Part shown: positions 1-64,000 of the stretch, in pieces | Numbering within the stretch: the first letter of the stretch is position 1 | How the letters are laid out: each line of letters begins with the position of its first letter | Assembly (NCBI GenBank): GCA_017539165.1 | Contig: JAFYHN010000055.1 | Coordinates: 36,710-100,709, forward strand | Reading direction: 5' to 3' | Source of the DNA: Eubacterium sp. | GTDB taxonomy: Bacteria; Bacillota; Clostridia; Lachnospirales; Lachnospiraceae | Length of the DNA stretch: 64,000 bases | Translations under genes and position numbers: made by a program | Notes under the pieces: model-generated | The model's database searches: none | Told to the model about the DNA's origin: nothing | The model's input: only the letters and a program-made list of their open reading frames with translations

Positions 1-605
1 AGAATAAGTGGTTTTATTCCGAAAGGATCTCTAATTCCCACAAGTTTTCTCGGACTCATGACAACAACGGCATATCCACCTCTCAGCTTTGATGCCGCAT
101 TTTTTATAGCTTCTTCAATCGTACCTGCTTTTACTCTTTCTCCGATTATCTCATACGCCAGAACTTCTGAATCAGAAGTAGTATAATGTGCAAGTCCTCG
201 ATACATCTGCTCATTCTTCAGTTCAGATGCATTTACTATATTTCCGTTATGTACGAGCGCAAGACTACCCTTGATATAATTCATCGCGATTGGCTGTGCA
301 TTTTCTACTCTGCTTCCACCGGTTGTTGAATAACGAACATGTCCGACACCGATATTTCCTTCCAACTTCTGAAGATCTTCCTTATGGAAAACCTCACTAA
401 CAAGTCCCATATCCTTCTTAATAGAAAGGTTCCCCATAGGACCGGACGTATCTGAAACCGCTATTCCAGCAGCTTCCTGGCCTCTATGCTGAAGTGCGAT
501 GAGACCATAGTATATATCCTGTGAAACATTTTTACCGGATAGGGAGTATATTCCGAAAACTCCACATTCCTCATGCAACTTATCATCGGACATAACGTCA
601 TACAT
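1..605 (-). CDS. purF: Amidophosphoribosyltransferase, N-terminal part (truncated by window edge)
   Basis: First committed enzyme of purine synthesis, moving glutamine-derived ammonia to PRPP. I translated the minus strand by hand: it begins MYDVMSDDKLHEE followed by CGVFGIY, so a short propeptide precedes the class II glutamine amidotransferase nucleophile cysteine. LQHRGQEAAGIAV, GHVRYSTTG and VHNGNIVNA are the expected glutaminase motifs, and RDPFGIKPL lies at the truncated end. The start at 605 is preceded by GGAGG eight bases upstream. About 200 codons are present; the phosphoribosyltransferase domain lies outside the window. No purine riboswitch is visible between this start and the upstream gene. 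Confidence 0.93.
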   Translation of the reverse strand, partial: MYDVMSDDKLHEECGVFGIYSLSGKNVSQDIYYGLIALQHRGQEAAGIAVSDTSGPMGNLSIKKDMGLVSEVFHKEDLQKLEGNIGVGHVRYSTTGGSRVENAQPIAMNYIKGSLALVHNGNIVNASELKNEQMYRGLAHYTTSDSEVLAYEIIGERVKAGTIEEAIKNAASKLRGGYAVVVMSPRKLVGIRDPFGIKPLI

Positions 606-654
606 TTGTTCATCCTCCATAAAAATCACGAATTAATCCCGCGGTACAAAACAA

Positions 655-692
655 AAGGAGGCACTTCGAGCCTGAAAACCCGAAGCACCTTT
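655..692 (-). terminator. Intrinsic terminator after lipoprotein gene
   Basis: On the minus strand GGTGCTTCG pairs with CGAAGTGCC (two G-U wobbles) and is followed by a T-rich tract. It separates the lipoprotein gene from purF. Confidence 0.6.
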
Positions 693-751
693 GCTTCAAT
701 TCATATTCAATACAGCATTAGTATAATGCATAATGACAAAAAATCAAGTTT

Positions 752-1867
752 TTATTTTGTTCTGAAAAAAACTGATTCTTCTCCAGACACTCCATCATGC
801 CAATTCATTGATAATGTATCGCCATCCGGATAACCTAGCTGAATAGTTCCTGTTCCGCTGTTATAATCCTCAATCTCATCAGCCACATGGTTCTCATCAT
901 AGAAAATGTGCGTCTTTATGGCATTATCATATGTCAATACTCCTTTTCCGCTAAACTTTCCGCTGAATGTTACAGAGTATTCTTCCTTATCTTCAGAAAC
1001 AATGACATTTATCGTAACATAATAAGCGTCTTCATCACGAGTGACGATCAACTCTCCACTCTGAGCATTTGTACCCTCATATGTATAAGTACCAACGAAT
1101 GAATCAGGTTTTCTTTCACCATCCATATCTTCCGTCGTTACATCCTCTTCATTATCAGCCTCATTCGGCATGATATCAACCTCAGTTGTTTTTGTTTCAA
1201 CTTCACTAGTCTTTGGGGCCGGCTTGTTCTGTTCATTCTCAATGCTGTCATAGCTTACAAAAAATGAAGATCCATCAATTCCATCTACATCTGACTTAGA
1301 ACTTACCCAGCCAAGTTTCGAATCAGCAAAGTACATATAGCCACTACCATCCGTATACTCTACTTCATCAGTATAATTCTCTTCATCGGAATAAGTACGA
1401 AATGTATTAGTACAATCCGAATATTCCAGTCGATTAGTATCATTATTATACTGGGCCTTCATAGTCCAGATTGCTTTCTCAAATGCACTACCGCTCCAAC
1501 TAACCTCTACATCATACGTTCCTTTTCCTGCTTCAGATATGCTGATAACACCTCTATGAGCATGTTCTTCAGCCCATTGACCGACAAAACTTGAAGCATT
1601 AATATTTGTGGCTTCTGTACTTGAAGCCTCTTCTTTAGACTTCCCGATAGCTTTGTCAGACTTATTCTCTGAAGTAGCTTCTGTCTTCTTTTCTGTGGTA
1701 ACAGACACGGATTTAACTACAGTTTTTTCTTCCTGCTGCGCCGATTCAGATGTAACCGAATCTTTTTCTCCCAATACATTATCAGAATCTTCAACCGCTC
1801 CACATCCTGCAACACAAAGTAGCGAAGCAATACAAAGACCCATGATAAGCCTTTCCCTTAACTTCAT
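752..1867 (-). CDS. Secreted lipoprotein with two related beta-rich domains, function unknown
   Basis: The start at 1867 (MKLRERLIMG) has AAGGAG just upstream; a longer frame to 1927 lacks such a site. A signal peptide ends in the lipobox VAGC, so the mature protein should be lipid-anchored on the outer face of the membrane. A Ser/Glu/Lys-rich linker of about 70 residues follows. Two domains begin with the similar phrases SFVGQWAEE and SFVGTYTYE and are separated by a second acidic linker, suggesting an internal duplication of a lipocalin-like sheet; that fold is a guess. It lies 84 bases after the sensor kinase on the same strand, so it may belong to the same transcript and be an accessory to signalling. 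Confidence 0.7.
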   Translation of the reverse strand: MKLRERLIMGLCIASLLCVAGCGAVEDSDNVLGEKDSVTSESAQQEEKTVVKSVSVTTEKKTEATSENKSDKAIGKSKEEASSTEATNINASSFVGQWAEEHAHRGVISISEAGKGTYDVEVSWSGSAFEKAIWTMKAQYNNDTNRLEYSDCTNTFRTYSDEENYTDEVEYTDGSGYMYFADSKLGWVSSKSDVDGIDGSSFFVSYDSIENEQNKPAPKTSEVETKTTEVDIMPNEADNEEDVTTEDMDGERKPDSFVGTYTYEGTNAQSGELIVTRDEDAYYVTINVIVSEDKEEYSVTFSGKFSGKGVLTYDNAIKTHIFYDENHVADEIEDYNSGTGTIQLGYPDGDTLSMNWHDGVSGEESVFFRTK

Positions 1868-1951
1868 TAAACATCTCCTTAACCCAAATAATAATCCTTT
1901 GGGTGAGAGTATAATTCTTAAAAGCACAAGAAAAGCATCAATTAACGCTCA

Positions 1952-3253
1952 TTAAATAACTATCTCGGTTATAAATCTTCCATCTATTATATTATTAATA
2001 TAGATACCATCATGTTTTTCGACTACTTCTCTGACACTACGCGTACCTAAACCGTGATTTAATTTATCTTTTTTAGTCGTCTGAAGAATCCCATCTTCAG
2101 GTATTTCTTCTAATATAGTGTCATTTCCAACTGATATACCAAGCTTGTCTCCTATACTCTTGACCTTAACGTCTATACTTCTATCAGGAGCTTCCACTTT
2201 ATCACTGGCCTCTATTGCATTTTTTATAAGATTATAAAATATTGTACATAGATCAAAATCACTTATGTCTTCCCTGGTCCGATAAAATCCATCATAGTTG
2301 AACCTTATATTTTTTTCATCCATAACATGAATCTGATCATTTATCACTGCATCCACGGCTCTGTTTCCTGTATATTTTTTTACTTTGGATACATTTGCTT
2401 TCTCTTCCATACGAGACAGATACTCGATCATCTTCTCGTCGTTATTTCCATTTGCATATTCACGGAGTGCAGCGATATGAGCACACATATCATGCCGGAA
2501 TTTTCTGAGTTCCTGGTCATTCTTCATAAGTCCATCGAAATAATCAGACTGAGTTCTGAGCATATACTGGTATCTGAGCTCTTCTCTCTTCATGAGGACA
2601 TTTTTACGCATAACATAACTCTGCCATACTAAAATGAATATAAATAGGAAGAGAATCGTGATAAGAGATATACACATTATAATGTAGCTGGTCGAATCAA
2701 CCGTTTGCCCCTTTATAATATTCTCTAACGAAGGGATAATAAGAAGTGATCCACCAAAACAGATTATGATTATTACCCACTGAAATGGATATAAAGAATA
2801 ATCAACTTTCTTATTGATTAGCATATTTACAATTATATGATAAAAAAGCGGGATAAAAAGAACAATAATCTTATCCAGAAGATTATTGGCATAAATAGAA
2901 CCCAATATGTGGTCATTATTTCCGCTTATTGCTGAAAGCAACAACTTAATAAATTCGGAAAGTAAATCCATTATGATCCACGACAGAACAATGAACAGAG
3001 CGCCCTTAAGTTTATAATTCTTTTCAAAAAAGAATAACAGGAACAATGCACAGATATTGGGAATGAAAAAGAACAATCCGGCATGTTGATTTAAGCAAAA
3101 ATATCCGACACAAAGTGCAACTGACATCAAAAGCCAGATTGGTATAGAAATCTTCTTTTTGCGAATAGGAATACGAAAGATCAGAATTATACATAAAAGA
3201 TATTTCATTACATCTAACAGACTATATGCCAATGTAACAACATAACTTTTCAT
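1952..3253 (-). CDS. GHKL-family sensor histidine kinase (AgrC/ComD-like)
   Basis: The N-terminal half has about six hydrophobic segments, as in peptide-sensing HPK10 kinases. The phosphoacceptor region reads LRKFRHDMCAHI; family members usually have NH where this has AH, with the RHD histidine retained. NLIKNAIEA is the N box and GLGTRSVREVVEKHDG the G box of a HATPase_c_5 domain. Its start overlaps the response regulator stop by 4 bp, so the two are co-translated. By family it should autophosphorylate on binding an extracellular peptide and pass the phosphate to the adjacent LytTR regulator. No agrB-like peptidase is present, so the ligand is probably not a classical thiolactone. The divergent 16-residue peptide at 4270 is the obvious candidate ligand. 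Confidence 0.88.
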   Translation of the reverse strand: MKSYVVTLAYSLLDVMKYLLCIILIFRIPIRKKKISIPIWLLMSVALCVGYFCLNQHAGLFFFIPNICALFLLFFFEKNYKLKGALFIVLSWIIMDLLSEFIKLLLSAISGNNDHILGSIYANNLLDKIIVLFIPLFYHIIVNMLINKKVDYSLYPFQWVIIIICFGGSLLIIPSLENIIKGQTVDSTSYIIMCISLITILFLFIFILVWQSYVMRKNVLMKREELRYQYMLRTQSDYFDGLMKNDQELRKFRHDMCAHIAALREYANGNNDEKMIEYLSRMEEKANVSKVKKYTGNRAVDAVINDQIHVMDEKNIRFNYDGFYRTREDISDFDLCTIFYNLIKNAIEASDKVEAPDRSIDVKVKSIGDKLGISVGNDTILEEIPEDGILQTTKKDKLNHGLGTRSVREVVEKHDGIYINNIIDGRFITEIVI

Positions 3254-3975
3254 GTACGTAACTCCTTAAGCAAATACCTCTGATACTCGGATCTTACTTC
3301 ATCCTTGTAACTTCTTCCTATTGTAAGTGTCTCCCCATTTTCAAAACAGACAGAACTGCCTGTCAGATTTTTAACATGATCCAGATTAACTATAAACGAT
3401 TTGTGTATTCGAAGAAATGGCATACCTTTTAGTAATCCTTCACATTCTTTAAGCGTACAAGAAATAATACGCTCTCCAGTTTCAGTATATATAATAATGT
3501 AGTTCGAATCCGCTTTTATATATATAATATCGGATTTGCGGATAACAACAGCCCCCTTATAATCAGTAAAATTAATAACAGAGTCTGCCATTCTCTTTTC
3601 ATAATATTTCTCAAGCTTAGTATCAATATCCACTTTAGCGAATGGCTTAGGAACAAAACCGATGGTTTTATAGCCAAATGCATTCATAACAACCTCTGGA
3701 TGACTTGATACAAAAATAATCTTGTGAATGTTGGGCATCTGTTCAATCTCTTTCATTGCAGCAAGCCCATCCATCTTACCCATCTCTATATCTAAAAATA
3801 GAATATCTATGTTATTTTCTTTTTCCTTTATAATCTCTTCACCAGAATAATAGTGAAAAATCTCATAATCTGCTCTTTTAGCATCGAAAAAATCACTGCA
3901 TACAGCACCTATTTCCTTATGCCATAAAGCATCATCATCACAAATAGCTATATTAAATGACACTGAAACCGCCAT
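3250..3975 (-). CDS. LytTR-family response regulator (AgrA/ComE-like)
   Basis: Residues about 7-120 are a receiver domain with an acidic pocket (ICDDD) and the phosphoacceptor Asp in LFLDIEMGKMDG. The C-terminal half is a LytTR DNA-binding domain (IIYIKADSNYIIIYT, FLRIHKSFIVNLDHV, LTIGRSYK). LytTR proteins bind paired direct repeats of about 9 bp one to two helical turns apart, which is the arrangement seen at 4153-4181 and 27852-27880. AAGAGG precedes the start. It is the first gene of a regulator-kinase pair and diverges from the peptide gene. Predicted role: activation of the peptide gene and of the large biosynthetic operon. Confidence 0.9.
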   Translation of the reverse strand: MAVSVSFNIAICDDDALWHKEIGAVCSDFFDAKRADYEIFHYYSGEEIIKEKENNIDILFLDIEMGKMDGLAAMKEIEQMPNIHKIIFVSSHPEVVMNAFGYKTIGFVPKPFAKVDIDTKLEKYYEKRMADSVINFTDYKGAVVIRKSDIIYIKADSNYIIIYTETGERIISCTLKECEGLLKGMPFLRIHKSFIVNLDHVKNLTGSSVCFENGETLTIGRSYKDEVRSEYQRYLLKELRT

Positions 3976-4031
3976 GATAGAACCTCTTAATACTTCAAAT
4001 GTAGCATATAGACAAAGATTTTATCATATTT

Positions 4032-4104
4032 GTTCACAAAGTACAATAATATAATGCATTTCAGCATAATATTCAGTAATTTTTTACATATTAAAGTGAA
4101 CAAC
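4032..4104. promoter_or_regulatory. Possible LytTR half-sites in the response regulator promoter region
   Basis: Single copies of the operator core occur here: GTTCAC at 4032-4037 and GTGAACAAC at 4096-4104 (opposite orientation). They lie between the divergent regulator and peptide genes and could give autoregulation, but they are unpaired and short. The rest of the 294-bp intergenic region holds only the peptide promoter and AT-rich sequence. Confidence 0.3.
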
Positions 4105-4152
4105 TTTATAATATTTACCAAAATGATAGCATACATTTATTTATTAAAACAT

Positions 4153-4181
4153 GTCGTTCACTCAATAAATGTGTCGTTCAC
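4153..4181 (+). promoter_or_regulatory. LytTR-type direct-repeat operator of the peptide gene
   Basis: Two exact copies of GTCGTTCAC (4153-4161 and 4173-4181) are 20 bp apart, about two helical turns, and end 11 bases before the -35 box. A near-identical box (28 of 29 positions) lies upstream of metK at 27852-27880. Repeat size, spacing and position match AgrA/ComE-type activator sites. Confidence 0.85.
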
Positions 4182-4192
4182 ACAATGCCATT

Positions 4193-4220
4193 TTGATTTT
4201 TTTTTGGTTTATAATATAAT
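4193..4220 (+). promoter_or_regulatory. Promoter of the 16-residue peptide gene
   Basis: TTGATT (4193-4198), 16-bp spacer, TATAAT (4215-4220). The -10 starts 34 bases after the end of the upstream operator, the same distance as at metK. The weak -35 fits activator dependence. Confidence 0.65.
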
Positions 4221-4269
4221 GTGTTTATTGAAAAACGAAAGAATCAGAATGGAATTGGAGGTTATAAAA

Positions 4270-4320
4270 ATGACACGTAGCGATATTTTCGATTGGTTCA
4301 GAGAAAACGGCTGGCCATAA
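4270..4320 (+). CDS. Putative 16-residue signalling peptide MTRSDIFDWFRENGWP
   Basis: ATG at 4270 is preceded by GGAGG with 8-base spacing; the ORF ends at TAA 4318-4320, directly before a strong terminator. The peptide has no signal sequence, no Cys and no double-Gly motif; its C-terminal half is aromatic (FDWF...GWP). An in-frame ATG at 4249 would give 23 residues but has a poorer ribosome site. It has its own promoter, operator and terminator and is divergent from a LytTR/GHKL two-component pair, the usual layout of a peptide pheromone gene. How it would leave the cell is not evident; the convergent ABC exporter at 4426-6072 is a candidate. Alternatives: a leader peptide, or a RiPP substrate of the radical SAM enzymes (less likely). 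I know of no characterised family with this sequence. Confidence 0.65.
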   Translation: MTRSDIFDWFRENGWP

Positions 4321-4348
4321 AAAAGTGATTACATCTCTCCCAAATTTC

Positions 4349-4392
4349 AGAAGAACGCCCAAATAATCATATATATTTGGGCGTTCTTCTTA
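4349..4392. terminator. Bidirectional terminator between peptide gene and ABC exporter
   Basis: A perfect 17-bp stem (4349-4365 with 4374-4390) and 8-base loop end the peptide transcript, giving an RNA of about 165 nt, and also serve the exporter gene on the other strand. Confidence 0.85.
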
Positions 4393-4425
4393 TTTGGGAT
4401 ATCCGTATGATATTTATTTACGAAA

Positions 4426-6072
4426 TCAAGTTTTCTTTAAATCGACTGTGTTATTTATCAATCTACGCAAATCATTGTCATGCGAGATGATGATTAAAAT
4501 AATGTCTTGTGTATCACGTATAAAATCACAGAAATTAGTTTTAGTCTCCTCATCAAGATATGTAGTTGGTTCATCAAGTATTAAAACACTTGGTTTTTTT
4601 AGCAGTGCACGTGCAATTGCTATCATACGTTTTTGGCCACCAGATAAATTCTTTCCTCCCTCAACAATACTAACGTTTAATATTTCATCAATACTCATCC
4701 CCGAAAGATTTTTTACTAATCCAACTTTTTCTATTACATCTATCACTTCCTCGCGACTTACGTTTTTATTCCCACAAATTATATTGCTATACAAAGTATC
4801 ATCAAATAGAAATGTTTCTTGAAACACAATTGCTATTTGCCTTCTTATGCTCTTTAGGGAATACTTTTTTGAATCCAAATTATTTAACTTAATAATGCCA
4901 TTGTAATTATCATATAATCTTACGAGCAGTTTTACTAACGTTGTTTTACCAGATCCATTTTCTCCATTAATTAAAACCTTATCATTCTCATTAACTGTAA
5001 AACTGACATCCTTCAACACTTTCTTAGCATCATAATTAAAACTTACTTTTTCAAATGAAATCGATTTAATTGCTCCTATATCTGTACCGGAATCATTCTG
5101 TCTTTCAGCTTCATCAAAAAACTTTAATCGCTTGAGTATGACAATAATTGGTTGTACCATACTGATTCCAGAAGATGCCATCTGTGCTGGAGCCATTATT
5201 AAACTCGTATACTGTGTCAACGCAATATATGTTCCCAACGTAAGATTTCCATCTCCAAATAAATATGCATACAATGCAGTAATACCTAATGAAGTCATCA
5301 CATTTATTAATGTAATCATCTCTGAATTAAATGCATAACAAGTATTTTGCTTTTTCGTTTTTTCGTATATCTCTTTATTTATGACACTAATTGAATTTCT
5401 TTTGAGACTTGACAAATTATTTGTTTTTATCTCATTCATCCCTGTTATGCTTTCATTAACATTCCTACTAAAATCAGCGTTTAGTCTTACTAGTTCATAT
5501 GTTAACGCTTTATATTTGTTCGAAAATCTGTATGAAACAATTAATAGAGAAAGAAATGCAATAATATAAATCATCACCATCCGTACATCTAGATACACCA
5601 CCTTGATTAAAGATAATATTCCTGTAATAGCAGAGACAATAATTGCTATAAACTGCGGGTTAAAAACTCCAGATATGGCATCTACTTCTTTAATTCTTTG
5701 TACCAGCTCCCCCGTTCTAACCTTATCAAAAAACTCATATGACGAGTCAAAAACTTTCTTTATTGTGCTTTCCTTCAATTCTCGTGAAACATATAATCCT
5801 ATTTTATTTATCGTAATGTTGTTATAGATTTTTATTATGCAATTTAATACCGTCAAAGCCAAAATCCATATAAGCACCTTGTAAATATATCCTAGATCAG
5901 ATGTCATAATCCCATTATCAACAATAGCACTGTATAAACTAGGAATTGTACTTGAAATAAAAGATGACAACCCAGCCAACAATAACATAAAACAAAAATA
6001 TACATACGCTCTTTTCGGCATCACATTTTTAAACATATAATCCTTGTATGATGTATTTATAATCAAATACAT
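4426..6072 (-). CDS. ABC exporter, fused membrane and ATPase domains
   Basis: About 548 residues. The N-terminal 300 residues form a six-helix type IV exporter domain; the C-terminal part carries Walker A (NGENGSGKTTL), signature NLSGGQKRMIAIARA and Walker B VLILDEPTTYLD. There is no N-terminal C39 peptidase, so it is not a double-Gly leader processing exporter. Start 6072 (ATG) is preferred over the GTG one codon earlier because of AAAGGA spacing. It converges on the signal peptide gene and follows the end of the biosynthetic operon, so it may export the peptide or the pathway product; a dimer is expected. A promoter may lie around 6190-6215 (TTGCTT, 16 bp, TAAAAT on the minus strand); no LytTR box was seen there. 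Confidence 0.85.
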   Translation of the reverse strand: MYLIINTSYKDYMFKNVMPKRAYVYFCFMLLLAGLSSFISSTIPSLYSAIVDNGIMTSDLGYIYKVLIWILALTVLNCIIKIYNNITINKIGLYVSRELKESTIKKVFDSSYEFFDKVRTGELVQRIKEVDAISGVFNPQFIAIIVSAITGILSLIKVVYLDVRMVMIYIIAFLSLLIVSYRFSNKYKALTYELVRLNADFSRNVNESITGMNEIKTNNLSSLKRNSISVINKEIYEKTKKQNTCYAFNSEMITLINVMTSLGITALYAYLFGDGNLTLGTYIALTQYTSLIMAPAQMASSGISMVQPIIVILKRLKFFDEAERQNDSGTDIGAIKSISFEKVSFNYDAKKVLKDVSFTVNENDKVLINGENGSGKTTLVKLLVRLYDNYNGIIKLNNLDSKKYSLKSIRRQIAIVFQETFLFDDTLYSNIICGNKNVSREEVIDVIEKVGLVKNLSGMSIDEILNVSIVEGGKNLSGGQKRMIAIARALLKKPSVLILDEPTTYLDEETKTNFCDFIRDTQDIILIIISHDNDLRRLINNTVDLKKT

Positions 6073-6231
6073 CACTTTTCCTTTCTTTCTGATGATTGTA
6101 TTAAATGCAATTCCAGATATTTTAAATTTATTTTATGACTGCAGCTTTGCCCCATATATTCGCTCATGAAAAATTTTAATCTATTTTAACATAATTATTG
6201 ACGAAAGCAATGGTATCATATATAGTCAAAG

Positions 6232-6269
6232 CGAGTCAGAAAATAGCAATCCTGCCATCATCTGACTCG
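6232..6269 (-). terminator. Hairpin at the end of the biosynthetic operon
   Basis: Nine-bp inverted repeat CGAGTCAGA (6232-6240) and TCTGACTCG (6261-6269) with a 20-base loop, 47 bases after the GH5 stop. The following T content is modest, so termination is plausible but not certain. Confidence 0.5.
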
Positions 6270-6316
6270 TCTATTATCTTAGGAAATTTGATTTACAGAA
6301 AAACTTTCACACACTC

Positions 6317-7354
6317 CTATACAACACTCATAAGTGAATCAATAATCTTTTTGTGTTTCCACTCAAGCTGAATACGGTCTAACAATCCAAACGAATTCCA
6401 TTCAAATGTATTATATTGATTATTATCCCATATTATACAAGTTATATTTCGCTTTCTACATTCATCAACATAAAATTTTATATATTCAGCTCTATCGTTT
6501 TCATTATCTTTGTCAATAGTTCCGAATTCACCTATAACTATAGGACGTTTCTTTTTAGCTGCCGCATTACTTAAAGAATTCAATACGTTTATGAGATCTT
6601 CTTTTTCTTCTTTCGTTCCCCATACATTTGTTTCATCTGGAACCATACAGAAAAAATATGGATGATAAGCATGAATGGATATAATTATATGCTCATCATC
6701 ATTCGGAATCTCCAGATCATTTACAGCTATATCACTTGCTTTCGCTCCATATACCGGAATAATAATTGTCCTATCTGCATTATTACTGCCTGTTTTTCTT
6801 ATTGTTTCTACTGCAGCTTTATTTAATATATTTATTATTTCCCTGGCTTCTTTAGTTCCTTCATTCCACTCAAACTCCGTTCCGATCAACCTGACTTCAT
6901 TCATTGTCTCAAAAATCAAATGATAATCATAATCCTTAAAATATTCTGATACCTGTTTCCATATGGATTCAAGAATAGCTATTCTTTCATCCAAATTATC
7001 TATAACCGGAATAAGCCAATCATCCTCATGATGAGCATCAATTATCACATACAGCCCCTCTTCATAAACATAATCTACTACTTCTTTTACTCTTTTCAAC
7101 CACTCAGGATCTATCTGATAATTGTTATTTGAATCTATTTTTTTCCACCATGTTACAGGAACTCTGATAGTATTAAACCCAGCTTCTTTTACCTTTAAAA
7201 TCATCTCTTTTGTCGTGACTGGATTGCCCCAATACTCCTCAAACTCTTTTATTGTTGCAGTATCTTTGTTTTCTGGGGCTGTAGCATCCAGACTATTCCC
7301 TAAATTCCAGCCAACCTTCATATCTCTTATAGTTTCAAATATGTCATTGTTCAT
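6317..7354 (-). CDS. Cytosolic glycoside hydrolase family 5 (endoglucanase-like)
   Basis: A 345-residue TIM-barrel glycosidase: MKVGWNLGNSLDA near the start, FNTIRVPVTW on strand 2, the acid/base Glu153 in FETMNE and the nucleophile Glu276 in IGEFGT. This fits GH5 enzymes that cleave beta-1,4-glucans or related beta-glycosides with retention. There is no signal peptide, unlike secreted cellulases, so it should act inside the cell. It is the last gene of the biosynthetic run, 41 bases after the DinB-like gene. In that position it could remove a sugar from a pathway intermediate, or simply be a metabolic gene caught at the operon end. Family call is firm, substrate unknown. Confidence 0.85.
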   Translation of the reverse strand: MNNDIFETIRDMKVGWNLGNSLDATAPENKDTATIKEFEEYWGNPVTTKEMILKVKEAGFNTIRVPVTWWKKIDSNNNYQIDPEWLKRVKEVVDYVYEEGLYVIIDAHHEDDWLIPVIDNLDERIAILESIWKQVSEYFKDYDYHLIFETMNEVRLIGTEFEWNEGTKEAREIINILNKAAVETIRKTGSNNADRTIIIPVYGAKASDIAVNDLEIPNDDEHIIISIHAYHPYFFCMVPDETNVWGTKEEKEDLINVLNSLSNAAAKKKRPIVIGEFGTIDKDNENDRAEYIKFYVDECRKRNITCIIWDNNQYNTFEWNSFGLLDRIQLEWKHKKIIDSLMSVV

Positions 7355-7395
7355 TAAATATCCACCTTTTTCAGAATAATCTAAATGATAATCCT

Positions 7396-8109
7396 TCAGT
7401 CAATAATCGATAAATAATCTATGCAGGCAGGCAAATGCATCATATGATGACATGTCATTGGGGTTAATATCATCCCACCTCTCGTTAATCTTCCCCAGAA
7501 TACAAGCAACCAAACCGAACGAAAATCCGTAGTAACTCCACCCACTTCAAGTATCTTCATAACCCAATCTTCTGGCACCATGGATTTAATCTCATCTAAA
7601 GTCAGTTTCTCTATGATAGCACGGGTATTCTTACCAACTGCGATCATATATTCATGCAAAGCATCTACATTTATCTTTTGTCCGAATTCCCGTATCTCTT
7701 CAGGCTCTAATGCATTTCCTGTATCAGTAATAATTGCTCCGATCTTATTCTGCCATTCCTCATCAAAGATCTGCTCCTGATCAGCCATTAATATATTACT
7801 GACTAGATCTTCAATACGATATGCATGCCAGAACTGCCAACACAAAGGAACCATATCTGTCCCCGCATAATGAAGATCTGTATCCCATATTTGTCTCGGA
7901 ACCATATCGTTTTGATTCCCTTTTAACATGTAATCCAAAACATAATCAGCAACCGTTTTTTCGGAACCTCCAGATACCTCACAAGGATGAACCATAGCAT
8001 GAACCTCTAATGTAAGTTCCTTTATCTTTTCCAGATTTTCTCCAGATAATGCTGTTTTTAATTCTTCGTATTTATTTTCAAATACAGAATACAATTGTTT
8101 CTTGATCAT
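7396..8109 (-). CDS. DinB-like four-helix protein
   Basis: 237 residues, mostly helical. The C-terminus TCHHMMHLPACIDYL and internal His residues (HAMVH, FWHAYRIEDL) resemble the metal-binding triad of the DinB/YfiT superfamily, whose members include thiol-dependent transferases and resistance proteins. No secretion signal. Gaps of 62 and 41 bases to its neighbours suggest co-transcription. A role in detoxification, self-protection or thiol chemistry is possible but not shown; it could be an unrelated passenger. Confidence 0.55.
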   Translation of the reverse strand: MIKKQLYSVFENKYEELKTALSGENLEKIKELTLEVHAMVHPCEVSGGSEKTVADYVLDYMLKGNQNDMVPRQIWDTDLHYAGTDMVPLCWQFWHAYRIEDLVSNILMADQEQIFDEEWQNKIGAIITDTGNALEPEEIREFGQKINVDALHEYMIAVGKNTRAIIEKLTLDEIKSMVPEDWVMKILEVGGVTTDFRSVWLLVFWGRLTRGGMILTPMTCHHMMHLPACIDYLSIID

Positions 8110-8171
8110 TTTTATTATCCCTATTGATTATATGCTATACTTAAAATATCAAAATTTTTTTCAACTCATAT

Positions 8172-9161
8172 TCAATTAAATTTGAATATAGTAATATTAT
8201 CAAGTTCTTCTAATTCTTCTCGAAATTTATCCCAAACATACATCTCTTTATCAAAAAGTTCCTGCACCCTATCATTTATAATTTTAATTTTCTGATCTAA
8301 GTTAGTCTGAACATATAACATATTTACTTTATATCGAATCATCAGCCAATCATTTGCCAATTCTTCCGTATATCCAATTATTCTTTCAGAATTTTCTCCT
8401 TTTATAATTCCTCGATTTCGTAATTCTTTAAAAAGCATGTTATTTGCCTGTAGCCTCTGAACAATCCTTCCTAAGTGAACGCTATTTAAATCTTCATAAG
8501 CATGTTTTTTATACTCTATTTCTTCCATTTTCCAATAATAACTCTTCTTAACTTCTTTGAGATTATTTAATCTTTCAAATGTATTTTCTAATAACATGTC
8601 CCTTGTTATATCTTGTATTTTTACATCTAGATTGATTTCACACCATTTAGTATTGATTCCACCTTCCATTCCTTTTTTTACTGATGTCAGAAAACTGTCT
8701 GAATCAATTGTAAATATTCCATATGTTTTATCCATATTTACATCAAAAACATAAAACAAATCTTCATCTTTATCATACTTCTGAATTAATGTTGAATGAT
8801 ACCAATGATCTCTACCATGGCATAAATTTTCTTTAATCCAATAATATAAATCAACCCCTACAAAAACGTATTTTCTTTCATCAAGAAGGCGTTTTATCTC
8901 CTTCATGAATTGCTCATCATTTTCATATTTTACGTCGACTTTATTGGCAAACATCTCCCCAACAATATCCCATCTTGTGAACGTTTCTAGGATTGTATGT
9001 TCTCCTGAAGATGTTTCAACCAATCTATTACGATAATAATAATCATTATTTAATGCTATATTTCTATACTTTCTATCAATAGTTTGTAAAATAGATAAAT
9101 ATAAATTTCCTTTACAATCAAACCATATATCGTCATATGCTTGAACTTTTGTTATATCCAT
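8172..9161 (-). CDS. BtrH-like acyl-carrier-protein-dependent acyltransferase (papain/C39-like fold)
   Basis: 329 residues. The N-terminus has Asp-Cys-Lys-Gly-Asn (DIWFDCKGNLYLSIL), then FVGVDLYYW, then WYHSTLIQKYD and LFYVFDVN. This Cys/His/Asp order is that of BtrH_N proteins and C39-like cysteine enzymes. In butirosin synthesis BtrH moves an aminoacyl chain from the carrier protein BtrI to the aminoglycoside. Here a carrier protein, its ligase and a glycosyltransferase are in the same operon, so transfer or release of the finished acyl group is the natural guess. Residues 190-329 are a helical C-terminal region of unknown role. AGGGGGAG precedes the start. Peptidase or cyclase activity cannot be excluded. 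Confidence 0.55.
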   Translation of the reverse strand: MDITKVQAYDDIWFDCKGNLYLSILQTIDRKYRNIALNNDYYYRNRLVETSSGEHTILETFTRWDIVGEMFANKVDVKYENDEQFMKEIKRLLDERKYVFVGVDLYYWIKENLCHGRDHWYHSTLIQKYDKDEDLFYVFDVNMDKTYGIFTIDSDSFLTSVKKGMEGGINTKWCEINLDVKIQDITRDMLLENTFERLNNLKEVKKSYYWKMEEIEYKKHAYEDLNSVHLGRIVQRLQANNMLFKELRNRGIIKGENSERIIGYTEELANDWLMIRYKVNMLYVQTNLDQKIKIINDRVQELFDKEMYVWDKFREELEELDNITIFKFN

Positions 9162-9179
9162 TTGGCTCCCCCTATATAT

Positions 9180-10154
9180 TTATGCCATCAAAACCTTTAA
9201 GATATTGTCCTTTAATAATTCTTTCTGTTCTTTAAGAACTCTGTAAAAATCATTTGCTAATTCCAAACTAATCATATTATCCCATTCCATTTTCATTAGC
9301 TGTACCTCAAGAGTCGGATATTTCGAACAAAAATATTGAAAATTCTTATACATATCACTGTTTTCGACCTTACTTCTTGGATGCTCTTGATGATAGTTTT
9401 TGGCATCAGAATCAAAATGAAAAACGAAGCCCTGCAAAAATAATTGATAAGAGAAATCTATATCCTCAATACCATATCCTTTGTAGTTTTCATCATATTC
9501 AAGAGCTTTATTACACAAAGTTCTGTCAAATGCCATATTTCCACCAAATGCCCTACTCCAACCTAAATAGAATCCATTTAATTCTTCTCCATATCTATCA
9601 ACCATATCAACTAAACGACTTTCCGTATAATCGGAAAGAAAGTATTTATTTATTACTTCGTCATAATTATCTCTTATATCTTGAGCTGTAAACATTTGTT
9701 TCTCAGTCAGTTCCAACAATTCAGGATACAATGTATATATTTTAAACTCATCTATAAATTTGTACTTTACATCACGCATGAAAAAAGATAATATCAAACA
9801 CTCCTTACCAACATTTACACATTTTTCACCCGAATCTAATTTCTTTTTATGACTATATACAAAATCTTTACAAGGTATTCTATCATCATCTGTTATAATA
9901 ATATAATCCCCTTTAGCAAGCTCCAAAGTAGCTTTTCTAACCTTTGAAATTCCTATTTTTTCATATTTGGCATAACAAATATTTAAATCGTTCTTATAGC
10001 TATCTATTATTTCTTTTGTATTATCAGTACTTCCATCATCAATTATAACTATTTCAAAGTCTTTATATGATTGTTGTTGATATCCGGCTAACGTTAAATC
10101 TAAATACTTTGCTTTATTATGTGTTGTCATAACAACTGAAATCTTTTTTTCCAT
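9180..10154 (-). CDS. Family 2 glycosyltransferase with galactosyltransferase-type C-terminal region
   Basis: 324 residues with the GT-A signature: KISVVMTTHNKAKYL, IIDDGSTDNT and the metal-binding acidic triplet in YIIITDDDRIP. The C-terminal half has FGGNMAFDR and GYGIEDIDFSYQL, as in the Glyco_transf_7C region where the ED pair supplies the catalytic base. It would transfer a nucleotide-activated sugar. Eighteen bases from the BtrH-like gene and ten from the ligase gene, it is clearly in the operon; the acceptor may be the pathway product. No transmembrane segment. Confidence 0.85.
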   Translation of the reverse strand: MEKKISVVMTTHNKAKYLDLTLAGYQQQSYKDFEIVIIDDGSTDNTKEIIDSYKNDLNICYAKYEKIGISKVRKATLELAKGDYIIITDDDRIPCKDFVYSHKKKLDSGEKCVNVGKECLILSFFMRDVKYKFIDEFKIYTLYPELLELTEKQMFTAQDIRDNYDEVINKYFLSDYTESRLVDMVDRYGEELNGFYLGWSRAFGGNMAFDRTLCNKALEYDENYKGYGIEDIDFSYQLFLQGFVFHFDSDAKNYHQEHPRSKVENSDMYKNFQYFCSKYPTLEVQLMKMEWDNMISLELANDFYRVLKEQKELLKDNILKVLMA

Positions 10155-10163
10155 ACCTTCTCC

Positions 10164-11285
10164 TTATTTTCCTATATAGTCTCTCACTTGTTCTGGCCAA
10201 TTTTTAGTACACAAGCCATATTGATGGATAAACGCAATAATACAGCGTTCAATACCAAACCCAATACATCCTGATTCCGTATATTGGTTTCCTTCCTTTG
10301 AAAAATGAAATCGATTGGCAAATGTACTCCCATGCAAATTGAACGATGCACACGCAATTGTCTCTTCTGGACTACTTGATAAACGCAATTCATATTTCAC
10401 TTTAAATTTCTTTTGAATCTTTCGATAACTTTGTAGGGCTGGCAGAACAAACGGATCACTTGCTATCTCCACTTTAAACTTTAATCCAATATTTTTAAGC
10501 TTCTCAATTACTCTTTTTAATAACTCTTCTCTTACCTTATACACATATTCTTTATCACCTATGAAAACAATCTCTCGAACGTTATAATCCCTTAATCTAT
10601 GAAGTTCATCCCAATTAAGTCTTCCCTCATTCCGAAAAACATTTTGTCTAAAAGAGAAAATACTGTCTTCTTTTAATACTTGTCCTCTTAATTCTTTATA
10701 GAGTGAAAAACATGCAGATGGAGATAACGCAAATTTAGCCTCACTTAAATATGGTTTTAAATTTCTTTCTTCTGCTGCCTTCTCTATCTTCTCAAAATTA
10801 TTCATTGATTCCATAATATCCATGCATAGCATGGGATGTTGAGGCGAATTAATTAAATATCCAGTATCTATCAAAGTATCCATTTCTATACTCGTCGGGT
10901 ACTTTTTTAATATCACTGGCATATCATCTAATATAGAAACAAATAGTTGATCAAAAAACTCAAAAAGTTTAATTCCTGTTTGATCTAAAACTATACTTCC
11001 ATCATAATACTTCTTTACTATATCCCCCTGTAGTACTTCATCATCTGTCCAATATCTATCTTGTTGTTCAGTAGAATAATAAATCTCATCGTCCGTTTTC
11101 TCTTTTCTTTTTTGAAACTCTATAATTGATTTATTTAGTTCCTCTTTTTCAACTTCATCATCGCAAAGTAATTTTATTTTTCTACCTACAACTTCATATG
11201 TTATTATTTTATCCGATATAAAACAGATACTTCTTCTAATGTCATCATCTATATCACAATTCATATCAAATTGTACAACCCTCAT
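10164..11285 (-). CDS. Seryl-tRNA-synthetase-like amino acid:[carrier protein] ligase
   Basis: Class II aminoacyl-tRNA-synthetase catalytic core without a tRNA-binding arm. Motif 2-like FRQNVFRNEG (about 212-221) and motif 3 GFGIERCIIAFI (about 342-353) are visible. Cys192 in LSPSACFSLY and Cys312 in EETIACASFNLHG, with a Glu in VREIVFIG (238), match the zinc ligands described for the homologues of atypical SerRS that load glycine or alanine on a small carrier protein. It should activate an amino acid with ATP and attach it to the phosphopantetheine of the carrier protein at 19661-19912, replacing an NRPS adenylation domain. It has a longer N-terminus (about 130 residues) than the minimal enzymes. 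AAGGAG precedes the start. Confidence 0.78.
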   Translation of the reverse strand: MRVVQFDMNCDIDDDIRRSICFISDKIITYEVVGRKIKLLCDDEVEKEELNKSIIEFQKRKEKTDDEIYYSTEQQDRYWTDDEVLQGDIVKKYYDGSIVLDQTGIKLFEFFDQLFVSILDDMPVILKKYPTSIEMDTLIDTGYLINSPQHPMLCMDIMESMNNFEKIEKAAEERNLKPYLSEAKFALSPSACFSLYKELRGQVLKEDSIFSFRQNVFRNEGRLNWDELHRLRDYNVREIVFIGDKEYVYKVREELLKRVIEKLKNIGLKFKVEIASDPFVLPALQSYRKIQKKFKVKYELRLSSSPEETIACASFNLHGSTFANRFHFSKEGNQYTESGCIGFGIERCIIAFIHQYGLCTKNWPEQVRDYIGK

Positions 11286-11315
11286 TATAGTTATTCTCCT
11301 TGTAAAATAATCTAT

Positions 11316-12245
11316 TTATATAAAAATGTCTGATGCTTTTAAAAATATCGATACATCAGCTCTATCATGAATTGGTGCATTCTTATCAGGATTAATAGAA
11401 ATAACTTTTTTACAATTAACTATACCTACCAAATGTTGGATCATCCCAGAAATACCAATAGCGATATAGCAATTACAAGAAATACTTTTCCCACTTTGTC
11501 CTACTTGCCGGGAATAAGGAATCACACCCGATTCAACCAATGGCCGGGAACACACAATCGGAATCGATTGTTTATTAGCATACTCCATTATTTTGGTTCT
11601 ATCTCTTTCACCTACACCTCTACCTATTCCTATAACCACCCCACTCATATCATATGATTCTGTATAATACTCATTTCTAAATACGACATCATTCAATTCT
11701 TCAGAAACATTTATATAATTAATATCAGCAATTCTTTTTCTTATTTGGGGAACAATATCTGTCGGTGCCTGTATACTTGATATTTGAATCTTTGATTTAC
11801 ATACAATCTTTGCCAGTAAATTATTATATGTAGTAGCTCTCTTATAAAATATGTCACCATCTAAATTCTCTAGCGATAGAACATCTGCTGTTACTCCCGC
11901 ATTAAATTTTCCAGATAACCAGGCACATATAGATCTTCCAATAATACTTGACGGTGTAAAAATATAATCACACACTTGATCACTTAAAAATCCATATACC
12001 AACTCACAATATCTATAATTGGATAACTTTTCATTATTACGCATTTTCATGACAAAAATGTTATCACATACATTTTGTAGTTCTTCATTACATAACTCAA
12101 ACACATTTTCTGTAATCAAAACATTTACTACATCAGAAATACCACATACCGTATTTCTCACATACAAAATTGTGTAGATAAATGGGGCAAAATTATATTC
12201 ATTTTTGTCATAACTATCGCAAATCACATATATGCTCTTTGACAT
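11316..12245 (-). CDS. etfA: Electron transfer flavoprotein alpha subunit
   Basis: 309 residues. The C-terminal FAD domain is clear: IGIGRGVGERD, CSRPLVESGVIP, RQVGQSGKSISC, IAIGISGMIQHL and ISINPDKNAPIHDRAD. The N-terminal domain is divergent. With the beta subunit 18 bases upstream and the acyl-CoA dehydrogenase before that, this forms a dedicated electron route that accepts electrons from the dehydrogenase flavin. Having its own ETF inside a biosynthetic operon suggests that desaturation of a carrier-bound acyl group is a key step. Divergence from housekeeping EtfA suggests specialisation. Confidence 0.88.
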   Translation of the reverse strand: MSKSIYVICDSYDKNEYNFAPFIYTILYVRNTVCGISDVVNVLITENVFELCNEELQNVCDNIFVMKMRNNEKLSNYRYCELVYGFLSDQVCDYIFTPSSIIGRSICAWLSGKFNAGVTADVLSLENLDGDIFYKRATTYNNLLAKIVCKSKIQISSIQAPTDIVPQIRKRIADINYINVSEELNDVVFRNEYYTESYDMSGVVIGIGRGVGERDRTKIMEYANKQSIPIVCSRPLVESGVIPYSRQVGQSGKSISCNCYIAIGISGMIQHLVGIVNCKKVISINPDKNAPIHDRADVSIFLKASDIFI

Positions 12246-12263
12246 ACTTTCTATCCCCTTCCA

Positions 12264-12974
12264 TCAATAAATATTTATGTTTTCACTCAATACCTTTCGT
12301 GCCATATCAACATCAAATACTTCTTGTCGTTCTTTATGTCTTGATTGTATTCTATCTGCCTGAACTACCTGCGAAAAAACATTAATCTTTTCGTTTTTTT
12401 CAAATCTAATCTCTTCAGCGTTAATAATATGAATATCCGGCATATTTTCTTTGACATTAAACATGTTGGGCATACCTAAAAAAACAAGATCATCCGATAA
12501 TATATTTGAACATGTAATCACACAAGGCGATTTCATATTTATTACTTCATTAAAATAATCTAAACGCTGAACACATGATAAAGATTCTCCAACAGATATA
12601 CTAACCACATTTGATGCGAACGGAATATTTAATATTGAAGCAATCGATACTGGCACATGTGCCGTTTCTCCAAATCTCGATTTGTAATTTCCTATAACAA
12701 TGTCATATTTATATTTCATTAAAAATCTACTTATAATTGTTGCGGTCAAAAATGTATCTGCTCCAGCAAATTTTTCATCACTTAACAGATAGAAATTTCG
12801 AATAGGATAATCACTGCATCTTTCAATTCTCTTAATTGCTTCATTTCTGTCCATAGTCAAACAGTCTATATTTACATTCTCATAACTTTGTCTTATCGCA
12901 TTTGCAATAATTAAAGGATTTAATTCGTCCTCAATATAATCATCACTTAGTCTTAACAACACTAATACATTCAT
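12264..12974 (-). CDS. etfB: Electron transfer flavoprotein beta subunit
   Basis: 236 residues beginning MNVLVLLRLSDD. GADTFLTATIISRFL and YDIVIGNYKSRFGETAHVPVSIASIL match the AMP/FAD-binding face of EtfB. It forms the ETF heterodimer with the next gene and accepts electrons from the upstream acyl-CoA dehydrogenase, 6 bases away. The C-terminal arm, which docks into dehydrogenases in the family, is shorter and divergent, consistent with a dedicated partner. Confidence 0.85.
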   Translation of the reverse strand: MNVLVLLRLSDDYIEDELNPLIIANAIRQSYENVNIDCLTMDRNEAIKRIERCSDYPIRNFYLLSDEKFAGADTFLTATIISRFLMKYKYDIVIGNYKSRFGETAHVPVSIASILNIPFASNVVSISVGESLSCVQRLDYFNEVINMKSPCVITCSNILSDDLVFLGMPNMFNVKENMPDIHIINAEEIRFEKNEKINVFSQVVQADRIQSRHKERQEVFDVDMARKVLSENINIY

Positions 12975-12979
12975 ATATG

Positions 12980-14107
12980 TTATCCTTTTACCCCGATCAA
13001 CTTCGCAATATTATATAATTGCATTTCACTGGTACCTGAATAAATTTTGGCTCCTAAACTATCTCTAACTTCTTGTTCTATTCCAGATTCTTTACAATAG
13101 CCATATGCTCCATATATCTGCATCGCATCAAGGCACAACTGAGCATAACTTTCTCCAACATAATATTTGTATACAGAACTCTCTAAGAAAGTTATTTTTC
13201 CACTTTCCTTTATCGATATTATCTTTTCTAAATACGCCTCTCCCAACTCAATAGCAACTTTCATTTTAGCTATTTTTTCAGAAATCATCTGATACTCACC
13301 AATTGATTTTCCAAACTGCTTTCTTTGATTCGCATATTCTATGCAATCATTCATAATCCTATTCATTTTCCCAAGATGCGTAGAAAAACTGATACATTTT
13401 TCCCAATCAAACGCCATATTCCCAACTAAGCTGCCCATTCCGATTGTTCCAATCACTCTATTTCGAGGAACAACACAATTATTGAAAGTTATCTCACTCA
13501 TCATACAGGACTCTAGCCCCATCTTATGAATAGTCTTACCTATTTTCACTCCTTTATCATCACGCTTTACAAGTATAGCTGTATATCTGTTTTGTCCCAT
13601 CTCAGCATTTTTAGCAACTACTACTATTAAATCCGCCACTGACCCATTTGAGATATACATTTTTGAACCATTAATAACAATCTTATCTTCCTCCACCTTG
13701 CAACTTGTGCCCATGTTATATGCATCAGATCCAGAATTTGCTTCAGTAATTGCATATGCTCCCACATATTTTCCTTGAATTATACCAGATCCAAATTCCT
13801 CTTTAATTTTTTTAGATGCCATTTTCGGAAATATGCCTAAATACAAAATCAGACTATTACATATCGAAAAAACGAATCCGTTGTCATTAAAATAATAACC
13901 AATCCATTTTAACAATTTCATTATATCTCCTATAGATTCAGCCATACCGCCCATTTCTTTAGGAAGCAAATTAGCTATAATTCCAAATTCCCCACATTTT
14001 TTCCATGCTTCCTTTGAAAACTCATTTCTAGGTAACTTGTTTACATATTTCTCAGAAAAAGCTTCTATCCTTTTTTTGATAATTTCATCCTTTTCAGCTA
14101 TTTTCAT
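12980..14107 (-). CDS. Acyl-CoA dehydrogenase family flavoprotein with IVD/PltE-type catalytic Glu
   Basis: Start 14107 (MKIAEKDEI) has GGAG inside the end of the preceding gene; an ATG at 14122 is possible. Family motifs: YAITEANSGSDA (FAD/substrate), IVINGSKMYISNG, RKQFGKSIGEYQ, QIYGAYGYCKE and KIYSGTSEMQL. In medium-chain enzymes the catalytic Glu sits in IYEGT; here that position is Ser (about residue 357). A Glu is instead present in FDWEKC (about 236), which aligns with the base of isovaleryl-CoA dehydrogenase (LDLER) and of prolyl-carrier-protein oxidases such as PltE. That supports oxidation of a branched or aminoacyl thioester, probably on the operon's carrier protein, with electrons going to EtfAB. 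Residue equivalences are from my own alignment by eye. Confidence 0.85.
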   Translation of the reverse strand: MKIAEKDEIIKKRIEAFSEKYVNKLPRNEFSKEAWKKCGEFGIIANLLPKEMGGMAESIGDIMKLLKWIGYYFNDNGFVFSICNSLILYLGIFPKMASKKIKEEFGSGIIQGKYVGAYAITEANSGSDAYNMGTSCKVEEDKIVINGSKMYISNGSVADLIVVVAKNAEMGQNRYTAILVKRDDKGVKIGKTIHKMGLESCMMSEITFNNCVVPRNRVIGTIGMGSLVGNMAFDWEKCISFSTHLGKMNRIMNDCIEYANQRKQFGKSIGEYQMISEKIAKMKVAIELGEAYLEKIISIKESGKITFLESSVYKYYVGESYAQLCLDAMQIYGAYGYCKESGIEQEVRDSLGAKIYSGTSEMQLYNIAKLIGVKG

Positions 14108-14108
14108 T

Positions 14109-15602
14109 TTACTCTCCAGCATCTATATATTTTCTTAGGATATTTTTCAATTCTAGAACATTGGAATCTCTAACATCTGAATCAATATCAGAATTTACTT
14201 TTATCATTTTTTTCATATTTTTCAATATTGCTTTAATATCTAATAATTCAAAACCCAAACTCAACAAATATACTACGGCTTGAAATCCAAAATTCTCATT
14301 AGGAACCCACGTACTATTAGTAACGGAATTCATAATTAAATTTGTATATTGAGAAGCTACTTCACTATTCATATTATTGTGTTCCCACAAAAAATCTTTT
14401 CCTTTCAAACCAAATTCAGCAGCTCTTTCATAAATAGGAGTACTAATATCTGCGTACCATAAATTTGCTGTAAAAAAATCTATTGGACTATCTTGTAGAT
14501 ATTCAATCGTTTCATATACAGTTTCTTTTGTTTCTCCTGGAAAACCCACTAATAAAAACGCAAAAATCAACAAATTATTGTCTTTTAATAGTTTTATTTT
14601 TTCTGAAAAATCCTTCCTAGTTGCCCCCTTATTCATGTTACTTAACAGCCCATCATTTGCTGATTCTATTCCAACAAATACACCTTTACATCGAGCCTTT
14701 TTCATAAGTATAATCATATCTTCTGTCAATTCTTTTAATCTACAATATGCAAACCACTCAAATGTATATTTATTATCAATCATCATTTTACATACATCTA
14801 TAAAATGATTTATTGGAAGATTAAATGTATCATCATAAAAACATACATATCTCTTCCCTGATTTCTCAATCATATCAAGCTTTTCTTTAAGATTATCTTT
14901 TTCAATACATTTATACTCTTTATTTCTAATAGGAAAATTACAGAAGCTGCATTTAGCCATACATCCAACACTAGTATTACAATAAATCATTTCTTCTCTA
15001 TCATAATCATTTTCTACACCCATTAATTGATCTGTTTTATCAACAAATTTTCTAACATACTGGTAAATAGTATCATAATCCGAAATATCCTTAACATAAT
15101 AATCGGCTCCTATTACCTTTTCCATTTCATGATAATTATCGATACTATCTGTAGCATATTTATTATATACATATAATGAAGAAACAATGATTTTTACATC
15201 TTTATTCAATCGTCTTATCGCCTTAACTCCTCTAATTAAAGGAAGCGCGTTAAAAAAGTTTCCCAATTTAAAAACTACACATTTGACACCATTCTTGATT
15301 GCTGATTTAACTTCTTCTATTTGATTGTCTAAATTTGAAATATACCCAGTACTAATATTATTATGTATTAAGTATTCATATAATTCTTTTCCAGTAGCTG
15401 TTGGAATATCCATGTAATTGAATCTTATATGACTATTTAAATCGGTCAAAAGTTTATTTAAATACTCAAAATAAAAATAATCTTTTTCTCCATCATTAAC
15501 ACATTGGCGCATCACACACTGCTTAGAAACTTTATCTGCAGTAAATATTCTTTCATTCACGTTATATGTAATACTACCTATTACCAAAACATCTTTTTTC
15601 AT
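14109..15602 (-). CDS. Radical SAM enzyme with N-terminal B12-binding-like domain
   Basis: 497 residues. The first 190 form an alpha/beta region that replaces the usual cobalamin-binding domain; no DxHxxG cobalamin motif is evident. The [4Fe-4S] ligands are Cys214, Cys218 and Cys221 in VGCMAKCSFCNFP. YDDTFNL, GIESANDGLL and LVGFPGETKETV are typical of the class B / B12-type superfamily. The remaining 120 residues are helical. Possible chemistry includes methylation of an unactivated carbon, but without the cobalamin histidine this is uncertain. It follows the ABC-2 genes by 37 bases and sits one base from the acyl-CoA dehydrogenase start. Strongly AT-rich coding. Confidence 0.82.
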   Translation of the reverse strand: MKKDVLVIGSITYNVNERIFTADKVSKQCVMRQCVNDGEKDYFYFEYLNKLLTDLNSHIRFNYMDIPTATGKELYEYLIHNNISTGYISNLDNQIEEVKSAIKNGVKCVVFKLGNFFNALPLIRGVKAIRRLNKDVKIIVSSLYVYNKYATDSIDNYHEMEKVIGADYYVKDISDYDTIYQYVRKFVDKTDQLMGVENDYDREEMIYCNTSVGCMAKCSFCNFPIRNKEYKCIEKDNLKEKLDMIEKSGKRYVCFYDDTFNLPINHFIDVCKMMIDNKYTFEWFAYCRLKELTEDMIILMKKARCKGVFVGIESANDGLLSNMNKGATRKDFSEKIKLLKDNNLLIFAFLLVGFPGETKETVYETIEYLQDSPIDFFTANLWYADISTPIYERAAEFGLKGKDFLWEHNNMNSEVASQYTNLIMNSVTNSTWVPNENFGFQAVVYLLSLGFELLDIKAILKNMKKMIKVNSDIDSDVRDSNVLELKNILRKYIDAGE

Positions 15603-15639
15603 ATTATCTCTATATATCTTTCCTTACCAAAATAAAAAT

Positions 15640-16452
15640 CTAATTTCCTGCGCTTGAATAACGCTTTATTCCCGTACACCACATTTTATATGCGAACATC
15701 ACATATATCGCAGTTACGATTGGTGCTATTACCGGCGATAATCTTAACAGTACAGAGTCCATATTTTTTTCTAAAATATAAGAAATCGTATAATATCCGG
15801 TAAACGCAAACGGTAAAATAAATGTAAGTAACAATTTTATTCCTTTACCATAGATATCCAAAGGATAATCTGCATATGTCCTTATACCATAATCATTATT
15901 AATTATAATAGCTGTAACATCATAGCTTTTTAATATCCAAAAACTCAAAGCTCCTAAAATAACGAAAATACTAGTGTAAATTAAAAAACCCATTATAAGA
16001 GTAACTATCAAATATAAAATTTTCCAAATATTCCAATTAACTGAAACATGCGCTAAACTATATACCCAAAAACCAATAGCTAATACCATTCTCGGAAGAA
16101 ATGTATATTGAAATTGTCTAAAAACTAAATATTTTAAAGGACTAATTGGGCGAATCAAATATGAATCAAACTCTCCACTGGTTATCATATTTCCCATATC
16201 TTGCATAGGTTTCCAAAATAAATAGCTACTTAACGAATATGAAATCCAGCTTGTTGTAAACATAAAAACAAATTCATATTGATTCCATCCATGAACATTC
16301 GTGAAATTAAAAAAGATCACATATATGCTCAAAAAGTAAATTCCTATAAGAACCATGTTTGCAATTAATTCAAACATTAATCCAAATCTATATTCTATTT
16401 TACTTTTTATAAATATACGAATAAATTTAAGATACAGCTTGACAACACTCAT
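15640..16452 (-). CDS. ABC-2 type permease, subunit 1
   Basis: 270 residues with six predicted helices. LIANMVLIG, FDSYLIRPISPLKYLVFRQFQY and FTFILPFAF-like features match the DUF990/ABC-2_6 permeases. It forms a heteromeric channel with the next permease, powered by the ATPase at 17261-18262. Probably exports the pathway product or confers immunity. GGAAGG precedes the start. Confidence 0.82.
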   Translation of the reverse strand: MSVVKLYLKFIRIFIKSKIEYRFGLMFELIANMVLIGIYFLSIYVIFFNFTNVHGWNQYEFVFMFTTSWISYSLSSYLFWKPMQDMGNMITSGEFDSYLIRPISPLKYLVFRQFQYTFLPRMVLAIGFWVYSLAHVSVNWNIWKILYLIVTLIMGFLIYTSIFVILGALSFWILKSYDVTAIIINNDYGIRTYADYPLDIYGKGIKLLLTFILPFAFTGYYTISYILEKNMDSVLLRLSPVIAPIVTAIYVMFAYKMWCTGIKRYSSAGN

Positions 16453-16478
16453 TTAACTATTCCTTCCAAACATAAATA

Positions 16479-17264
16479 TCAACCACCTTGTATAACTAAT
16501 TTTCTTTTTGCATAATTCCAAATACAAACACTAAAAATAGATAAGCCAATACACCATGTGAGTTGCAAAAGTAACTGTGTCATTACATCCACTTGCTTCT
16601 CTGCTAGCAAAATACTAATAGGTGCCGAATAAATATATTTAAATGGTAAAATATTAGAAATAGAGTTTAATGTCTTAGGCATTAAAAACACTGGTATCCA
16701 AATCCCTGAAAAAAACTTGTATATACTGTTCAGCATCATATTTAACGGCCAAGTAACCAGTAGCCAAAAAGCTATAAGACCAATGATGTATGAATATAAA
16801 AAATTGATAAAAAAAGAAAACAAAATAGAAATTAAAAAAAAGCAATAATAATGTAATGAAGCGATATGCTGCTTCCAGAAAATTGATGAAACAATAACTA
16901 ATGGTACTGTTCTAAAGATTAAATTTATAATATTTTCTCCTACATATGTAGAAAACAGATATGCCATATAATTCATCGGTTTTAATAAATCCATAGCAAT
17001 CTCACCGCTTCGAATTTTATCATTAATCTGATTTACTATATTGCATTCCATAATAGAAAAAATAATATTAGAAATAATAATACTAGTTAATGCTTTTGTT
17101 CTAATATCTGCAGATGAATTATCTGTACTTGTATACAACGAAATCCACAAACATACCTGTAGATATACGTATAGTATCCTTCCGATACTTTTACTCCATA
17201 AATTAACAGGGTACATTATAATGGACTGCATCGATACTTTTATATAATTCAAATATAATTTCAT
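16479..17264 (-). CDS. ABC-2 type permease, subunit 2
   Basis: 261 residues, six predicted helices. IRSGEIAMDLLKPMNYMAYLF is the counterpart of the GEFDSYLIRPISPLKYL stretch in subunit 1, marking the two as paralogues of the same DUF990-like family. Start overlaps the ATPase stop by 4 bp, so they are co-translated. Works with subunit 1 and the ATPase as one exporter. Confidence 0.82.
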   Translation of the reverse strand: MKLYLNYIKVSMQSIIMYPVNLWSKSIGRILYVYLQVCLWISLYTSTDNSSADIRTKALTSIIISNIIFSIMECNIVNQINDKIRSGEIAMDLLKPMNYMAYLFSTYVGENIINLIFRTVPLVIVSSIFWKQHIASLHYYCFFLISILFSFFINFLYSYIIGLIAFWLLVTWPLNMMLNSIYKFFSGIWIPVFLMPKTLNSISNILPFKYIYSAPISILLAEKQVDVMTQLLLQLTWCIGLSIFSVCIWNYAKRKLVIQGG

Positions 17265-18262
17265 AACAACACACCTTGATCAGAATCATAAATTTTTCGA
17301 ACAATATCTTCTAAACTTGTCTCTATAATATTGAACTCTTGGATATCCGGAACACTAAGAATTTTATTCATAACCTCCGAAACTGAATAATCTGATTTAT
17401 TAAATTCAACAATTATCTGTTCATTATAAGAGACTCTTATGTCATATCCATGAAATACACTTTTTAATTGCTCTACTTTATCTATCTTTCCATGAATTAT
17501 TATTGTTGTTATTTTTCCATAATTATCCTTCAGGTCCTCTATATCACCTCTAAAAAGAATATTTCCTTTATCTATAACAATTATATCTTTACTAAGTCTC
17601 TCTATATCGTCTATATCATGCGTTGTAAGAATAATAGTAACCCCTCTATCTTGATTAATAGTCTTTATAAAGTTTCTTACTTTTTCTTTCACGGAAATAT
17701 CTAATCCGATAGTAGGTTCATCTAGAAATAAAATATCAGGATTATGTAATAGTGAAGCAGCCAGATCAGCACGCATACGCTGACCAAGACTTAACTGTCT
17801 AGCTGGTTTTTTTAAGAATGTATTCAGTTCTAAAATATCATCAAATAGCTTTAGGTTATTTTTATATTCTTCATCAGATATTTTATATAATTCTTTAAAT
17901 ATATTATAAGTGTCTATTACAGGTATATCCCACCATAATTGAGTCCTTTGACCAAAAACAACGCCAAACTTTCTTGAAATAATTCTTCTATTTTTCTCGA
18001 CATTCATTCCATCAATTAGTATCTCTCCTGAAGTAGGAGACAGAATCCCTGTCATCATTTTGATTGTCGTAGACTTTCCAGCTCCGTTTTTTCCTATAAA
18101 TCCCATGATGTCACCTTTTCTAACTGAAAAGGTGACATCCTTTACCGCTTGAAAATCAGTAAATTTAGGCTTAAAAATATATTTTAATCCACCTCTGATT
18201 CCTGTATCTCTTTCAGGAACCTTAAAATGCTTTGATACATTTTTTACCTCTATCAAATCCAT
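17261..18262 (-). CDS. ABC-2 exporter ATPase (DrrA/NatA-like)
   Basis: 333 residues. Walker A GKNGAGKSTTIKMM, Q-loop FGQRTQLWWDIP, signature QLSLGQRMRADLAASLL and Walker B ILFLDEPTIGLD, followed by a H-loop (TTHDIDD). The C-terminal 90 residues are the regulatory extension typical of drug exporters. Pairs with the two permeases downstream. Ordinary family length; presence inside the operon points to export of, or self-resistance to, the product. Confidence 0.9.
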   Translation of the reverse strand: MDLIEVKNVSKHFKVPERDTGIRGGLKYIFKPKFTDFQAVKDVTFSVRKGDIMGFIGKNGAGKSTTIKMMTGILSPTSGEILIDGMNVEKNRRIISRKFGVVFGQRTQLWWDIPVIDTYNIFKELYKISDEEYKNNLKLFDDILELNTFLKKPARQLSLGQRMRADLAASLLHNPDILFLDEPTIGLDISVKEKVRNFIKTINQDRGVTIILTTHDIDDIERLSKDIIVIDKGNILFRGDIEDLKDNYGKITTIIIHGKIDKVEQLKSVFHGYDIRVSYNEQIIVEFNKSDYSVSEVMNKILSVPDIQEFNIIETSLEDIVRKIYDSDQGVLL

Positions 18263-18270
18263 AAATTGTC

Positions 18271-19638
18271 TTATTTCCTCCTACTAACGCCCATATAATC
18301 CTGATTATATGGATTTGTTTTTTTAAGGATGGCCTTAACAAATTCTTTTTGATCTTTCTCAAGCTCATCATCATCACTTAAGATATGCTGTATATTTCCT
18401 GCCCAAACAATACCTTTTTGTGTGAGTTTAATAATATCATCCTGTATAGTTATATATCCATTGCGAACAAGATTATCAATTTTGGCTTGATATTTACTAT
18501 AATACTTGATCTCTGATTTTGATATTTTTAACAGTATTGGGAAGAAAACAACACTTCTTTCGTATGCCAATTCTTCAGAAATATGTTGTCCATTCTCAAC
18601 TGGAAGTCTGTTTTGTTCTATCAAATCTATATACTTTTCTACACTACACACATTTCTATAATTAAATCTACCTAGATAACCACGTGCAGAAGGACCAATT
18701 CCAATCATTGGATAACCCTTCAAAAAATGAACTAAACCGTCATGTGCTTCTGAATGATTTTTTGAGAAAATCATACTTGCTACCTGATCATAATGGTACT
18801 CTTTAAATACGTCCTGTATGGCTTGAAACATCTCTAGCATTTTTTCATTGCTAGGTTTATTAGCAAAAACTTTTCCCTCATCAACCATTTTCTTAAAAAC
18901 TGTATTAGGGAATAAATTCATAGAATAATCATCTACATACGTCGCATCCAGCTTAACTGCCTTTTTGACATCATTAATTACACTTTCAACACTCTGATCC
19001 GGTATGTTATACATTAAGTCAATACTATGATCCGGAAAATCATACTTATGTACATAGTCAACCACTTTATCAATATCAGATAACGATGGCTTTAATCTTA
19101 GCTTTTTTCTTAACTCTTCATCAAATGTCTGAACTCCATAACTAATTCGATTAACTCCAGCATCTTTATATATTTTCCAATTATCACGATCCAATAAAGC
19201 TAAAACGGAACCTTCCACTGTAATCTGAGTCAATTTATTCATTTTAAAATTCTTAAAAATCACCTCAAATATCTTTTGTATATACTTTCCCTCTATTAAG
19301 CCCGGATCACCACCACCAAAATAAATAGTTCCAATATTATGTGTTTCGAAATATGGTTGCTTTGAATACATTGTAATTTCTTTTATCAATGCATTAACAA
19401 ATTTTTCTTTGTCAGCATCACTTAGTTTATTATACGGTTCTTTATAATATGGACAAAAACAGCAAAATGCCTGACAAAACGGAATATGGATATATAATCT
19501 AACTGGCTTATCCTCTTCCGGATAGTCATGAATCATATATTCTTTTAACGCAATTCCTTCAACATTTGCTCCCCACATTTTGGGATAAATCCATTTTTCA
19601 CTTATTCTTTCTTTGAAATCAAAATCTGATTCTGTCAT
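18271..19638 (-). CDS. HemN-like (class C) radical SAM enzyme, copy 1
   Basis: Start 19638 (MTESDFDF) has GGAG 8 bases upstream. The cluster ligands lie in CQAFCCFCPYY, followed by YFGGGDPG, in which the usual GGGTPS is altered. The N-terminal phrase EKWIYPK recurs as ETWIYPV and EVWVYPR in the two paralogues in this operon. A HemN_C-type domain forms the last 120 residues, ending near NPYNQDYMG, also shared with copy 3. Class C enzymes bind two SAM molecules and methylate or cyclopropanate sp2 carbons (NosN, TbtI, Jaw5, C10P). It is unlikely to be the haem enzyme given three copies here. Adjacent to the carrier protein (22 bases). Confidence 0.85.
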   Translation of the reverse strand: MTESDFDFKERISEKWIYPKMWGANVEGIALKEYMIHDYPEEDKPVRLYIHIPFCQAFCCFCPYYKEPYNKLSDADKEKFVNALIKEITMYSKQPYFETHNIGTIYFGGGDPGLIEGKYIQKIFEVIFKNFKMNKLTQITVEGSVLALLDRDNWKIYKDAGVNRISYGVQTFDEELRKKLRLKPSLSDIDKVVDYVHKYDFPDHSIDLMYNIPDQSVESVINDVKKAVKLDATYVDDYSMNLFPNTVFKKMVDEGKVFANKPSNEKMLEMFQAIQDVFKEYHYDQVASMIFSKNHSEAHDGLVHFLKGYPMIGIGPSARGYLGRFNYRNVCSVEKYIDLIEQNRLPVENGQHISEELAYERSVVFFPILLKISKSEIKYYSKYQAKIDNLVRNGYITIQDDIIKLTQKGIVWAGNIQHILSDDDELEKDQKEFVKAILKKTNPYNQDYMGVSRRK

Positions 19639-19660
19639 TTTCAAATCTCCATACAATTTA

Positions 19661-19912
19661 TTAACTCTCTATTTTCTGTTCAATTAAATTACATAAACGA
19701 CTCAAGCTAGAAAAATCATCTAATTCTATATTGCTATCTACCAAATCTACATCAAATTGCTCTTCCACAAATGCTAAAAACTTAACAATTCCTAAAGAAT
19801 CTAATATATTTCCTCCCAAAATATCTACATTCTCATCTTTTTCAAGTAACTCCTTACTTTCTGCACTAGCCTCACTTAAAAGATACTCTTTTACAACTGT
19901 CTTAATTTCCAT
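19661..19912 (-). CDS. Acyl/aminoacyl carrier protein
   Basis: 83 residues, acidic and helical. NILDSLGIVKFLAFVEEQF contains the DSL motif whose Ser (about residue 39) receives 4'-phosphopantetheine. This is the only carrier protein in the operon and thus the expected partner of the SerRS-like ligase at 10164-11285, the acyl-CoA dehydrogenase and the BtrH-like transferase. No phosphopantetheinyl transferase is encoded nearby, so a cellular one must act. Very AT-rich. AAAAGGAG precedes the start. Confidence 0.88.
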   Translation of the reverse strand: MEIKTVVKEYLLSEASAESKELLEKDENVDILGGNILDSLGIVKFLAFVEEQFDVDLVDSNIELDDFSSLSRLCNLIEQKIES

Positions 19913-19924
19913 ATTATTCTCCTT

Positions 19925-20635
19925 TTACTTAATCGCTAATATCCCTTCAAAACACATACTTTTAAAAAATTTATATATTTTTTTAAAACCAGCCTTTTTA
20001 AGTAAATCTACATTTTCCAGACTGGTATTAGGGACTAATACTCCTTTAATTGCTAATGATTTAGCCATTACCTCTTCATAACTAAAACCTTTAGATATTT
20101 TAAATTCACTATATACCATGTTTGAGATATCTTGGAACAAACCAGACTGTTCTTGTACTTTTTCAAACATTATAAACGCCCCACCATAATTCAAACTGTT
20201 ATATACTTTATTGACTATACTTTGCCTTTGACTGGGATTTATAAACTGTAATGTATAATAAGATGTAAACAAATCTGTCTGTTCAAAACTATAAGTTAAC
20301 AAATCTGCCTCTTCAAATTTTACATTTGCAAATTCCTTACTTTGCTCACTAGCTTTCTCTACCATTTCTGGAACAATATCCAATCCACGCCATTGTATTT
20401 TTTTTCCTTTATGATAGGCAGCTAACTCTCTTAAAAGCTCACCAGTTGATGCTCCTAAATCATAGCAAATACTTCCATTTCGACAAAAATAATCACTTAG
20501 ATAACAAATGATCCTATGACCTTCCGTATAAGACATAATTGAATTAGATATGTGATCGTGAAAATGATCAACTAATTGCTTTCCATGGAAATCCCAGGAA
20601 GCATGATCTTTTTGAATTCCATCTCCAACTAACAT
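19925..20635 (-). CDS. CmoA-like SAM-dependent methyltransferase
   Basis: 236 residues. WDFHGKQLVDHFHDHISNSI matches the CmoA N-terminus; ICYDLGASTGELLREL is motif I; TLQFINPSQRQSIVNKVY and LNYGGAFIMFEK align well with E. coli CmoA, which makes carboxy-SAM. In my alignment from memory, the CmoA Arg199 that holds the carboxylate corresponds to Ser in VMAKSLAIKG, so this copy more likely uses ordinary SAM, or acts as a cyclase like C10Q, which works after a HemN-like enzyme in CC-1065 cyclopropanation. The start overlaps the upstream radical SAM stop by one base. It sits between HemN-like enzymes and the carrier protein. Confidence 0.82.
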   Translation of the reverse strand: MLVGDGIQKDHASWDFHGKQLVDHFHDHISNSIMSYTEGHRIICYLSDYFCRNGSICYDLGASTGELLRELAAYHKGKKIQWRGLDIVPEMVEKASEQSKEFANVKFEEADLLTYSFEQTDLFTSYYTLQFINPSQRQSIVNKVYNSLNYGGAFIMFEKVQEQSGLFQDISNMVYSEFKISKGFSYEEVMAKSLAIKGVLVPNTSLENVDLLKKAGFKKIYKFFKSMCFEGILAIK

Positions 20636-21984
20636 TATTCTGATTCCTCTCCTTTTACATTACTCGTCTTTTGCGAACGAATCATATTTAATAAATTTAT
20701 AAAATCGCGTTCTTTTTGCTCCTTGCTATAAAAAAGTCTGGATATATTTCCCGCAAATATCTTTCCGGTATTGGTAAGCTTCAGTTTTGACCCTTCCCAA
20801 CGAACATATTCGCATTCCAAAAGGTTTTTTATTGTTTTTTCAACATTCTCACCACCGATAATTTCAGACTTATCTATCCACGTCATAGAAGGAAAAAAAA
20901 CCATTTTACGAAGGTCATCATCTTCATCACTTGAAACATGACCGTACTCTACAGCATTTTTTGTTATACCAATCATATTAATGTACTGATCTATTTGATT
21001 AGCATTTCTAAAACTATGTTTTTCCACATAACTACGTGCAGATGGTCCTATACCGAGCATAGGATATCCTCTTAAATATCTTTTATATCCAATAAACGGT
21101 TCATTTTTTAATGAATACAAATTTGAAGACACCTGACTATATTCTGTATTTTCAAAAAACTGTGATACTTGAGAATACATTTCAATTTCTCTAGCACGAC
21201 TGGGTTTGATTTCATAATTGCCTTCATAAATCTTTTTAAAAAAGGAAGTGTCAGGATAAATATCCATCCCATGAATATCGATATACTGAGGTTTTAACTT
21301 TATTGCGGTATTTAAATCTTCAAATAACAATTCCTTAGATTGATTGGGCATGTTGTACATCATATCAAACGAATAATCAGTAATCGGCGAATTCTTTAAT
21401 CGCTCAACCAAGTCATATATCTCCTCGTTACGAACAGATATATTCATTGTTTTCTTTAATTTTGAATCAAACGTTTGTATACCAAAACTGATCCTATCAA
21501 CCTTATTCTCAATTAAACCATCTATATATTCTGGTTTGAGTAAATTTTTAACTGTACCTTCCATGGAAATACCACATAATTCACTCAAATCAAACAAATT
21601 AGAAATAGATTTAAATATTTTATTCCAATATTTTATTGGTAATGATGAAGGATCCCCACCACCAATACATATTGTACTTACCTTCCGTTCTTGAAAGTAT
21701 TTTTTTTCAGAAAAATACTCTAATTCCTCAATGATAGAATTAACAAATTTATCCAGTTTATCCTCAGAAAAATCACACATTGCTTCCTTATAATATGGAC
21801 AAAATTCACACAATTCGCTACATATCGGAATTTGAATAAATATACGAAATGGTAACTTGTTAGAGGATTCTTCATCCAAAAAATCCAACCATCTCTCTGA
21901 ATCTTTTATTAAATCTCTTTCTTCACATATAACAGGATATATCCATGTTTCTGTCATTCTCTTATCAAAGATTATTTTTTTCAC
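20635..21984 (-). CDS. HemN-like (class C) radical SAM enzyme, copy 2
   Basis: 449 residues from a GTG start that overlaps the preceding stop by 4 bp; the N-terminal length matches the two paralogues. Cluster ligands at about 55/59/62 in CSELCEFCPYY; GGGDPSSLP follows. YSFDMMYNMPNQ corresponds to HSIDLMYNIPDQ and FSFDMIYNFPDQ in the paralogues. It lacks the shared C-terminal NPYNQD phrase. Probably acts on the same carrier-bound substrate at another position or in another step. Very AT-rich. Confidence 0.84.
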   Translation of the reverse strand: MKKIIFDKRMTETWIYPVICEERDLIKDSERWLDFLDEESSNKLPFRIFIQIPICSELCEFCPYYKEAMCDFSEDKLDKFVNSIIEELEYFSEKKYFQERKVSTICIGGGDPSSLPIKYWNKIFKSISNLFDLSELCGISMEGTVKNLLKPEYIDGLIENKVDRISFGIQTFDSKLKKTMNISVRNEEIYDLVERLKNSPITDYSFDMMYNMPNQSKELLFEDLNTAIKLKPQYIDIHGMDIYPDTSFFKKIYEGNYEIKPSRAREIEMYSQVSQFFENTEYSQVSSNLYSLKNEPFIGYKRYLRGYPMLGIGPSARSYVEKHSFRNANQIDQYINMIGITKNAVEYGHVSSDEDDDLRKMVFFPSMTWIDKSEIIGGENVEKTIKNLLECEYVRWEGSKLKLTNTGKIFAGNISRLFYSKEQKERDFINLLNMIRSQKTSNVKGEESE

Positions 21985-23339
21985 TTTCCCGTTCCCATAT
22001 TATCTTGATTATAAGGATTTGTTTTATCTATCATTGACTTAACTACCGTTTTTAAATTATATTCCTTTTGTTTTTCACTAAAGAAATATGAAGCAACGTT
22101 TCCACAATATATTTTTCCACGATGAGTCAATTTCAAAACATCATTTTCCCACTCTACATAACCATTTTTATGTAATATTTCTATTTTATCTAAGATTTTT
22201 TTGTCTTGAGGAATGTATTCCTTCTCTATATATCCAAGCTGCGGGAAAAATACCATTACTCTTTCCATATCCTCTTCTTGAGTTGCTATATTTCCAGCTT
22301 CAATTGGGAATTTATATTCTGAAATTCTCTTAATATACTCTTTCACCGAACAACAATCTCTATAGCTTCTTCTTTCAATATACGTTCTTGCAGAAGGACC
22401 TATTCCTAAAACGGGATTTGATCTAGACTGATTAATAAACGTTTTGAACGGTTTTTCTCTCTTTTTAGAGAAGTAAATTGAGCCTAAATGCTTATACCCT
22501 TTCTTCTCATAACCCTCAATATACTTTTCATACATCAAAACTTCCATCTCATTCGTCGGTTTAGTGGAAAAGTATTTTCCTTCATTAATTACCTGTTCAA
22601 ATTTAGTATTGGGATATACATTGAGATTATGAATATCAATATACTCTGCGTCCATCTTTATACTTTTCTCAATATCCACATCAATGTCTTCTAATGTTTG
22701 ATCAGGGAAATTGTAAATCATATCAAATGAAAAGCAGTCTAGTCCTTTATTATGTAATAAGTCGGAAAGATTATATATTTCCTCTTCGGACGGTTTTAAA
22801 AATACTTTTTTTCTAATATTCTCATTAAATGTTTGAACTCCGAAACTTAGATGTTTTCCATCTATACTTTTAAACCAATCTAACTTTTCTTCATTTGAAA
22901 GACTCCAAACATGTCCCTCTAATGACACAACAAAATCCTCAGTAATCGTAAAGTTCTTCACAACTGTATCTAATAATTCTTGAAGGTATTTAACATCAAT
23001 TATTGCTCCGTCTCCGCCTCCGAAATATAAAGAGGTTACCTTGTTTTTCTTAAAAAACTCTGTTTCAGAATACATTTTCAATTCAGTCTTTATAGCCTCA
23101 ATCAATGGCTTAATATCATCATCACTTAAGGATGAATATCTCACCTTATAATAAGGACAAAAAAAACAAAATGAATTACAATACGGAATATGAATATAGA
23201 TATTTACAGGCAGATCATTCGATGGTGCTTGATTTAAATAACTCATAAAATCCGGAAGCATAATCTCATCGCTATAATACTTACTTATTCTTGGATATAC
23301 CCAAACCTCTGTTTGACGTTCATTAAACAATTGCTCCAC
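21981..23339 (-). CDS. HemN-like (class C) radical SAM enzyme, copy 3
   Basis: 452 residues from a GTG start (GAGG upstream). Ligands Cys54, Cys58, Cys61 in CNSFCFFCPYY; the next motif is GGGDGAIID, diverged even from the GGGDP of the other two. FGVQTFNENIRKKV and GIGPSARTY are conserved across the three. HemN_C domain at the end, terminating near NPYNQDNMG as in copy 1. First of the three in transcription order, 25 bases after cysteine synthase. Product cannot be predicted; methylation, methylene transfer or cyclopropanation are known for this class. Confidence 0.84.
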   Translation of the reverse strand: MEQLFNERQTEVWVYPRISKYYSDEIMLPDFMSYLNQAPSNDLPVNIYIHIPYCNSFCFFCPYYKVRYSSLSDDDIKPLIEAIKTELKMYSETEFFKKNKVTSLYFGGGDGAIIDVKYLQELLDTVVKNFTITEDFVVSLEGHVWSLSNEEKLDWFKSIDGKHLSFGVQTFNENIRKKVFLKPSEEEIYNLSDLLHNKGLDCFSFDMIYNFPDQTLEDIDVDIEKSIKMDAEYIDIHNLNVYPNTKFEQVINEGKYFSTKPTNEMEVLMYEKYIEGYEKKGYKHLGSIYFSKKREKPFKTFINQSRSNPVLGIGPSARTYIERRSYRDCCSVKEYIKRISEYKFPIEAGNIATQEEDMERVMVFFPQLGYIEKEYIPQDKKILDKIEILHKNGYVEWENDVLKLTHRGKIYCGNVASYFFSEKQKEYNLKTVVKSMIDKTNPYNQDNMGTGK

Positions 23340-23364
23340 TTACTCTTTATCCTCGCTTTCATTA

Positions 23365-24315
23365 TTAATTTACAAAAGAATTTTTAATATTAGGATTATA
23401 TAGTTCCGTATTTAAATATCTTTCTCCCGTATCCGGAAGAAAAGCCACTATTTTCTTATCTTTATTCTCTGGTCTTTTTGCAAGTTCCATAGCGACCCAC
23501 GTTGCTGCTCCTGATGATATCCCAGCAAAAATACCTTGTTTTTTAGCCAACGCTCTCGCTGTATCTAAGGCATCTTGATCCTCAACTTTAATTACTTCGT
23601 CTAGCAAATCCCTATCTAGAATATCTGGAATAAACCCGGCTCCAATACCTTGAATTTTATGAGGACCTTTTTTTTCGCCAGATAAAACCGCAGATCCAGC
23701 TGGTTCTACACCAATAATTTTTATATCTGGATTTTTTTTCTTTAATAAATGACCAGTTCCAGTAATCGTTCCTCCGGTTCCTATTCCTGCCACAAAAAAA
23801 TCAATTTGCCCTTCGGTATCACTCCAAATTTCTTCTCCTGTAGTTAATTCATGGGCTAAAGGATTATTAATATTTGTTATTTGAGAAGGAATAAATGCCT
23901 TGGGTAGTTCACTAGCAATTTTATCTGCTTCCAAAAAAGCTTTCTTCATTCCAAATACTCCTGGTGTTAATACCACCGTAGCACCCATAGCTTTAATATG
24001 ATTAATCTTATCAATACTCATCGTATCTGGAATTACTAATATAATTTTTAACCCTAATGCCGATGCCACATGAGCTAATCCAATTCCTGTGTTACCACTT
24101 GTCCCCTCTACAATTGTTGTATCTTTGTCAATAAGCCCCTCTTCCATAGCTTTTTTTATCATATTATATGCGGGTCTATCTTTAGCACTTCCTCCAGGAT
24201 TAAAACATTCTAATTTTGCTATCACTTCTGCATATAATTTTGAATTATCTACACTTGATAATCGTACTAATGGTGTATTTCCAATCAAATCTATAACAGA
24301 ATCATATATTCTCAT
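23365..24315 (-). CDS. Cysteine synthase / O-acetylserine sulfhydrylase family PLP enzyme
   Basis: 316 residues, normal length. LIGNTPLVRLS, the PLP lysine in GGSAKDRPA, EGTSGNTGIGLA and GIGTGGTITGTG are all present, and SGGAA-like ISSGAATW follows. By family it replaces the beta-acetoxy group of O-acetylserine with sulfide. In a biosynthetic operon such enzymes also make other beta-substituted alanines, which could then be loaded on the carrier protein. No marked motif change argues for or against ordinary CysK activity. Second-copy status cannot be judged here. Confidence 0.88.
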   Translation of the reverse strand: MRIYDSVIDLIGNTPLVRLSSVDNSKLYAEVIAKLECFNPGGSAKDRPAYNMIKKAMEEGLIDKDTTIVEGTSGNTGIGLAHVASALGLKIILVIPDTMSIDKINHIKAMGATVVLTPGVFGMKKAFLEADKIASELPKAFIPSQITNINNPLAHELTTGEEIWSDTEGQIDFFVAGIGTGGTITGTGHLLKKKNPDIKIIGVEPAGSAVLSGEKKGPHKIQGIGAGFIPDILDRDLLDEVIKVEDQDALDTARALAKKQGIFAGISSGAATWVAMELAKRPENKDKKIVAFLPDTGERYLNTELYNPNIKNSFVN

Positions 24316-24361
24316 AATCCCTCTCCTATCTATTCACATTTTATTAAATGCATTATTCAAT

Positions 24362-25162
24362 TTATATTGACTTTAGCCATGTCACCGATTTTTCTATATA
24401 CTCATACATGTCTTCTGCCCCATAATGTTCGATTGAGTATATTCCCTCGTATCCGATTGTCTTCAAAACATCAATTATTTCTTGTATATGAATAGATCCA
24501 GATCCTACAGCACACGGATACAGTTTTCTTCCACTTACAGAAATAGTTGGTGCTTCATTTTTATTCTGAAGCATTGATCTATCCTTTAAATGGACATGAT
24601 GTACTTTATTCTTTAGCTTTTGGATATATTCCATTTCGTCTTCATCCCAAAATGCAAAATTTCCGGTATCAAAAACACATTTCAATGATTCACATTGTTC
24701 AAGAAATAAGATAACCCCTTCACCTGATAGAGGTGACATAGAATTATCAAAAGTTTCAATTTCCACCGTCACATTTTTATCCTGAGCATATTTACACAAT
24801 ATATTTATTCCCTGAATCATTTTATGTATCTGATTATCTTTTATATCATCACTCAACAACCCTGGCAGGATTAAAACCTCTTTTACTTCTAAGTCATTAG
24901 ATATATCTATTATCTGATATTCCTTGTCATAATCCCCTTCTTTATTAAGATTACACTCATGACATATACATCCAATCTTCAGTCCGGAATCATCCAGGAT
25001 ATTCATCGTTTGAGAATAATCGCTCAGTAGGAAACGAGAATTGAGATCAACATATTCCACACCCATGGTTCGAACAGTTTTTGCAGCCTCTTTAATCGAG
25101 ATGTTTTTCTGTTCAGCCATAGACACTATATGATCATAAAAAATAGAGATTTTATTTTTCAT
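24362..25162 (-). CDS. Sugar phosphate isomerase/epimerase-like TIM barrel
   Basis: 266 residues. Metal-site features of the xylose-isomerase-like family are seen: VEIETFDNSMSP, CVFDTGNFAFW, HHVHLKDR and SIEHYGAED. Overlaps the preceding radical SAM gene by 11 bp. Family members isomerise or dehydrate sugars and inositols (IolE, hydroxypyruvate isomerase). It may provide a sugar or C3 unit for the pathway; substrate unknown. Confidence 0.8.
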   Translation of the reverse strand: MKNKISIFYDHIVSMAEQKNISIKEAAKTVRTMGVEYVDLNSRFLLSDYSQTMNILDDSGLKIGCICHECNLNKEGDYDKEYQIIDISNDLEVKEVLILPGLLSDDIKDNQIHKMIQGINILCKYAQDKNVTVEIETFDNSMSPLSGEGVILFLEQCESLKCVFDTGNFAFWDEDEMEYIQKLKNKVHHVHLKDRSMLQNKNEAPTISVSGRKLYPCAVGSGSIHIQEIIDVLKTIGYEGIYSIEHYGAEDMYEYIEKSVTWLKSI

Positions 25163-26528
25163 GTTCTCCGCTCTCCCACATCTCTCTAACGCAAGAACTT
25201 AACTTATCCAAATCATAGGCAAATGGTTGCATTTTTCTAATAGTCTTTTTATTATCACGCACGATCTCATAATTGTAATGATATGCACCTTCATAAGATA
25301 TTCTCATCGTATAAAGAATACTGTACAACCACACCAGATACTTTCTTTCGTCGCTATTTAATATACTTGGGTAATCTACAGTTGTTGTATTTCCAAATGC
25401 AGTAAATAATTCAGGAGTAAGAAGTTTTTCATCAATGTCGAATTTGCAATCCTCGTACTCATTAAATATTGCATATGAACTATCAAGGTAATCTGCAAAC
25501 TTATATGTATTCTCTACTTTTTCCCATGTCTCTTCAGGAAATCCGACGATATAGAAGGCCATAGTAATGATTCCAAGTCCATTGGCGTACGCTATGATTT
25601 CCTTCATTCTTTCCGGTTTTCCTTTTACACTGTTGTATGTTTTCAGTATTTCTGCATCACCTGATTCAACACCAAAACAGATAAGGAACACACCTGCTTT
25701 ATGTAACATCGTAATTAATTCTTCATCAAGACTTGAAAGTCGAGTCTCACATATCAACTGTACCTTTATATTCTGTTCTATTATCTTTTTGCAGAATTCC
25801 ATAATTCTAGCTTTGTCCGAAGTGAAATACTGATCTCTGAACTGAATAACTTCCGCTCCCAGCTCTACTAGCTTTTTAACGTCTTCGACCATTCGATCTA
25901 CATCTCTGAATTCAACCTTTTCATAATAGAGTTTGTACGGACAATATGAACATGCCATCGGGCATCCTCTGCTCGCCTGTAGAGTAAGTCTTACCCTTTT
26001 TTCATCATCTAGATATCTTTTATAATTCACCAATGTATAATCAGGAGTAGGCATATCATTTATGCCTAAATTCTCCGAATTCGGATTCAGGTAATGTAAA
26101 GCAAATTCATCAATTGGCTCTTCGATAACCTGATTGATCTCATCAACGTTTTCGTCTATCCATTTCTTGATTATCTTTGACGCATGCCCACCAATCTTTA
26201 TTTCTGCCTCTGGGATTAACATTTTTATTCTTTTGAGAAGTTCTATATCAGAACGAATTGTAGGAGCAGTCGTTTTGAGAATAATCATGTCATATTTTTT
26301 ACCCTCGAGCTTTTTTAACAACTCATCTGGAAGCATCTTATCTTCTAGCACTGCATCAATAAACTCAACTTCATAATCCGGATTTTCTTTGAAAATAGTA
26401 GCCGCTGTAAGTAATGTTAAATCCGGAAATACATCGCGAGTATTTAAGTGTTCCCCAAGCTCACCATGTGCATCACTATGTATGGTTATTCCGTAATATG
26501 CTCTTAAAAATAATACCTTTTTTATCAT
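25152..26528 (-). CDS. Class B-type radical SAM enzyme with N-terminal B12-binding-like domain
   Basis: Start 26528 (MIKKVLFLRA) is preferred because AAAGGA lies 6 bases upstream. Residues 1-150 are an alpha/beta domain like cobalamin-binding domains (GHASKIIKKWIDENVDEINQ at the switch region), without an obvious DxHxxG. Cluster ligands Cys189, Cys193, Cys196 in SRGCPMACSYCPYK. FGVESGDAEIL and IVGFPEETWEKV follow. First pathway enzyme after metK, 62 bases downstream of its stop. Codon usage is less AT-rich than the core genes downstream. Confidence 0.82.
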   Translation of the reverse strand: MIKKVLFLRAYYGITIHSDAHGELGEHLNTRDVFPDLTLLTAATIFKENPDYEVEFIDAVLEDKMLPDELLKKLEGKKYDMIILKTTAPTIRSDIELLKRIKMLIPEAEIKIGGHASKIIKKWIDENVDEINQVIEEPIDEFALHYLNPNSENLGINDMPTPDYTLVNYKRYLDDEKRVRLTLQASRGCPMACSYCPYKLYYEKVEFRDVDRMVEDVKKLVELGAEVIQFRDQYFTSDKARIMEFCKKIIEQNIKVQLICETRLSSLDEELITMLHKAGVFLICFGVESGDAEILKTYNSVKGKPERMKEIIAYANGLGIITMAFYIVGFPEETWEKVENTYKFADYLDSSYAIFNEYEDCKFDIDEKLLTPELFTAFGNTTTVDYPSILNSDERKYLVWLYSILYTMRISYEGAYHYNYEIVRDNKKTIRKMQPFAYDLDKLSSCVREMWESGEHEK

Positions 26529-26590
26529 CTTGCATCCTTTCCCACCTAACACATCTATGTTTGATTAGACATTGTCAAATTTATTACATC

Positions 26591-27772
26591 TTAGTTAATA
26601 TAATTCTTCAATGCCTCAACCTTATCCAGTCTTTCCCAAGGCAGGTCAATATCTACTCTTCCAAAATGTCCATATGCAGCAGTCTGCTTGTAGATAGGTC
26701 TTCTAAGATCAAGCATTTTTATTATTCCGGCAGGTCTGAGATCAAAGTTTTCATTTATAACGTCTGACAGAACGTTGTCATCTATCTTTCCGGTTCCGAA
26801 TGTATCTACCACGATTGATACTGGCTTTGCTACTCCTATCGCATATGCCAACTGGATCTCACACTTGTCTGCAAGCCCTGCTGCAACTATATTTTTAGCT
26901 GCATATCTTGCTGCATAGGCTGCAGATCTATCAACCTTTGTACAGTCTTTTCCTGAGAACGCTCCACCACCGTGTCTTCCATATCCACCATATGTATCTA
27001 CGATAATCTTTCTTCCTGTCAGTCCTGAATCACCATTAGGACCTCCGATAACAAAACGTCCTGTTGGATTGATAAAATACTTTGTATCCTCATCAACCAT
27101 GTCTTTAGGAAGAACTAGTTCAAAAACATATTTTTTTATATCTTCGTGAATCTGCTCCTGTGTAATCTTAGGATCATGCTGAGTTGATAAAACAACTGTA
27201 TCTATTCTTAGAGGCTTTCCGTCTTTTCCATATTCAATAGACACCTGGCTCTTTCCATCAGGTCTTAAGTAACTTAAGGTTCCGTTTTTTCTGACTTCAG
27301 AAAGTCTTCTTGTTAACTTGTGAGCAAGTGAAATCGGAAGTGGCATATATTCATCTGTTTCGTTTGAAGCATAACCGAATACCATCCCCTGATCACCGGC
27401 ACCTATGTCATCCGTTTCTTCCTCTTTTTCCTTTGCTTCCAAAGATTTATCTACGCCCATTGCAATATCTGCAGACTGTTCATCCAGTGCTACTATTACT
27501 CCGCATGTATCTGCATCAAATCCGTACTTTGCTCTGTCATATCCAATCTCTTTAATCGTGTCTCTAACAACCTTCTGAACATCTACATATCCTGTTGTTG
27601 TTATTTCCCCCATAACTAGTACAAGTCCTGTTGTTATACTGGTTTCACAAGCCACTCTGCTGTTCTTATCCTGCTTCATCAATTCGTCGAGAATAGCATC
27701 TGATATCTGATCGCAGATTTTGTCTGGATGTCCTTCCGTTACAGACTCTGATGTAAATATAGTTTTTCCCAT
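26591..27772 (-). CDS. metK: S-adenosylmethionine synthetase
   Basis: 393 residues, full length: [16 protein letters not shown] at the start, [34 protein letters not shown] and [16 protein letters not shown]. Makes SAM from ATP and methionine. AAAAGGAG precedes the start. No S-box riboswitch, often found before Firmicutes metK, is visible in the 200-bp leader; instead the LytTR-type box at 27852-27880 is there. As first gene of the operon it would supply SAM to five radical SAM enzymes and a methyltransferase. Composition is more like housekeeping genes than like the AT-rich core. Whether the genome has another copy cannot be seen. Confidence 0.97.
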
Positions 27773-27812
27773 CCCTTACTCCTTTTCATAATCAGTTTCG
27801 TCAACAATCCGA

Positions 27813-27841
27813 ATAATAAAAAAAAAACATTTCAAAAACAA
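27813..27841 (-). promoter_or_regulatory. Promoter of the metK-led biosynthetic operon
   Basis: Minus strand: TTGTTT (27841-27836), 17-bp spacer, TATTAT (27818-27813). The -10 begins 34 bases after the end of the operator, exactly as at the peptide gene. The leader to the metK ATG is about 35 bases. Confidence 0.6.
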
Positions 27842-27851
27842 TCTTCACCTA

Positions 27852-27880
27852 GTGAACGACACATTTAATGAGTGAACGAC
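27852..27880 (-). promoter_or_regulatory. LytTR-type direct-repeat operator of the biosynthetic operon
   Basis: GTGAACGAC at 27852-27860 and 27872-27880 (GTCGTTCAC on the transcribed strand), 20 bp apart. The 29-bp core differs from the peptide-gene operator (4153-4181) at one base in the spacer. It starts right after the terminator of the preceding ABC gene. Confidence 0.88.
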
Positions 27881-27916
27881 AAAAAAATCCCCAGCAGAAT
27901 TTTTTTCCTACTGAGG
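27881..27916 (-). terminator. Terminator of the ABC/DUF1854 operon
   Basis: Minus-strand CCTCAGTAG (27916-27908) pairs with CTGCTGGGG (27897-27889), with wobbles, followed by seven T. It isolates the LytTR-controlled promoter from upstream transcription. Confidence 0.75.
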
Positions 27917-27978
27917 ACTTATAGTAAAATTTTATAGCAATTTTTATACTATCGTTTATTTGTAAAAATCTTGTTTCC

Positions 27979-30138
27979 TCACTGCATCTGCGCAGTGAAA
28001 AGATTGTAGTAAATGCCCTTTTTATCCAGTAATTCTGCGTGTGTTCCGATCTCAGCGATCCTGTGTCCATCGATCACCATGATCCTGTCAGCATTCTTGA
28101 GTGTTGAGAGTCTGTGCGCTATGGCAAATGTAGTCTTGCCGCCCGTCAGTCGCTCCAGCGCTTTCTGGATCATGAACTCACTTTCAGTATCCAGACTGGC
28201 AGTTGCCTCGTCCAGGATCAGAAGTCTCGGATCAGGGAGGATTGCTCTTGCGATAGCAATACGCTGGCGTTCACCACCCGAAAGATTGTGCCCCTTCTCT
28301 CCGACATAAGTATTATATCCATCAGGAAGTCTGCTTATAAAATCATGTGCATTTGCCATCTTAGCAGCACGGATGATTTCTGTGATACTGGCATCAGGCT
28401 TTGAAAATCTGATATTGTCGAGGATTGTTCCCGAGAAAAGAAATGTCTCCTGAAGCACAACTCCAAGCTGCGAATGATATGATTCTCTGCTGATATTCTT
28501 CATATCTTCCCCATCAACAAGAATCCTTCCGTCATCTATCTCATAGAGCCCCATCAACAGGTTGATGAGTGTTGACTTACCGGTACCCGAAGCACCAACG
28601 ATTCCTATCATTTCACCCGGTTTAACGACTGCATTTATATCCTCAAGCACAGGCTGATATGATTTGTAACCGAAGGTCGCATGGTCAAATGTAATCTCAC
28701 CTTTTATCGCTACATCATGACACTCTTCTTCCCTCTCAGGCACTTCCTGAGCAAGTACATCATAGATTCTCTCCAGGCTGCTGGTGAGTCTTGATACCTC
28801 TCTCGGAAGTCGTCCCATCCAGCTTATATACTGGAAGAGCAGTAACGTGTACGATATGAACTGATAAAGCTCACCCACTGACATTTTGCCGGCAAATACG
28901 TCATTTCCTCCAAAGTATACAACTATAACAACGCCCATTCCCATCAGAAACGAGAGCATTAGATTAAATATTCCCCAGAAGCGGTCATTTCTCATCTGAA
29001 CCTCTGCAAATTCACCTGACAGGACTTTGAATCTTTCCGACTCATCCTTCTCCTTGCCGTAGGTTTTTACAACTCGCATGCCCGAGATAACATCCTGCAG
29101 ATCACTCGAGACATCATCATTCTTCTTGAACTGAAGATGGAAAATCCTGCCCATCGTCTTTCTGAAAACGATCACAATCGCAGAGACGATCGGCACAAAG
29201 ATAAATGTCAGAAGTGCCAGCTTCACATTTAGTATGAGCATGAAGATAATATCCCAGATGAAGATGAAAAATACCGCAAACAGATTACAGAATACATCCT
29301 CCATAAATTCACGGATAAATGTAGTATCCTGCACTATTCTGTTCAAAAGTTCTCCCGGTCGTCTGTCATTTATAAACTCCAGCGGAAGCTGCTGATACTT
29401 CTCAAAAAGAGCCACTCTCAGGTCCGCGGATATCTTCGCACCCAGCTTCGTTGAAGCATTGCTTTTCATGATATTTATGATAACTATCGCAACGCTGAGT
29501 GAGAACATTATCGCCAGAAATCCAAGGGCCTGACGCATTCCGCCGCCCTCTTTCAGAACGTCATTTATAAGGTGTTTCTGAATCTCCGGGTTAAGAAGCG
29601 TAGTCACTGCAACGAGGATCATCAGTAAGAATATTCCCGCAAAATCCTTTTTGTAAGACTTGATCATCTTCGTGAAAACACTCAGGAATCCGCCCTGCTT
29701 TGAGCACTTCGGACATTGTTTTGTTCCCGGTATTACACGTCCGCATATCGGACATATTCTCTCGTATTCGGTACTGATAACTTCTTCAAATCTGCCCGAT
29801 ATGAGGATATTTATCCCTCTTGCAACATAAGCATATCTGCTAAGATGCTTTGATGAATAGTGAACCAGTACCCTATCCATTCCATTCTGTCTGATCGACA
29901 AGATTCCTCCGCCGATGCCCGGTTCGGAAGCTGCCGATTCACAGTCTTTTATGTCATATATCTTTTTGTCTTCCCCACGGAATATATAGAGCATCTTCGT
30001 TGTAACTACAAAGAATGAGTCATCCGTCCAGCGCCCATTTTCATCTATATCCACCGGTACAGCATAGTATATTCTCTCATCCTCGGAAAGCTTGATCTCA
30101 CCCTCTATATTCTGTGGAAGGTCATATCTAAGTATCAT
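27979..30138 (-). CDS. ABC exporter with N-terminal zinc-ribbon-containing extension
   Basis: Start 30138 (MILRYDLPQN) has GGAG 8 bases upstream. Residues 1-150 are a soluble domain ending in CPICG...CPKC, a zinc ribbon. A six-helix exporter domain follows, then the ATPase with GASGTGKSTLINLL, NLSGGERQRIAIARA and LLILDEATASLD. It probably forms a heterodimer with the ABC protein at 30768-33041. Such extended ABC proteins flanking DUF1854 are annotated in public genomes (from memory) as cyanophycin-metabolism-associated; no cyanophycin gene is in this window. Substrate unknown. Confidence 0.85.
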   Translation of the reverse strand: MILRYDLPQNIEGEIKLSEDERIYYAVPVDIDENGRWTDDSFFVVTTKMLYIFRGEDKKIYDIKDCESAASEPGIGGGILSIRQNGMDRVLVHYSSKHLSRYAYVARGINILISGRFEEVISTEYERICPICGRVIPGTKQCPKCSKQGGFLSVFTKMIKSYKKDFAGIFLLMILVAVTTLLNPEIQKHLINDVLKEGGGMRQALGFLAIMFSLSVAIVIINIMKSNASTKLGAKISADLRVALFEKYQQLPLEFINDRRPGELLNRIVQDTTFIREFMEDVFCNLFAVFFIFIWDIIFMLILNVKLALLTFIFVPIVSAIVIVFRKTMGRIFHLQFKKNDDVSSDLQDVISGMRVVKTYGKEKDESERFKVLSGEFAEVQMRNDRFWGIFNLMLSFLMGMGVVIVVYFGGNDVFAGKMSVGELYQFISYTLLLFQYISWMGRLPREVSRLTSSLERIYDVLAQEVPEREEECHDVAIKGEITFDHATFGYKSYQPVLEDINAVVKPGEMIGIVGASGTGKSTLINLLMGLYEIDDGRILVDGEDMKNISRESYHSQLGVVLQETFLFSGTILDNIRFSKPDASITEIIRAAKMANAHDFISRLPDGYNTYVGEKGHNLSGGERQRIAIARAILPDPRLLILDEATASLDTESEFMIQKALERLTGGKTTFAIAHRLSTLKNADRIMVIDGHRIAEIGTHAELLDKKGIYYNLFTAQMQ

Positions 30139-30161
30139 ATATTTTCTCCATTTCCCCAATA

Positions 30162-30212
30162 GATGACAGTTGAGATGACAGTTGAAATCTGATTTCAGGT
30201 GTCATCTTTTTT
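30162..30212. repeat. Palindromic repeat shared with the terminator at 57605
   Basis: Stem GATGACAGTTGAAATC (30174-30189) and GATTTCAGGTGTCATC (30191-30206), then six T on the plus strand; a partial extra copy lies at 30162-30173. The same layout is found at 57605-57643. It sits between DUF1854 and the ABC gene; its T-tract faces the plus strand, so it would stop antisense rather than operon transcription. Confidence 0.6.
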
Positions 30213-30217
30213 GTTGC

Positions 30218-30754
30218 TTACAGGAACAGGTCCAGCATTCGGCGTTCTTTCTGTGTCAGTTTCTCAACATCTCTTATCTCGAATCTGTTTTCGTCCACAT
30301 CAGAGATAATAAGTCTGACTTCTGAAAGTTTTGCAACAGCATTTGAACCCATATTGATTGCAAACTTGCATTCTCCTTTATCAGTCATAACATGAAAATA
30401 TGCATATCCATATTCGTCTTTTATGCTGTATATCTTCTGGATGACCGGAGTGAAGTAGCTGAGATTCAACTGATGATTCAGAATGTCTCTTGTCTCTTCA
30501 GGCATCTCTGCCAGATCCTCGATTATCCCTATCTCCCTTTCACCATTTCCATGTTCTCTTATCGAGATATACTTGTCTGCATCGGAAAATGGAAAGAGTC
30601 TCACAACCTTTACCCTGTCATAATGAGTTCCGTCATAATCCAGACTGACGAATCCACCTTCAGTCTGCTGGAACTTATCCTTTGCTGTTATTATATGTAT
30701 CGCCGTCATTTCTTCGGCTTTTTTCTCGTATATATTTATCGTATTCTCTGCCAT
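30218..30754 (-). CDS. DUF1854 protein
   Basis: 178 residues, no signal or membrane segment. YKIYSIKDEYGYAYFHV-like and NMGSNAVAKLSEVRLIISDVDENRFEI features match DUF1854 as I recall it, a family found next to ABC exporters of the kind on both sides here. Fourteen bases from the upstream ABC gene. It may be a cytosolic partner of the transporter. Biochemical function unknown. Confidence 0.7.
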   Translation of the reverse strand: MAENTINIYEKKAEEMTAIHIITAKDKFQQTEGGFVSLDYDGTHYDRVKVVRLFPFSDADKYISIREHGNGEREIGIIEDLAEMPEETRDILNHQLNLSYFTPVIQKIYSIKDEYGYAYFHVMTDKGECKFAINMGSNAVAKLSEVRLIISDVDENRFEIRDVEKLTQKERRMLDLFL

Positions 30755-30767
30755 TTTTAACTCCTTA

Positions 30768-33041
30768 TTACATTGCGTTCAGTGCAAGAGACTTGTTCTG
30801 AAGTTCAAGCAGATTGTGGAAGATTCCTTCATCCAGCTTGTTCAGTTCTTCTTCAGTTCCTTCTTCCACGATTCTTCCGCCATCTATTACGATCAATCTG
30901 TCTGCATCTCGAAGAGTAGACAGTCTGTGTGCTATAGAAAGGGTTGTCCTTCCCTGAACCAGATATCTCAGTGAATTCTGTATAGCCTTCTCTGTCTCAG
31001 TATCGACGCTGGCTGTCGCCTCATCAAGTATCAGTATCTTCGGATCGGCCAGAATAGCTCGGGCGATAGATATTCTCTGCTTCTCTCCTCCTGAGAGGTC
31101 CTTGCCCGACGCACCTATTATCGTATCGTATCCGTCCGGCAGCTTAGATATGAAGTCGTGTGCGCTCGCCAGCTTGGCAGCACGGATTATGTCAGCTCTC
31201 GATGCATTTTCATTTCCGTAAGCGATGTTCTTCGCGACCGAACCCATGAATATATATGTATCCTGCGAAACCATGGCTACATTTCTTCGCAGATCCGAAA
31301 GCGCCAGGTCCTTTACGTCCGTCCCATCAATCTTGATGGTTCCTTCATTTACGTCATAAAGTCTGGAGATAAGATTGACCAATGTAGACTTGCCCGCTCC
31401 AGATCTACCAACGATTCCCAGCATCTCGCCTTCTTTAACTTTGAGATTTATGTTCTTCAGAACCGGTCGTCCCACCTGATAGCCAAATGTCACACCATCC
31501 AGCTCTATCTCGCCTCTTGGTGCGTCAAGTCTGACCGGATTCTCCTTCTCCTGTATCTCAGGTATCGCATCTATTATCTCAAAAAGTCGCTCAGCTGAAT
31601 TGATACTGTCTGACCACATTCTGAATACCCATGCAAAGAAGTTCATAGGGCCGTTCAGCTGCATTACATATCCGACAAATGTGATCAGCACACCAAGGTC
31701 AATCTTGTCTGTTTTAAGCACGAAGAAAACTCCGACTATCCAGATCCATATACTTGATATTTCTTGAACCATGTTGTAAAGAATTGAGAAACGGTTTCTC
31801 AGTTTTACGATATTTATCTCAGCTTCACAGAGATTCTCATTCGGGTGCATGAATCGCTCTATTTCTGCATTCTGCTGACCAAATGCCTTTACAACACGAG
31901 CGCCGGTCAGGTTGTCATTTGCCTTTCCAGTGACCGCCTTCTCAGCACGGTGTCTCTTACCTGAAAGTGTCCAGAGTCCTGGACGAAGTTTAACGGTCAT
32001 AAATACAAGCAGTGGCAGGAGTATGCAGGCAATCAGAGCCATCTGCCAGTTGAGCCTGTACATTACGATAAATGTCACAACAATCGTTATTCCATGTATA
32101 AATATCATCGGCAGTCCGTCTATAAAGAAGTCTCTCACCTTTTCTGAATCACGGAGAACTCTAGTCATCAGACCGCCCGTCTGCTTATTCACATAGAAAT
32201 CCAGCGAAAGCCTGCTCATCGCATCAAAAACATCCGTCTTGATATCTCTTACCGCGTGACTAGATACCTTCGCCATTATAAAAACATTCAGATAAGACGA
32301 AAACTCAGCAAGAAATCTGCAGCCGATCATTACCATGGCGACGGCAAAAAGCGCGAGCGCATACTTGCCTCCAAGCCCAAATTGAGCAAGAAATGTATCA
32401 TCCTTTTCAAGTACATGATCGAATAGAACCTTACCGATAATGTACGGCCATGCCAGTCCCATAACTGCCGTAACAATATAAGTGCAGCACAGTGTCGCTA
32501 TTCCAAGTTTATATTTCAAAAAGTATTTGAGAGTTCTCCCAAAGATAGAACGCTTGCTCTTCTTAGGCGTGATCTCTTCTTCCTCTTCCTTATCAGGAAT
32601 TCCATCCATGAGATCATTTCCACTTTTGATATTTCTTATCTGATTTATGAATATATTCATCTGTCCCAGATATCTATACGTGATTGCAGCAACCTGCTCA
32701 AACTCACCGTCATATTCCGCTGTGAGACTTGCCGAACCCACACCTCTCTCAAGATGAATATGCGCCAGCTTATCGATATCGTAAAGCTTGACCGCATAAT
32801 CTCCAAGCTCCTCATCCGATGTAGTATCCTGTATCTTCGCACCTCTGAAATAATGTATATATTCAAGCGGAGTCTCTATAGTGCAGAGCCCCACCATCTT
32901 TTTTGTCAGGAAAATGTACCCCGTAAGATATTCACTTCCAAATGAAAGATCAAGCGGACAAACTGAGAGCACATCTTTCTCGCTGATATCATTTTCCGCA
33001 AGCTGTTTTAAAGCCTTTTTTGTAAGTTTATTCTCTTTCAT
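30768..33041 (-). CDS. ABC exporter with N-terminal soluble domain
   Basis: 757 residues. The first 165 residues are a soluble domain with an acidic stretch (KEEEEEIT); then six helices; then Walker A GRSGAGKSTLVNLI, signature DLSGGEKQRISIARA, Walker B ILILDEATASVD. All catalytic motifs are intact, so if it pairs with the other ABC protein both sites should be active. AGGAGG precedes the start, itself directly after a terminator hairpin. Confidence 0.87.
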   Translation of the reverse strand: MKENKLTKKALKQLAENDISEKDVLSVCPLDLSFGSEYLTGYIFLTKKMVGLCTIETPLEYIHYFRGAKIQDTTSDEELGDYAVKLYDIDKLAHIHLERGVGSASLTAEYDGEFEQVAAITYRYLGQMNIFINQIRNIKSGNDLMDGIPDKEEEEEITPKKSKRSIFGRTLKYFLKYKLGIATLCCTYIVTAVMGLAWPYIIGKVLFDHVLEKDDTFLAQFGLGGKYALALFAVAMVMIGCRFLAEFSSYLNVFIMAKVSSHAVRDIKTDVFDAMSRLSLDFYVNKQTGGLMTRVLRDSEKVRDFFIDGLPMIFIHGITIVVTFIVMYRLNWQMALIACILLPLLVFMTVKLRPGLWTLSGKRHRAEKAVTGKANDNLTGARVVKAFGQQNAEIERFMHPNENLCEAEINIVKLRNRFSILYNMVQEISSIWIWIVGVFFVLKTDKIDLGVLITFVGYVMQLNGPMNFFAWVFRMWSDSINSAERLFEIIDAIPEIQEKENPVRLDAPRGEIELDGVTFGYQVGRPVLKNINLKVKEGEMLGIVGRSGAGKSTLVNLISRLYDVNEGTIKIDGTDVKDLALSDLRRNVAMVSQDTYIFMGSVAKNIAYGNENASRADIIRAAKLASAHDFISKLPDGYDTIIGASGKDLSGGEKQRISIARAILADPKILILDEATASVDTETEKAIQNSLRYLVQGRTTLSIAHRLSTLRDADRLIVIDGGRIVEEGTEEELNKLDEGIFHNLLELQNKSLALNAM

Positions 33042-33052
33042 GACGCCTCCTA

Positions 33053-33092
33053 AAAACGAAAAACCCCCACTGCATAAACACAGTGAGGGTTT
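33053..33092 (-). terminator. Terminator or attenuator ahead of the ABC/DUF1854 operon
   Basis: AAACCCTCACTG / CAGTGGGGGTTT stem (33092-33081 with 33072-33061) followed by TTTTTCGTTTTT on the minus strand. Only about 20 bases separate it from the ABC start, leaving no room for a promoter, so the ABC genes may be transcribed by read-through from 33290. Confidence 0.75.
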
Positions 33093-33119
33093 GCTAAAAA
33101 CCGCATATCCTAGTATATC

Positions 33120-33239
33120 CTAAAAAGGTCTATAAGGAGCGCGAAAAACAAAATCACGGTGAATCATGCAATATTCATCCATATGAATTCTAAATGTATC
33201 AATATCTCTTCTTGTCTTAAAACATAGTGTTGTATACAT
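33120..33239 (-). CDS. Small 39-residue protein, unknown
   Basis: ATG at 33239 with AAAGGAG eight bases upstream; TAG at 33122-33120. Begins MYTTLCFKTRRDIDTF and ends FVFRAPYRPF; basic and aromatic, two Cys, no membrane segment. A good promoter lies 46 bases upstream of the ATG (33285-33313) and a terminator follows. It could be a real small protein or a leader ORF controlling read-through into the ABC operon. Confidence 0.5.
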   Translation of the reverse strand: MYTTLCFKTRRDIDTFRIHMDEYCMIHRDFVFRAPYRPF

Positions 33240-33284
33240 ATATTCGCACTCCTTTCCTTACATATTTCGTTTAGTGATTTTTAC

Positions 33285-33313
33285 ACTTTACTATATATGC
33301 TTAATCATTGCAA
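33285..33313 (-). promoter_or_regulatory. Promoter of small ORF / ABC operon
   Basis: Minus strand TTGCAA (33313-33308), 17-bp spacer, TAAAGT (33290-33285). Confidence 0.55.
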
Positions 33314-33362
33314 GCGTTTTTTTCATTACTTATTTCATTACCTATCGAATGGCTTGAAAATA

Positions 33363-34718
33363 TTACAGGATGTCTACATGTTCTCCGTTAAGAGCTTTGT
33401 TCATGCTTCGTACTGCACAGAATTTTCCGCACATCGAGCATGTATCATCATGCTCTGGTGATCTGTCATCACGTATAGCTTTAGCTGTCTCAGGATCAAG
33501 TGCACACTCCCACTGCTTATCCCAGTCAAGTGCTCTTCTCGCATCACCCATAGCATTATCGATATCCATAGCATGAGGAATCTTCTTGGCGATATCTGCT
33601 GCATGAGCGGCAATCTTAGAGGCAATGATTCCCTGCTTAACGTCATCAAGATTCGGAAGTGCAAGGTGCTCTGCTGGTGTTACATAGCAGAGGAAAGCAG
33701 CTCCTGCAGATGCAGCGATAGCTCCACCGATTGCTGATGTGATGTGATCATATCCTGGTGCGATATCTGTAACGATAGGTCCAAGTACATAGAATGGTGC
33801 GCCCATACATATAGTCTGCTGAATCTTCATATTTGCAGCAATCTGATCCATAGGCATATGTCCAGGTCCTTCAACCATTACCTGAACATCCTTCTCCCAT
33901 GCACGCTTTGTAAGCTCTCCAAGACGTACAAGTTCTTCGATCTGACATACATCACTTCCGTCAGCAAGACATCCCGGACGACATGCATCACCAAGTGAGA
34001 TTGTTACATCATACTCGCGGCATATTTCAAGTATCTCATCATAGTACTCATAAAATGGGTTCTCCTCACCAGTCATGCACATCCATGCAAATACCAATGA
34101 ACCACCTCTTGATACTATGTTCATCTTTCTCTTATGTTTTCTGATCTGCTCTATAGTCTTACGAGTGATTCCGCAGTGAAGTGTTACAAAATCTACACCG
34201 TCTTCAGCATGAAGTCTGACTACATCGAGGAAATCCTGTGCTGTAAGAGTCTCAAGGTCTCTCTGATAGTGGATTACACTATCGTAAACAGGAACTGTTC
34301 CGATCATCGCAGGACACTCACTTGTAAGCTTTCTTCTGAAAGGCTGTGTGTCTCCGTGTGATGAAAGATCCATGATGGCCTCAGCTCCCATATTGACAGC
34401 TTCCATAACCTTCTTCATCTCTATATCATAATCCTTACAGTCACGTGATACACCAAGATTGACATTTATCTTAGTCTTGAGCATAGAACCTACTCCATTA
34501 GGATCGATACACTTGTGATTCTTGTTGGCACAGATTGCTACCTGCCCTCTCGCAACAAGGTCACGTATCTCCTCTTCAGTTCTGTACTCCTTAGCTGCTA
34601 CTGCTTTCATTTCCGGTGTGATGATACCCTTTCTTGCGGCATCCATCTGAGTTGTGTAATTTCTTTCACCGGCGCCTTCACTGAGTTTCTTCTCTGTGAT
34701 GTTTAATGCTTCTGTCAT
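33363..34718 (-). CDS. thiC: Phosphomethylpyrimidine synthase
   Basis: Radical SAM enzyme that converts AIR to HMP phosphate for thiamine. Start 34718 ([11 protein letters not shown]) has AAAAGGAG upstream; the longer frame is not needed. [48 protein letters not shown] and the C-terminal [10 protein letters not shown] cluster motif are clear. Last gene of the thiamine operon. No TPP riboswitch was found in the 136-bp gap before it, so it depends on the one at 39030 or an unseen promoter. Confidence 0.96.
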
Positions 34719-34854
34719 GATTTTCTCCTTTTCTTTTTGCATTAATTTTTCTTTTGCGATACAAGGTGGTGCCCCCAATGTACCGCAGCTACAGTTAATC
34801 ATATCACTATAAATATATGTATAAGGATCATCTGCTGTTCAAATAATCTTCAAG

Positions 34855-35496
34855 CTATCGCCTGAAACTATTCAGCAGTTCCCCAACATTTTCACTTTCC
34901 ATAGCACTGCTCATGATACATGCTCCCGCCGCACCAGCGCTCAGTGCCTCATCTATATTCTCCGGTGAAATACCACCTATAGCGTACACCGGAAATGTCA
35001 TCTCTTCCGTTACACTTCTTAAAAACTCAAGGCCCCTTCCCGGAAGTCCCTTCTTGCAATCCGTATCATATATATGACCTGCAAGAATATACGTACATCC
35101 CAGCTCCTCTGCTCTCTTAGCATCCTCAACACTGTGACATGACGCTCCTAGCTCAGAAACTCCCAGTTCATTTTGTAATTCTCCCCGTATGTCACCCGAC
35201 TGATCCAATCCCATATCAGAACACAGCTCTTCTAATACATGGAGTGGGAGATGGATTCCATCCGGTCTCAGCTCCCTGGCGACCCTGTAGAAATAATGCA
35301 AGATCAGCTTCGTTCCTTCCTCCCTACAAATTGGAAGAAACCACGCAACAAGTTCCTTATACTCATCCTCACTCATATCCTTCTCCCGAAGGATGATCGC
35401 AGACGGATGCGCCTTCGCAATCTCCACAAGCTTCTCTCTATAATCCCCCCGACAGAGGTGCCTATTCGTAACGCAGATGATGTCGCTACCCTTCAT
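34855..35496 (-). CDS. thiE: Thiamine phosphate synthase / TenI family protein
   Basis: TIM barrel of about 213 residues. The start at 35496 (MKGSDIICVTNRHL) has GGAG 9 bases upstream. GASCHSVEDAKRAEELG, YILAGHIYDTDCKKGLPGRG and YAIGGISPENI match ThiE/TenI. The HxGQxD motif of canonical ThiE is replaced by DGIHLPLHVLEEL, so it could be a TenI-type aromatase; position in an operon without another thiE favours synthase function or both. It should couple HMP-PP with the thiazole. Confidence 0.75.
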   Translation of the reverse strand: MKGSDIICVTNRHLCRGDYREKLVEIAKAHPSAIILREKDMSEDEYKELVAWFLPICREEGTKLILHYFYRVARELRPDGIHLPLHVLEELCSDMGLDQSGDIRGELQNELGVSELGASCHSVEDAKRAEELGCTYILAGHIYDTDCKKGLPGRGLEFLRSVTEEMTFPVYAIGGISPENIDEALSAGAAGACIMSSAMESENVGELLNSFRR

Positions 35497-35530
35497 ACTC
35501 TTCATCTCCTTTACCTTGTTACTACATCTC

Positions 35531-35726
35531 CGCGCTAAGATGGACTAGCTAAGTACAGAAGCATGTCTGCTCAACTCAGCTTGCGCACGGTTTGGGCCGC
35601 CCCTAGCGGACGCTTCGCTCGCTAAGCTCTCAGACACCTAAAGGCGTCTGAATCGCTAAGCGCCGAGACCCAAAACGGTCTCGCAGGCATGCTCCGTACT
35701 TTACGCTTATGTCCATCTTATACGCG
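35531..35726. repeat. GC-rich 196-bp foldback element 1
   Basis: Imperfect inverted arms: TAAGATGGAC...AAGTAC...GCATG (35536-35565) against CATGCTCCGTACTT...GTCCATCTTA (35688-35720). Inside are further hairpins and the phrases CGGACGCTTCG, GCTAAGCTCTCA and TGAATCGCTAAGC. No coding capacity seen. Much richer in GC than the flanking genes. Confidence 0.75.
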
Positions 35727-35746
35727 CTGAACCCTTTCAATTGCGA

Positions 35747-35942
35747 GCATTCAACGTAAAGCAACTATGCGATAGTATGTATGTGCGACCATAAGGGTCG
35801 CGGTGCTTAGCGATTCACGAGTGCTTATGCACGAAGTGAGAGCTTAGCAAGCGGAGCTATGCGAAGCGTCCGTTCGGGAGATCCCGCCATGAGCGGAAGC
35901 GATGTCGAACATACATACTATCGCATATGCGTACTTGAATGC
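35747..35942. repeat. GC-rich 196-bp foldback element 2 (inverted relative to element 1)
   Basis: Arms TATGCGATAGTATGTATGT (35767-35785 region) and ACATACATACTATCGCATA are perfect inverted copies, extended by GCATTCAACGTA / TACTTGAATGC. On its minus strand the core again has CGGACGCTTCG, GCTAAGCTCTCA, a hairpin, then TGAATCGCTAAGC, so it is a diverged second copy of element 1 in opposite orientation with the same total length. Confidence 0.75.
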
Positions 35943-35956
35943 CGCGGGATTATGCT

Positions 35957-37210
35957 TTAAACATACAGATAATCATTGAGCACCGGCTGCAATCCTTCGT
36001 CCGCGATATCCTGATACATTTTATCCAGGCTTCTTCCATCGCTTATCTCAAACTGTTCATCGCCCTGTTCAGCGTCGTCTTCTTTTCCTGTGTACTTTGT
36101 CTCATGATCTCCGATTCCTGTCGAAACTCCTGCTGAAACCTTTGTTGCTGCAATCTTTACGATACCATTTCTGAACTCTGCGGTCTCTCGTGATGAAACT
36201 GTTATTCCGATAAATGGCAGGAAGATTCTGTATGCACAGAGCACCTGACACAACTGTTTCTCATGTACATCCAACGGATCGATCTTATCATTATTGATGA
36301 TAGGTCTGAGACGTGGACATGAGAGAGACATTTCCGCATGAGGATATTTCTTCTGCAGATAATATGCATGAAGTGCAGTTGCAAGTGCATCCTTACGGAA
36401 GTCTGAAAGTCCAAGAAGTGCTGAAAATGCCACTCCCCTCATACCTGCTTTCAGTGCTCTTTCCTGTGCATCGAATCTATATGGCCATACACGTTTATGT
36501 CCCATGAGATGCAATGTTTCATACTTATCCGAATCGTATGTTTCCTGGAATACGGTCACATAGTCTACTCCACATTCATGAAGATATTTATACTCATCTG
36601 TATTTACCGGATAAATCTCAACACCAACAAGTCGAAAATACTTTCTCGCCAGCTTACATGCCTCGCCGATGTACTTCACATCACTCATCGCACGGCTCTC
36701 ACCGGTGAGAATAAGGATTTCTTCCATTCCACTATCGGCGATGATCTTCATCTCCTGCTCGATCTGCTCCATAGAAAGCTTCATTCTTCTGATCTTGTTA
36801 TAGCAGTTGAAACCACAGTAAACACAGTAGTTCTCACAGTAGTTCGCTATATAAAGCGGAGTGAAAATGTATACTGTATTTCCGAAATGCTTACTTGTTT
36901 CAAGTCTAGCCTTCTCTGCCATTTTCTCGAGAAGTGGTTCCGCTGCCGGAGAAAGCAGCGCCTTGAAATCCTCAAGAGTACAAGTCTCATGCTGCAGTGC
37001 CGCCATTACATCTCTTGCAGTGTACTTAGTGTAATCATAGGATTCCATTTCCGATATGACTTTTTCACAAATGTCAGACTCTATTACTTCCATCCCTGGC
37101 ATATATTCCATATGGTTTGTTCTGACCGATGGGTCATTTTCAAGTCTGTGTTTTTTTTCAAGTGCTTCAGGTGTAAGGTCATCTGAATCTATTAGATAAT
37201 TGTTTTCCAT
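35957..37210 (-). CDS. thiH: 2-iminoacetate synthase (tyrosine lyase)
   Basis: Radical SAM enzyme that cleaves tyrosine to dehydroglycine for the thiazole ring, the anaerobic route. Start 37210 (MENNYLIDSD) with AGAGGA upstream. Cluster motif CENYCVYCGF; LTGESRAMSDVKYIG and VTVFQETYD, LMGHKRV are typical of ThiH. The C-terminal tail has an acidic insert (GKEDDAEQGDEQ). Follows thiG by about 50 bases; two foldback repeats follow its stop. Confidence 0.93.
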   Translation of the reverse strand: MENNYLIDSDDLTPEALEKKHRLENDPSVRTNHMEYMPGMEVIESDICEKVISEMESYDYTKYTARDVMAALQHETCTLEDFKALLSPAAEPLLEKMAEKARLETSKHFGNTVYIFTPLYIANYCENYCVYCGFNCYNKIRRMKLSMEQIEQEMKIIADSGMEEILILTGESRAMSDVKYIGEACKLARKYFRLVGVEIYPVNTDEYKYLHECGVDYVTVFQETYDSDKYETLHLMGHKRVWPYRFDAQERALKAGMRGVAFSALLGLSDFRKDALATALHAYYLQKKYPHAEMSLSCPRLRPIINNDKIDPLDVHEKQLCQVLCAYRIFLPFIGITVSSRETAEFRNGIVKIAATKVSAGVSTGIGDHETKYTGKEDDAEQGDEQFEISDGRSLDKMYQDIADEGLQPVLNDYLYV

Positions 37211-37263
37211 TATGTTCTTCCTCTGTTTAAGATTCTTCGGACTTCGTCCTCTGAATGACATTT

Positions 37264-38031
37264 TTAATCACGTAAAAATCCTGTAAGTGGGTCAGATGCT
37301 GAAGCACCACGTGTAAGAACTCTTCCAAGACCTGCAAGATATGCCTTACGTCCTGAACTGATTGCTTCTTTAAATGCCGAAGCCATGAGAGTAAGATCTC
37401 CGGCTGTAGCAAGAGCAGTATTTGCCATGATAGCAGCGGCTCCCATTTCCATTGCTTCACACGCCTGCGAAGGACGTCCGATTCCTGCATCAACAATGAC
37501 CGGAACATCAAGCTCATCTATAAGAATCTGTATGAATTCCTTTGTCGCAAGACCTTTGTTTGAACCAATTGGTGAAGCAAGTGGCATGATAGTTGCTGCT
37601 CCGGCATTAACCATATCTCTTGCAGCGTTAAGATCCGGATACATATAAGGCATAACGACAAAGCCTTCTTTTGCAAGTACTTCTGTCGCCTTGATTGTTT
37701 CCTGATTGTCTGGAAGAAGATACTTTGAATCACGCATGATCTCGATCTTAACAAAGTTTCCACAACCAAGCTCTCTTGCAAGACGAGCGATTCGAATAGC
37801 TTCCTCTGCTGTTCTTGCACCACTGGTATTCGGAAGAAGAGTTACTCCTTCCGGAATGTAATCAAGTATATTCTCCTGATCCTTTGTATTAGTTCTTCTT
37901 ACTGCAAGTGTTATAAGCTCTGCTCCGGCATCCTTTACCGCAGCCTCAATAAGTTTCATTGAATATTTTCCGGAACCAAGAATAAAACGCGAATTAAATT
38001 CTTTTCCGCCTATGACTAGTTTGTCATCCAT
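37264..38031 (-). CDS. thiG: Thiazole synthase
   Basis: 255 residues: [59 protein letters not shown] and [16 protein letters not shown]. Forms thiazole phosphate from DXP, dehydroglycine and ThiS thiocarboxylate. GGAG precedes the start. Third gene of the TPP-controlled operon. Confidence 0.96.
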
Positions 38032-38088
38032 GATATATCTCCTCTGTTTTTCTGCTTTTTCTATGTGTTAAAAACTCTTGCTGATCGT

Positions 38089-38721
38089 TCAGCATTCTTC
38101 TCCGGCTAACAGTCTCAGCACTATATGTGCTTCATGTGCTGCACACGCCATAACTCGCGGTGCAACAAGACCGATCCCGTCATTCACATCGCTCACACCA
38201 TCTCCGCACAGATATAGTCTCTTCATTATCTTTCGTGTCTGAATTGTATTGGCACTTCCGAAACCAGCCATTCCAGAACCTGAAACGATTATCTTATCTG
38301 TGAATCCTTCAAGAACTGCATTTACAAGCATCGCTTTATTGTCCGCTTTATCAAATGCCTCACACACGATATCTGCTTCTTTAAGAAGATCATGTATGTT
38401 ATCCTCAGTCATTTTCACAGTGTGATATTCTATCTCAATATACGGAGTAATCTCCTTCAGATTCTCAGCGAGTGCCTCCGTTTTATACATTCCAAGCTGG
38501 CTCATCTTATACTGCTGTCTGTTGAGATTGGTCGGATCAACCTTATCAAAATCTATCAGGATAAGCTTTCCGATTCCCGCTCTGGTAAGACTGATCGCTA
38601 TGTTGGAACCAAGTCCACCAAGACCGCATATAGCAACTGTGGCATTCAGAAACTTCTTCTGCCTCTCCTTGCCATGTCGATCTGTAAGTGCCTTAAGCCA
38701 CTCTTCTTTTGTTAAAACCAT
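38089..38721 (-). CDS. thiF: ThiS adenylyltransferase
   Basis: About 210 residues, E1-like: VAICGLGGLGSNIAISL (nucleotide loop), LIDFDKVDPTNLNRQQY and AFDKADNKAML. Adenylates the ThiS C-terminus. Start ATG 38721 is chosen because its GGAGG is supplied by the Gly-Gly codons at the end of thiS, 8 bases away; a GTG at 38730 is possible. Short relative to MoeB/ThiF with zinc domains, as in clostridial ThiF. Confidence 0.9.
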   Translation of the reverse strand: MVLTKEEWLKALTDRHGKERQKKFLNATVAICGLGGLGSNIAISLTRAGIGKLILIDFDKVDPTNLNRQQYKMSQLGMYKTEALAENLKEITPYIEIEYHTVKMTEDNIHDLLKEADIVCEAFDKADNKAMLVNAVLEGFTDKIIVSGSGMAGFGSANTIQTRKIMKRLYLCGDGVSDVNDGIGLVAPRVMACAAHEAHIVLRLLAGEEC

Positions 38722-38722
38722 A

Positions 38723-38917
38723 TCAGCCACCTCCTACGAAGCTGACAACCTCAACTGTGTCTCCATCATTCAGAATAGCTTCCTCGTAAGTTGCTTTTGG
38801 TATGATTTCTTCATTTCTTTCAACTGCGATCATGTTTTTTTCATATCCGAGTTCTGTTATAACATCCCGAACTGTACGTCCAGCAAAGTCATATTCCTTA
38901 CCATTTATTTTCAACAT
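38723..38917 (-). CDS. thiS: Sulfur carrier protein ThiS
   Basis: 64 residues from ATG 38917 (GGAGG 10 bases upstream). Ubiquitin-like fold ending VEVVSFVGGG, giving the Gly-Gly end needed for thiocarboxylate formation, here with one extra Gly. First gene after the TPP riboswitch terminator. Confidence 0.93.
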   Translation of the reverse strand: MLKINGKEYDFAGRTVRDVITELGYEKNMIAVERNEEIIPKATYEEAILNDGDTVEVVSFVGGG

Positions 38918-38979
38918 AAGCTCAATGCCTCCTTTCTTTGAGACTACAATATACTTTCTTATGACACAAAATGCCATAA

Positions 38980-39012
38980 AAGAAAAAAGCTGCTTCCAAT
39001 TCGGAAACAGCT
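38980..39012 (-). terminator. Expression-platform terminator of the TPP riboswitch
   Basis: AGCTGTTTCC (39012-39003) pairs with GGAAGCAGCT (38997-38988) with a 5-base loop and a following T run, between the aptamer and thiS: transcription attenuation when TPP is bound. Confidence 0.85.
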
Positions 39013-39029
39013 CACATATTAAACACTAT

Positions 39030-39118
39030 TATCTCAGCATCCCTACGTTGGCATTATCCAAATCAGGTTATCAGGTCGAAGGTTACACCTTCCTCTCAGC
39101 CAGTTTACTAGCTCCCAT
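39030..39118 (-). promoter_or_regulatory. TPP riboswitch (THI element)
   Basis: Minus strand shows GGCTGAGAGG, a GAAGG/CCTTC P3 hairpin, ACCTGATTTGGATAATGCC and AACGTAGGGA, the conserved TPP aptamer blocks. It precedes thiS and a terminator, so TPP should repress the thiSFGHEC operon. Confidence 0.95.
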
Positions 39119-39165
39119 TCTGTTCATTTGTCAGTGCACTATTCTATTCCATTTTATTCTATGCG

Positions 39166-39366
39166 TCAACCCATATTTAAATCTAACTCCATAAAAACAC
39201 AGGAATTTCTAACCATATGCCTGATAAAAAAGGCATACGAAGATATCTGAAGCGCTGACTTATCATACTTCGCATAGATTTTCTTTCTGTAATATACATC
39301 CAGCAAGTCTCCGAGTGAAAATGTCTCATCTTCGTTTTCTTTCACTCCTGGCAAATCAAAACCATG
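39166..39366 (-). other. In-frame open stretch after the metallophosphoesterase TAG stop
   Basis: The frame of the upstream gene continues for 66 sense codons after its amber codon (HGFDLPGVKENEDETFSLGD...), reaching a TGA at 39166. The residues look protein-like, but no convincing start or ribosome site exists; TTG at 39354 lacks one. Could be a remnant, a C-terminal extension removed by a stop mutation, or chance. Confidence 0.25.
39172..39195. repeat. 24-bp direct repeat, left copy
   Basis: Exact same 24 bases, same orientation, as 41703-41726; contains CATATTTAAATCTAACTCC. The two copies bracket the metallophosphoesterase and GNAT genes. Confidence 0.7.
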
Positions 39367-41181
39367 CTATTTCTCCAGCGGTACCTGTTCTATATCTGAA
39401 GAGCTGTCATTATGAACCGTGATAAGTGTTGCACCTCTCTGCTTTGTATCCCTTGCTATTCCCGGCATAGCCAGATAATCTATACTCATTCCGTATGTAA
39501 GGCGCATGCCTTCATACTCCAATGACATATTGTTATAATGATCATGACCACAGAAAAATCCTGTGGTACTTCCAAGTTCTTTTGCCGTGTCAAACAGCTT
39601 ACTTGGATGATCTGAACAGCATACCTTTTCAATCATTTTCTCATCATTCGAACCAAAATAATATTTTACATCAGAACTTCCGGACTCATATAATTCATAA
39701 GCCTCTTTGTATTCCTGAAGCGGAATATGGAAGAATACCATGGATGGAACTATATGCCCTGCTTCTTTCTCTTCGCGTAGTACATTCTCTTTATACCACT
39801 CTACCTGATCATCGTGAATATAATCATATTTGTTTAATCCGGCTCCGGTATATGCATTAGAATCAATCAAGAACAATGCCTGGTTGAGTGAGCCGTCACT
39901 GTTTCTTAATTCTATCAACTGATTATTTCTTCCTGTTATATCCGGCTGAACATAAGGATACATAAGCGTCTTACTTGTCTTCCAAGACAACCATTTATAC
40001 AGCAAGTCAAGTTCATCGTCAGGTGTAGCAGCATAACTCTCAGTATCATGATTACCATAAGTAAATGCCCACGGAATACCTAGATTCCTCATAAATGCAG
40101 CAAACTGCTGAACAGGCGCTGTATTGTTAAACGAGAACGATGCATAACCTACCGGAAATACCAGATCACCGGTAACTATCACAAAATCCGGACGTGTTCT
40201 ATCCAACAGTTCATATACCGCCTCAAGCGCTTTCATATCCTTATCATATGAAAGAACTCCTCCTCCTAAATGTATATCAGTCAGTTGGAGAATCTTAAAG
40301 TCACCATCCTGTTTTGTAATAGTGTATATACCACTATCATCATCATAGGATATAGTACATTTACTGTCATAGATATTTGGAATGGAATTAATATAAGGCT
40401 GTGTCAGCCAAATATCTCTTGAGAGGAAAGTATATCCTCCGGCAACAACAGCAAAGATAAACACAACCGTAAGGAAAATAAGACTATATTTCTTACGGTT
40501 ATATGACATTTTCCTTATAACTGTCAGATTGAGTATCACTATACCGACAGTAAACACACCCGTAAGAAATGTATAAATATTTAAGACAAATACATATTCG
40601 AATGCATAGAAGATACCAATCGCTACTACCCAATAAACGGCAGACCCGATAATGATTCTCTTTATTATCTTATATATATAAGATTTTCGGGAATACTCAT
40701 GTATGGACAAAAGCCATCTGATAATAAGAATGTTTTTGATCAGGAAAAAAGCTACTATCTCAAACGCAAACAGACTTCCGTTAAATGTCTCCAATAATTC
40801 TGATGATTTAGAATTAATCCCGAGTGATACGATTGTCATCAAAAAAACAAAGACATACAAAAAAGCTATCAGAATCCAGTTGATGAGCCTTCTTACATAC
40901 TTACAAAAGAGTTTTTCATATTCATCATCATCCGGGCTATCCGTAATCTCTGATTCACCTACCAGGTGATGAACCTTTTTGATCGTCAAAAAAGCGAAAA
41001 CAGCAAGCACAGCTGCAACCGCAAGATAAAGCAACGTGCCACCAGGAAAATATATGACAGAACTAAGCAGGAATACAAACACTGATATTCCAAGTATTGT
41101 TTCAAGATATATCCACCTTTTTAATGATTTAAAACCATTTTTAAAACCCAATATTATTCTCCTTCGTGTACCTTTATTCAT
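39367..41181 (-). CDS. Membrane-anchored calcineurin-like metallophosphoesterase
   Basis: About 604 residues. The start at 41181 overlaps the GNAT stop (AATGAATAA), suggesting translational coupling. The first 280 residues hold roughly seven hydrophobic helices; then the two-metal site: LQLTDIHLGGG, VIVTGDLVFP, TYGNHDTES, MVFFHIPLQ and FFCGHDHYNN. The catalytic domain follows the last helix, so is probably outside the cell. Substrate unknown; may hydrolyse nucleotides or phospholipid-linked phosphates. Confidence 0.83.
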   Translation of the reverse strand: MNKGTRRRIILGFKNGFKSLKRWIYLETILGISVFVFLLSSVIYFPGGTLLYLAVAAVLAVFAFLTIKKVHHLVGESEITDSPDDDEYEKLFCKYVRRLINWILIAFLYVFVFLMTIVSLGINSKSSELLETFNGSLFAFEIVAFFLIKNILIIRWLLSIHEYSRKSYIYKIIKRIIIGSAVYWVVAIGIFYAFEYVFVLNIYTFLTGVFTVGIVILNLTVIRKMSYNRKKYSLIFLTVVFIFAVVAGGYTFLSRDIWLTQPYINSIPNIYDSKCTISYDDDSGIYTITKQDGDFKILQLTDIHLGGGVLSYDKDMKALEAVYELLDRTRPDFVIVTGDLVFPVGYASFSFNNTAPVQQFAAFMRNLGIPWAFTYGNHDTESYAATPDDELDLLYKWLSWKTSKTLMYPYVQPDITGRNNQLIELRNSDGSLNQALFLIDSNAYTGAGLNKYDYIHDDQVEWYKENVLREEKEAGHIVPSMVFFHIPLQEYKEAYELYESGSSDVKYYFGSNDEKMIEKVCCSDHPSKLFDTAKELGSTTGFFCGHDHYNNMSLEYEGMRLTYGMSIDYLAMPGIARDTKQRGATLITVHNDSSSDIEQVPLEK

Positions 41182-41602
41182 TAGAAGCAAATTTACACAT
41201 GCAACGATTGCTCTTTTCGAATCCATACTTCGCGTATAATTCATGTGCATCTTTAGTAAATAATACACCTTTTAATCCCTGAAGCTTTATCTCGTCTTTC
41301 ATAATCCAGTCCAACATCATCTTTGCGATTCCTTGTCCTCTATACTTTTCATCAACGATAACATCACAAAGATAAAATACAGAAACATAATCTGTTACTA
41401 TTCTCGAAAATGCAATAATCCGGTTCGTTGTATCATCAAAAACCGCATAACATAAAGAATTCTGTACCGATTTTTCAATCTCTTTTAGTGAACGATTATT
41501 TGCCCAATAAGTTTGTTTCAAGAGATTCCTAATTCCCTCAACATTATCCAGTATTATTCCTTTAGCATCTGTCATCGTATATTTTTCTTTATTTATCACC
41601 AT
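41174..41602 (-). CDS. GNAT-family N-acetyltransferase
   Basis: 142 residues with RIVTDYVSVFYLCDVIVDEKYRGQGIAKMML, the acetyl-CoA loop (Q/RxxGxG/A) and a C-terminal ELYAKYGFEKS. Similar in style to small arylamine or amino-acid acetyltransferases. Overlaps the next gene. Acceptor unknown. Confidence 0.85.
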   Translation of the reverse strand: MVINKEKYTMTDAKGIILDNVEGIRNLLKQTYWANNRSLKEIEKSVQNSLCYAVFDDTTNRIIAFSRIVTDYVSVFYLCDVIVDEKYRGQGIAKMMLDWIMKDEIKLQGLKGVLFTKDAHELYAKYGFEKSNRCMCKFASNE

Positions 41603-41702
41603 TTTTCATAACCTTCTTTATCAATTCCAATTGTACTAAACAAAACTGAAACTCTCCTTTACACTACCTTTTCAATAATACCACATATTCTTAACTATAT
41701 CT

Positions 41703-41726
41703 CATATTTAAATCTAACTCCATAAA
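41703..41726. repeat. 24-bp direct repeat, right copy
   Basis: Identical to 39172-39195, 2.5 kb apart; lies 32 bases before the nonamer array. Confidence 0.7.
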
Positions 41727-41758
41727 TTCTGTGTGAAGATACTTTCCGCTGCGAAGAG

Positions 41759-41855
41759 TTGTGATAACTTGTGATAAAAACACCAACTTGTGATAAGTTG
41801 TGATAAATCTTGCTACTTGTGATAAGTTGTGATAAGATGTGATTAGTTGTGATAA
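41759..41855 (+). repeat. Iteron-like array of eight TTGTGATAA nonamers
   Basis: Copies at 41759, 41769, 41788, 41798, 41817, 41827, 41837 (variant ATGTGATTA) and 41847. They form pairs 10 bp apart, one helical turn; pair starts are 29, 29 and 20 bp apart. The array ends 38 bases before the ATPase ATG, placing it over the promoter. Likely a cooperative protein-binding site: an operator, or an iteron-type origin. Confidence 0.85.
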
Positions 41856-41893
41856 ACGATTTAATTTTTTCTTTTATATATGGAGGTAGCACT

Positions 41894-42931
41894 ATGCCTA
41901 ATAATCCATTTACACTCACTTTTGGAAAACAACCTGACAGTTATATATTCAGATATGAAAATACCAGCAAAATTATTGAGACATTTGCGAACAGTTCTCT
42001 AAGTCAGACTTATCTGATAGAAGGAATACGTGGCAGTGGAAAGACTGTTCTCATGACTGCTATAGCAAATAACTTCAAAGAATCCAAGGATTGGATTGTA
42101 GTAAATCTCAATTCTACAGTTAATCTGTTAAATGACTTCGCCAAACGACTTAATGATGAATGCGAAACTCTCCCTAACTTTCTTGGAAAAGGGTTTAATA
42201 TTTCAATCGGAGGCATCGGACTAGGCGTAAATGGAAATGACAACTTAAGAGATGAGGTCAGTGTAATTAAAAACATCTTAGATGTTGTTAAGAAAAAGAA
42301 TAAAAAAGTCCTGATAACTATTGATGAGGTTATGCATGATCAGAATATGCGTGCTTTTGCAAGTGAATTTCAGATACTTATACGAGAAGATTATCCTATA
42401 TATCTTCTGATGACTGGACTTTATGAAAATATTGACAAGATACAAAATGATCCTGCACTTACATTTCTCCTTAGATCTCCAAAGATAACTCTGGAACCAC
42501 TCAGTCTACCACAGATCATGAAAAAATATAAAGAAATATTCAATATAGATGAGGATAAATCAAGAGAGTTAGCATCATTGACCAAAGGATATGCTTTTGC
42601 CTTTCAGGCACTCGGTGCATTATATTGGGAACATAAAGATAACCCTGATATGAATCAGATAATTAATTCTCTTGATGATATGCTGGATGACTATGTTTAT
42701 AAAAAAATATGGTCTTCATGTTCAAACAGAGACAGAGACATTCTACTTGCCATAGAAAAAGATGAGACAGAAATAAATACAATCTGTAAAAAAACAAGAA
42801 TAAAAAATGAGTCCTTTTCCCGATACAAAGAACGTCTATCTAAAAAAGGACTTATCACCTCTCCAAAATATGGCCATATCTCATTAACTCTTCCAAGATT
42901 TTATGAGGTAGTACGAAATTACATAATATGA
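41894..42931 (+). CDS. AAA+ ATPase of the Orc1/Cdc6-like "ATP-binding protein" type with C-terminal winged helix
   Basis: 345 residues from ATG 41894 (GGAGGTAGCACT upstream). Walker A IEGIRGSGKTVLMTA, Walker B KVLITIDEV, then YLLMTGLYENI (sensor 1 region). Residues about 265-340 resemble a winged helix: RDILLAIEKDETEI, YKERLSKKGLITSPKYG. Such proteins are common in Clostridia but rarely characterised. One of only two long plus-strand genes in the window; autoregulation through the nonamer array is an attractive guess, with DNA binding by the C-terminal domain. Confidence 0.72.
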   Translation: MPNNPFTLTFGKQPDSYIFRYENTSKIIETFANSSLSQTYLIEGIRGSGKTVLMTAIANNFKESKDWIVVNLNSTVNLLNDFAKRLNDECETLPNFLGKGFNISIGGIGLGVNGNDNLRDEVSVIKNILDVVKKKNKKVLITIDEVMHDQNMRAFASEFQILIREDYPIYLLMTGLYENIDKIQNDPALTFLLRSPKITLEPLSLPQIMKKYKEIFNIDEDKSRELASLTKGYAFAFQALGALYWEHKDNPDMNQIINSLDDMLDDYVYKKIWSSCSNRDRDILLAIEKDETEINTICKKTRIKNESFSRYKERLSKKGLITSPKYGHISLTLPRFYEVVRNYII

Positions 42932-42939
42932 ACCAAAGA

Positions 42940-42968
42940 AAAAGGAAGTGCCTTAAACACTTCCTTTT
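42940..42968. terminator. Bidirectional terminator between ATPase and CotH genes
   Basis: AAAAGGAAGTG / CACTTCCTTTT stem of 11 bp with a 7-base loop, between convergent genes. Confidence 0.85.
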
Positions 42969-42982
42969 AAACTACCCACAGT

Positions 42983-45232
42983 TTATATTTTTCTTCGCTT
43001 TATTCTTTTTACAATTAATAATGCAGCTAACATCAATATAAAGCAGATTGCAAAAATGATCACTGCCCCGATACTGATAGTATTCCCGGATGGCTGACCT
43101 GGCATACCCGGTGGAACTCCTTGAGGACCTCCTGGCTGACCTCCCGGTGGACCTCCCGGTGGACCTCCTGGTATCTGTGATATATCTGAATTATCAGCTT
43201 TTTCTACATTCGCCTTTTCTGTCGACACCTCCGTCACCGCTTCAGTTGTAACCTCAGAACTAACTTCTGTTTTTTCTTCCGAAGCTTCCGTCGAAGCATC
43301 TTCCGGTTTACCTGGCATGTTACCAGGGTCAACTCCCTCAGGCGGTGCCGGCATATTTTCTGGATCAAAACCTTCCGGTGGTGGCGGCATACTTCCTGGA
43401 TCTGAGCCTTCCGGTGGCGGCATACTTCCTGGATCAAAACCTTCCGGTGGGGCTGGTCTGTCATCTGGATCAGAATCTCCTCCTGGCGGTGGTGACATCT
43501 TATCCTTATTCTTTATCTCCGTTTCCACCTCAGCCTGTATAACCTTATTATCCTGAGCTCTGTTGTCCATCTTTCCTCCGAATCCACCTGCTCCTGGCGG
43601 TGGTCCTCCCATTCCGAATTCACCCATTGCTTTTACATCGATATGTGATGCATCTACAAGCATTGATGAATCTTCCTTCTGTCCGTCATCGGTAGAAGGT
43701 ATGGTTCCGGCAAGCTGTCCTTCTATACTGTTGGCACGAAGCTTTATCGTCTCACGCAGCACTTCCACTCCCTTGGAATACTCGTCAAAGTTGTAGAATG
43801 CAGTCGGATCATCCTTTACAAGTGAATCTATCTGGCTTCTTGAGCGAGAATAAAATTCTTCGAACTTTCCACCATCAACATACTCATCTACAAGCTTTTG
43901 CATGTATGCATGATATCTTTCAAGATATTCCTCATCTGAAAGCAGCGCATCGAAAAACTTAGTTCCTGAAAACGGTGTATCAATAGCGTCATTTACCATC
44001 GAAGTTGCTCTATCTATTCCGCCATTTCCATCCATATTACCCATCATCATCGGCATTCCACCCAGCGATAGGTTATAATCCCATGGGAAAAAGTTGAGTT
44101 TTCCTTCATATTCGTATAGGTAATAGTTATGCGACATATTACCTGACAGGCTATCCATGTTAACTGAAAATGTATGAACAGCCATATACTTCAGCACATT
44201 ATCTACATCAAGATATTCCTCAAGATCCTTTCCCTCAGAGATATTCTTAAGTGCTGTTACTACTCGACGATGATCACCTTTGCTTGTTCCGCTAACCTCT
44301 CCAGCCCAGATTGTGGCATAACTGTCGAGATCGTCATCGGAATAATTAAGATCTGCTCCTTTACCAGCCATTCCCGGCGGTGGAGGTGGCATCATTCCCT
44401 GACCAGCATCCCCAGGTGTTGCATCTCCTGGTGTTGCTATATTTCCTCGACCAGCATCCTCCGGGGTTGCCATATTATTCGGATCAAAACCTCCTGGTGG
44501 CGGTGGCATGTTTGGATCAAAGCCTCCTGGTGGCGGTGGCATATTCGGGTCAAAGCCTCCTGGTGGCGGCGGTGGTGGACCTCCGTTTTCTCCCATCCCC
44601 ATACTTTCAGGCTTATACAGCTCGCCGTCCTGGGTTCCAAAGTTACGAAGCATAAAGCTCTGTTCCACGCCTTCTAGTGCCAGGTAAACACCTCTATATT
44701 CACCATTCAGCGAAACCTTCGCATAGTTAGTAAGTGATGCCTCTGCTCCAAGATAATGAAACATATCATATATAGCTGCTTCCTTCATATTGGTTGCATC
44801 AGCATAATTGTTATTCAGTATAAGTTTGTCAAGACCATAGCAGGTCTGTCCCTCTACAAAATGATCAAATTCCAGTTTCATACTGTAGCGGTCTGTATCA
44901 GGGTCATTAGCTATCGACATAAGACTGGTATTGCCCTTCGGTCGGATAGCAACATCTCTGAACTTCTGACCATTGATCACAACATCACAGACATAATATT
45001 CTTCTGTCATGGCATTTTCGAGCATCTTATCCCACTCATCTGCCTTCATACGAATATCTATATCTATAACTTTGTCAGTATTAAATAGCTTAGATTCATA
45101 CTCCATTTTAACAGTTGTTCCGCCTAACAACTCTGTGAGTTTGTTACGGCATACTGTTGCAAAAAGGCACAGTATAGCTGCTATAGTCATGGCAATAACA
45201 ATAAACCTTGTTATGTTTTTCTTGTTAACCAC
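42983..45232 (-). CDS. CotH-kinase family surface protein with proline-rich repeats
   Basis: 749 residues from GTG 45232 (GGAGG 8 bases upstream). N-terminal membrane anchor, then CotH fold: IRPKGNTSLMSI, DKLILNNNYAD, LNGEYRGVYLALEGV and FFPWDYNLSLGG (metal-binding Asp). Two low-complexity blocks, around 218-280 (PPPPGGFDPN repeats) and around 580-680 (PPEGFDPGSM-type repeats), are inserted; a C-terminal helix with RRKI end may be a second anchor. CotH kinases phosphorylate coat proteins in Bacillus; in Lachnospiraceae they occur with DUF4956 and VTC genes, as here. Role outside spores unknown. Confidence 0.88.
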   Translation of the reverse strand: MVNKKNITRFIVIAMTIAAILCLFATVCRNKLTELLGGTTVKMEYESKLFNTDKVIDIDIRMKADEWDKMLENAMTEEYYVCDVVINGQKFRDVAIRPKGNTSLMSIANDPDTDRYSMKLEFDHFVEGQTCYGLDKLILNNNYADATNMKEAAIYDMFHYLGAEASLTNYAKVSLNGEYRGVYLALEGVEQSFMLRNFGTQDGELYKPESMGMGENGGPPPPPPGGFDPNMPPPPGGFDPNMPPPPGGFDPNNMATPEDAGRGNIATPGDATPGDAGQGMMPPPPPGMAGKGADLNYSDDDLDSYATIWAGEVSGTSKGDHRRVVTALKNISEGKDLEEYLDVDNVLKYMAVHTFSVNMDSLSGNMSHNYYLYEYEGKLNFFPWDYNLSLGGMPMMMGNMDGNGGIDRATSMVNDAIDTPFSGTKFFDALLSDEEYLERYHAYMQKLVDEYVDGGKFEEFYSRSRSQIDSLVKDDPTAFYNFDEYSKGVEVLRETIKLRANSIEGQLAGTIPSTDDGQKEDSSMLVDASHIDVKAMGEFGMGGPPPGAGGFGGKMDNRAQDNKVIQAEVETEIKNKDKMSPPPGGDSDPDDRPAPPEGFDPGSMPPPEGSDPGSMPPPPEGFDPENMPAPPEGVDPGNMPGKPEDASTEASEEKTEVSSEVTTEAVTEVSTEKANVEKADNSDISQIPGGPPGGPPGGQPGGPQGVPPGMPGQPSGNTISIGAVIIFAICFILMLAALLIVKRIKRRKI

Positions 45233-45247
45233 GACCTCTGCCTCCTT

Positions 45248-45919
45248 TTATGACATATAATCTCCATTAAAGGTAACCAGAGTAGCACCTGAAACACCAT
45301 CTATTTCATTTACACGATTAACAAAACTTGTTGCTTCATCCTTAACTCGGATTTCAGCTGTAAGTTCTATACCTGCATCATTAACTGTTTTGGATTTAAC
45401 GATATACTTGCCCACAGATTCCTTGATAGTCTTTATCGCATTTTCCTCTGACTTTTCATCAGCACAATTTACGATGAGAATATAAGGAATATTGTCGAAC
45501 TTTCTGTTTGCGAATATCACCATGATTACTCCGATGATAATAGAACCGATAACTGCCAGCGGAATCATACCCGCACCGATAACTATTCCGACAGCCAGTG
45601 ACCAGAAAAGAAATACGATCTCCATAGGCTCTTTGATAGCCGCACGGAAACGTACGATGGAAAGCGCACCAACCATACCAAGTGACAAAACTACATTTGA
45701 TGTAACTGCCATGATAACGAGTGTCGTTACAAGTGAAAGACCCACAAGTGCCATAGCGAATCCTGTTGAATACATAATTCCGCTAAATGTCTTCTTGTAT
45801 ATTAAAAATATAAACAGCCCTATGACCAGAGCGAAGGCCATTCCTATTATAGTATCTATAACAGAAAACTCCTTCACACTCTCTAAAAAGCTTGATCTAA
45901 AAATGTCTCCAAAATTCAT
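45248..45919 (-). CDS. DUF4956 membrane protein
   Basis: 223 residues. Four hydrophobic helices in the first 150 residues with LGMVGALSIVRFRAAIKEPME, the family signature; cytosolic C-terminal ferredoxin-like region. AGGAGG upstream. Lies 15 bases before CotH and 18 after the VTC gene. Function unknown; may link polyphosphate polymerase to the membrane. Confidence 0.85.
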   Translation of the reverse strand: MNFGDIFRSSFLESVKEFSVIDTIIGMAFALVIGLFIFLIYKKTFSGIMYSTGFAMALVGLSLVTTLVIMAVTSNVVLSLGMVGALSIVRFRAAIKEPMEIVFLFWSLAVGIVIGAGMIPLAVIGSIIIGVIMVIFANRKFDNIPYILIVNCADEKSEENAIKTIKESVGKYIVKSKTVNDAGIELTAEIRVKDEATSFVNRVNEIDGVSGATLVTFNGDYMS

Positions 45920-45937
45920 AGTTATTTTTCCTCCTGT

Positions 45938-46630
45938 TTAACCATATCTACGGCATGATCCGTATTTGGAAAATGCCTGCTGTCTGATGCCATTTACCTG
46001 AATGATATCCTGAATTATCTCAGGCATAAATGCATCGTACTTCACTTCAAGCAAGATATCCTTTGGTGAATCTGTTGCACTGATATCAGAAACTTCCTTT
46101 GTTAGGAATTCCTGATGATAAAGACTCGTTCTTATCTCTGTGTCAAATGTCACACGGACATTCCCTGCCTTATAGATATAAGGTTCTCTGCAATAAGAAA
46201 CCAGAACTCTCGGACGCAGACGCTGATAGTTCATCTTTGCATACAGCTCACGCACCAGTTCACTCGGATGTTCCTTCATCCATCCGAGGTCTCCACTCAG
46301 TATTCGCCGACACTCATCTTCCGTGATCACAGCACTATACTTCAGACAAAGATTTCCGATTTTCATCTTCTTCTCAAGGGAAATGTAAGAAAAGTCATCG
46401 TTGTAATATCGAATTCGGAATTTCTCACGTTTTCCAATACCGTCGATTTTCTCTTTCAAAGCCTTGTCATCACTATTGTCGAAGTAAATACTTCTGATCC
46501 GGTATACTCCGTCTTCTGACGCATGTGGATCGATAGTCATAATCTTGCGAAGCCTACCCCGCATGGCCATGTAGTCAGTAAACGATACGGAATATTTCAG
46601 TTCATGCCGGTAGCGCTTTTCCTGCTTCAT
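45938..46630 (-). CDS. VTC-domain polyphosphate polymerase-like protein
   Basis: 230 residues: RHELKYSVS, YRIRSIYFDNSDD, REKFRIRYYN, SLEKKMKIGN, RPRVLVSYCREPY, VTFDTEIRTS and LLEVKYDAFMP. The basic strand residues line the tunnel of CYTH/VTC4 enzymes, which polymerise phosphate from ATP. First of the three-gene set with DUF4956 and CotH. GGAGGAGG upstream. Confidence 0.87.
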   Translation of the reverse strand: MKQEKRYRHELKYSVSFTDYMAMRGRLRKIMTIDPHASEDGVYRIRSIYFDNSDDKALKEKIDGIGKREKFRIRYYNDDFSYISLEKKMKIGNLCLKYSAVITEDECRRILSGDLGWMKEHPSELVRELYAKMNYQRLRPRVLVSYCREPYIYKAGNVRVTFDTEIRTSLYHQEFLTKEVSDISATDSPKDILLEVKYDAFMPEIIQDIIQVNGIRQQAFSKYGSCRRYG

Positions 46631-46690
46631 CTAACCTCCTCCTTCTTTAGTTTTCTATAAAACATTCTATAATCCCAAACTTTTTTGTTC

Positions 46691-47902
46691 TTACATAATC
46701 TGGCCCTTTCCGACGATTTCAGGATGACGGATAGCCGACTTTTTGTCGTCCATTATGCGCTGTCTTTCGTCATAGAATGTTTTTTGCTCTTCGGATAGAA
46801 GTCTGTTTCTGAGAACTTCGACTCCCTCCGTATAAGCCGTTTTCATGTCACGATGTATCTCCTCAAGCTTCGACTCCGGACAGAATCTCGGCTTCAGATG
46901 ATAACTCGCTTCCTCAAATGGAAGCTCTTCCATATGCATATGATCTCGAATACTTTTGATCATACGCTGTCCTTTTTCGGTATATATTAAGACAAGCGAC
47001 AGTCCCCTTCGATCATTTCTATCCACCTCAAAATGATCACATTTCCAGAAATCCGATAGACAGATATCAGATCTGTGATCTGCAGAGAAATGACATCCGT
47101 GACACGATAGTCTCTGCATGGATGATTTGAGGAAACAAAAGAAATACGGATCGGACATAGCCGTTTTTCTGTAGATCCTGCCATTCTCAAATTCAGCAAG
47201 AAAACAGTACTGCCCCCATCCGTAATGCTTGTCGCGAAAAGTCATTCTGACAATTCCGGAGTCATAATCACGCTCCAGCTTACTTAGGTAATTACTAAGA
47301 TATGGCTGGGCCGCCACACCTCCGCAGGCAAAATCAACTATAAGAAGATTCTCATAGTCGTGCTTCATATAGCTTCTAAGACCAGCAGCCTGACAAGGTG
47401 TGCCACAGAACAAAACCTGTCTTCCGGTCTGAACTTCATTCTCCACCTTCCTAAGTCCGTCACGGCTGATGTCATTTTCCACATACTTACTAGTAAGAAG
47501 TGAGTCCAGCGGCATATGATCAGTGTCCTCCAGAACCGCCCTCTTTTTCTTAATATCGTAGTAACATCCGAATACGATGCCTCCTTGGTCGATGATGTGC
47601 TTCGCAAGGCCGTAAAATGCCCCACCGGACGAGGATTTCTTCACGATGTCCTCCGACATGTGATACATAGACCAGGCCTCGATGGGTTTAGAATTGTCCC
47701 TGTATATTTCCTGTGTTTTCGAACCATCTGAAAACTCCTCAAGTGGACAGACAGCTTCGCACTGACCACAGTTGATGCAGCTGTCCTCATGAATCTTCGG
47801 CACAAGGAACCCATATTCATCTTCAGTTATACTTATAGCATCCACTGGACACCTGTTTACACAGGCCATACATCCGGTGCATTCTCTTCTTACATCCAAC
47901 AT
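46691..47902 (-). CDS. FrhB-family iron-sulfur protein (F420 hydrogenase/dehydrogenase beta-like)
   Basis: 403 residues. Two N-terminal [4Fe-4S] motifs, CTGCMACVNRCP and CINCGQCEAVCP; then KKSSSGGAFYGLAKH, LFCGTPCQAAGLRSY and MTFRDKHYGWGQY. Members with this layout are common in exopolysaccharide loci, where they are thought to act as flavin-dependent reductases on sugars or polyprenyl glycans. Thirteen bases from the next glycosyltransferase. Confidence 0.83.
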   Translation of the reverse strand: MLDVRRECTGCMACVNRCPVDAISITEDEYGFLVPKIHEDSCINCGQCEAVCPLEEFSDGSKTQEIYRDNSKPIEAWSMYHMSEDIVKKSSSGGAFYGLAKHIIDQGGIVFGCYYDIKKKRAVLEDTDHMPLDSLLTSKYVENDISRDGLRKVENEVQTGRQVLFCGTPCQAAGLRSYMKHDYENLLIVDFACGGVAAQPYLSNYLSKLERDYDSGIVRMTFRDKHYGWGQYCFLAEFENGRIYRKTAMSDPYFFCFLKSSMQRLSCHGCHFSADHRSDICLSDFWKCDHFEVDRNDRRGLSLVLIYTEKGQRMIKSIRDHMHMEELPFEEASYHLKPRFCPESKLEEIHRDMKTAYTEGVEVLRNRLLSEEQKTFYDERQRIMDDKKSAIRHPEIVGKGQIM

Positions 47903-47915
47903 TTTTTATCCCATT

Positions 47916-49133
47916 TTACCAGCTTAATTCGTGAGTATTGATTAGGTTATTATTCTTCAGTATCTGCTTATACTCGTCTTTCGAATATTTCGAAACACTA
48001 AGTATTACTGGAATCTCCGAATCAGCTTCCTCTGCAGAAATAACCGGAAATCCTCCAAACGCTTTTTGCTTATCGTTCTCCAGAGAAATGATTCCTCTTA
48101 TGATAACTCCCTGATCGCCCAACGCCTGAATAGCGCGTCGCGTATACTGTCCGGTACCACAGAGATAACACTCGGTGAACTGCTTCGCCTTTGTCTCATC
48201 TATGCGGAAATGACTGAGCTTGACTATCTCAAAGATTCTCCTGATTTCTTCAGTTACATTTCCACCTTTCATCTTTGAGATAACATCCGAATTCTGCTCA
48301 TAAAGCTGATTCAGCCTTCCGAAAATATCACGCTGCCATTTTCGCAATGCCATCTCAAATTCTGGTTCCATAATCAGTGCATCCTGAATCTCCGGCTCAT
48401 TCTCCAGATCAAATGCCCTGCAGAAACTTCTTATATAACCCTCGATGTTCCTGTCCGTAAAACCTACTGTCATAGTTGAGTTCGCACGAATTCTTCTAAG
48501 GAAATATACCTTATGAAGAAATCTCACCCGCCTGGCTCTTACGATCAGTTCCAATATATAACCAACATCTTCATGAAGAATCCCCTCAACAAAACGTATG
48601 GAATTCTCATTCAGATATTCTCTTCTCATCATGAATGTCGGAACACTGAGTGAAAATGTCTCTGTGTCCATACAGTAAGTCAGAGCTTCCCTGCCATTTA
48701 ATACCTCTGTATCACGGTAAGTGATAGTCTTAATTCTGGCATTATTTTCAAACATCTCTTCATCAGCGAAGTTTCTGGTCTCAAAACCGATCAGATCAAG
48801 ATTATCTTCACTGGCTGCATTACAGAGTTCTTCCAGTGCTTCCGGAACAAGCTTGTCATCTGCATCCAGCATATATACATACTCTCCGACAGCTTTCGAG
48901 AGCGCAAGATTTCTTCCTGCAGACTGGCCTTCGTTCTTGTCATGAATATAGACATGAATCCTGTCATCCCGCTCCCCGTATTCCCTCAGAATACGGAGCG
49001 TCTCATCCGTAGAACAGTCATCGACGCAAACAATCTCAAAATCCTGCATCGTCTGATTCAGAACACTGTCCAGACATTCCTCTATATATTTTTCAACATT
49101 ATATGCCGGTATCAGCACCGAAACTTTTGGCAT
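47916..49133 (-). CDS. Family 2 glycosyltransferase
   Basis: 405 residues. VSVLIPAYNVEKYIEECL, CVDDCSTDETL and YMLDADDKLVPEAL (DxD) mark a GT-A enzyme. The C-terminal third (about 300-405) has a small Rossmann-like region, LCGTGQYTRRAIQAL, often appended to GT2 proteins of surface glycan loci. Cytosolic. Confidence 0.85.
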   Translation of the reverse strand: MPKVSVLIPAYNVEKYIEECLDSVLNQTMQDFEIVCVDDCSTDETLRILREYGERDDRIHVYIHDKNEGQSAGRNLALSKAVGEYVYMLDADDKLVPEALEELCNAASEDNLDLIGFETRNFADEEMFENNARIKTITYRDTEVLNGREALTYCMDTETFSLSVPTFMMRREYLNENSIRFVEGILHEDVGYILELIVRARRVRFLHKVYFLRRIRANSTMTVGFTDRNIEGYIRSFCRAFDLENEPEIQDALIMEPEFEMALRKWQRDIFGRLNQLYEQNSDVISKMKGGNVTEEIRRIFEIVKLSHFRIDETKAKQFTECYLCGTGQYTRRAIQALGDQGVIIRGIISLENDKQKAFGGFPVISAEEADSEIPVILSVSKYSKDEYKQILKNNNLINTHELSW

Positions 49134-49150
49134 TTTATATTCCTCATTAT

Positions 49151-49885
49151 TTAGTATGTCTTATTACCTGAAAGTATTTCTTCTACCTTCGCTATATCTT
49201 CCGGATTATCTACTCCTATGCTCTCAGTAGTCACTTCAAGAATCTTTATGCGGTAGCCATTTTCCAGGAAGCGTAGCATCTCTACATCCTCGATGCTCTC
49301 AAGATATCCTCTCTCCTGATTCGCATAGAAGAGAAGCGCCTCTCTCGAAAGACCATACAAACCAAGATGTCTCTTGAAATGTACCTCATCACCTTTCTTT
49401 GATCTCGGTATCGGCGATCTGGAAAGATACAGCAAGTCACCATTCTGAGCGGCAGCCGCCTTAACGATTGAGAGTTCATTTACATCCTGATTAGACTTAA
49501 GAGCAGCCATAGTATTTATGATCTCTACCTCAGGATATGCTTTCTTATATTCAATAATTCTCTCTATAACCTCCGGCTCGATAAGAGGCTCATCGCCCTG
49601 GATATTTACGAAGAAATCCGAGTCTGACTTCTCCGCAATCTCACCAAGTCGATCGGTTCCTGTCGGATGAGTATCCTTTGTCATCACAACCGGAATATCC
49701 AGTTCACAACACTTCTCATATATCTGACTACTATCCGTTGCAACCATCAGCTCATCTAAAGAAGTAACCTTCGCAGCCTGCCTATATACCCACCATATCA
49801 TCGGCTTACCCGCGATAAGTGCAAGTGGCTTGCCCGGAAATCTCGAAGACTGATATCTCGCTGGTATTATTCCTGTAATCTTCAT
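49151..49885 (-). CDS. kdsB: 3-deoxy-manno-octulosonate cytidylyltransferase (CMP-Kdo synthetase)
   Basis: 244 residues: IIPARYQSSRFPGKPLALI (nucleotide loop), ATDSSQIYEKC, HPTGTDRLGEIAE, NIQGDEPLIEPEVI and VDNPEDIAKVEEI. It activates Kdo or a related keto-acid with CTP. Kdo is mostly a Gram-negative sugar, so here it probably feeds a capsular or surface glycan. The neighbour at 49928 has a GT52 region that would use a CMP-sugar. Confidence 0.88.
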   Translation of the reverse strand: MKITGIIPARYQSSRFPGKPLALIAGKPMIWWVYRQAAKVTSLDELMVATDSSQIYEKCCELDIPVVMTKDTHPTGTDRLGEIAEKSDSDFFVNIQGDEPLIEPEVIERIIEYKKAYPEVEIINTMAALKSNQDVNELSIVKAAAAQNGDLLYLSRSPIPRSKKGDEVHFKRHLGLYGLSREALLFYANQERGYLESIEDVEMLRFLENGYRIKILEVTTESIGVDNPEDIAKVEEILSGNKTY

Positions 49886-49927
49886 CTATCTTCCTCCATC
49901 TCAAAATCATTTATTCGTTTTATCTTC

Positions 49928-51889
49928 TCATCTAAATAAGTCCAAATATTCTGTACCCAGATATTTCTTTTTGTCTGCGTACTTCAGTCCTCTTATGACT
50001 GATGATGTGACCGTAACTGCTATATCAAAGTTCACCCGCTCATCAAAGTTCAGCACTTCCATTGGCATATTTTTCTCAATCACCACAGCCTCCGGAAAGT
50101 ATTCACTATAATTTAAGTCATCTCTCGGATGTGCCTTTATAAGTATCTGTCGTTCCTTTCCATACTCCTCTATAAGTTTCCTATAAAGTCTGACCTGACT
50201 ATCCTTATCTGGAAGTCGTCCAGTAACAGCAAATGGCTCTGTCAATATCAGAACTGCTCCATCCCTGACTTCAAGATCTCCAGCCAGAAATGCCCTCAGT
50301 ATCCTACTTTTCTGCTCATCTGTAAGCGACTTCATCAAGTCGTCCCGTCTGCACTCTCTGACTTTATCTGATGGAATCTGAATTCCGTTCTTGTCATTAA
50401 CCTCGACAATCTTACAACATGGCGAATATCCAAATGGAATCACACCTTTATGTTCTTCTCTCTTTTCTTTATCAAATATATATGTATAATTCGGTCTATT
50501 CTCTCTTATACACTTATAAGAATCCAGACTATCCTCATGCAGAATGTAACTGAATTCTTTGATATTCAGATATGTTCCGATATATCCCAGGTCCCAGAAT
50601 ACATTAACAGCATCATATCTCTCATACCATTTTTGATCATTATTATCAGCTTTGCCCTCAGATATCCCAAGACTGGCCTCCACATACTTCTCAAGCTTCT
50701 CCGCAAGTTCTTCATCCCCGGCAGTTTCCTTCTGTTCATACGGATCAACATCTACGTCCGTCGGAACAACAAACACCTGATTAACTGCATCCGGCACAAC
50801 CTTCATCAGTCTCTCGGCCAGTTCTGCGGCTGTCTCCACACCATGTTCTTCCAACACCAGGTCAATCTCAATCCCCTGGGTCATAGCTTTCGCAAGTGCT
50901 ATAAGTACATGATAATACGACGAACACGCATATAGCTCCAGATGACTTCTCTTCTCAACCTTTTCAAGAAGCTCCGACTTTCGTGCACTCTTAAGCAACG
51001 TATCCGATACTACCGTACTCTTCCCCGAGGCCTTCACGCTTCTATACTTTCTGACAGTATCACGTGTAAGCTTCTGAACATAAAAGTCTATCGCATCACA
51101 GAGTTCCTTATCTTCATGACATGTATCTCTATACTCACTCACATGATCGAGTATCTCTATACAGCTCTCAACATTCTTCATGCTCGGACCACTACTCATT
51201 ATTGAAGCCGGTCTGAATCTTCGGATAAAAAATGCCTCATCCGAAACCTTAACCCTGTCCGCATTCATCAGGACATCAAATGCAAAACTCTCATCCTCAT
51301 GAAGCATTCCATCAATAAATCTTATTCCTTTTCCCTTCAGGAATTCACTCCTATAGAAATACCTCGGCTGTGATGGCATCCAGTCCCAGACTTTCATCCA
51401 CTCTTTATACAGCTGCTTTCCACTTAACACTTCCGGATAGCTGCCTTTATAAGTCGCTGGATTACTCTGGAACTTCTTACGCAGTTCCTCTGTTTCATAG
51501 ATAAAATCCGCCGCAAAAATACACACATCAAGAGATTCATTCTCTGCCATCTCATAGAGACTTCCCAGCGCATCCTCTCTTATCATATCGTCGCTATCCA
51601 GAAAATATATATATTCTCCACGAGCTTTTTCAATCCCCCGGTTTCTGACCGAAGCAAGCCCCATATTTTTCTCACTCAAATAAAGGCTGATACGAGAATC
51701 CTCCCTCATCAGCCTTTTTATTATATCTGCGGAACTGTCATTTCCAGCATCCTCTATACAGATGATCTCAATGTCCGCAAGCGTCTGATTCATTACACTC
51801 CTAAGGCACTGTTCCACATATAATTCAACGTTATACACAGGTATTACCACAGATACCTTTGGAGTCATTTTTAAGTTACTTTGTTCCAT
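49928..51889 (-). CDS. Bifunctional GT2 - GT52 (sialyltransferase-like) glycosyltransferase
   Basis: 653 residues. Residues 1-300: GT2 (VSVVIPVYNVELYVEQCL, ICIEDAGNDSSADII, YFLDSDDMIRED). Residues about 315-653: LELYACSSYYHVLIALAKAM, FWDLGYIGTYL, ILIKAHPRDDLNYSEYFPEA and VTSSVIRGLKYA, as in GT52 / lipooligosaccharide sialyltransferases that use CMP-sugars (HP motif and SS). It fits the CMP-sugar synthetase next door. The fusion suggests two consecutive sugars are added by one protein. Confidence 0.78.
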   Translation of the reverse strand: MEQSNLKMTPKVSVVIPVYNVELYVEQCLRSVMNQTLADIEIICIEDAGNDSSADIIKRLMREDSRISLYLSEKNMGLASVRNRGIEKARGEYIYFLDSDDMIREDALGSLYEMAENESLDVCIFAADFIYETEELRKKFQSNPATYKGSYPEVLSGKQLYKEWMKVWDWMPSQPRYFYRSEFLKGKGIRFIDGMLHEDESFAFDVLMNADRVKVSDEAFFIRRFRPASIMSSGPSMKNVESCIEILDHVSEYRDTCHEDKELCDAIDFYVQKLTRDTVRKYRSVKASGKSTVVSDTLLKSARKSELLEKVEKRSHLELYACSSYYHVLIALAKAMTQGIEIDLVLEEHGVETAAELAERLMKVVPDAVNQVFVVPTDVDVDPYEQKETAGDEELAEKLEKYVEASLGISEGKADNNDQKWYERYDAVNVFWDLGYIGTYLNIKEFSYILHEDSLDSYKCIRENRPNYTYIFDKEKREEHKGVIPFGYSPCCKIVEVNDKNGIQIPSDKVRECRRDDLMKSLTDEQKSRILRAFLAGDLEVRDGAVLILTEPFAVTGRLPDKDSQVRLYRKLIEEYGKERQILIKAHPRDDLNYSEYFPEAVVIEKNMPMEVLNFDERVNFDIAVTVTSSVIRGLKYADKKKYLGTEYLDLFR

Positions 51890-51943
51890 TTATATTCTTC
51901 CATCTTCTTAAGATTCTTCGTGCTGCCCAGAAAAATATATAAA

Positions 51944-52612
51944 TTAGTGTGTAAATGTTCCTGACAATTTACCGCATGATATTATATTTCCCTCGTTACC
52001 GTCTATATCTATATCAGCGGCTTTGAAACATTCTTCGAATTTCGGATTCTGTCCATCGAATCCACCCTTCATTCTTTCAATTGGCTTTTTAACAGCCACT
52101 ACATATATCTCATATGTATGTGTAGATCCATTAGGAGGGTAAGGTCCCTTGTATTCCGAAGTCGATGCCCATCCCTCAGGAAGTGTCGTCTCGGTTACAT
52201 TTTCACTCTTCCAGTGAATCCAGTTCCAAGCCCCAAGATCTGACATATATATAAGATACTGCCCCGCTCCATCAACCGGTTCCCAGCTGAGCTGCGGTGA
52301 TCTGTTCTCTCCCTTATCCGTGTAAGAGATGACATCATCCCAGACACCGTCATGAAGATTATCCGAAGTAAGTGTGAAGGACGGATACTCGTCGATAAAA
52401 CTATTATCCGCACGGAATGATTTATCAGCATTCTCTGTCGAATTCTCCGTAATTGCCTCAGTCATCTCTGTCGTTTCAGATACTGATGAGATCTCAGCCA
52501 TAGTACCGGACTCTGTTCCAGTCGATGAATTTGACGCAGTCCCTGAACATCCTGCCGTCATCAATACTAGTGCCACACATAATGATGCTGCAATACATTT
52601 CCTGACCTTCAT
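51944..52612 (-). CDS. Lipoprotein with PEBP (YbhB/YbcL-like) domain
   Basis: 222 residues: signal peptide with lipobox MTAGC, a Ser/Thr/Glu-rich linker, then a PEBP fold (SPQLSWEPVDGAGQYLIYM, WIHWKSENV, GPYPPNGSTHTYEIYVVAV). Bacterial members bind small ligands or inhibit proteases; function unknown. GAGAGGGA upstream. Confidence 0.85.
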   Translation of the reverse strand: MKVRKCIAASLCVALVLMTAGCSGTASNSSTGTESGTMAEISSVSETTEMTEAITENSTENADKSFRADNSFIDEYPSFTLTSDNLHDGVWDDVISYTDKGENRSPQLSWEPVDGAGQYLIYMSDLGAWNWIHWKSENVTETTLPEGWASTSEYKGPYPPNGSTHTYEIYVVAVKKPIERMKGGFDGQNPKFEECFKAADIDIDGNEGNIISCGKLSGTFTH

Positions 52613-52630
52613 ACTTTCCCTCTCATTTTT

Positions 52631-54433
52631 CTATTTAGTCTTACTTTTTGCTGAAGTTTTTACTGTCATTCCTTTGAACAGCTTCTTGTACTTCTTCAAA
52701 GCTTTCTTAGGAACAACCACTACTGCTTTCCTGCCAATGCCCTTAAATGCATTCGCCTTCACGCTCTTTATAACAGTACCAGCTACCGTTATCTTAGTAA
52801 CCTTTGAACAACCGCTAAATGCCCCAGCACCGATGCTAGTTACATTCTTACCTATCTTAACAGTCGTAAGCTTTTTACTATTTGCAAATGCCTTAGCACC
52901 TATTGATGTGATCTTATAAGTAATTCCCTTATATTGTACGGAATCAGCAATAACCGCATTCTTAAGATTCTTATTCTGATTCTTAACAACAGCGACCTTA
53001 TAGCTTCCTTTCTTGGATTCAGTAACTTTGTACTTAATCTTTCCACTTACAAATGTCTTACCCTTCGCAAGTGCCTGAACTTTTTTAGTATCTTTCTTCT
53101 TGTCAGTATTATCAGTTTTTTTACCATCTGAAGCCGGCTTATCAGAAGCAGGAGCCTTATAAACATATCCTGGGATTTTCAGTGTCACATCTGTTGAATC
53201 CGGATATACAGTTTCATACGCATTCGTCTCTGAATTATATGCAGAATATGAATCATCCGTTAGGACTCTCAGATAGTATACCTCACCAGCTTTAAGTTCG
53301 GCTGTTATTCTAAACTGATATCTATGATCTTGATAGTATTGTTCCTGAGCTTTATACTCTTCCGAACCATATGAATAATTATAATGATTCTTTTCAGCCT
53401 TTCTATCTATTCCATATTCATCATAATAAGTTCCAATCTTATTTCCAAGTTTATTGTATAAAACACCATATGTATAAAGTCCAGAATAATAATAGTCGTC
53501 ATAGTTATATTTAGTCGATGACTCAATGCTATATGAACCAGTTGTTGAAGGTCTTAAAGTCACATATCTTGCACTAAGTCTGGTAACATTTATCTTTTTT
53601 TCAGAAGATGTCATTTCTTCCGTTATAATATATTCTGGATCTATTTTTGAGAAAATATACACTGTTTTATATACATTTCCTCTATATGCCCCAACTCCCT
53701 TTATCCAGAGCGTATATATTCCCTTCTCTTTTGGAAATCCATTTTTCCAGGCTATACTATTTTTGCTCACATATGAACTCATAGAATAAGTATTTAATGA
53801 ACAATACCCAAATACTTTCCAATCAGTACCATATTTCAATTCTAACATCACCTTATCACCTGCAGAATTAGTATAAGATGAATAAAATTCAATGTTTGAA
53901 ACATCAATCGGAGAACCTGTGTATTCATATGGCGAGATATCTCTAACTGAAAAGTTTGATATATCTTTATACTCATGCATACAGTATAGAGTTATATTAC
54001 CACCTCTACAGAATAAATCATTAAACTTCACCGCTATATAGTAAGTAGTGCCAGAATAAAAATATCCTGTTAATTTTCTATTGCTGTATCCATTTTCACT
54101 TGTAACTGTAGATGTACTCCCAAAACTGCTAATGGATGATTTTCCGCTTGTATCAGTTACTTCTTTATAACCAGCAAGATATGTATTGGCATCCTGCTCA
54201 GTATAGAATTGATAGTAATCTGTAGTATCTGGTTTAAACTCCACATACTTTATACTATTATCAGATTCAATCTTTACATTAATAGATCCATTAAACTTGA
54301 TCGTACCTACTATATTATCTTTATATGAAGATGCCGCACTGACATTTCCTACACTTCCCATACCACTTAACATGGTAAATGATATTATAATCGAAAGTAC
54401 AAATGCAAGCATTCTGATTGACATTTTTCTCAT
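52631..54433 (-). CDS. Secreted BspA-type leucine-rich repeat protein
   Basis: About 600 residues. Start 54433 (MRKMSIRMLAF) has GGAGG 7 bases upstream. Signal peptide ends near NVSAA. Tyr/Ser-rich beta region with a YIITEEM and AGEVYYLRVLTDDSY-type repeats, Lys-rich linker, then two or three LRR_5 units (ITSIGAKAFANSKKL, VTSIGAGAFSGCSKV, VKANAFKGIGRKA). Family proteins sit on the cell surface and bind host or plant matter. Followed by a PEBP lipoprotein. No cell-wall sorting motif seen. Confidence 0.87.
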   Translation of the reverse strand: MRKMSIRMLAFVLSIIISFTMLSGMGSVGNVSAASSYKDNIVGTIKFNGSINVKIESDNSIKYVEFKPDTTDYYQFYTEQDANTYLAGYKEVTDTSGKSSISSFGSTSTVTSENGYSNRKLTGYFYSGTTYYIAVKFNDLFCRGGNITLYCMHEYKDISNFSVRDISPYEYTGSPIDVSNIEFYSSYTNSAGDKVMLELKYGTDWKVFGYCSLNTYSMSSYVSKNSIAWKNGFPKEKGIYTLWIKGVGAYRGNVYKTVYIFSKIDPEYIITEEMTSSEKKINVTRLSARYVTLRPSTTGSYSIESSTKYNYDDYYYSGLYTYGVLYNKLGNKIGTYYDEYGIDRKAEKNHYNYSYGSEEYKAQEQYYQDHRYQFRITAELKAGEVYYLRVLTDDSYSAYNSETNAYETVYPDSTDVTLKIPGYVYKAPASDKPASDGKKTDNTDKKKDTKKVQALAKGKTFVSGKIKYKVTESKKGSYKVAVVKNQNKNLKNAVIADSVQYKGITYKITSIGAKAFANSKKLTTVKIGKNVTSIGAGAFSGCSKVTKITVAGTVIKSVKANAFKGIGRKAVVVVPKKALKKYKKLFKGMTVKTSAKSKTK

Positions 54434-54465
54434 GTCTTTACCTCCTTTTCCTAGTGACTTTGTCA

Positions 54466-56832
54466 CTATTTCTGAGATTTGACTACAACTGTATTTGCAA
54501 GCTTAGCCTTCTTTAAAAGCTTTTTGTAAGATTTGAGCTTTGCCGAAGGAACCGTGATAGTTGCATTCTTATTGATTCCCTTAAATGCATTTGTTCCTAT
54601 CTTCGATATCTTCTTTGATTTAATAGATATCGATTTCAGCTTAGCACAGTTGCTGAATGCATTTGCACCTATTGTCTTTACATTTGCAAGAATAACTACA
54701 GAAGTCAGCTTCTTATTTCCGTAAAATGCTTTACTGCCGATAGCTGTAACACTATATGTTACTCCCTTGTACTTAACTGTCTTCGGAATTGATACTTTCT
54801 TAGCTTTAGTATTTTTATTCTTTACAACAGTTACCTGACACTTACCCTTTTTCGAAGAAGTAACTTTATACTGAATATTTTTTACTGTAAATCCAGAAAC
54901 TTTCTCTGTATTTACAGTTTGATTCTGTTTCTTTGGATCAGTGGCATTTCCTGGTACACTTACTATTTTGATTGAAAAACTTGTTTTATCCGGAATCGTA
55001 CATAACTTGTTATTATCATAATCCACGTACGTTCCGCGTCCAATCCTCAAACAGATATAGTAAGTCTCTCCTCCTTTAAGATCAGCTATCACTGAGAAAT
55101 CATTTTTTTCTCCGGTTGTCTTTCTTAATGCATATTCATAGTCACCATACGAACTCATAAATGATTGATTATAATTCATTCCATATATTGCATCTACGTA
55201 ATTCCCTTTACTATCATAAATCACAGCAAAGATAGGGTACCCAAGATTAGCGTCAGAATAAATCAGATATCTACCTGTATTTTCAGGCTTATATGAGTAG
55301 AATATATTCTTACCCGATTCCACAGTCACTGTTTGGGTTGCTTTTGTTATATTTCCTTTTACAGATATTTCATCAAGTGCTATATCAGTATGGATTGTAA
55401 TCTGAACATATTTTGTTCCGTGAAATATTCCCTTTCCGTCCATCTTAACATAGTATATTCCGGCATTTGTCGGGCTACCAGTTTTCCATTTGATAGCATT
55501 TCTTAACTGATAATACCGACTATATGCATCCGCCGTACAATACCCTGATATCACATAGTCTTTTCCGCACTCTAATATCTTTGAATTTGAGGAACCTTTA
55601 AAATCATGACATATCAATATAATCTGATTAAGATTCACCTGACTTCCAGTATATTGGAACTCAGGGTTTAAAACTGAAATATTGTCACCATGAGAATAAT
55701 AATAATCATCATAATAATTATTATCATTATCTTCACCATAATTACTATAAAAACTACTTTCTGACGAACTGATATCCAGCCCGTCTTTTATACTCAAGTC
55801 AAAGGTTGTCTTACCCTTAAATTCTCCAGTTCCAGTCGCCTCTATAACATATTTACCACCAACTGAAGGAAGTCCGTTTTGATAATCCCCGTATTTTTTA
55901 TTTACATTATCCCACTTTTTATACTTATACGTTGCTGTAGCATATAAAGTTGACTGAACACCTTCTGGATTCTTATATTTTTTATAAACCTTTACTTTCA
56001 GATCTTCAGGATTTATCGGATCTCCCCAGTATGTTACAGACGAATATTCACCCTGATACGATAGGTCAGATAAATTCTTATAATCATATATTCTATATGA
56101 AAAAGACTTAGTTCCTGAATAATTCCCGGTACCTTCTACCTTCAAACTGTAATAGCCGGGAGTAGCCGGAAATCCGGTAACGTAATCACCTATAGTATTT
56201 GTTTCAGTGTTTCTTTTAGCATACGAAATATTGTATGTAGCTATATTCTTTTCTTCTGTTCCAGATGCATCCTTTATGGTTCGATATATCATAAAGTTTA
56301 TATCTTCCATCTTTACATCTTTTCCATAATATGTAGCCGAATATGGACTATAAGAATAATTTGTTATATCAATTCTACAGCCAACCGACATATTAGACAG
56401 CTCTTCCGTATAATCGACTGTTTTACTTTTGTTATTACAAGTAATTCCGATATAATACGTAGTTCCTGCATTAAGTGTCCTGCTGAATTGATTAGTAGCG
56501 CTATACATAGCATATCCGGAAACGACATCATTCGCTCCTAAACTCTTCCCTATCTTATATACCAAAGTGCTCTTATGTTCTGGAAAAATAAACATATAAG
56601 AATTGGTTTTTGTCGGAGTAATCTTTAAATATGCAGTATCATATGTAAAGTTACCATTTGCATCGTTACCATTACTTTTTATTGAGATTGTCTTATTTTG
56701 TCCCAAGCTGATCTCTACAGCATCTTCTGCCGCCTTTACTGATGATATACTGCCGACACCGGTCAGTACCGAGAAAAAAAGAATAGCGATTAAAACATAA
56801 TATAATAATAGATTATTATTCTTCTTATCCAT
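54466..56832 (-). CDS. Secreted BspA-type leucine-rich repeat protein, large
   Basis: About 788 residues. Start 56832 (MDKKNNNLLL) has GGGAGG upstream. Signal peptide ends near VKAAED. Several MBG/Ig-like repeats (YSPYSATYYGKDVKMEDI, YSSVTYWGDPINPEDL, FQYTGSQVNLNQII) each followed by a 'GTG'-type strand phrase (KVEGTGNYSGTKSF, EATGTGEFKGKTTF, KMDGKGIFHGTKYV), then LRR_5 units at the end (VTAIGSKAFYGNKKL, VKTIGANAFSNCAKL). Clearly a paralogue of the neighbour at 52631. Confidence 0.87.
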   Translation of the reverse strand: MDKKNNNLLLYYVLIAILFFSVLTGVGSISSVKAAEDAVEISLGQNKTISIKSNGNDANGNFTYDTAYLKITPTKTNSYMFIFPEHKSTLVYKIGKSLGANDVVSGYAMYSATNQFSRTLNAGTTYYIGITCNNKSKTVDYTEELSNMSVGCRIDITNYSYSPYSATYYGKDVKMEDINFMIYRTIKDASGTEEKNIATYNISYAKRNTETNTIGDYVTGFPATPGYYSLKVEGTGNYSGTKSFSYRIYDYKNLSDLSYQGEYSSVTYWGDPINPEDLKVKVYKKYKNPEGVQSTLYATATYKYKKWDNVNKKYGDYQNGLPSVGGKYVIEATGTGEFKGKTTFDLSIKDGLDISSSESSFYSNYGEDNDNNYYDDYYYSHGDNISVLNPEFQYTGSQVNLNQIILICHDFKGSSNSKILECGKDYVISGYCTADAYSRYYQLRNAIKWKTGSPTNAGIYYVKMDGKGIFHGTKYVQITIHTDIALDEISVKGNITKATQTVTVESGKNIFYSYKPENTGRYLIYSDANLGYPIFAVIYDSKGNYVDAIYGMNYNQSFMSSYGDYEYALRKTTGEKNDFSVIADLKGGETYYICLRIGRGTYVDYDNNKLCTIPDKTSFSIKIVSVPGNATDPKKQNQTVNTEKVSGFTVKNIQYKVTSSKKGKCQVTVVKNKNTKAKKVSIPKTVKYKGVTYSVTAIGSKAFYGNKKLTSVVILANVKTIGANAFSNCAKLKSISIKSKKISKIGTNAFKGINKNATITVPSAKLKSYKKLLKKAKLANTVVVKSQK

Positions 56833-57015
56833 TTGCACCCCTCCCATAATATATACCTATCGTTAACATGATAGTGATTGTAATTGTAACATAAAGTATA
56901 TACAAAATATTTCACAATTATATTTGGCTAGTTTTTACAATTTAAAGAACGTTATAAACATGATAGAATATTTATCACGAAAAATATTATAAAAGTTGCG
57001 AAAGGGAGAAATGTT

Positions 57016-57588
57016 ATGAAAAAAACAACACGCATTATTTCATTCATGCTTGTTGTAGCTGTGATGTTTTCAATGGTTTTTGTTGATGCATTCGCCATCG
57101 AATCAGAGGCAGCTGCAGCAAGAAAGGTAACTACAGGAGTTGTACGTTCTTACAAGCAGAACGATCCAAAACTCAAGAAAGTACCTGCCGTAAAGAAGGG
57201 AACAACAAGAGTAACTCAGAAAAAGCAGCATGCACTTGTTAAGTTCACTGCTCCTCAGACAAAGGCTTACACATTTACTGTAAGTAACGTATCTGATCCA
57301 TCTGACAAGTCTAATATCGCATGTGGACATTATTACATTCTTAAGGACAACGGAAGAGGTTACTTAGAAAGCTTAACCGCTTCAACACAGGGTGGAAAAA
57401 ATTCTACTCTTAGAATTGCTACTCCTCAGTTCTTAAATAACTGGAATCAGAGCGGTAGTAAATCTACTTGGTATCTTAAGAGCAGATACGGAAAAGTTAA
57501 ACTTAAAAAGGGTGAGACAGTTTACCTTGATGTTTTTGTAACAGTAGGTACAAACAAGAAGAGTCTTTACACATTAAATATTAAATAA
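57016..57588 (+). CDS. Small secreted protein of unknown function
   Basis: 190 residues, plus strand, AAAGGGAG upstream. Signal peptide MKKTTRIISFMLVVAVMFSM..., cleavage near FAIESEAAA. The mature protein is Lys/Thr/Ser-rich, with HALVKFTAPQTKAYTFTVSNV, reminiscent of the beta-sandwich N-terminal domains of the LRR proteins beside it, but with no repeats. Codon use is biased to a small set (high-expression look). Function unknown. Confidence 0.75.
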   Translation: MKKTTRIISFMLVVAVMFSMVFVDAFAIESEAAAARKVTTGVVRSYKQNDPKLKKVPAVKKGTTRVTQKKQHALVKFTAPQTKAYTFTVSNVSDPSDKSNIACGHYYILKDNGRGYLESLTASTQGGKNSTLRIATPQFLNNWNQSGSKSTWYLKSRYGKVKLKKGETVYLDVFVTVGTNKKSLYTLNIK

Positions 57589-57604
57589 TTGCTTTAAATG
57601 AAAA

Positions 57605-57643
57605 GATGACAGTTGAAATCAGATTTCAACTGTCATCTTTTTT
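57605..57643. terminator. Perfect palindromic terminator
   Basis: GATGACAGTTGAAATC (57605-57620) and its exact complement (57622-57637), followed by six T; preceded by AAAA, so usable from both sides between convergent genes. Same sequence family as 30174-30212. Confidence 0.9.
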
Positions 57644-57647
57644 GTGA

Positions 57648-59015
57648 CTATTCTGAAGCTACTTCTTTAGTTATATTTTTAACCCATTTGTATTTCATAT
57701 AGTGTATATATACTGCCGGGATTTTTACAAATTCATCTAATGTGAGGATGAATGCCACAACCGGAATGGAAAATTTCCAGACAAATGCCCCAAGCATTCC
57801 TAACGGTACAACAACACCCCAAAGTGTTATTATGTCACACCACATTCCAAACTTCGTATCTCCTCCAGCTGGGAAGATTCCACCTATTATTGTAGAATTG
57901 AGCGAATTACCGATTATATAGTACGAAGACAGAAACATCATGATCTTAAGATAACCTCTGGCCTGTCCTTCAAACGTGATCACTTTCATTAAAAGCGGAG
58001 TAACCGCTAGAAGGATAAGTCCCGATATAAATCCAATCAGAATTGAGAATCTTACAAAACTGCCTCCGGCTCGTTTTGCCTCATCCAGTTCATTTCTACC
58101 CATCATCTGGCCAAGTATGATAGATACTCCTGAAGCTATACCCCAACAGAAGCTTGCCACGATTCCCCTTACTATACTTGCTATGGAATTGGCCGCTGTA
58201 GCATCACTTCCCAGATGTCCCATAATAACCGAATACATTGCAACTCCACCGCCCCAGCCTAGCTGATTCAACAGAAGCGGAACGGTATACTTCCAGTAAT
58301 CCTTATGTAATTCTTTGCTGAGTCTTTGTCCCACGCTATTGATCATAAGCATCTTCATGATATTCAATGAAGGACATTTGCCCATAAAGATAAGCACAAG
58401 AACAAATGCAGCCTCAAACACTCTTGCGATGATAGTAGCAAGTGCGGCACCACCTATTCCCATTTCCGGAAAGAATCCGAGACCGAATATAAGACAGGCA
58501 TTTAGGACAATATTCAAAACTACCGATATCGAACCGATAACTGAACTAAGCACAGCCTTATCGCATATCTTAAGTATCCCAAAATACACCTGAGAGAATC
58601 CACCGATTATATAAGACAGCGAAACCATCCTGAGATATCCGGCGCCCTTACTGATCAGTATCGGGTCACTCGTAAAAACATGCATTATTTGTTTCGGAAC
58701 AAAAAGTGTTGCAAGTGTGAAAATCAGACCCACAAGCAAAGTATAACGCATAGTTATTGCCAACACTTCATCTACAGTTTTCTTATCCCCTTTGCCCCAG
58801 TACTGGGCAGCAAGAACTGAACATCCGTAAACAAACGCTCCAAAAAACAGACTGTATATAAATGCTATCTGAGTTGCAAGTGATACCGCCGACAGAGAAT
58901 CCTGATCCAGGAAACCAAGCATAAATGCGTCGGAGGCAGACACTAGCGCCGACATCAGATATTGAAATGAAATCGGTAGTACTATGATAAAAAGTTTTTT
59001 GTATATATTCTTCAT
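57648..59015 (-). CDS. MATE-family multidrug/Na+ antiporter
   Basis: 455 residues from ATG 59015 (GGGGAG upstream); about 12 helices in two halves. FIIVLPISFQYLMSALVSASDAFMLG, AAQYWGKGD and GGIFPAGGDTKFGMW are typical NorM/DinF-type phrases. Exports drugs or metabolites by ion exchange. Stands between LRR genes with terminators on both sides. Confidence 0.9.
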   Translation of the reverse strand: MKNIYKKLFIIVLPISFQYLMSALVSASDAFMLGFLDQDSLSAVSLATQIAFIYSLFFGAFVYGCSVLAAQYWGKGDKKTVDEVLAITMRYTLLVGLIFTLATLFVPKQIMHVFTSDPILISKGAGYLRMVSLSYIIGGFSQVYFGILKICDKAVLSSVIGSISVVLNIVLNACLIFGLGFFPEMGIGGAALATIIARVFEAAFVLVLIFMGKCPSLNIMKMLMINSVGQRLSKELHKDYWKYTVPLLLNQLGWGGGVAMYSVIMGHLGSDATAANSIASIVRGIVASFCWGIASGVSIILGQMMGRNELDEAKRAGGSFVRFSILIGFISGLILLAVTPLLMKVITFEGQARGYLKIMMFLSSYYIIGNSLNSTIIGGIFPAGGDTKFGMWCDIITLWGVVVPLGMLGAFVWKFSIPVVAFILTLDEFVKIPAVYIHYMKYKWVKNITKEVASE

Positions 59016-59060
59016 CTTACTCCCCAAGTAAATCTTTAATGAATGTTTATTATATAATAA

Positions 59061-59090
59061 AATCCCGCAAGAAACAATTCCTGCGGGATT
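59061..59090 (-). terminator. Intrinsic terminator of LRR gene
   Basis: AATCCCGCA (59061-59069) and TGCGGGATT (59082-59090), followed on the minus strand by a T-rich tract. Confidence 0.85.
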
Positions 59091-59126
59091 CATCTTCATA
59101 GCAATTCCGATTTCGAAATGCAACTA

Positions 59127-59948
59127 TTATTTTGTAATCTTAGCTGTCTTAGGAGCCTTAGCCTTCTTGATCATCTTTGAATAGCTTGTAAGCTTCTTTG
59201 CAGGAACCTTGAACTTAGCCTTCTTGTTGATTCCCTTGAATGCATTAGAACCGATATTTGTAAGCTTTGTAGCCTTAACTGTTACATTCTTTAACTTGCT
59301 GCATCCGTTGAATGCGTTAACACCGATCTTTGTGATGTTCTTTCCGATAACAACCTTTGTGATCTTCTTGTTACCCTTGAAAGCGTTCTTGTTGACTGTA
59401 GTAACACTAAACTTAACACCTGCGATCTTTACTGTTTCCTTGATTGTAACTGATGTAGCTGTTGAATTGTATGGCTTAACATATGATACAACACCACCAG
59501 TAACCTTACCATTCTTCTTTGTTACCTTAGTAATAGTATACTTACCCTTTGTTGTCTTATCAGCAACCTTAAGGTTCTTCTTTAATTCTGACTTCTTAAC
59601 TTTCTCAGCAACACGATATGTTACCTTTCCATCCTTAAGAGTCTTTCCATCAGCAGAAAATGTACCGATACCCTTCTTTGTTACAGCCTTCTTAGTTTTC
59701 TTAACAACATCAGGAGTAACCTTAGCTTCTGTAGCCTTATCGTCTTTCTTTTCTGGTTCTGTAGCTGTGTGAGGTGCATCACTCTTTGTGTGCTTATCTG
59801 CATCACTCTTTGTATGTGTAGCGTCACTCTTTGTGTGTGTTTCAGCATTTGCAACTACTGCTGCAGATACACCTGCTACTCCACACATAGGTGAACCAAA
59901 TCCGATACATGCTACTGTTAATGCAATCAATCCCTTTTTAAGTTTCAT
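59127..59948 (-). CDS. Short secreted BspA-type leucine-rich repeat protein
   Basis: 273 residues. Signal peptide to about residue 35 (VANAE), then three or four short HTKSDA-type repeats (THTKSDA, KHTKSDA), Lys-rich linker, and LRR_5 units (VTTVNKNAFKGNKKI, ITKIGVNAFNGCSKL, LTNIGSNAFKGINKK). Highly biased codon use like the gene at 57016, suggesting strong expression. Promoter region lies in 59949-60110. Confidence 0.87.
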   Translation of the reverse strand: MKLKKGLIALTVACIGFGSPMCGVAGVSAAVVANAETHTKSDATHTKSDADKHTKSDAPHTATEPEKKDDKATEAKVTPDVVKKTKKAVTKKGIGTFSADGKTLKDGKVTYRVAEKVKKSELKKNLKVADKTTKGKYTITKVTKKNGKVTGGVVSYVKPYNSTATSVTIKETVKIAGVKFSVTTVNKNAFKGNKKITKVVIGKNITKIGVNAFNGCSKLKNVTVKATKLTNIGSNAFKGINKKAKFKVPAKKLTSYSKMIKKAKAPKTAKITK

Positions 59949-60080
59949 TCTTTTATCCCTCCAATTTACCTATAATATCCATGCGAATATACAGAATTAT
60001 TTTTTTACTCGCACAAGATATAATTATACTCACTTCACGTTGCATAAACAAGTAAAAAAAAATTGTTAAACATGCACAAA

Positions 60081-60110
60081 AGAGGCCCCTCAGCCACCTG
60101 CAGAACCTCT
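60081..60110 (-). terminator. Probable terminator after DUF3810 gene
   Basis: AGAGG/CCTCT arms with further G-U-rich pairing inside, then TTTTGTG on the minus strand; overlaps the region just past the stop codon. Confidence 0.45.
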
Positions 60111-61232
60111 CTAATAAATCTTTCCATCATAGTATTGTAGTAAAAGAAGCGTTACTCCATCATATGAATTCTCCTGAAGTATATCTCCCTGGATCTCCCA
60201 TCCTTTATCCGATGTTTTTGTGATAACCTTTTCGACCTTTGGCATTTCATCTATTGGATGAGAATCAGCATCATATATTTCCTTTTTTATAGCATATGAC
60301 GCACTCTTGATTTTCGTAACCCGCTCACTAAATTTCGCCTCAGGTTCACTATTCGTGCCGATACTCTTCTTGTAATCCTGCATCACCCAATAATACATAT
60401 CTAGATACCCGGAAAGACGAAGATATGGATTATCACTCTTTACCAGAGCAAGTTCGCTAAGGAAGTTACCTTCATTCTCCTTGTAGTAACCCTTATGATG
60501 TGAAAGTTCATGCGTCTCTATAATATATCGTCCCAAAGGAGACAGATACTTATTGCAAGTGGGCTCCATACTAAATGGATAGTTGTACCCACCGATATCC
60601 ATCCTCTCGAGTATATCCGAGCAGAGTGCAACCTTCATCGGAGGATAAAAGCCATTAAGCCTCGGATACTCTGAACTGAGATTCGTCATAGCTTTATCAA
60701 TCAACGATCGACTCTCATCTCCCATTGGAAATATAACCGTTCCATCCTCTTCCACTTCTATCTCTTCTGCCGCCGCATTTGCCCCTTCAACTATATAGGT
60801 TATAAGTGTTTCCAGCTCTGCGTTAGTAAACGAGGTTCTTACTTCTCGTTCTCCCACTCCTAGAACCGATCCTCGAAAAGGAATGTACCAGGTTGGCATA
60901 TACCAAAGGACAATACAAGTAAAGATCATAAGTATAGTCTTAAAATATATCCTGCAGAATCTCCGATATCCCTTCGACTTTCTCAGAAATACCAGCACTA
61001 CCAGGATTATCACCGCTCCTACAATCAGAATTGCTCCCAGATACATTATCATCTCGCCTATTGCAAATGGAACTCGGCACGTTACCTTACTGATCCCATC
61101 ACAGAGAATTCCATAGATGTTATCAGTATACCAGTCACAAAACGCTGGAAAGAAACCGGGAATGATCAGAAGCAGCGTAGCTATGATCAAAACTATCCAT
61201 ATTTTCCAAAAAACTTTCTTTTTCGTCACCAT
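60111..61232 (-). CDS. DUF3810 membrane protein with HExxH motif
   Basis: 373 residues. Three hydrophobic helices in the first 120 residues; the remainder is probably outside. ETHELSHHKGYY contains His241-Glu242-x-x-His245, and Glu254 in KENEGNFL is a likely third zinc ligand, so it looks like a metallopeptidase. Seventeen bases after the AAA+ gene. Substrate unknown; no peptidase activity has been shown for the family that I know of. Confidence 0.8.
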   Translation of the reverse strand: MVTKKKVFWKIWIVLIIATLLLIIPGFFPAFCDWYTDNIYGILCDGISKVTCRVPFAIGEMIMYLGAILIVGAVIILVVLVFLRKSKGYRRFCRIYFKTILMIFTCIVLWYMPTWYIPFRGSVLGVGEREVRTSFTNAELETLITYIVEGANAAAEEIEVEEDGTVIFPMGDESRSLIDKAMTNLSSEYPRLNGFYPPMKVALCSDILERMDIGGYNYPFSMEPTCNKYLSPLGRYIIETHELSHHKGYYKENEGNFLSELALVKSDNPYLRLSGYLDMYYWVMQDYKKSIGTNSEPEAKFSERVTKIKSASYAIKKEIYDADSHPIDEMPKVEKVITKTSDKGWEIQGDILQENSYDGVTLLLLQYYDGKIY

Positions 61233-61248
61233 TTCACCTCAGGAATTA

Positions 61249-62973
61249 TCATATATCGAGGTCACAGCATTTGATAAGCATTAGCTCATCCATCTCGGAT
61301 GAAACTCCACTGTCACTCATAAGCCTGTTCGCCTGATTAGTTATGACATTCTCGAAGTAGTTTCTTACGGAACGGGCATTTCCAAAATTATCTATCTCAT
61401 TCGCACGAAGTTTAGAGATAGCTTTTAGGATGATATCATCAGAACCTTCTTCAAGGTTATAATCCTGCTGATTAACATATCCTTTAAATATCTGCAGTAA
61501 CTCGTCATCTGAATAATCTTTAAAATGAATATATCTATTAAAACGTGATCTTAGCCCCGGATTGGAATTGATAAAGTTCTCCATCTCATTGGTGTATCCT
61601 GCTACGATAACCACCAGATTATCACGATTATCCTCCATCAGCTTTAAAAGTGTATTGATAGCTTCCTGTCCATAATCCCCTTCATTGTCGCTTACAAGTG
61701 AATAAGCTTCATCTATGAAAAGGATTCCCCCCATCGCTCTATTCACTACTTCATTAACCTTCTCTGCAGTCTGCCCCATATATCCGGCAACCATACCGCT
61801 TCTATCGGTTTCTATCATATGTCCCCTCTCGAGGATTCCAAGCGTCTTATATATCTGTCCGATAGCACGGGCAATAGTTGTCTTTCCTGTTCCCGGATTA
61901 CCTGTAAATACAAGATGTCTCGACATCACAGGACTCTTGAGTCCTTTCCTGCGACGCATCTCATTAATAAGAATCATATTCACCATATCGTGAATCTCTT
62001 TTTTGACATTTCCAAGACCGATCATAGAATCAACGTCATTCAGAATCTCGTTGATGGTATCCATATCGATCACATCCCCCACTGCCGGACGACTGTTCCC
62101 AAGCAAAGGATGACTGCTTCCTGTACCTACTGAAGTTGAAGCAGATGTCTTCGAGATCACGGCATTTGATGCAAGTGACATATCTCCACGCGCCAAGTCA
62201 AGTGTCTGCTGACGAGCATCCCTATCGGAATAATCCTGAACACTGTTGTCAACCGTTGACTGCCCGCTAGCTGAAAGAACTTCTGTCTTTTGCTCTGAAG
62301 AATCTGTACCTGATTCACTATCATCAAAAGTATTCTTAGGCTGCGCTTTGAGATGTATGCCGCCTATATGTACATCTGAATCCTCTGCCTGCTCTTCCGA
62401 TTCACTGAACATTTCGACCTTTCCACTAGAATACTTACTTTTCACATAAGATAAAGCATCCTCATACTGATTATTCGTGAACCCGTCCATCTCTTCCATG
62501 TAAAAGATATAATTCAAAATATTATTTATAAAATAACTCTGTATCATCACACTGAATCTAAGTTTTGCTCCAGTGCAGTTCAGCATATCATCTCCAAATT
62601 GCTTCATGGCTCCATAAAGAACTCTCGTATCCTCCAGAAAACAATTCGGTGCAGGATTACCCTGTTTCTCAAGACCAGATATAGTCTTGATCGATACCGG
62701 TACCTGCTTCATAAAACTTTCATCAGAGATATAATCCAGCCCATAACTTCTCGCAAGTGTATTGTAATCAAATCGTACTCCAAATGTGTAACTGATCAGA
62801 TCAACCTCCTTCGCATCCACATATCCGTCACTGACCGCAACCAGAAATGCCATGCGGATCACATCATCACAAAACTGATAGAAAAGCTCATCCTCCGGCA
62901 TATTAGGAAGAAACTTCTCATATCTGTTACATATTACTTTACATTTTTTTAGAGCTGTACCTATTGATTCCAA
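61249..62973 (-). CDS. SpoVK/CbbX-like AAA+ ATPase with N-terminal TerB-like domain
   Basis: 574 residues from a TTG start (AAAGGGG upstream). Residues about 25-170 are helical with FCDDVIRMAFLVAVSDGYVDAKEVDLI, as in TerB-like domains. A disordered Ser/Asp/Gln-rich linker follows. The ATPase has FTGNPGTGKTTIARAIG (Walker A), GGILFIDEAYSLV (Walker B), NPGLRSRFNRYI (arginine finger) and a Cbbx_C-like tail (NFGNARSVRNYFENVI). Likely remodels proteins; may act with the DUF3810 protein encoded next. Confidence 0.87.
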   Translation of the reverse strand: MESIGTALKKCKVICNRYEKFLPNMPEDELFYQFCDDVIRMAFLVAVSDGYVDAKEVDLISYTFGVRFDYNTLARSYGLDYISDESFMKQVPVSIKTISGLEKQGNPAPNCFLEDTRVLYGAMKQFGDDMLNCTGAKLRFSVMIQSYFINNILNYIFYMEEMDGFTNNQYEDALSYVKSKYSSGKVEMFSESEEQAEDSDVHIGGIHLKAQPKNTFDDSESGTDSSEQKTEVLSASGQSTVDNSVQDYSDRDARQQTLDLARGDMSLASNAVISKTSASTSVGTGSSHPLLGNSRPAVGDVIDMDTINEILNDVDSMIGLGNVKKEIHDMVNMILINEMRRRKGLKSPVMSRHLVFTGNPGTGKTTIARAIGQIYKTLGILERGHMIETDRSGMVAGYMGQTAEKVNEVVNRAMGGILFIDEAYSLVSDNEGDYGQEAINTLLKLMEDNRDNLVVIVAGYTNEMENFINSNPGLRSRFNRYIHFKDYSDDELLQIFKGYVNQQDYNLEEGSDDIILKAISKLRANEIDNFGNARSVRNYFENVITNQANRLMSDSGVSSEMDELMLIKCCDLDI

Positions 62974-63000
62974 CTCACATATCCCCTTTCAACAGTTCAA

Positions 63001-63765
63001 CTAAGATTGTCTACAAACGATATATATTCTGTCACTTTTTATCTTCGGTTTGTCGAAGGTAAATGCATCATAAGCCACTGCCTTACTAAAGCCTGCCTTT
63101 ATCGCAGCTTCTTTTATCTCAGCGGCAGTAAAAACTCTCTGTCTATGAACTTCCTTCTCATATCTTATACCATCTTTTCCTCTGATCCTAAATACAAGAC
63201 CATATTTATGGATTCTGCTTTCACCATCGTATCGGTTCTTCCAGATATAGGAGAAGTCTCCCAGATCATCACGAAATGTTATCCTATCCAACTCAGTTTG
63301 GAAGAAATACTCGGTCTTAAGATCAAAGATGAATATTCCATCATCCTTTAGATTATCCTTGGCCGCCTTCATAGTCCGATACAGATCATCTGTACTAAGA
63401 AGATAGTTCATACTGTCACATATGCTGATTATGGCAGACTGTTTTTCTTGTAGAGACAACTCTCTCATATCCTGATTCAGATAAGTAATGTCACGATTTC
63501 GAATTCCTCTCGCCTTGGCATATCTAAGCTTCGCTTCAGCCTCCGTCAGCATATCTTCCGATAGATCGATTCCCGTAACAAGAAATCCTTCATCCGAAAG
63601 AAGCTCTGTCATCGTTCCGGTTCCACATCCAAGCTCAGCTATCTTCGAGTAAGGACTGATATTATATTTATATAAAAGCTGCAGGATATACTGCTCCCAA
63701 TCTTCATATGGAATATTCTCCATCATCCGATCGTATACCCTTGCAAAAAAATGATATTCACTCAT
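63001..63765 (-). CDS. Class I SAM-dependent methyltransferase
   Basis: About 254 residues; start 63765 (MSEYHFFARVYD) with AGAGG upstream. Motif I IAELGCGTGTMTELL, GIDLSEDMLTEA, DMRELSLQEKQSAIISICDSMNYL and GIFIFDLKTEYFF. Common small-molecule or protein methyltransferase type in Clostridia; substrate unknown. Lies 27 bases before the AAA+ gene. Confidence 0.87.
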   Translation of the reverse strand: MSEYHFFARVYDRMMENIPYEDWEQYILQLLYKYNISPYSKIAELGCGTGTMTELLSDEGFLVTGIDLSEDMLTEAEAKLRYAKARGIRNRDITYLNQDMRELSLQEKQSAIISICDSMNYLLSTDDLYRTMKAAKDNLKDDGIFIFDLKTEYFFQTELDRITFRDDLGDFSYIWKNRYDGESRIHKYGLVFRIRGKDGIRYEKEVHRQRVFTAAEIKEAAIKAGFSKAVAYDAFTFDKPKIKSDRIYIVCRQS

Positions 63766-63828
63766 TTTATCGCCTCTCTGCAATATCGTAACACAAGTCT
63801 ATCATATGCCCCCAATAAACGCAAAATA

Positions 63829-63862
63829 AAACGACCTCAGAGTTTTACCTCGGAGGTCGTTT
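63829..63862 (-). terminator. Intrinsic terminator
   Basis: AAACGACCTC (63829-63838) and GAGGTCGTTT (63853-63862), followed on the minus strand by TTTTATTTTG; ends the transcript entering from beyond 64000. Confidence 0.8.
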
Positions 63863-63879
63863 CAGACTGTAGACAAAGC

Positions 63880-63907
63880 CGGTTGCGAAACGTAGTTTTC
63901 GCAACCG
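63880..63907. terminator. Second hairpin, terminator-like toward the plus strand
   Basis: CGGTTGCGAAA (63880-63890) and TTTCGCAACCG (63897-63907) form an 11-bp stem; the plus strand continues ATTTTTCTTTTT. Confidence 0.65.
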
Positions 63908-63923
63908 ATTTTTCTTTTTAGGC

Positions 63924-64000
63924 TTATGCTAAAGCAAAACCGAATGAAAAAGGATTAATTGGTCCTCCTATTATCCCCTTTCTTTGTAACATTTTTGCAA
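63924..64000 (-). CDS. End of a reading frame running in from beyond the window, or a 22-residue peptide
   Basis: Minus-strand frame ending at TAA 63926-63924. The visible part after AK is MLQRKGIIGGPINPFSFGFA followed by Leu-Ala. The ATG at 63992 could be internal or a true start; its upstream region is cut off. Two terminators follow, showing a real transcript ends here. Gly/Pro/Phe-rich, otherwise unrecognised. Confidence 0.35.
   Translation of the reverse strand, partial: AKMLQRKGIIGGPINPFSFGFALA

Follow-up and report, generated by a model that had tools for sequence, protein, structure and literature searches.

Twenty-one minus-strand open reading frames run co-directionally from position 27772 to position 6317 of the window, the 64,000-nucleotide stretch of Eubacterium sp. 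DNA analysed here, with intergenic distances of –14 to +62 nt; together they amount to 21,111 bases (overlaps counted twice) over a span of 21,456. By assigning gene identities through Pfam, NCBIfam and PDB sequence searches, we recovered both the run of 21 genes with short gaps or overlaps described in the initial annotation and the parts it had named: a ligase, a carrier protein, an acyl-CoA dehydrogenase-type enzyme (ACAD) with its ETF, five radical SAM enzymes, a methyltransferase, a cysteine synthase-type enzyme (CysK), a family 2 glycosyltransferase (GT2) and an ABC-2 exporter. To these we add four genes that it left unnamed, encoding a SAM synthetase (MetK, 26591), a TIM barrel protein (24362), a DinB-like protein (7396) and a GH5 glycoside hydrolase (6317). 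The content is that of a biosynthetic operon, as claimed, and a reduced form of it recurs in Paenibacillus sp. S150; genes with a counterpart there are called core genes below. No condensation, adenylation or ketosynthase domain was matched in the 21 genes, which agrees with the reported lack of NRPS/PKS modules, and within the operon there was no match to a proline adenylation domain and no recognised phosphonate gene. An Rfam scan of positions 1–34000 returned nothing over threshold. The minus-strand terminator-like sites within the operon (9638, 7864 and 25965) all lie inside genes and none in gaps, and 3' of the GH5 gene there is a hairpin (z –2.15) whose run of T is not clear.

The core SerRS-like amino acid:[carrier protein] ligase (10164..11285; 3mey, E 5.9e-26; 4h2w, E 1.7e-25) has a class II aminoacyl-tRNA synthetase core with the sequences FRNE and GIER, which we take to fill the role of the class II motifs. 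Three residues, C192, E238 and C340, are invariant in an alignment of five sequences, the ligase and four relatives, and align with 3mey; they are presumably the zinc ligands. The protein scores 131 bits against NF005479, short of the curated cut-off of 357, and on its sequence it is a divergent relative of the amino acid:carrier protein ligases and no equivalog of them. In a tree it falls in a clade with the S150 and Tissierellales ligases (support 100/99). To our knowledge, the biological role of these ligases is mostly unknown. The core carrier protein (19661..19912) is a discrete protein with the attachment serine, Ser39, in a DSL motif, a weak PP-binding match (E 0.013) and 35% identity to the S150 carrier protein, and it stays below the NCBIfam cut-offs for the OlsHI-type ACP (35.4 of 130 bits), AmcB (32.6 of 80) and DltC (23 of 68). 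A carrier protein is encoded alongside the ligase both here and in S150.

The core ACAD (12980..14122; 43% identical to its S150 homologue) belongs to the aminoacyl-carrier-protein dehydrogenase group, and its nearest named relatives are AnaB (4irn, E 6.6e-73), PigA and RedW, which are carrier-bound prolyl dehydrogenases or of their kind. It lies under the curated cut-offs for PigA (277.4 of 500 bits) and RedW (239 of 650 bits). The Trp-Glu pair of AnaB 4irn, to which we ascribe a catalytic role, is aligned in the operon protein; the nine rows of our ACAD tree include none of the characterised prolyl enzymes, and its forks are open. Core genes for EtfB (12264..12974) and EtfA (11316..12245), assigned by Pfam and NCBIfam, are 28 and 33% identical to those of S150. 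No homologue of this ACAD was found in the other 60 genomes of the genus that were searched. The hints on substrate diverge, as amino acid:carrier protein ligases reportedly load Gly, Ala or Ser (PMC9437257) whereas the closest named relatives of the ACAD point to proline.

All three HemN-like radical SAM proteins announced in the initial annotation carry CX3CX2C. The best solved relative of the core protein HemN1 (18271..19656; 40% identical to the S150 HemN) is NocN, with HemN nearly as close (92.9 versus 87.7 bits), while HemN2 (20635..21984, motif at 55) and HemN3 (21981..23339, motif at 54) score 176.5 and 164 of the 400 bits set for TIGR04107. In a tree whose rows include no characterised class C reference, HemN1–3 and the S150 HemN form a clade apart from the other HemN-like rows. 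Of the two enzymes described as B12-type, the core protein rSAM1 (14109..15602, CX3CX2C at 214) is PhpK-like, with 344.6 bits against a TIGR04479 cut-off of 600 and 39–41% identity to S150, and rSAM2 (25152..26552, CX3CX2C at 197), which lies outside the core, is placed by family matches in the PhpK/BchE/AprD4 group, scores 111 of 600 bits against TIGR04479 and shares 40% identity with a protein from a related cluster of another genome (G813). That description holds as similarity to the PhpK/BchE/AprD4 group, but no B12-binding Pfam family matched either protein at E 0.05. Because the ligase, ACAD, HemN-like, rSAM and carrier proteins all remain below the NCBIfam cut-offs given here, substrate assignments cannot be transferred to them. 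The first gene of the operon, outside the core, encodes MetK (26591..27772, three Pfam domains) and is the second copy in the genome, which has two PF00438 matches. A CmoA-like SAM methyltransferase (19925..20635; TIGR00740, 125.6 bits with a cut-off of 193.3; CmoA 4gek, E 1.4e-21), also outside the core, has a C-terminal stretch unlike CmoA in the alignment, which we examined with carboxy-SAM synthesis in mind.

Among the remaining genes, the core CysK (23365..24315) exceeds the TIGR01139 cut-off with 405 bits; it is one of four CysK-type genes above 345 bits in the genome and groups with the S150 CysK (support 96/97). The exporter consists of three core genes, two PF06182 ABC-2 permeases identified by Pfam (15640..16452 and 16479..17264; 40 and 30% identical to S150) and a DrrA-type ABC ATPase identified by Pfam and NCBIfam (17261..18262; 46%). 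The acyltransferase of the initial annotation corresponds to a BtrH-like putative cysteine acyltransferase (8172..9161), for which Pfam gives no match at E 0.05. It is counted as core through an intermediate (L082:2231-3211) similar both to the operon protein (1.7e-4) and to the BtrH_N protein of S150 (1.5e-5). Its C16, H122 and D140 align with the Cys/His/Asp residues of BtrH_N-type proteins, the BtrH_N domain being linked only via this intermediate. AziU3 and Azi29, considered as relatives from the BtrH profile, were weak (E about 0.09), appeared amid unrelated kinases and were set aside. Outside the core lie a xylose-isomerase-type TIM barrel (24362..25162; PF01261, 7.5e-21), the GT2 glycosyltransferase (9180..10154; PF00535, 1.2e-23), a DinB-fold, mycothiol-transferase-like protein (7396..8109; NF047843, 36.7 of 170 bits; 8f5v, E 2.5e-5) and the GH5 hydrolase (6317..7354; PF00150, 1.5e-63; 6q1i, 1.5e-102). 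In the GH5 protein we saw no signal peptide by eye, and two Glu are present that we assume to be the catalytic residues.

The S150 island was located via the ligase alone, and the presence there of 10 further homologues of operon genes goes beyond chance. Direct BLAST finds homologues of 11 of the 21 genes, or 12 of 21 with the BtrH-type acyltransferase, flanked by housekeeping genes, with mutL/miaA/hfq/penicillin-binding-protein genes on one side and DUF402/DUF218/AAA genes on the other. Sequence comparison of these two distant bacteria defines a predicted shared core in which the amino acid:carrier protein ligase, carrier protein, ACAD, EtfA/B, CysK, one HemN-like and one PhpK-like radical SAM enzyme, BtrH and the DrrA-type ABC-2 exporter co-occur. 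No S150 counterpart was found for the other nine genes (MetK, rSAM2, TIM barrel, HemN2, HemN3, methyltransferase, GT2, DinB and GH5); the single S150 HemN matches all three operon HemN-like proteins, HemN1 best. Gene order is partly kept, in the ABC triple and in ACAD-EtfB-EtfA-ligase, and otherwise rearranged. With a reduced gene set in a Paenibacillus strain, the operon looks like a real, uncharacterised natural-product pathway rather than a chance run of genes.

A ligase relative at E ≤ 1e-20 is present in 50 of 394 Paenibacillaceae genomes, S150 included, and the ligase is accompanied by the same ABC triple at 7 of 11 further Paenibacillaceae loci, which indicates a wider group of ligase and ABC-2 exporter loci in this family. 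Besides S150, we read 19 genomic ligase loci (6, then L015 and L017, then 11; L018 and L009 seem to be one and the same 6.5 kb contig) in stretches of 6.5 to 21 kb, and within these stretches none of the 19 showed a homologue of HemN or CysK or a close one of rSAM1; weak ACAD matches (19–25%) occur at two ligase loci (L053 and L057). According to the annotation of the records, an ACAD adjoins the ligase at four plasmid loci (L019, L020, L022 and L100), and at three of these (L019, L022 and L100), whose ligases are only 25–28% identical to that of the operon, the pair sits beside PKS/NRPS-type genes. A scan of genome contigs with two peptide patterns of the ligase gave at least 4 hits, and one of viral contigs gave 14 pattern matches and no relative. 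Searches with the rSAM1 profile covered 391 genomes of the window's class (1e-45), 100 of the genus of S150 (1e-45) and 392 of its order (1e-100), where the two source proteins themselves scored E 6e-288 and 0 and every other match was 1.7e-109 or weaker. At 12 loci of rSAM1 relatives, ORFs of NRPS/PKS size, judged by size, adjoin in 8 and a carrier protein is matched in 3, with no ligase homologue in the stretches read. In plasmids, none of the 49 records found with rSAM1 covered 80% of the query, and the full gene set was absent from three plasmid regions (H51, H53 and H58) chosen from the best 15 of 49 (rSAM1), best 15 of 387 (HemN1) and best 15 of 1595 (ACAD) rows.

Upstream of MetK, a direct repeat resembling a LytTR box, TGTCGTTCACT-N9-TGTCGTTCACT (27851..27881, minus strand), lies 32 nt before TATTAT, with a terminator-like hairpin from the terminator search directly upstream of it (27885..27920, minus strand). 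The repeat recurs once in the window (4152..4182, plus strand), agreeing at 21 of 22 repeat positions and followed by two TATAAT boxes at distances of 27 and 32 nt, so that both near-identical copies are equally spaced from a –10-like box. This second copy stands ahead of a 16-codon ORF with a GGAGG site, a candidate pheromone (4270..4320, plus strand), near Pfam-identified minus-strand genes for a LytTR response regulator (3250..3975) and a GHKL histidine kinase (1952..3253); an ABC transporter that combines membrane and ATPase domains in one fused protein (Pfam; 4426..6075, minus strand) adjoins the peptide ORF. The exact repeat pair arose in none of 100 dinucleotide shuffles, and in 20 mononucleotide shuffles, scanned on one strand, the paired form never exceeded 17 of 22 repeat positions, compared with the 22 and 21 observed and 16 at the next site. 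Only the paired form is above chance: single half-sites with one mismatch number 5 against 2.2 expected, a count reached in 10 of 100 shuffles and not significant alone. Because the operon shares its repeat with the site before the 16-codon ORF near the kinase and LytTR regulator, peptide control of the operon is likely.

We consider it probable, from the gene content, that the product of the operon is a small secreted metabolite built from an amino acid that the operon's own carrier protein holds as a thioester. The steps and circuit that follow are inferred from the families that the proteins resemble and from the order of the genes. The ligase would adenylate an amino acid and load it onto the carrier protein, where the ACAD would desaturate it and pass electrons to ETF, so that oxygen would not be needed for the desaturation. 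With the substrate still on the carrier, the HemN-like (class C) and PhpK-like enzymes, supplied with SAM by MetK, would then attach one-carbon units to the new sp2 centre or close to it, and the CmoA-like methyltransferase of this host may act like C10Q and close a ring. Transfer of the acyl group to an amine, possibly that of a GT2-made glycoside, would fall to the BtrH-like enzyme and secretion to the ABC-2 exporter, the peptide-LytTR circuit switching the operon on. More tentatively, the locus might represent a new class of pathway, in which an ETF-coupled, anaerobe-compatible desaturase makes an alkene, HemN-like enzymes (up to three here, one in S150) insert a SAM-derived methylene to give cyclopropane or homologated amino acids, and BtrH-type transfer and export follow under peptide quorum control. 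If our main reading is right, the operon would offer a compact, O2-independent route to unusual amino acids on a carrier protein.

Nine genes have no S150 counterpart and the GH5 protein resembles a plain endoglucanase by sequence, both as expected if the run were two or more adjacent units, a real 12-gene core and unrelated passengers such as MetK, GH5, the TIM barrel and GT2. We regard this as unlikely, given that all gaps are 62 nt or less, that terminator-like sites in the operon occur only inside genes and that the second MetK copy lies directly behind the LytTR-type repeat. The DinB-fold protein, GT2, CysK and carrier protein are also the parts that a lincosamide-like conjugate would call for, in which GT2, a DinB-fold thiol transferase and sulfur from the CysK product would yield a thiosugar to be coupled to the carrier-bound amino acid; in lincosamide synthetase a carrier protein is combined with two proteins similar to mycothiol enzymes, LmbV and LmbE (PMC4351081). 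However, of the parts of such a synthetase only a DinB-like match was seen, which is weak (E 2.5e-5), and the S150 locus keeps CysK but yielded no homologue of GT2 or DinB, which makes such a product quite improbable.

Supply of a modified aminoacyl-ACP to an NRPS/PKS encoded elsewhere, like the aminomalonyl-ACP of zwittermicin, would account for the ligase, ACP and ACAD logic common to both (PMC6395733), and the three plasmid loci annotated beside PKS/NRPS-type genes fit it too. Those loci have a 3-hydroxyacyl-CoA dehydrogenase that is missing in the operon, no NRPS/PKS domain was matched in the operon or in the scanned S150 flanks, and an acyltransferase-like protein and an exporter are encoded in the operon itself; we find this role very unlikely. 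We give least credence of all to envelope modification, by which a lipid, teichoic acid or glycan would receive an acyl or aminoacyl group from the carrier protein, in the manner of DltC and the ornithine-lipid ACP. A glycan could be the substrate of GT2 and GH5, and the carrier protein has weak scores against the OlsHI-type ACP and DltC, but those scores are far under the cut-offs, no Dlt or Ols partner is among the matches of the 21 genes, and the operon is strain-specific. Moreover, we know of no Dlt or ornithine-lipid system that includes radical SAM enzymes, a dehydrogenase or an ABC-2 exporter.

A secreted metabolite built on the operon's own carrier protein remains our preferred reading. 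It gives the amino acid:carrier protein ligases a concrete candidate pathway, of which the S150 island is a smaller version, and rules keyed to NRPS/PKS modules would miss the operon.

The ligase, carrier protein and ACAD logic (PMC6395733) and class C chemistry on a carrier (PMC5585349) are already known, so the term undescribed used in the initial annotation fits the gene combination alone. That combination was not described in the titles and abstract openings among the literature matches listed. Zwittermicin biosynthesis (ZmaJ/ZmaH/ZmaI with an acyl-ACP dehydrogenase) has ligase, ACP and ACAD logic in common with the operon, in which no 3-hydroxyacyl-CoA dehydrogenase, AT or PKS was matched and which adds ETF, CysK, radical SAM enzymes, a BtrH-like protein and an exporter. 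We take ZmaJ to be of the SerRS-like type, consistent with the plasmid loci. On the way to aminomalonyl-ACP, Ser is loaded by the ligase onto a discrete ACP on which an ACAD then acts (PMC6395733). The operon's ACAD keeps the Trp-Glu position and has AnaB, PigA and RedW as its closest named relatives, but differs in scoring below the NCBIfam cut-offs, in having its own ETF pair and in the lack of a matched proline adenylation domain. In CC-1065 biosynthesis, C10P/C10Q adds a SAM methylene to an sp2 carbon (PMC6050322). The operon likewise pairs a HemN-like radical SAM enzyme with a SAM methyltransferase, although the latter is CmoA-like, and no homologue of it was found in the S150 locus. NosN of nosiheptide, a class C radical SAM enzyme, works on a carrier-bound substrate, and NosI/NosJ/NosN/NosK present a similar set, in which a ligase and a discrete carrier protein are joined by a class C radical SAM enzyme and a separate release enzyme (PMC5585349), with another type of ligase and release enzyme and an indolic acid as substrate. 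Finally, the BtrH family of butirosin (BtrH_N) has the Cys/His/Asp arrangement in common with the operon's remote, intermediate-linked BtrH-like protein.

The run of 21 co-directional genes with short gaps described in the initial annotation is confirmed: on the minus strand it spans 27772 to 6317, and its genes are spaced at -14 to 62 nt (source DNA G000:C44:36710-100709, within a 3.2 Mb draft genome). Family scans place the genes in the transcribed order MetK, a radical SAM enzyme of the PhpK/BchE/AprD4 group (rSAM2), a TIM barrel protein, CysK, HemN-like 3 and 2, a CmoA-like methyltransferase, the carrier protein, HemN-like 1, an ABC ATPase, two ABC-2 permeases, a PhpK-like radical SAM enzyme (rSAM1), the acyl-CoA-dehydrogenase-type enzyme (ACAD), EtfB, EtfA, the amino acid:carrier protein (aa:CP) ligase, GT2, a BtrH-like protein, a DinB-like protein and GH5. 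The G+C content is 31% in the operon, 40% in the window to its right and 34% in the stretch to its left. Outside the operon, 33363-37261 encodes ThiC, a TMP-synthase-type protein and another radical SAM protein, possibly ThiH. We judge this biosynthetic operon to be real and rare, its core being common to two distant bacteria.

The second bacterium, Paenibacillus sp. S150, was identified when an alignment of three ligases was run once against the species-genome collection, a search that returned at least four loci. Its ligase terminates a gene run homologous to the operon, with identities of 46% for the ABC ATPase, 30 and 40% for the permeases, 40% for HemN, 39% for rSAM1, 52% for CysK, 35% for the carrier protein, 43% for the ACAD, 28% for EtfB and 33% for EtfA. 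Upstream of the run lie genes for a BtrH_N protein (PF14399, 1.4e-10) and for a protein of 203 residues with no assigned family; including the latter, the island has 13 genes, 12 of which have an operon counterpart, BtrH counted. It is bordered farther upstream by mutL, a methyltransferase-type gene, miaA, hfq and a penicillin-binding protein gene, and downstream by genes for DUF402, DUF218 and AAA proteins. The operon's BtrH-like protein has no Pfam match of its own; a single protein of G813, a further genome in the source's class, is similar to both, at 1.7e-4 for the operon protein and 1.5e-5 for the S150 BtrH. In the BtrH-type alignment, His122 and an acidic residue at the Asp140 position are present in all seven sequences and Cys16 is aligned in six, the remaining sequence beginning late.

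Ligase relatives (E ≤ 1e-8) occur in 7 of 392 genomes of the source order, source included, and among 61 genus genomes (31 with completeness of 90% or more and contamination of 5% or less) the ACAD is found at E ≤ 1e-50 in the source only. In the S150 family, 50 of 394 genomes carry a ligase relative at E ≤ 1e-20; the same ABC triple was present in 7 of the 11 loci fetched, one of them within S150 itself, and the set of HemN, CysK and rSAM1 in none. Upstream of the operon, a DUF1854 protein is flanked by two ABC transporters (27979-33041). The DUF1854 gene is found in 10/31 genus genomes, source counted; in the four other carriers whose surroundings were read, the two ABC genes adjoin it, the neighboring genes are unlike those of the window, and no operon genes lie nearby at E ≤ 1e-20. 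In our interpretation, the operon is an accessory insertion that probably arrived by horizontal transfer.

Among solved structures, the operon ligase is matched by aa:CP ligases (3mey, E 5.9e-26) and by two SerRS proteins. Three of its residues, presumably the zinc ligands, are conserved without exception across this ligase and four relatives. According to passages of one source, aa:CP ligases are zinc-dependent aminoacyl-tRNA synthetase homologs that load carrier proteins with Gly, Ala or Ser (PMC9437257). The closest match of the ACAD is the prolyl-ACP dehydrogenase AnaB (6.6e-73), with a Trp-Glu pair aligned; it also lies near PigA and RedW, scoring under their cut-offs. The ligase and the ACAD disagree on the substrate amino acid, and we prefer neither. 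The ETF pair would allow the ACAD to work without oxygen.

The motif CX3CX2C is present in all five radical SAM proteins of the operon. That count, proposed earlier as three HemN-like and two B12-type enzymes, holds; for the two B12-type enzymes the label reflects family similarity, neither protein matching a B12-binding family at E 0.05. Against solved structures, HemN1 matches NocN, a radical SAM methyltransferase, first (92.9 bits) and HemN narrowly second (87.7 bits). A 12-row tree unites HemN1-3 with the S150 HemN in one clade (97/96) and places a protein from a G813 cluster as its sister (100/99); the seven other HemN-like rows from these genomes fall outside this grouping. The operon CysK clusters with that of the S150 island (96/97). 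Operon copies included, the source genome has two MetK genes, and its CysK-type genes scoring over 345 bits number four, with one additional weak match. A radical SAM gene cluster in a Tissierellales MAG (G393; L134 6838-8052, L026) has a MetK gene nearby with 57% identity to the operon's.

A LytTR-type direct repeat, TGTCGTTCACT-N9-TGTCGTTCACT, lies at 27851-27881, ahead of MetK and behind a terminator-like hairpin. The sole comparable repeat in the window, at 4152 on the plus strand, agrees at 21 of 22 repeat positions (next best, 16); single half-sites show no excess over chance. A TATAAT-like box stands 32 nt downstream of both repeats, with another at 27 nt for the 4152 site, which precedes a 16-codon ORF (4270-4320) with a good ribosome site. 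The ORF product ends in NGWP. Nearby are a LytTR regulator (3250-3975), a GHKL kinase (1952-3253) and an ABC transporter; AgrB was not found among the scanned neighboring genes. We infer that this LytTR protein binds the repeats; the ORF encodes a candidate peptide pheromone that would act with this kinase and regulator.

Among 12 loci of rSAM1 relatives, NRPS/PKS-size ORFs, judged by length alone, are adjacent in eight and a carrier-protein match occurs in three (L078, L081, L082); L081 and L082 have adenylation and carrier domains by Pfam, and L079 and L080 have the ABC triple without a carrier-protein match or NRPS/PKS-size ORF. The related G813 cluster (L132 4565-17956, L082 2231-11116) includes homologs of rSAM2 (40%), HemN1 and rSAM1. 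It also encodes a carrier protein and a BtrH-like protein, as well as one protein that matches adenylation and carrier domains and, weakly, a condensation domain. A ligase accompanies a three-gene ABC-2 exporter like the operon's in L047, L049, L050, L051, L052, L053, L055 and L017, frequently with a carrier-protein match; these loci appear to form a broader, export-linked aminoacyl-carrier group. An NTP_transf_5 protein adjoins the ligase in L049 and lies three genes off in L015. In a Streptomyces clavuligerus plasmid (L023 10061-12245), a remote ligase relative, a small hypothetical protein and a phosphopantetheinyl transferase are consecutive.

The operon resembles known carrier-protein pathways, each one tested having some defining part absent or not demonstrable. 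Anaerobic desaturation with radical methylene insertion is a tentative, rather doubtful assignment of pathway class. By annotation, plasmid loci L019, L022 and L100 combine ligase, ACP, ACAD and 3-hydroxyacyl dehydrogenase, the arrangement that part of PMC6395733 gives for the zwittermicin aminomalonyl module, and a Shinella plasmid (L020) combines ligase, ACP and ACAD with a DUF1839 protein and GH2. The zwittermicin-like extender-unit gene set of L019 (11121-25101, Alkalihalophilus pseudofirmus plasmid) has, by annotation, a BtrH_N protein adjoining the ligase. For the radical SAM enzymes, sections of PMC6050322 describe how class C HemN-like enzymes transfer a SAM-derived methylene and how C10P and C10Q together cyclopropanate an sp2 carbon of a pyrrole, and a portion of PMC5585349 has the NosN substrate carried on a discrete carrier protein, NosJ; C10P/C10Q and NosN may serve as analogies for the operon enzymes.
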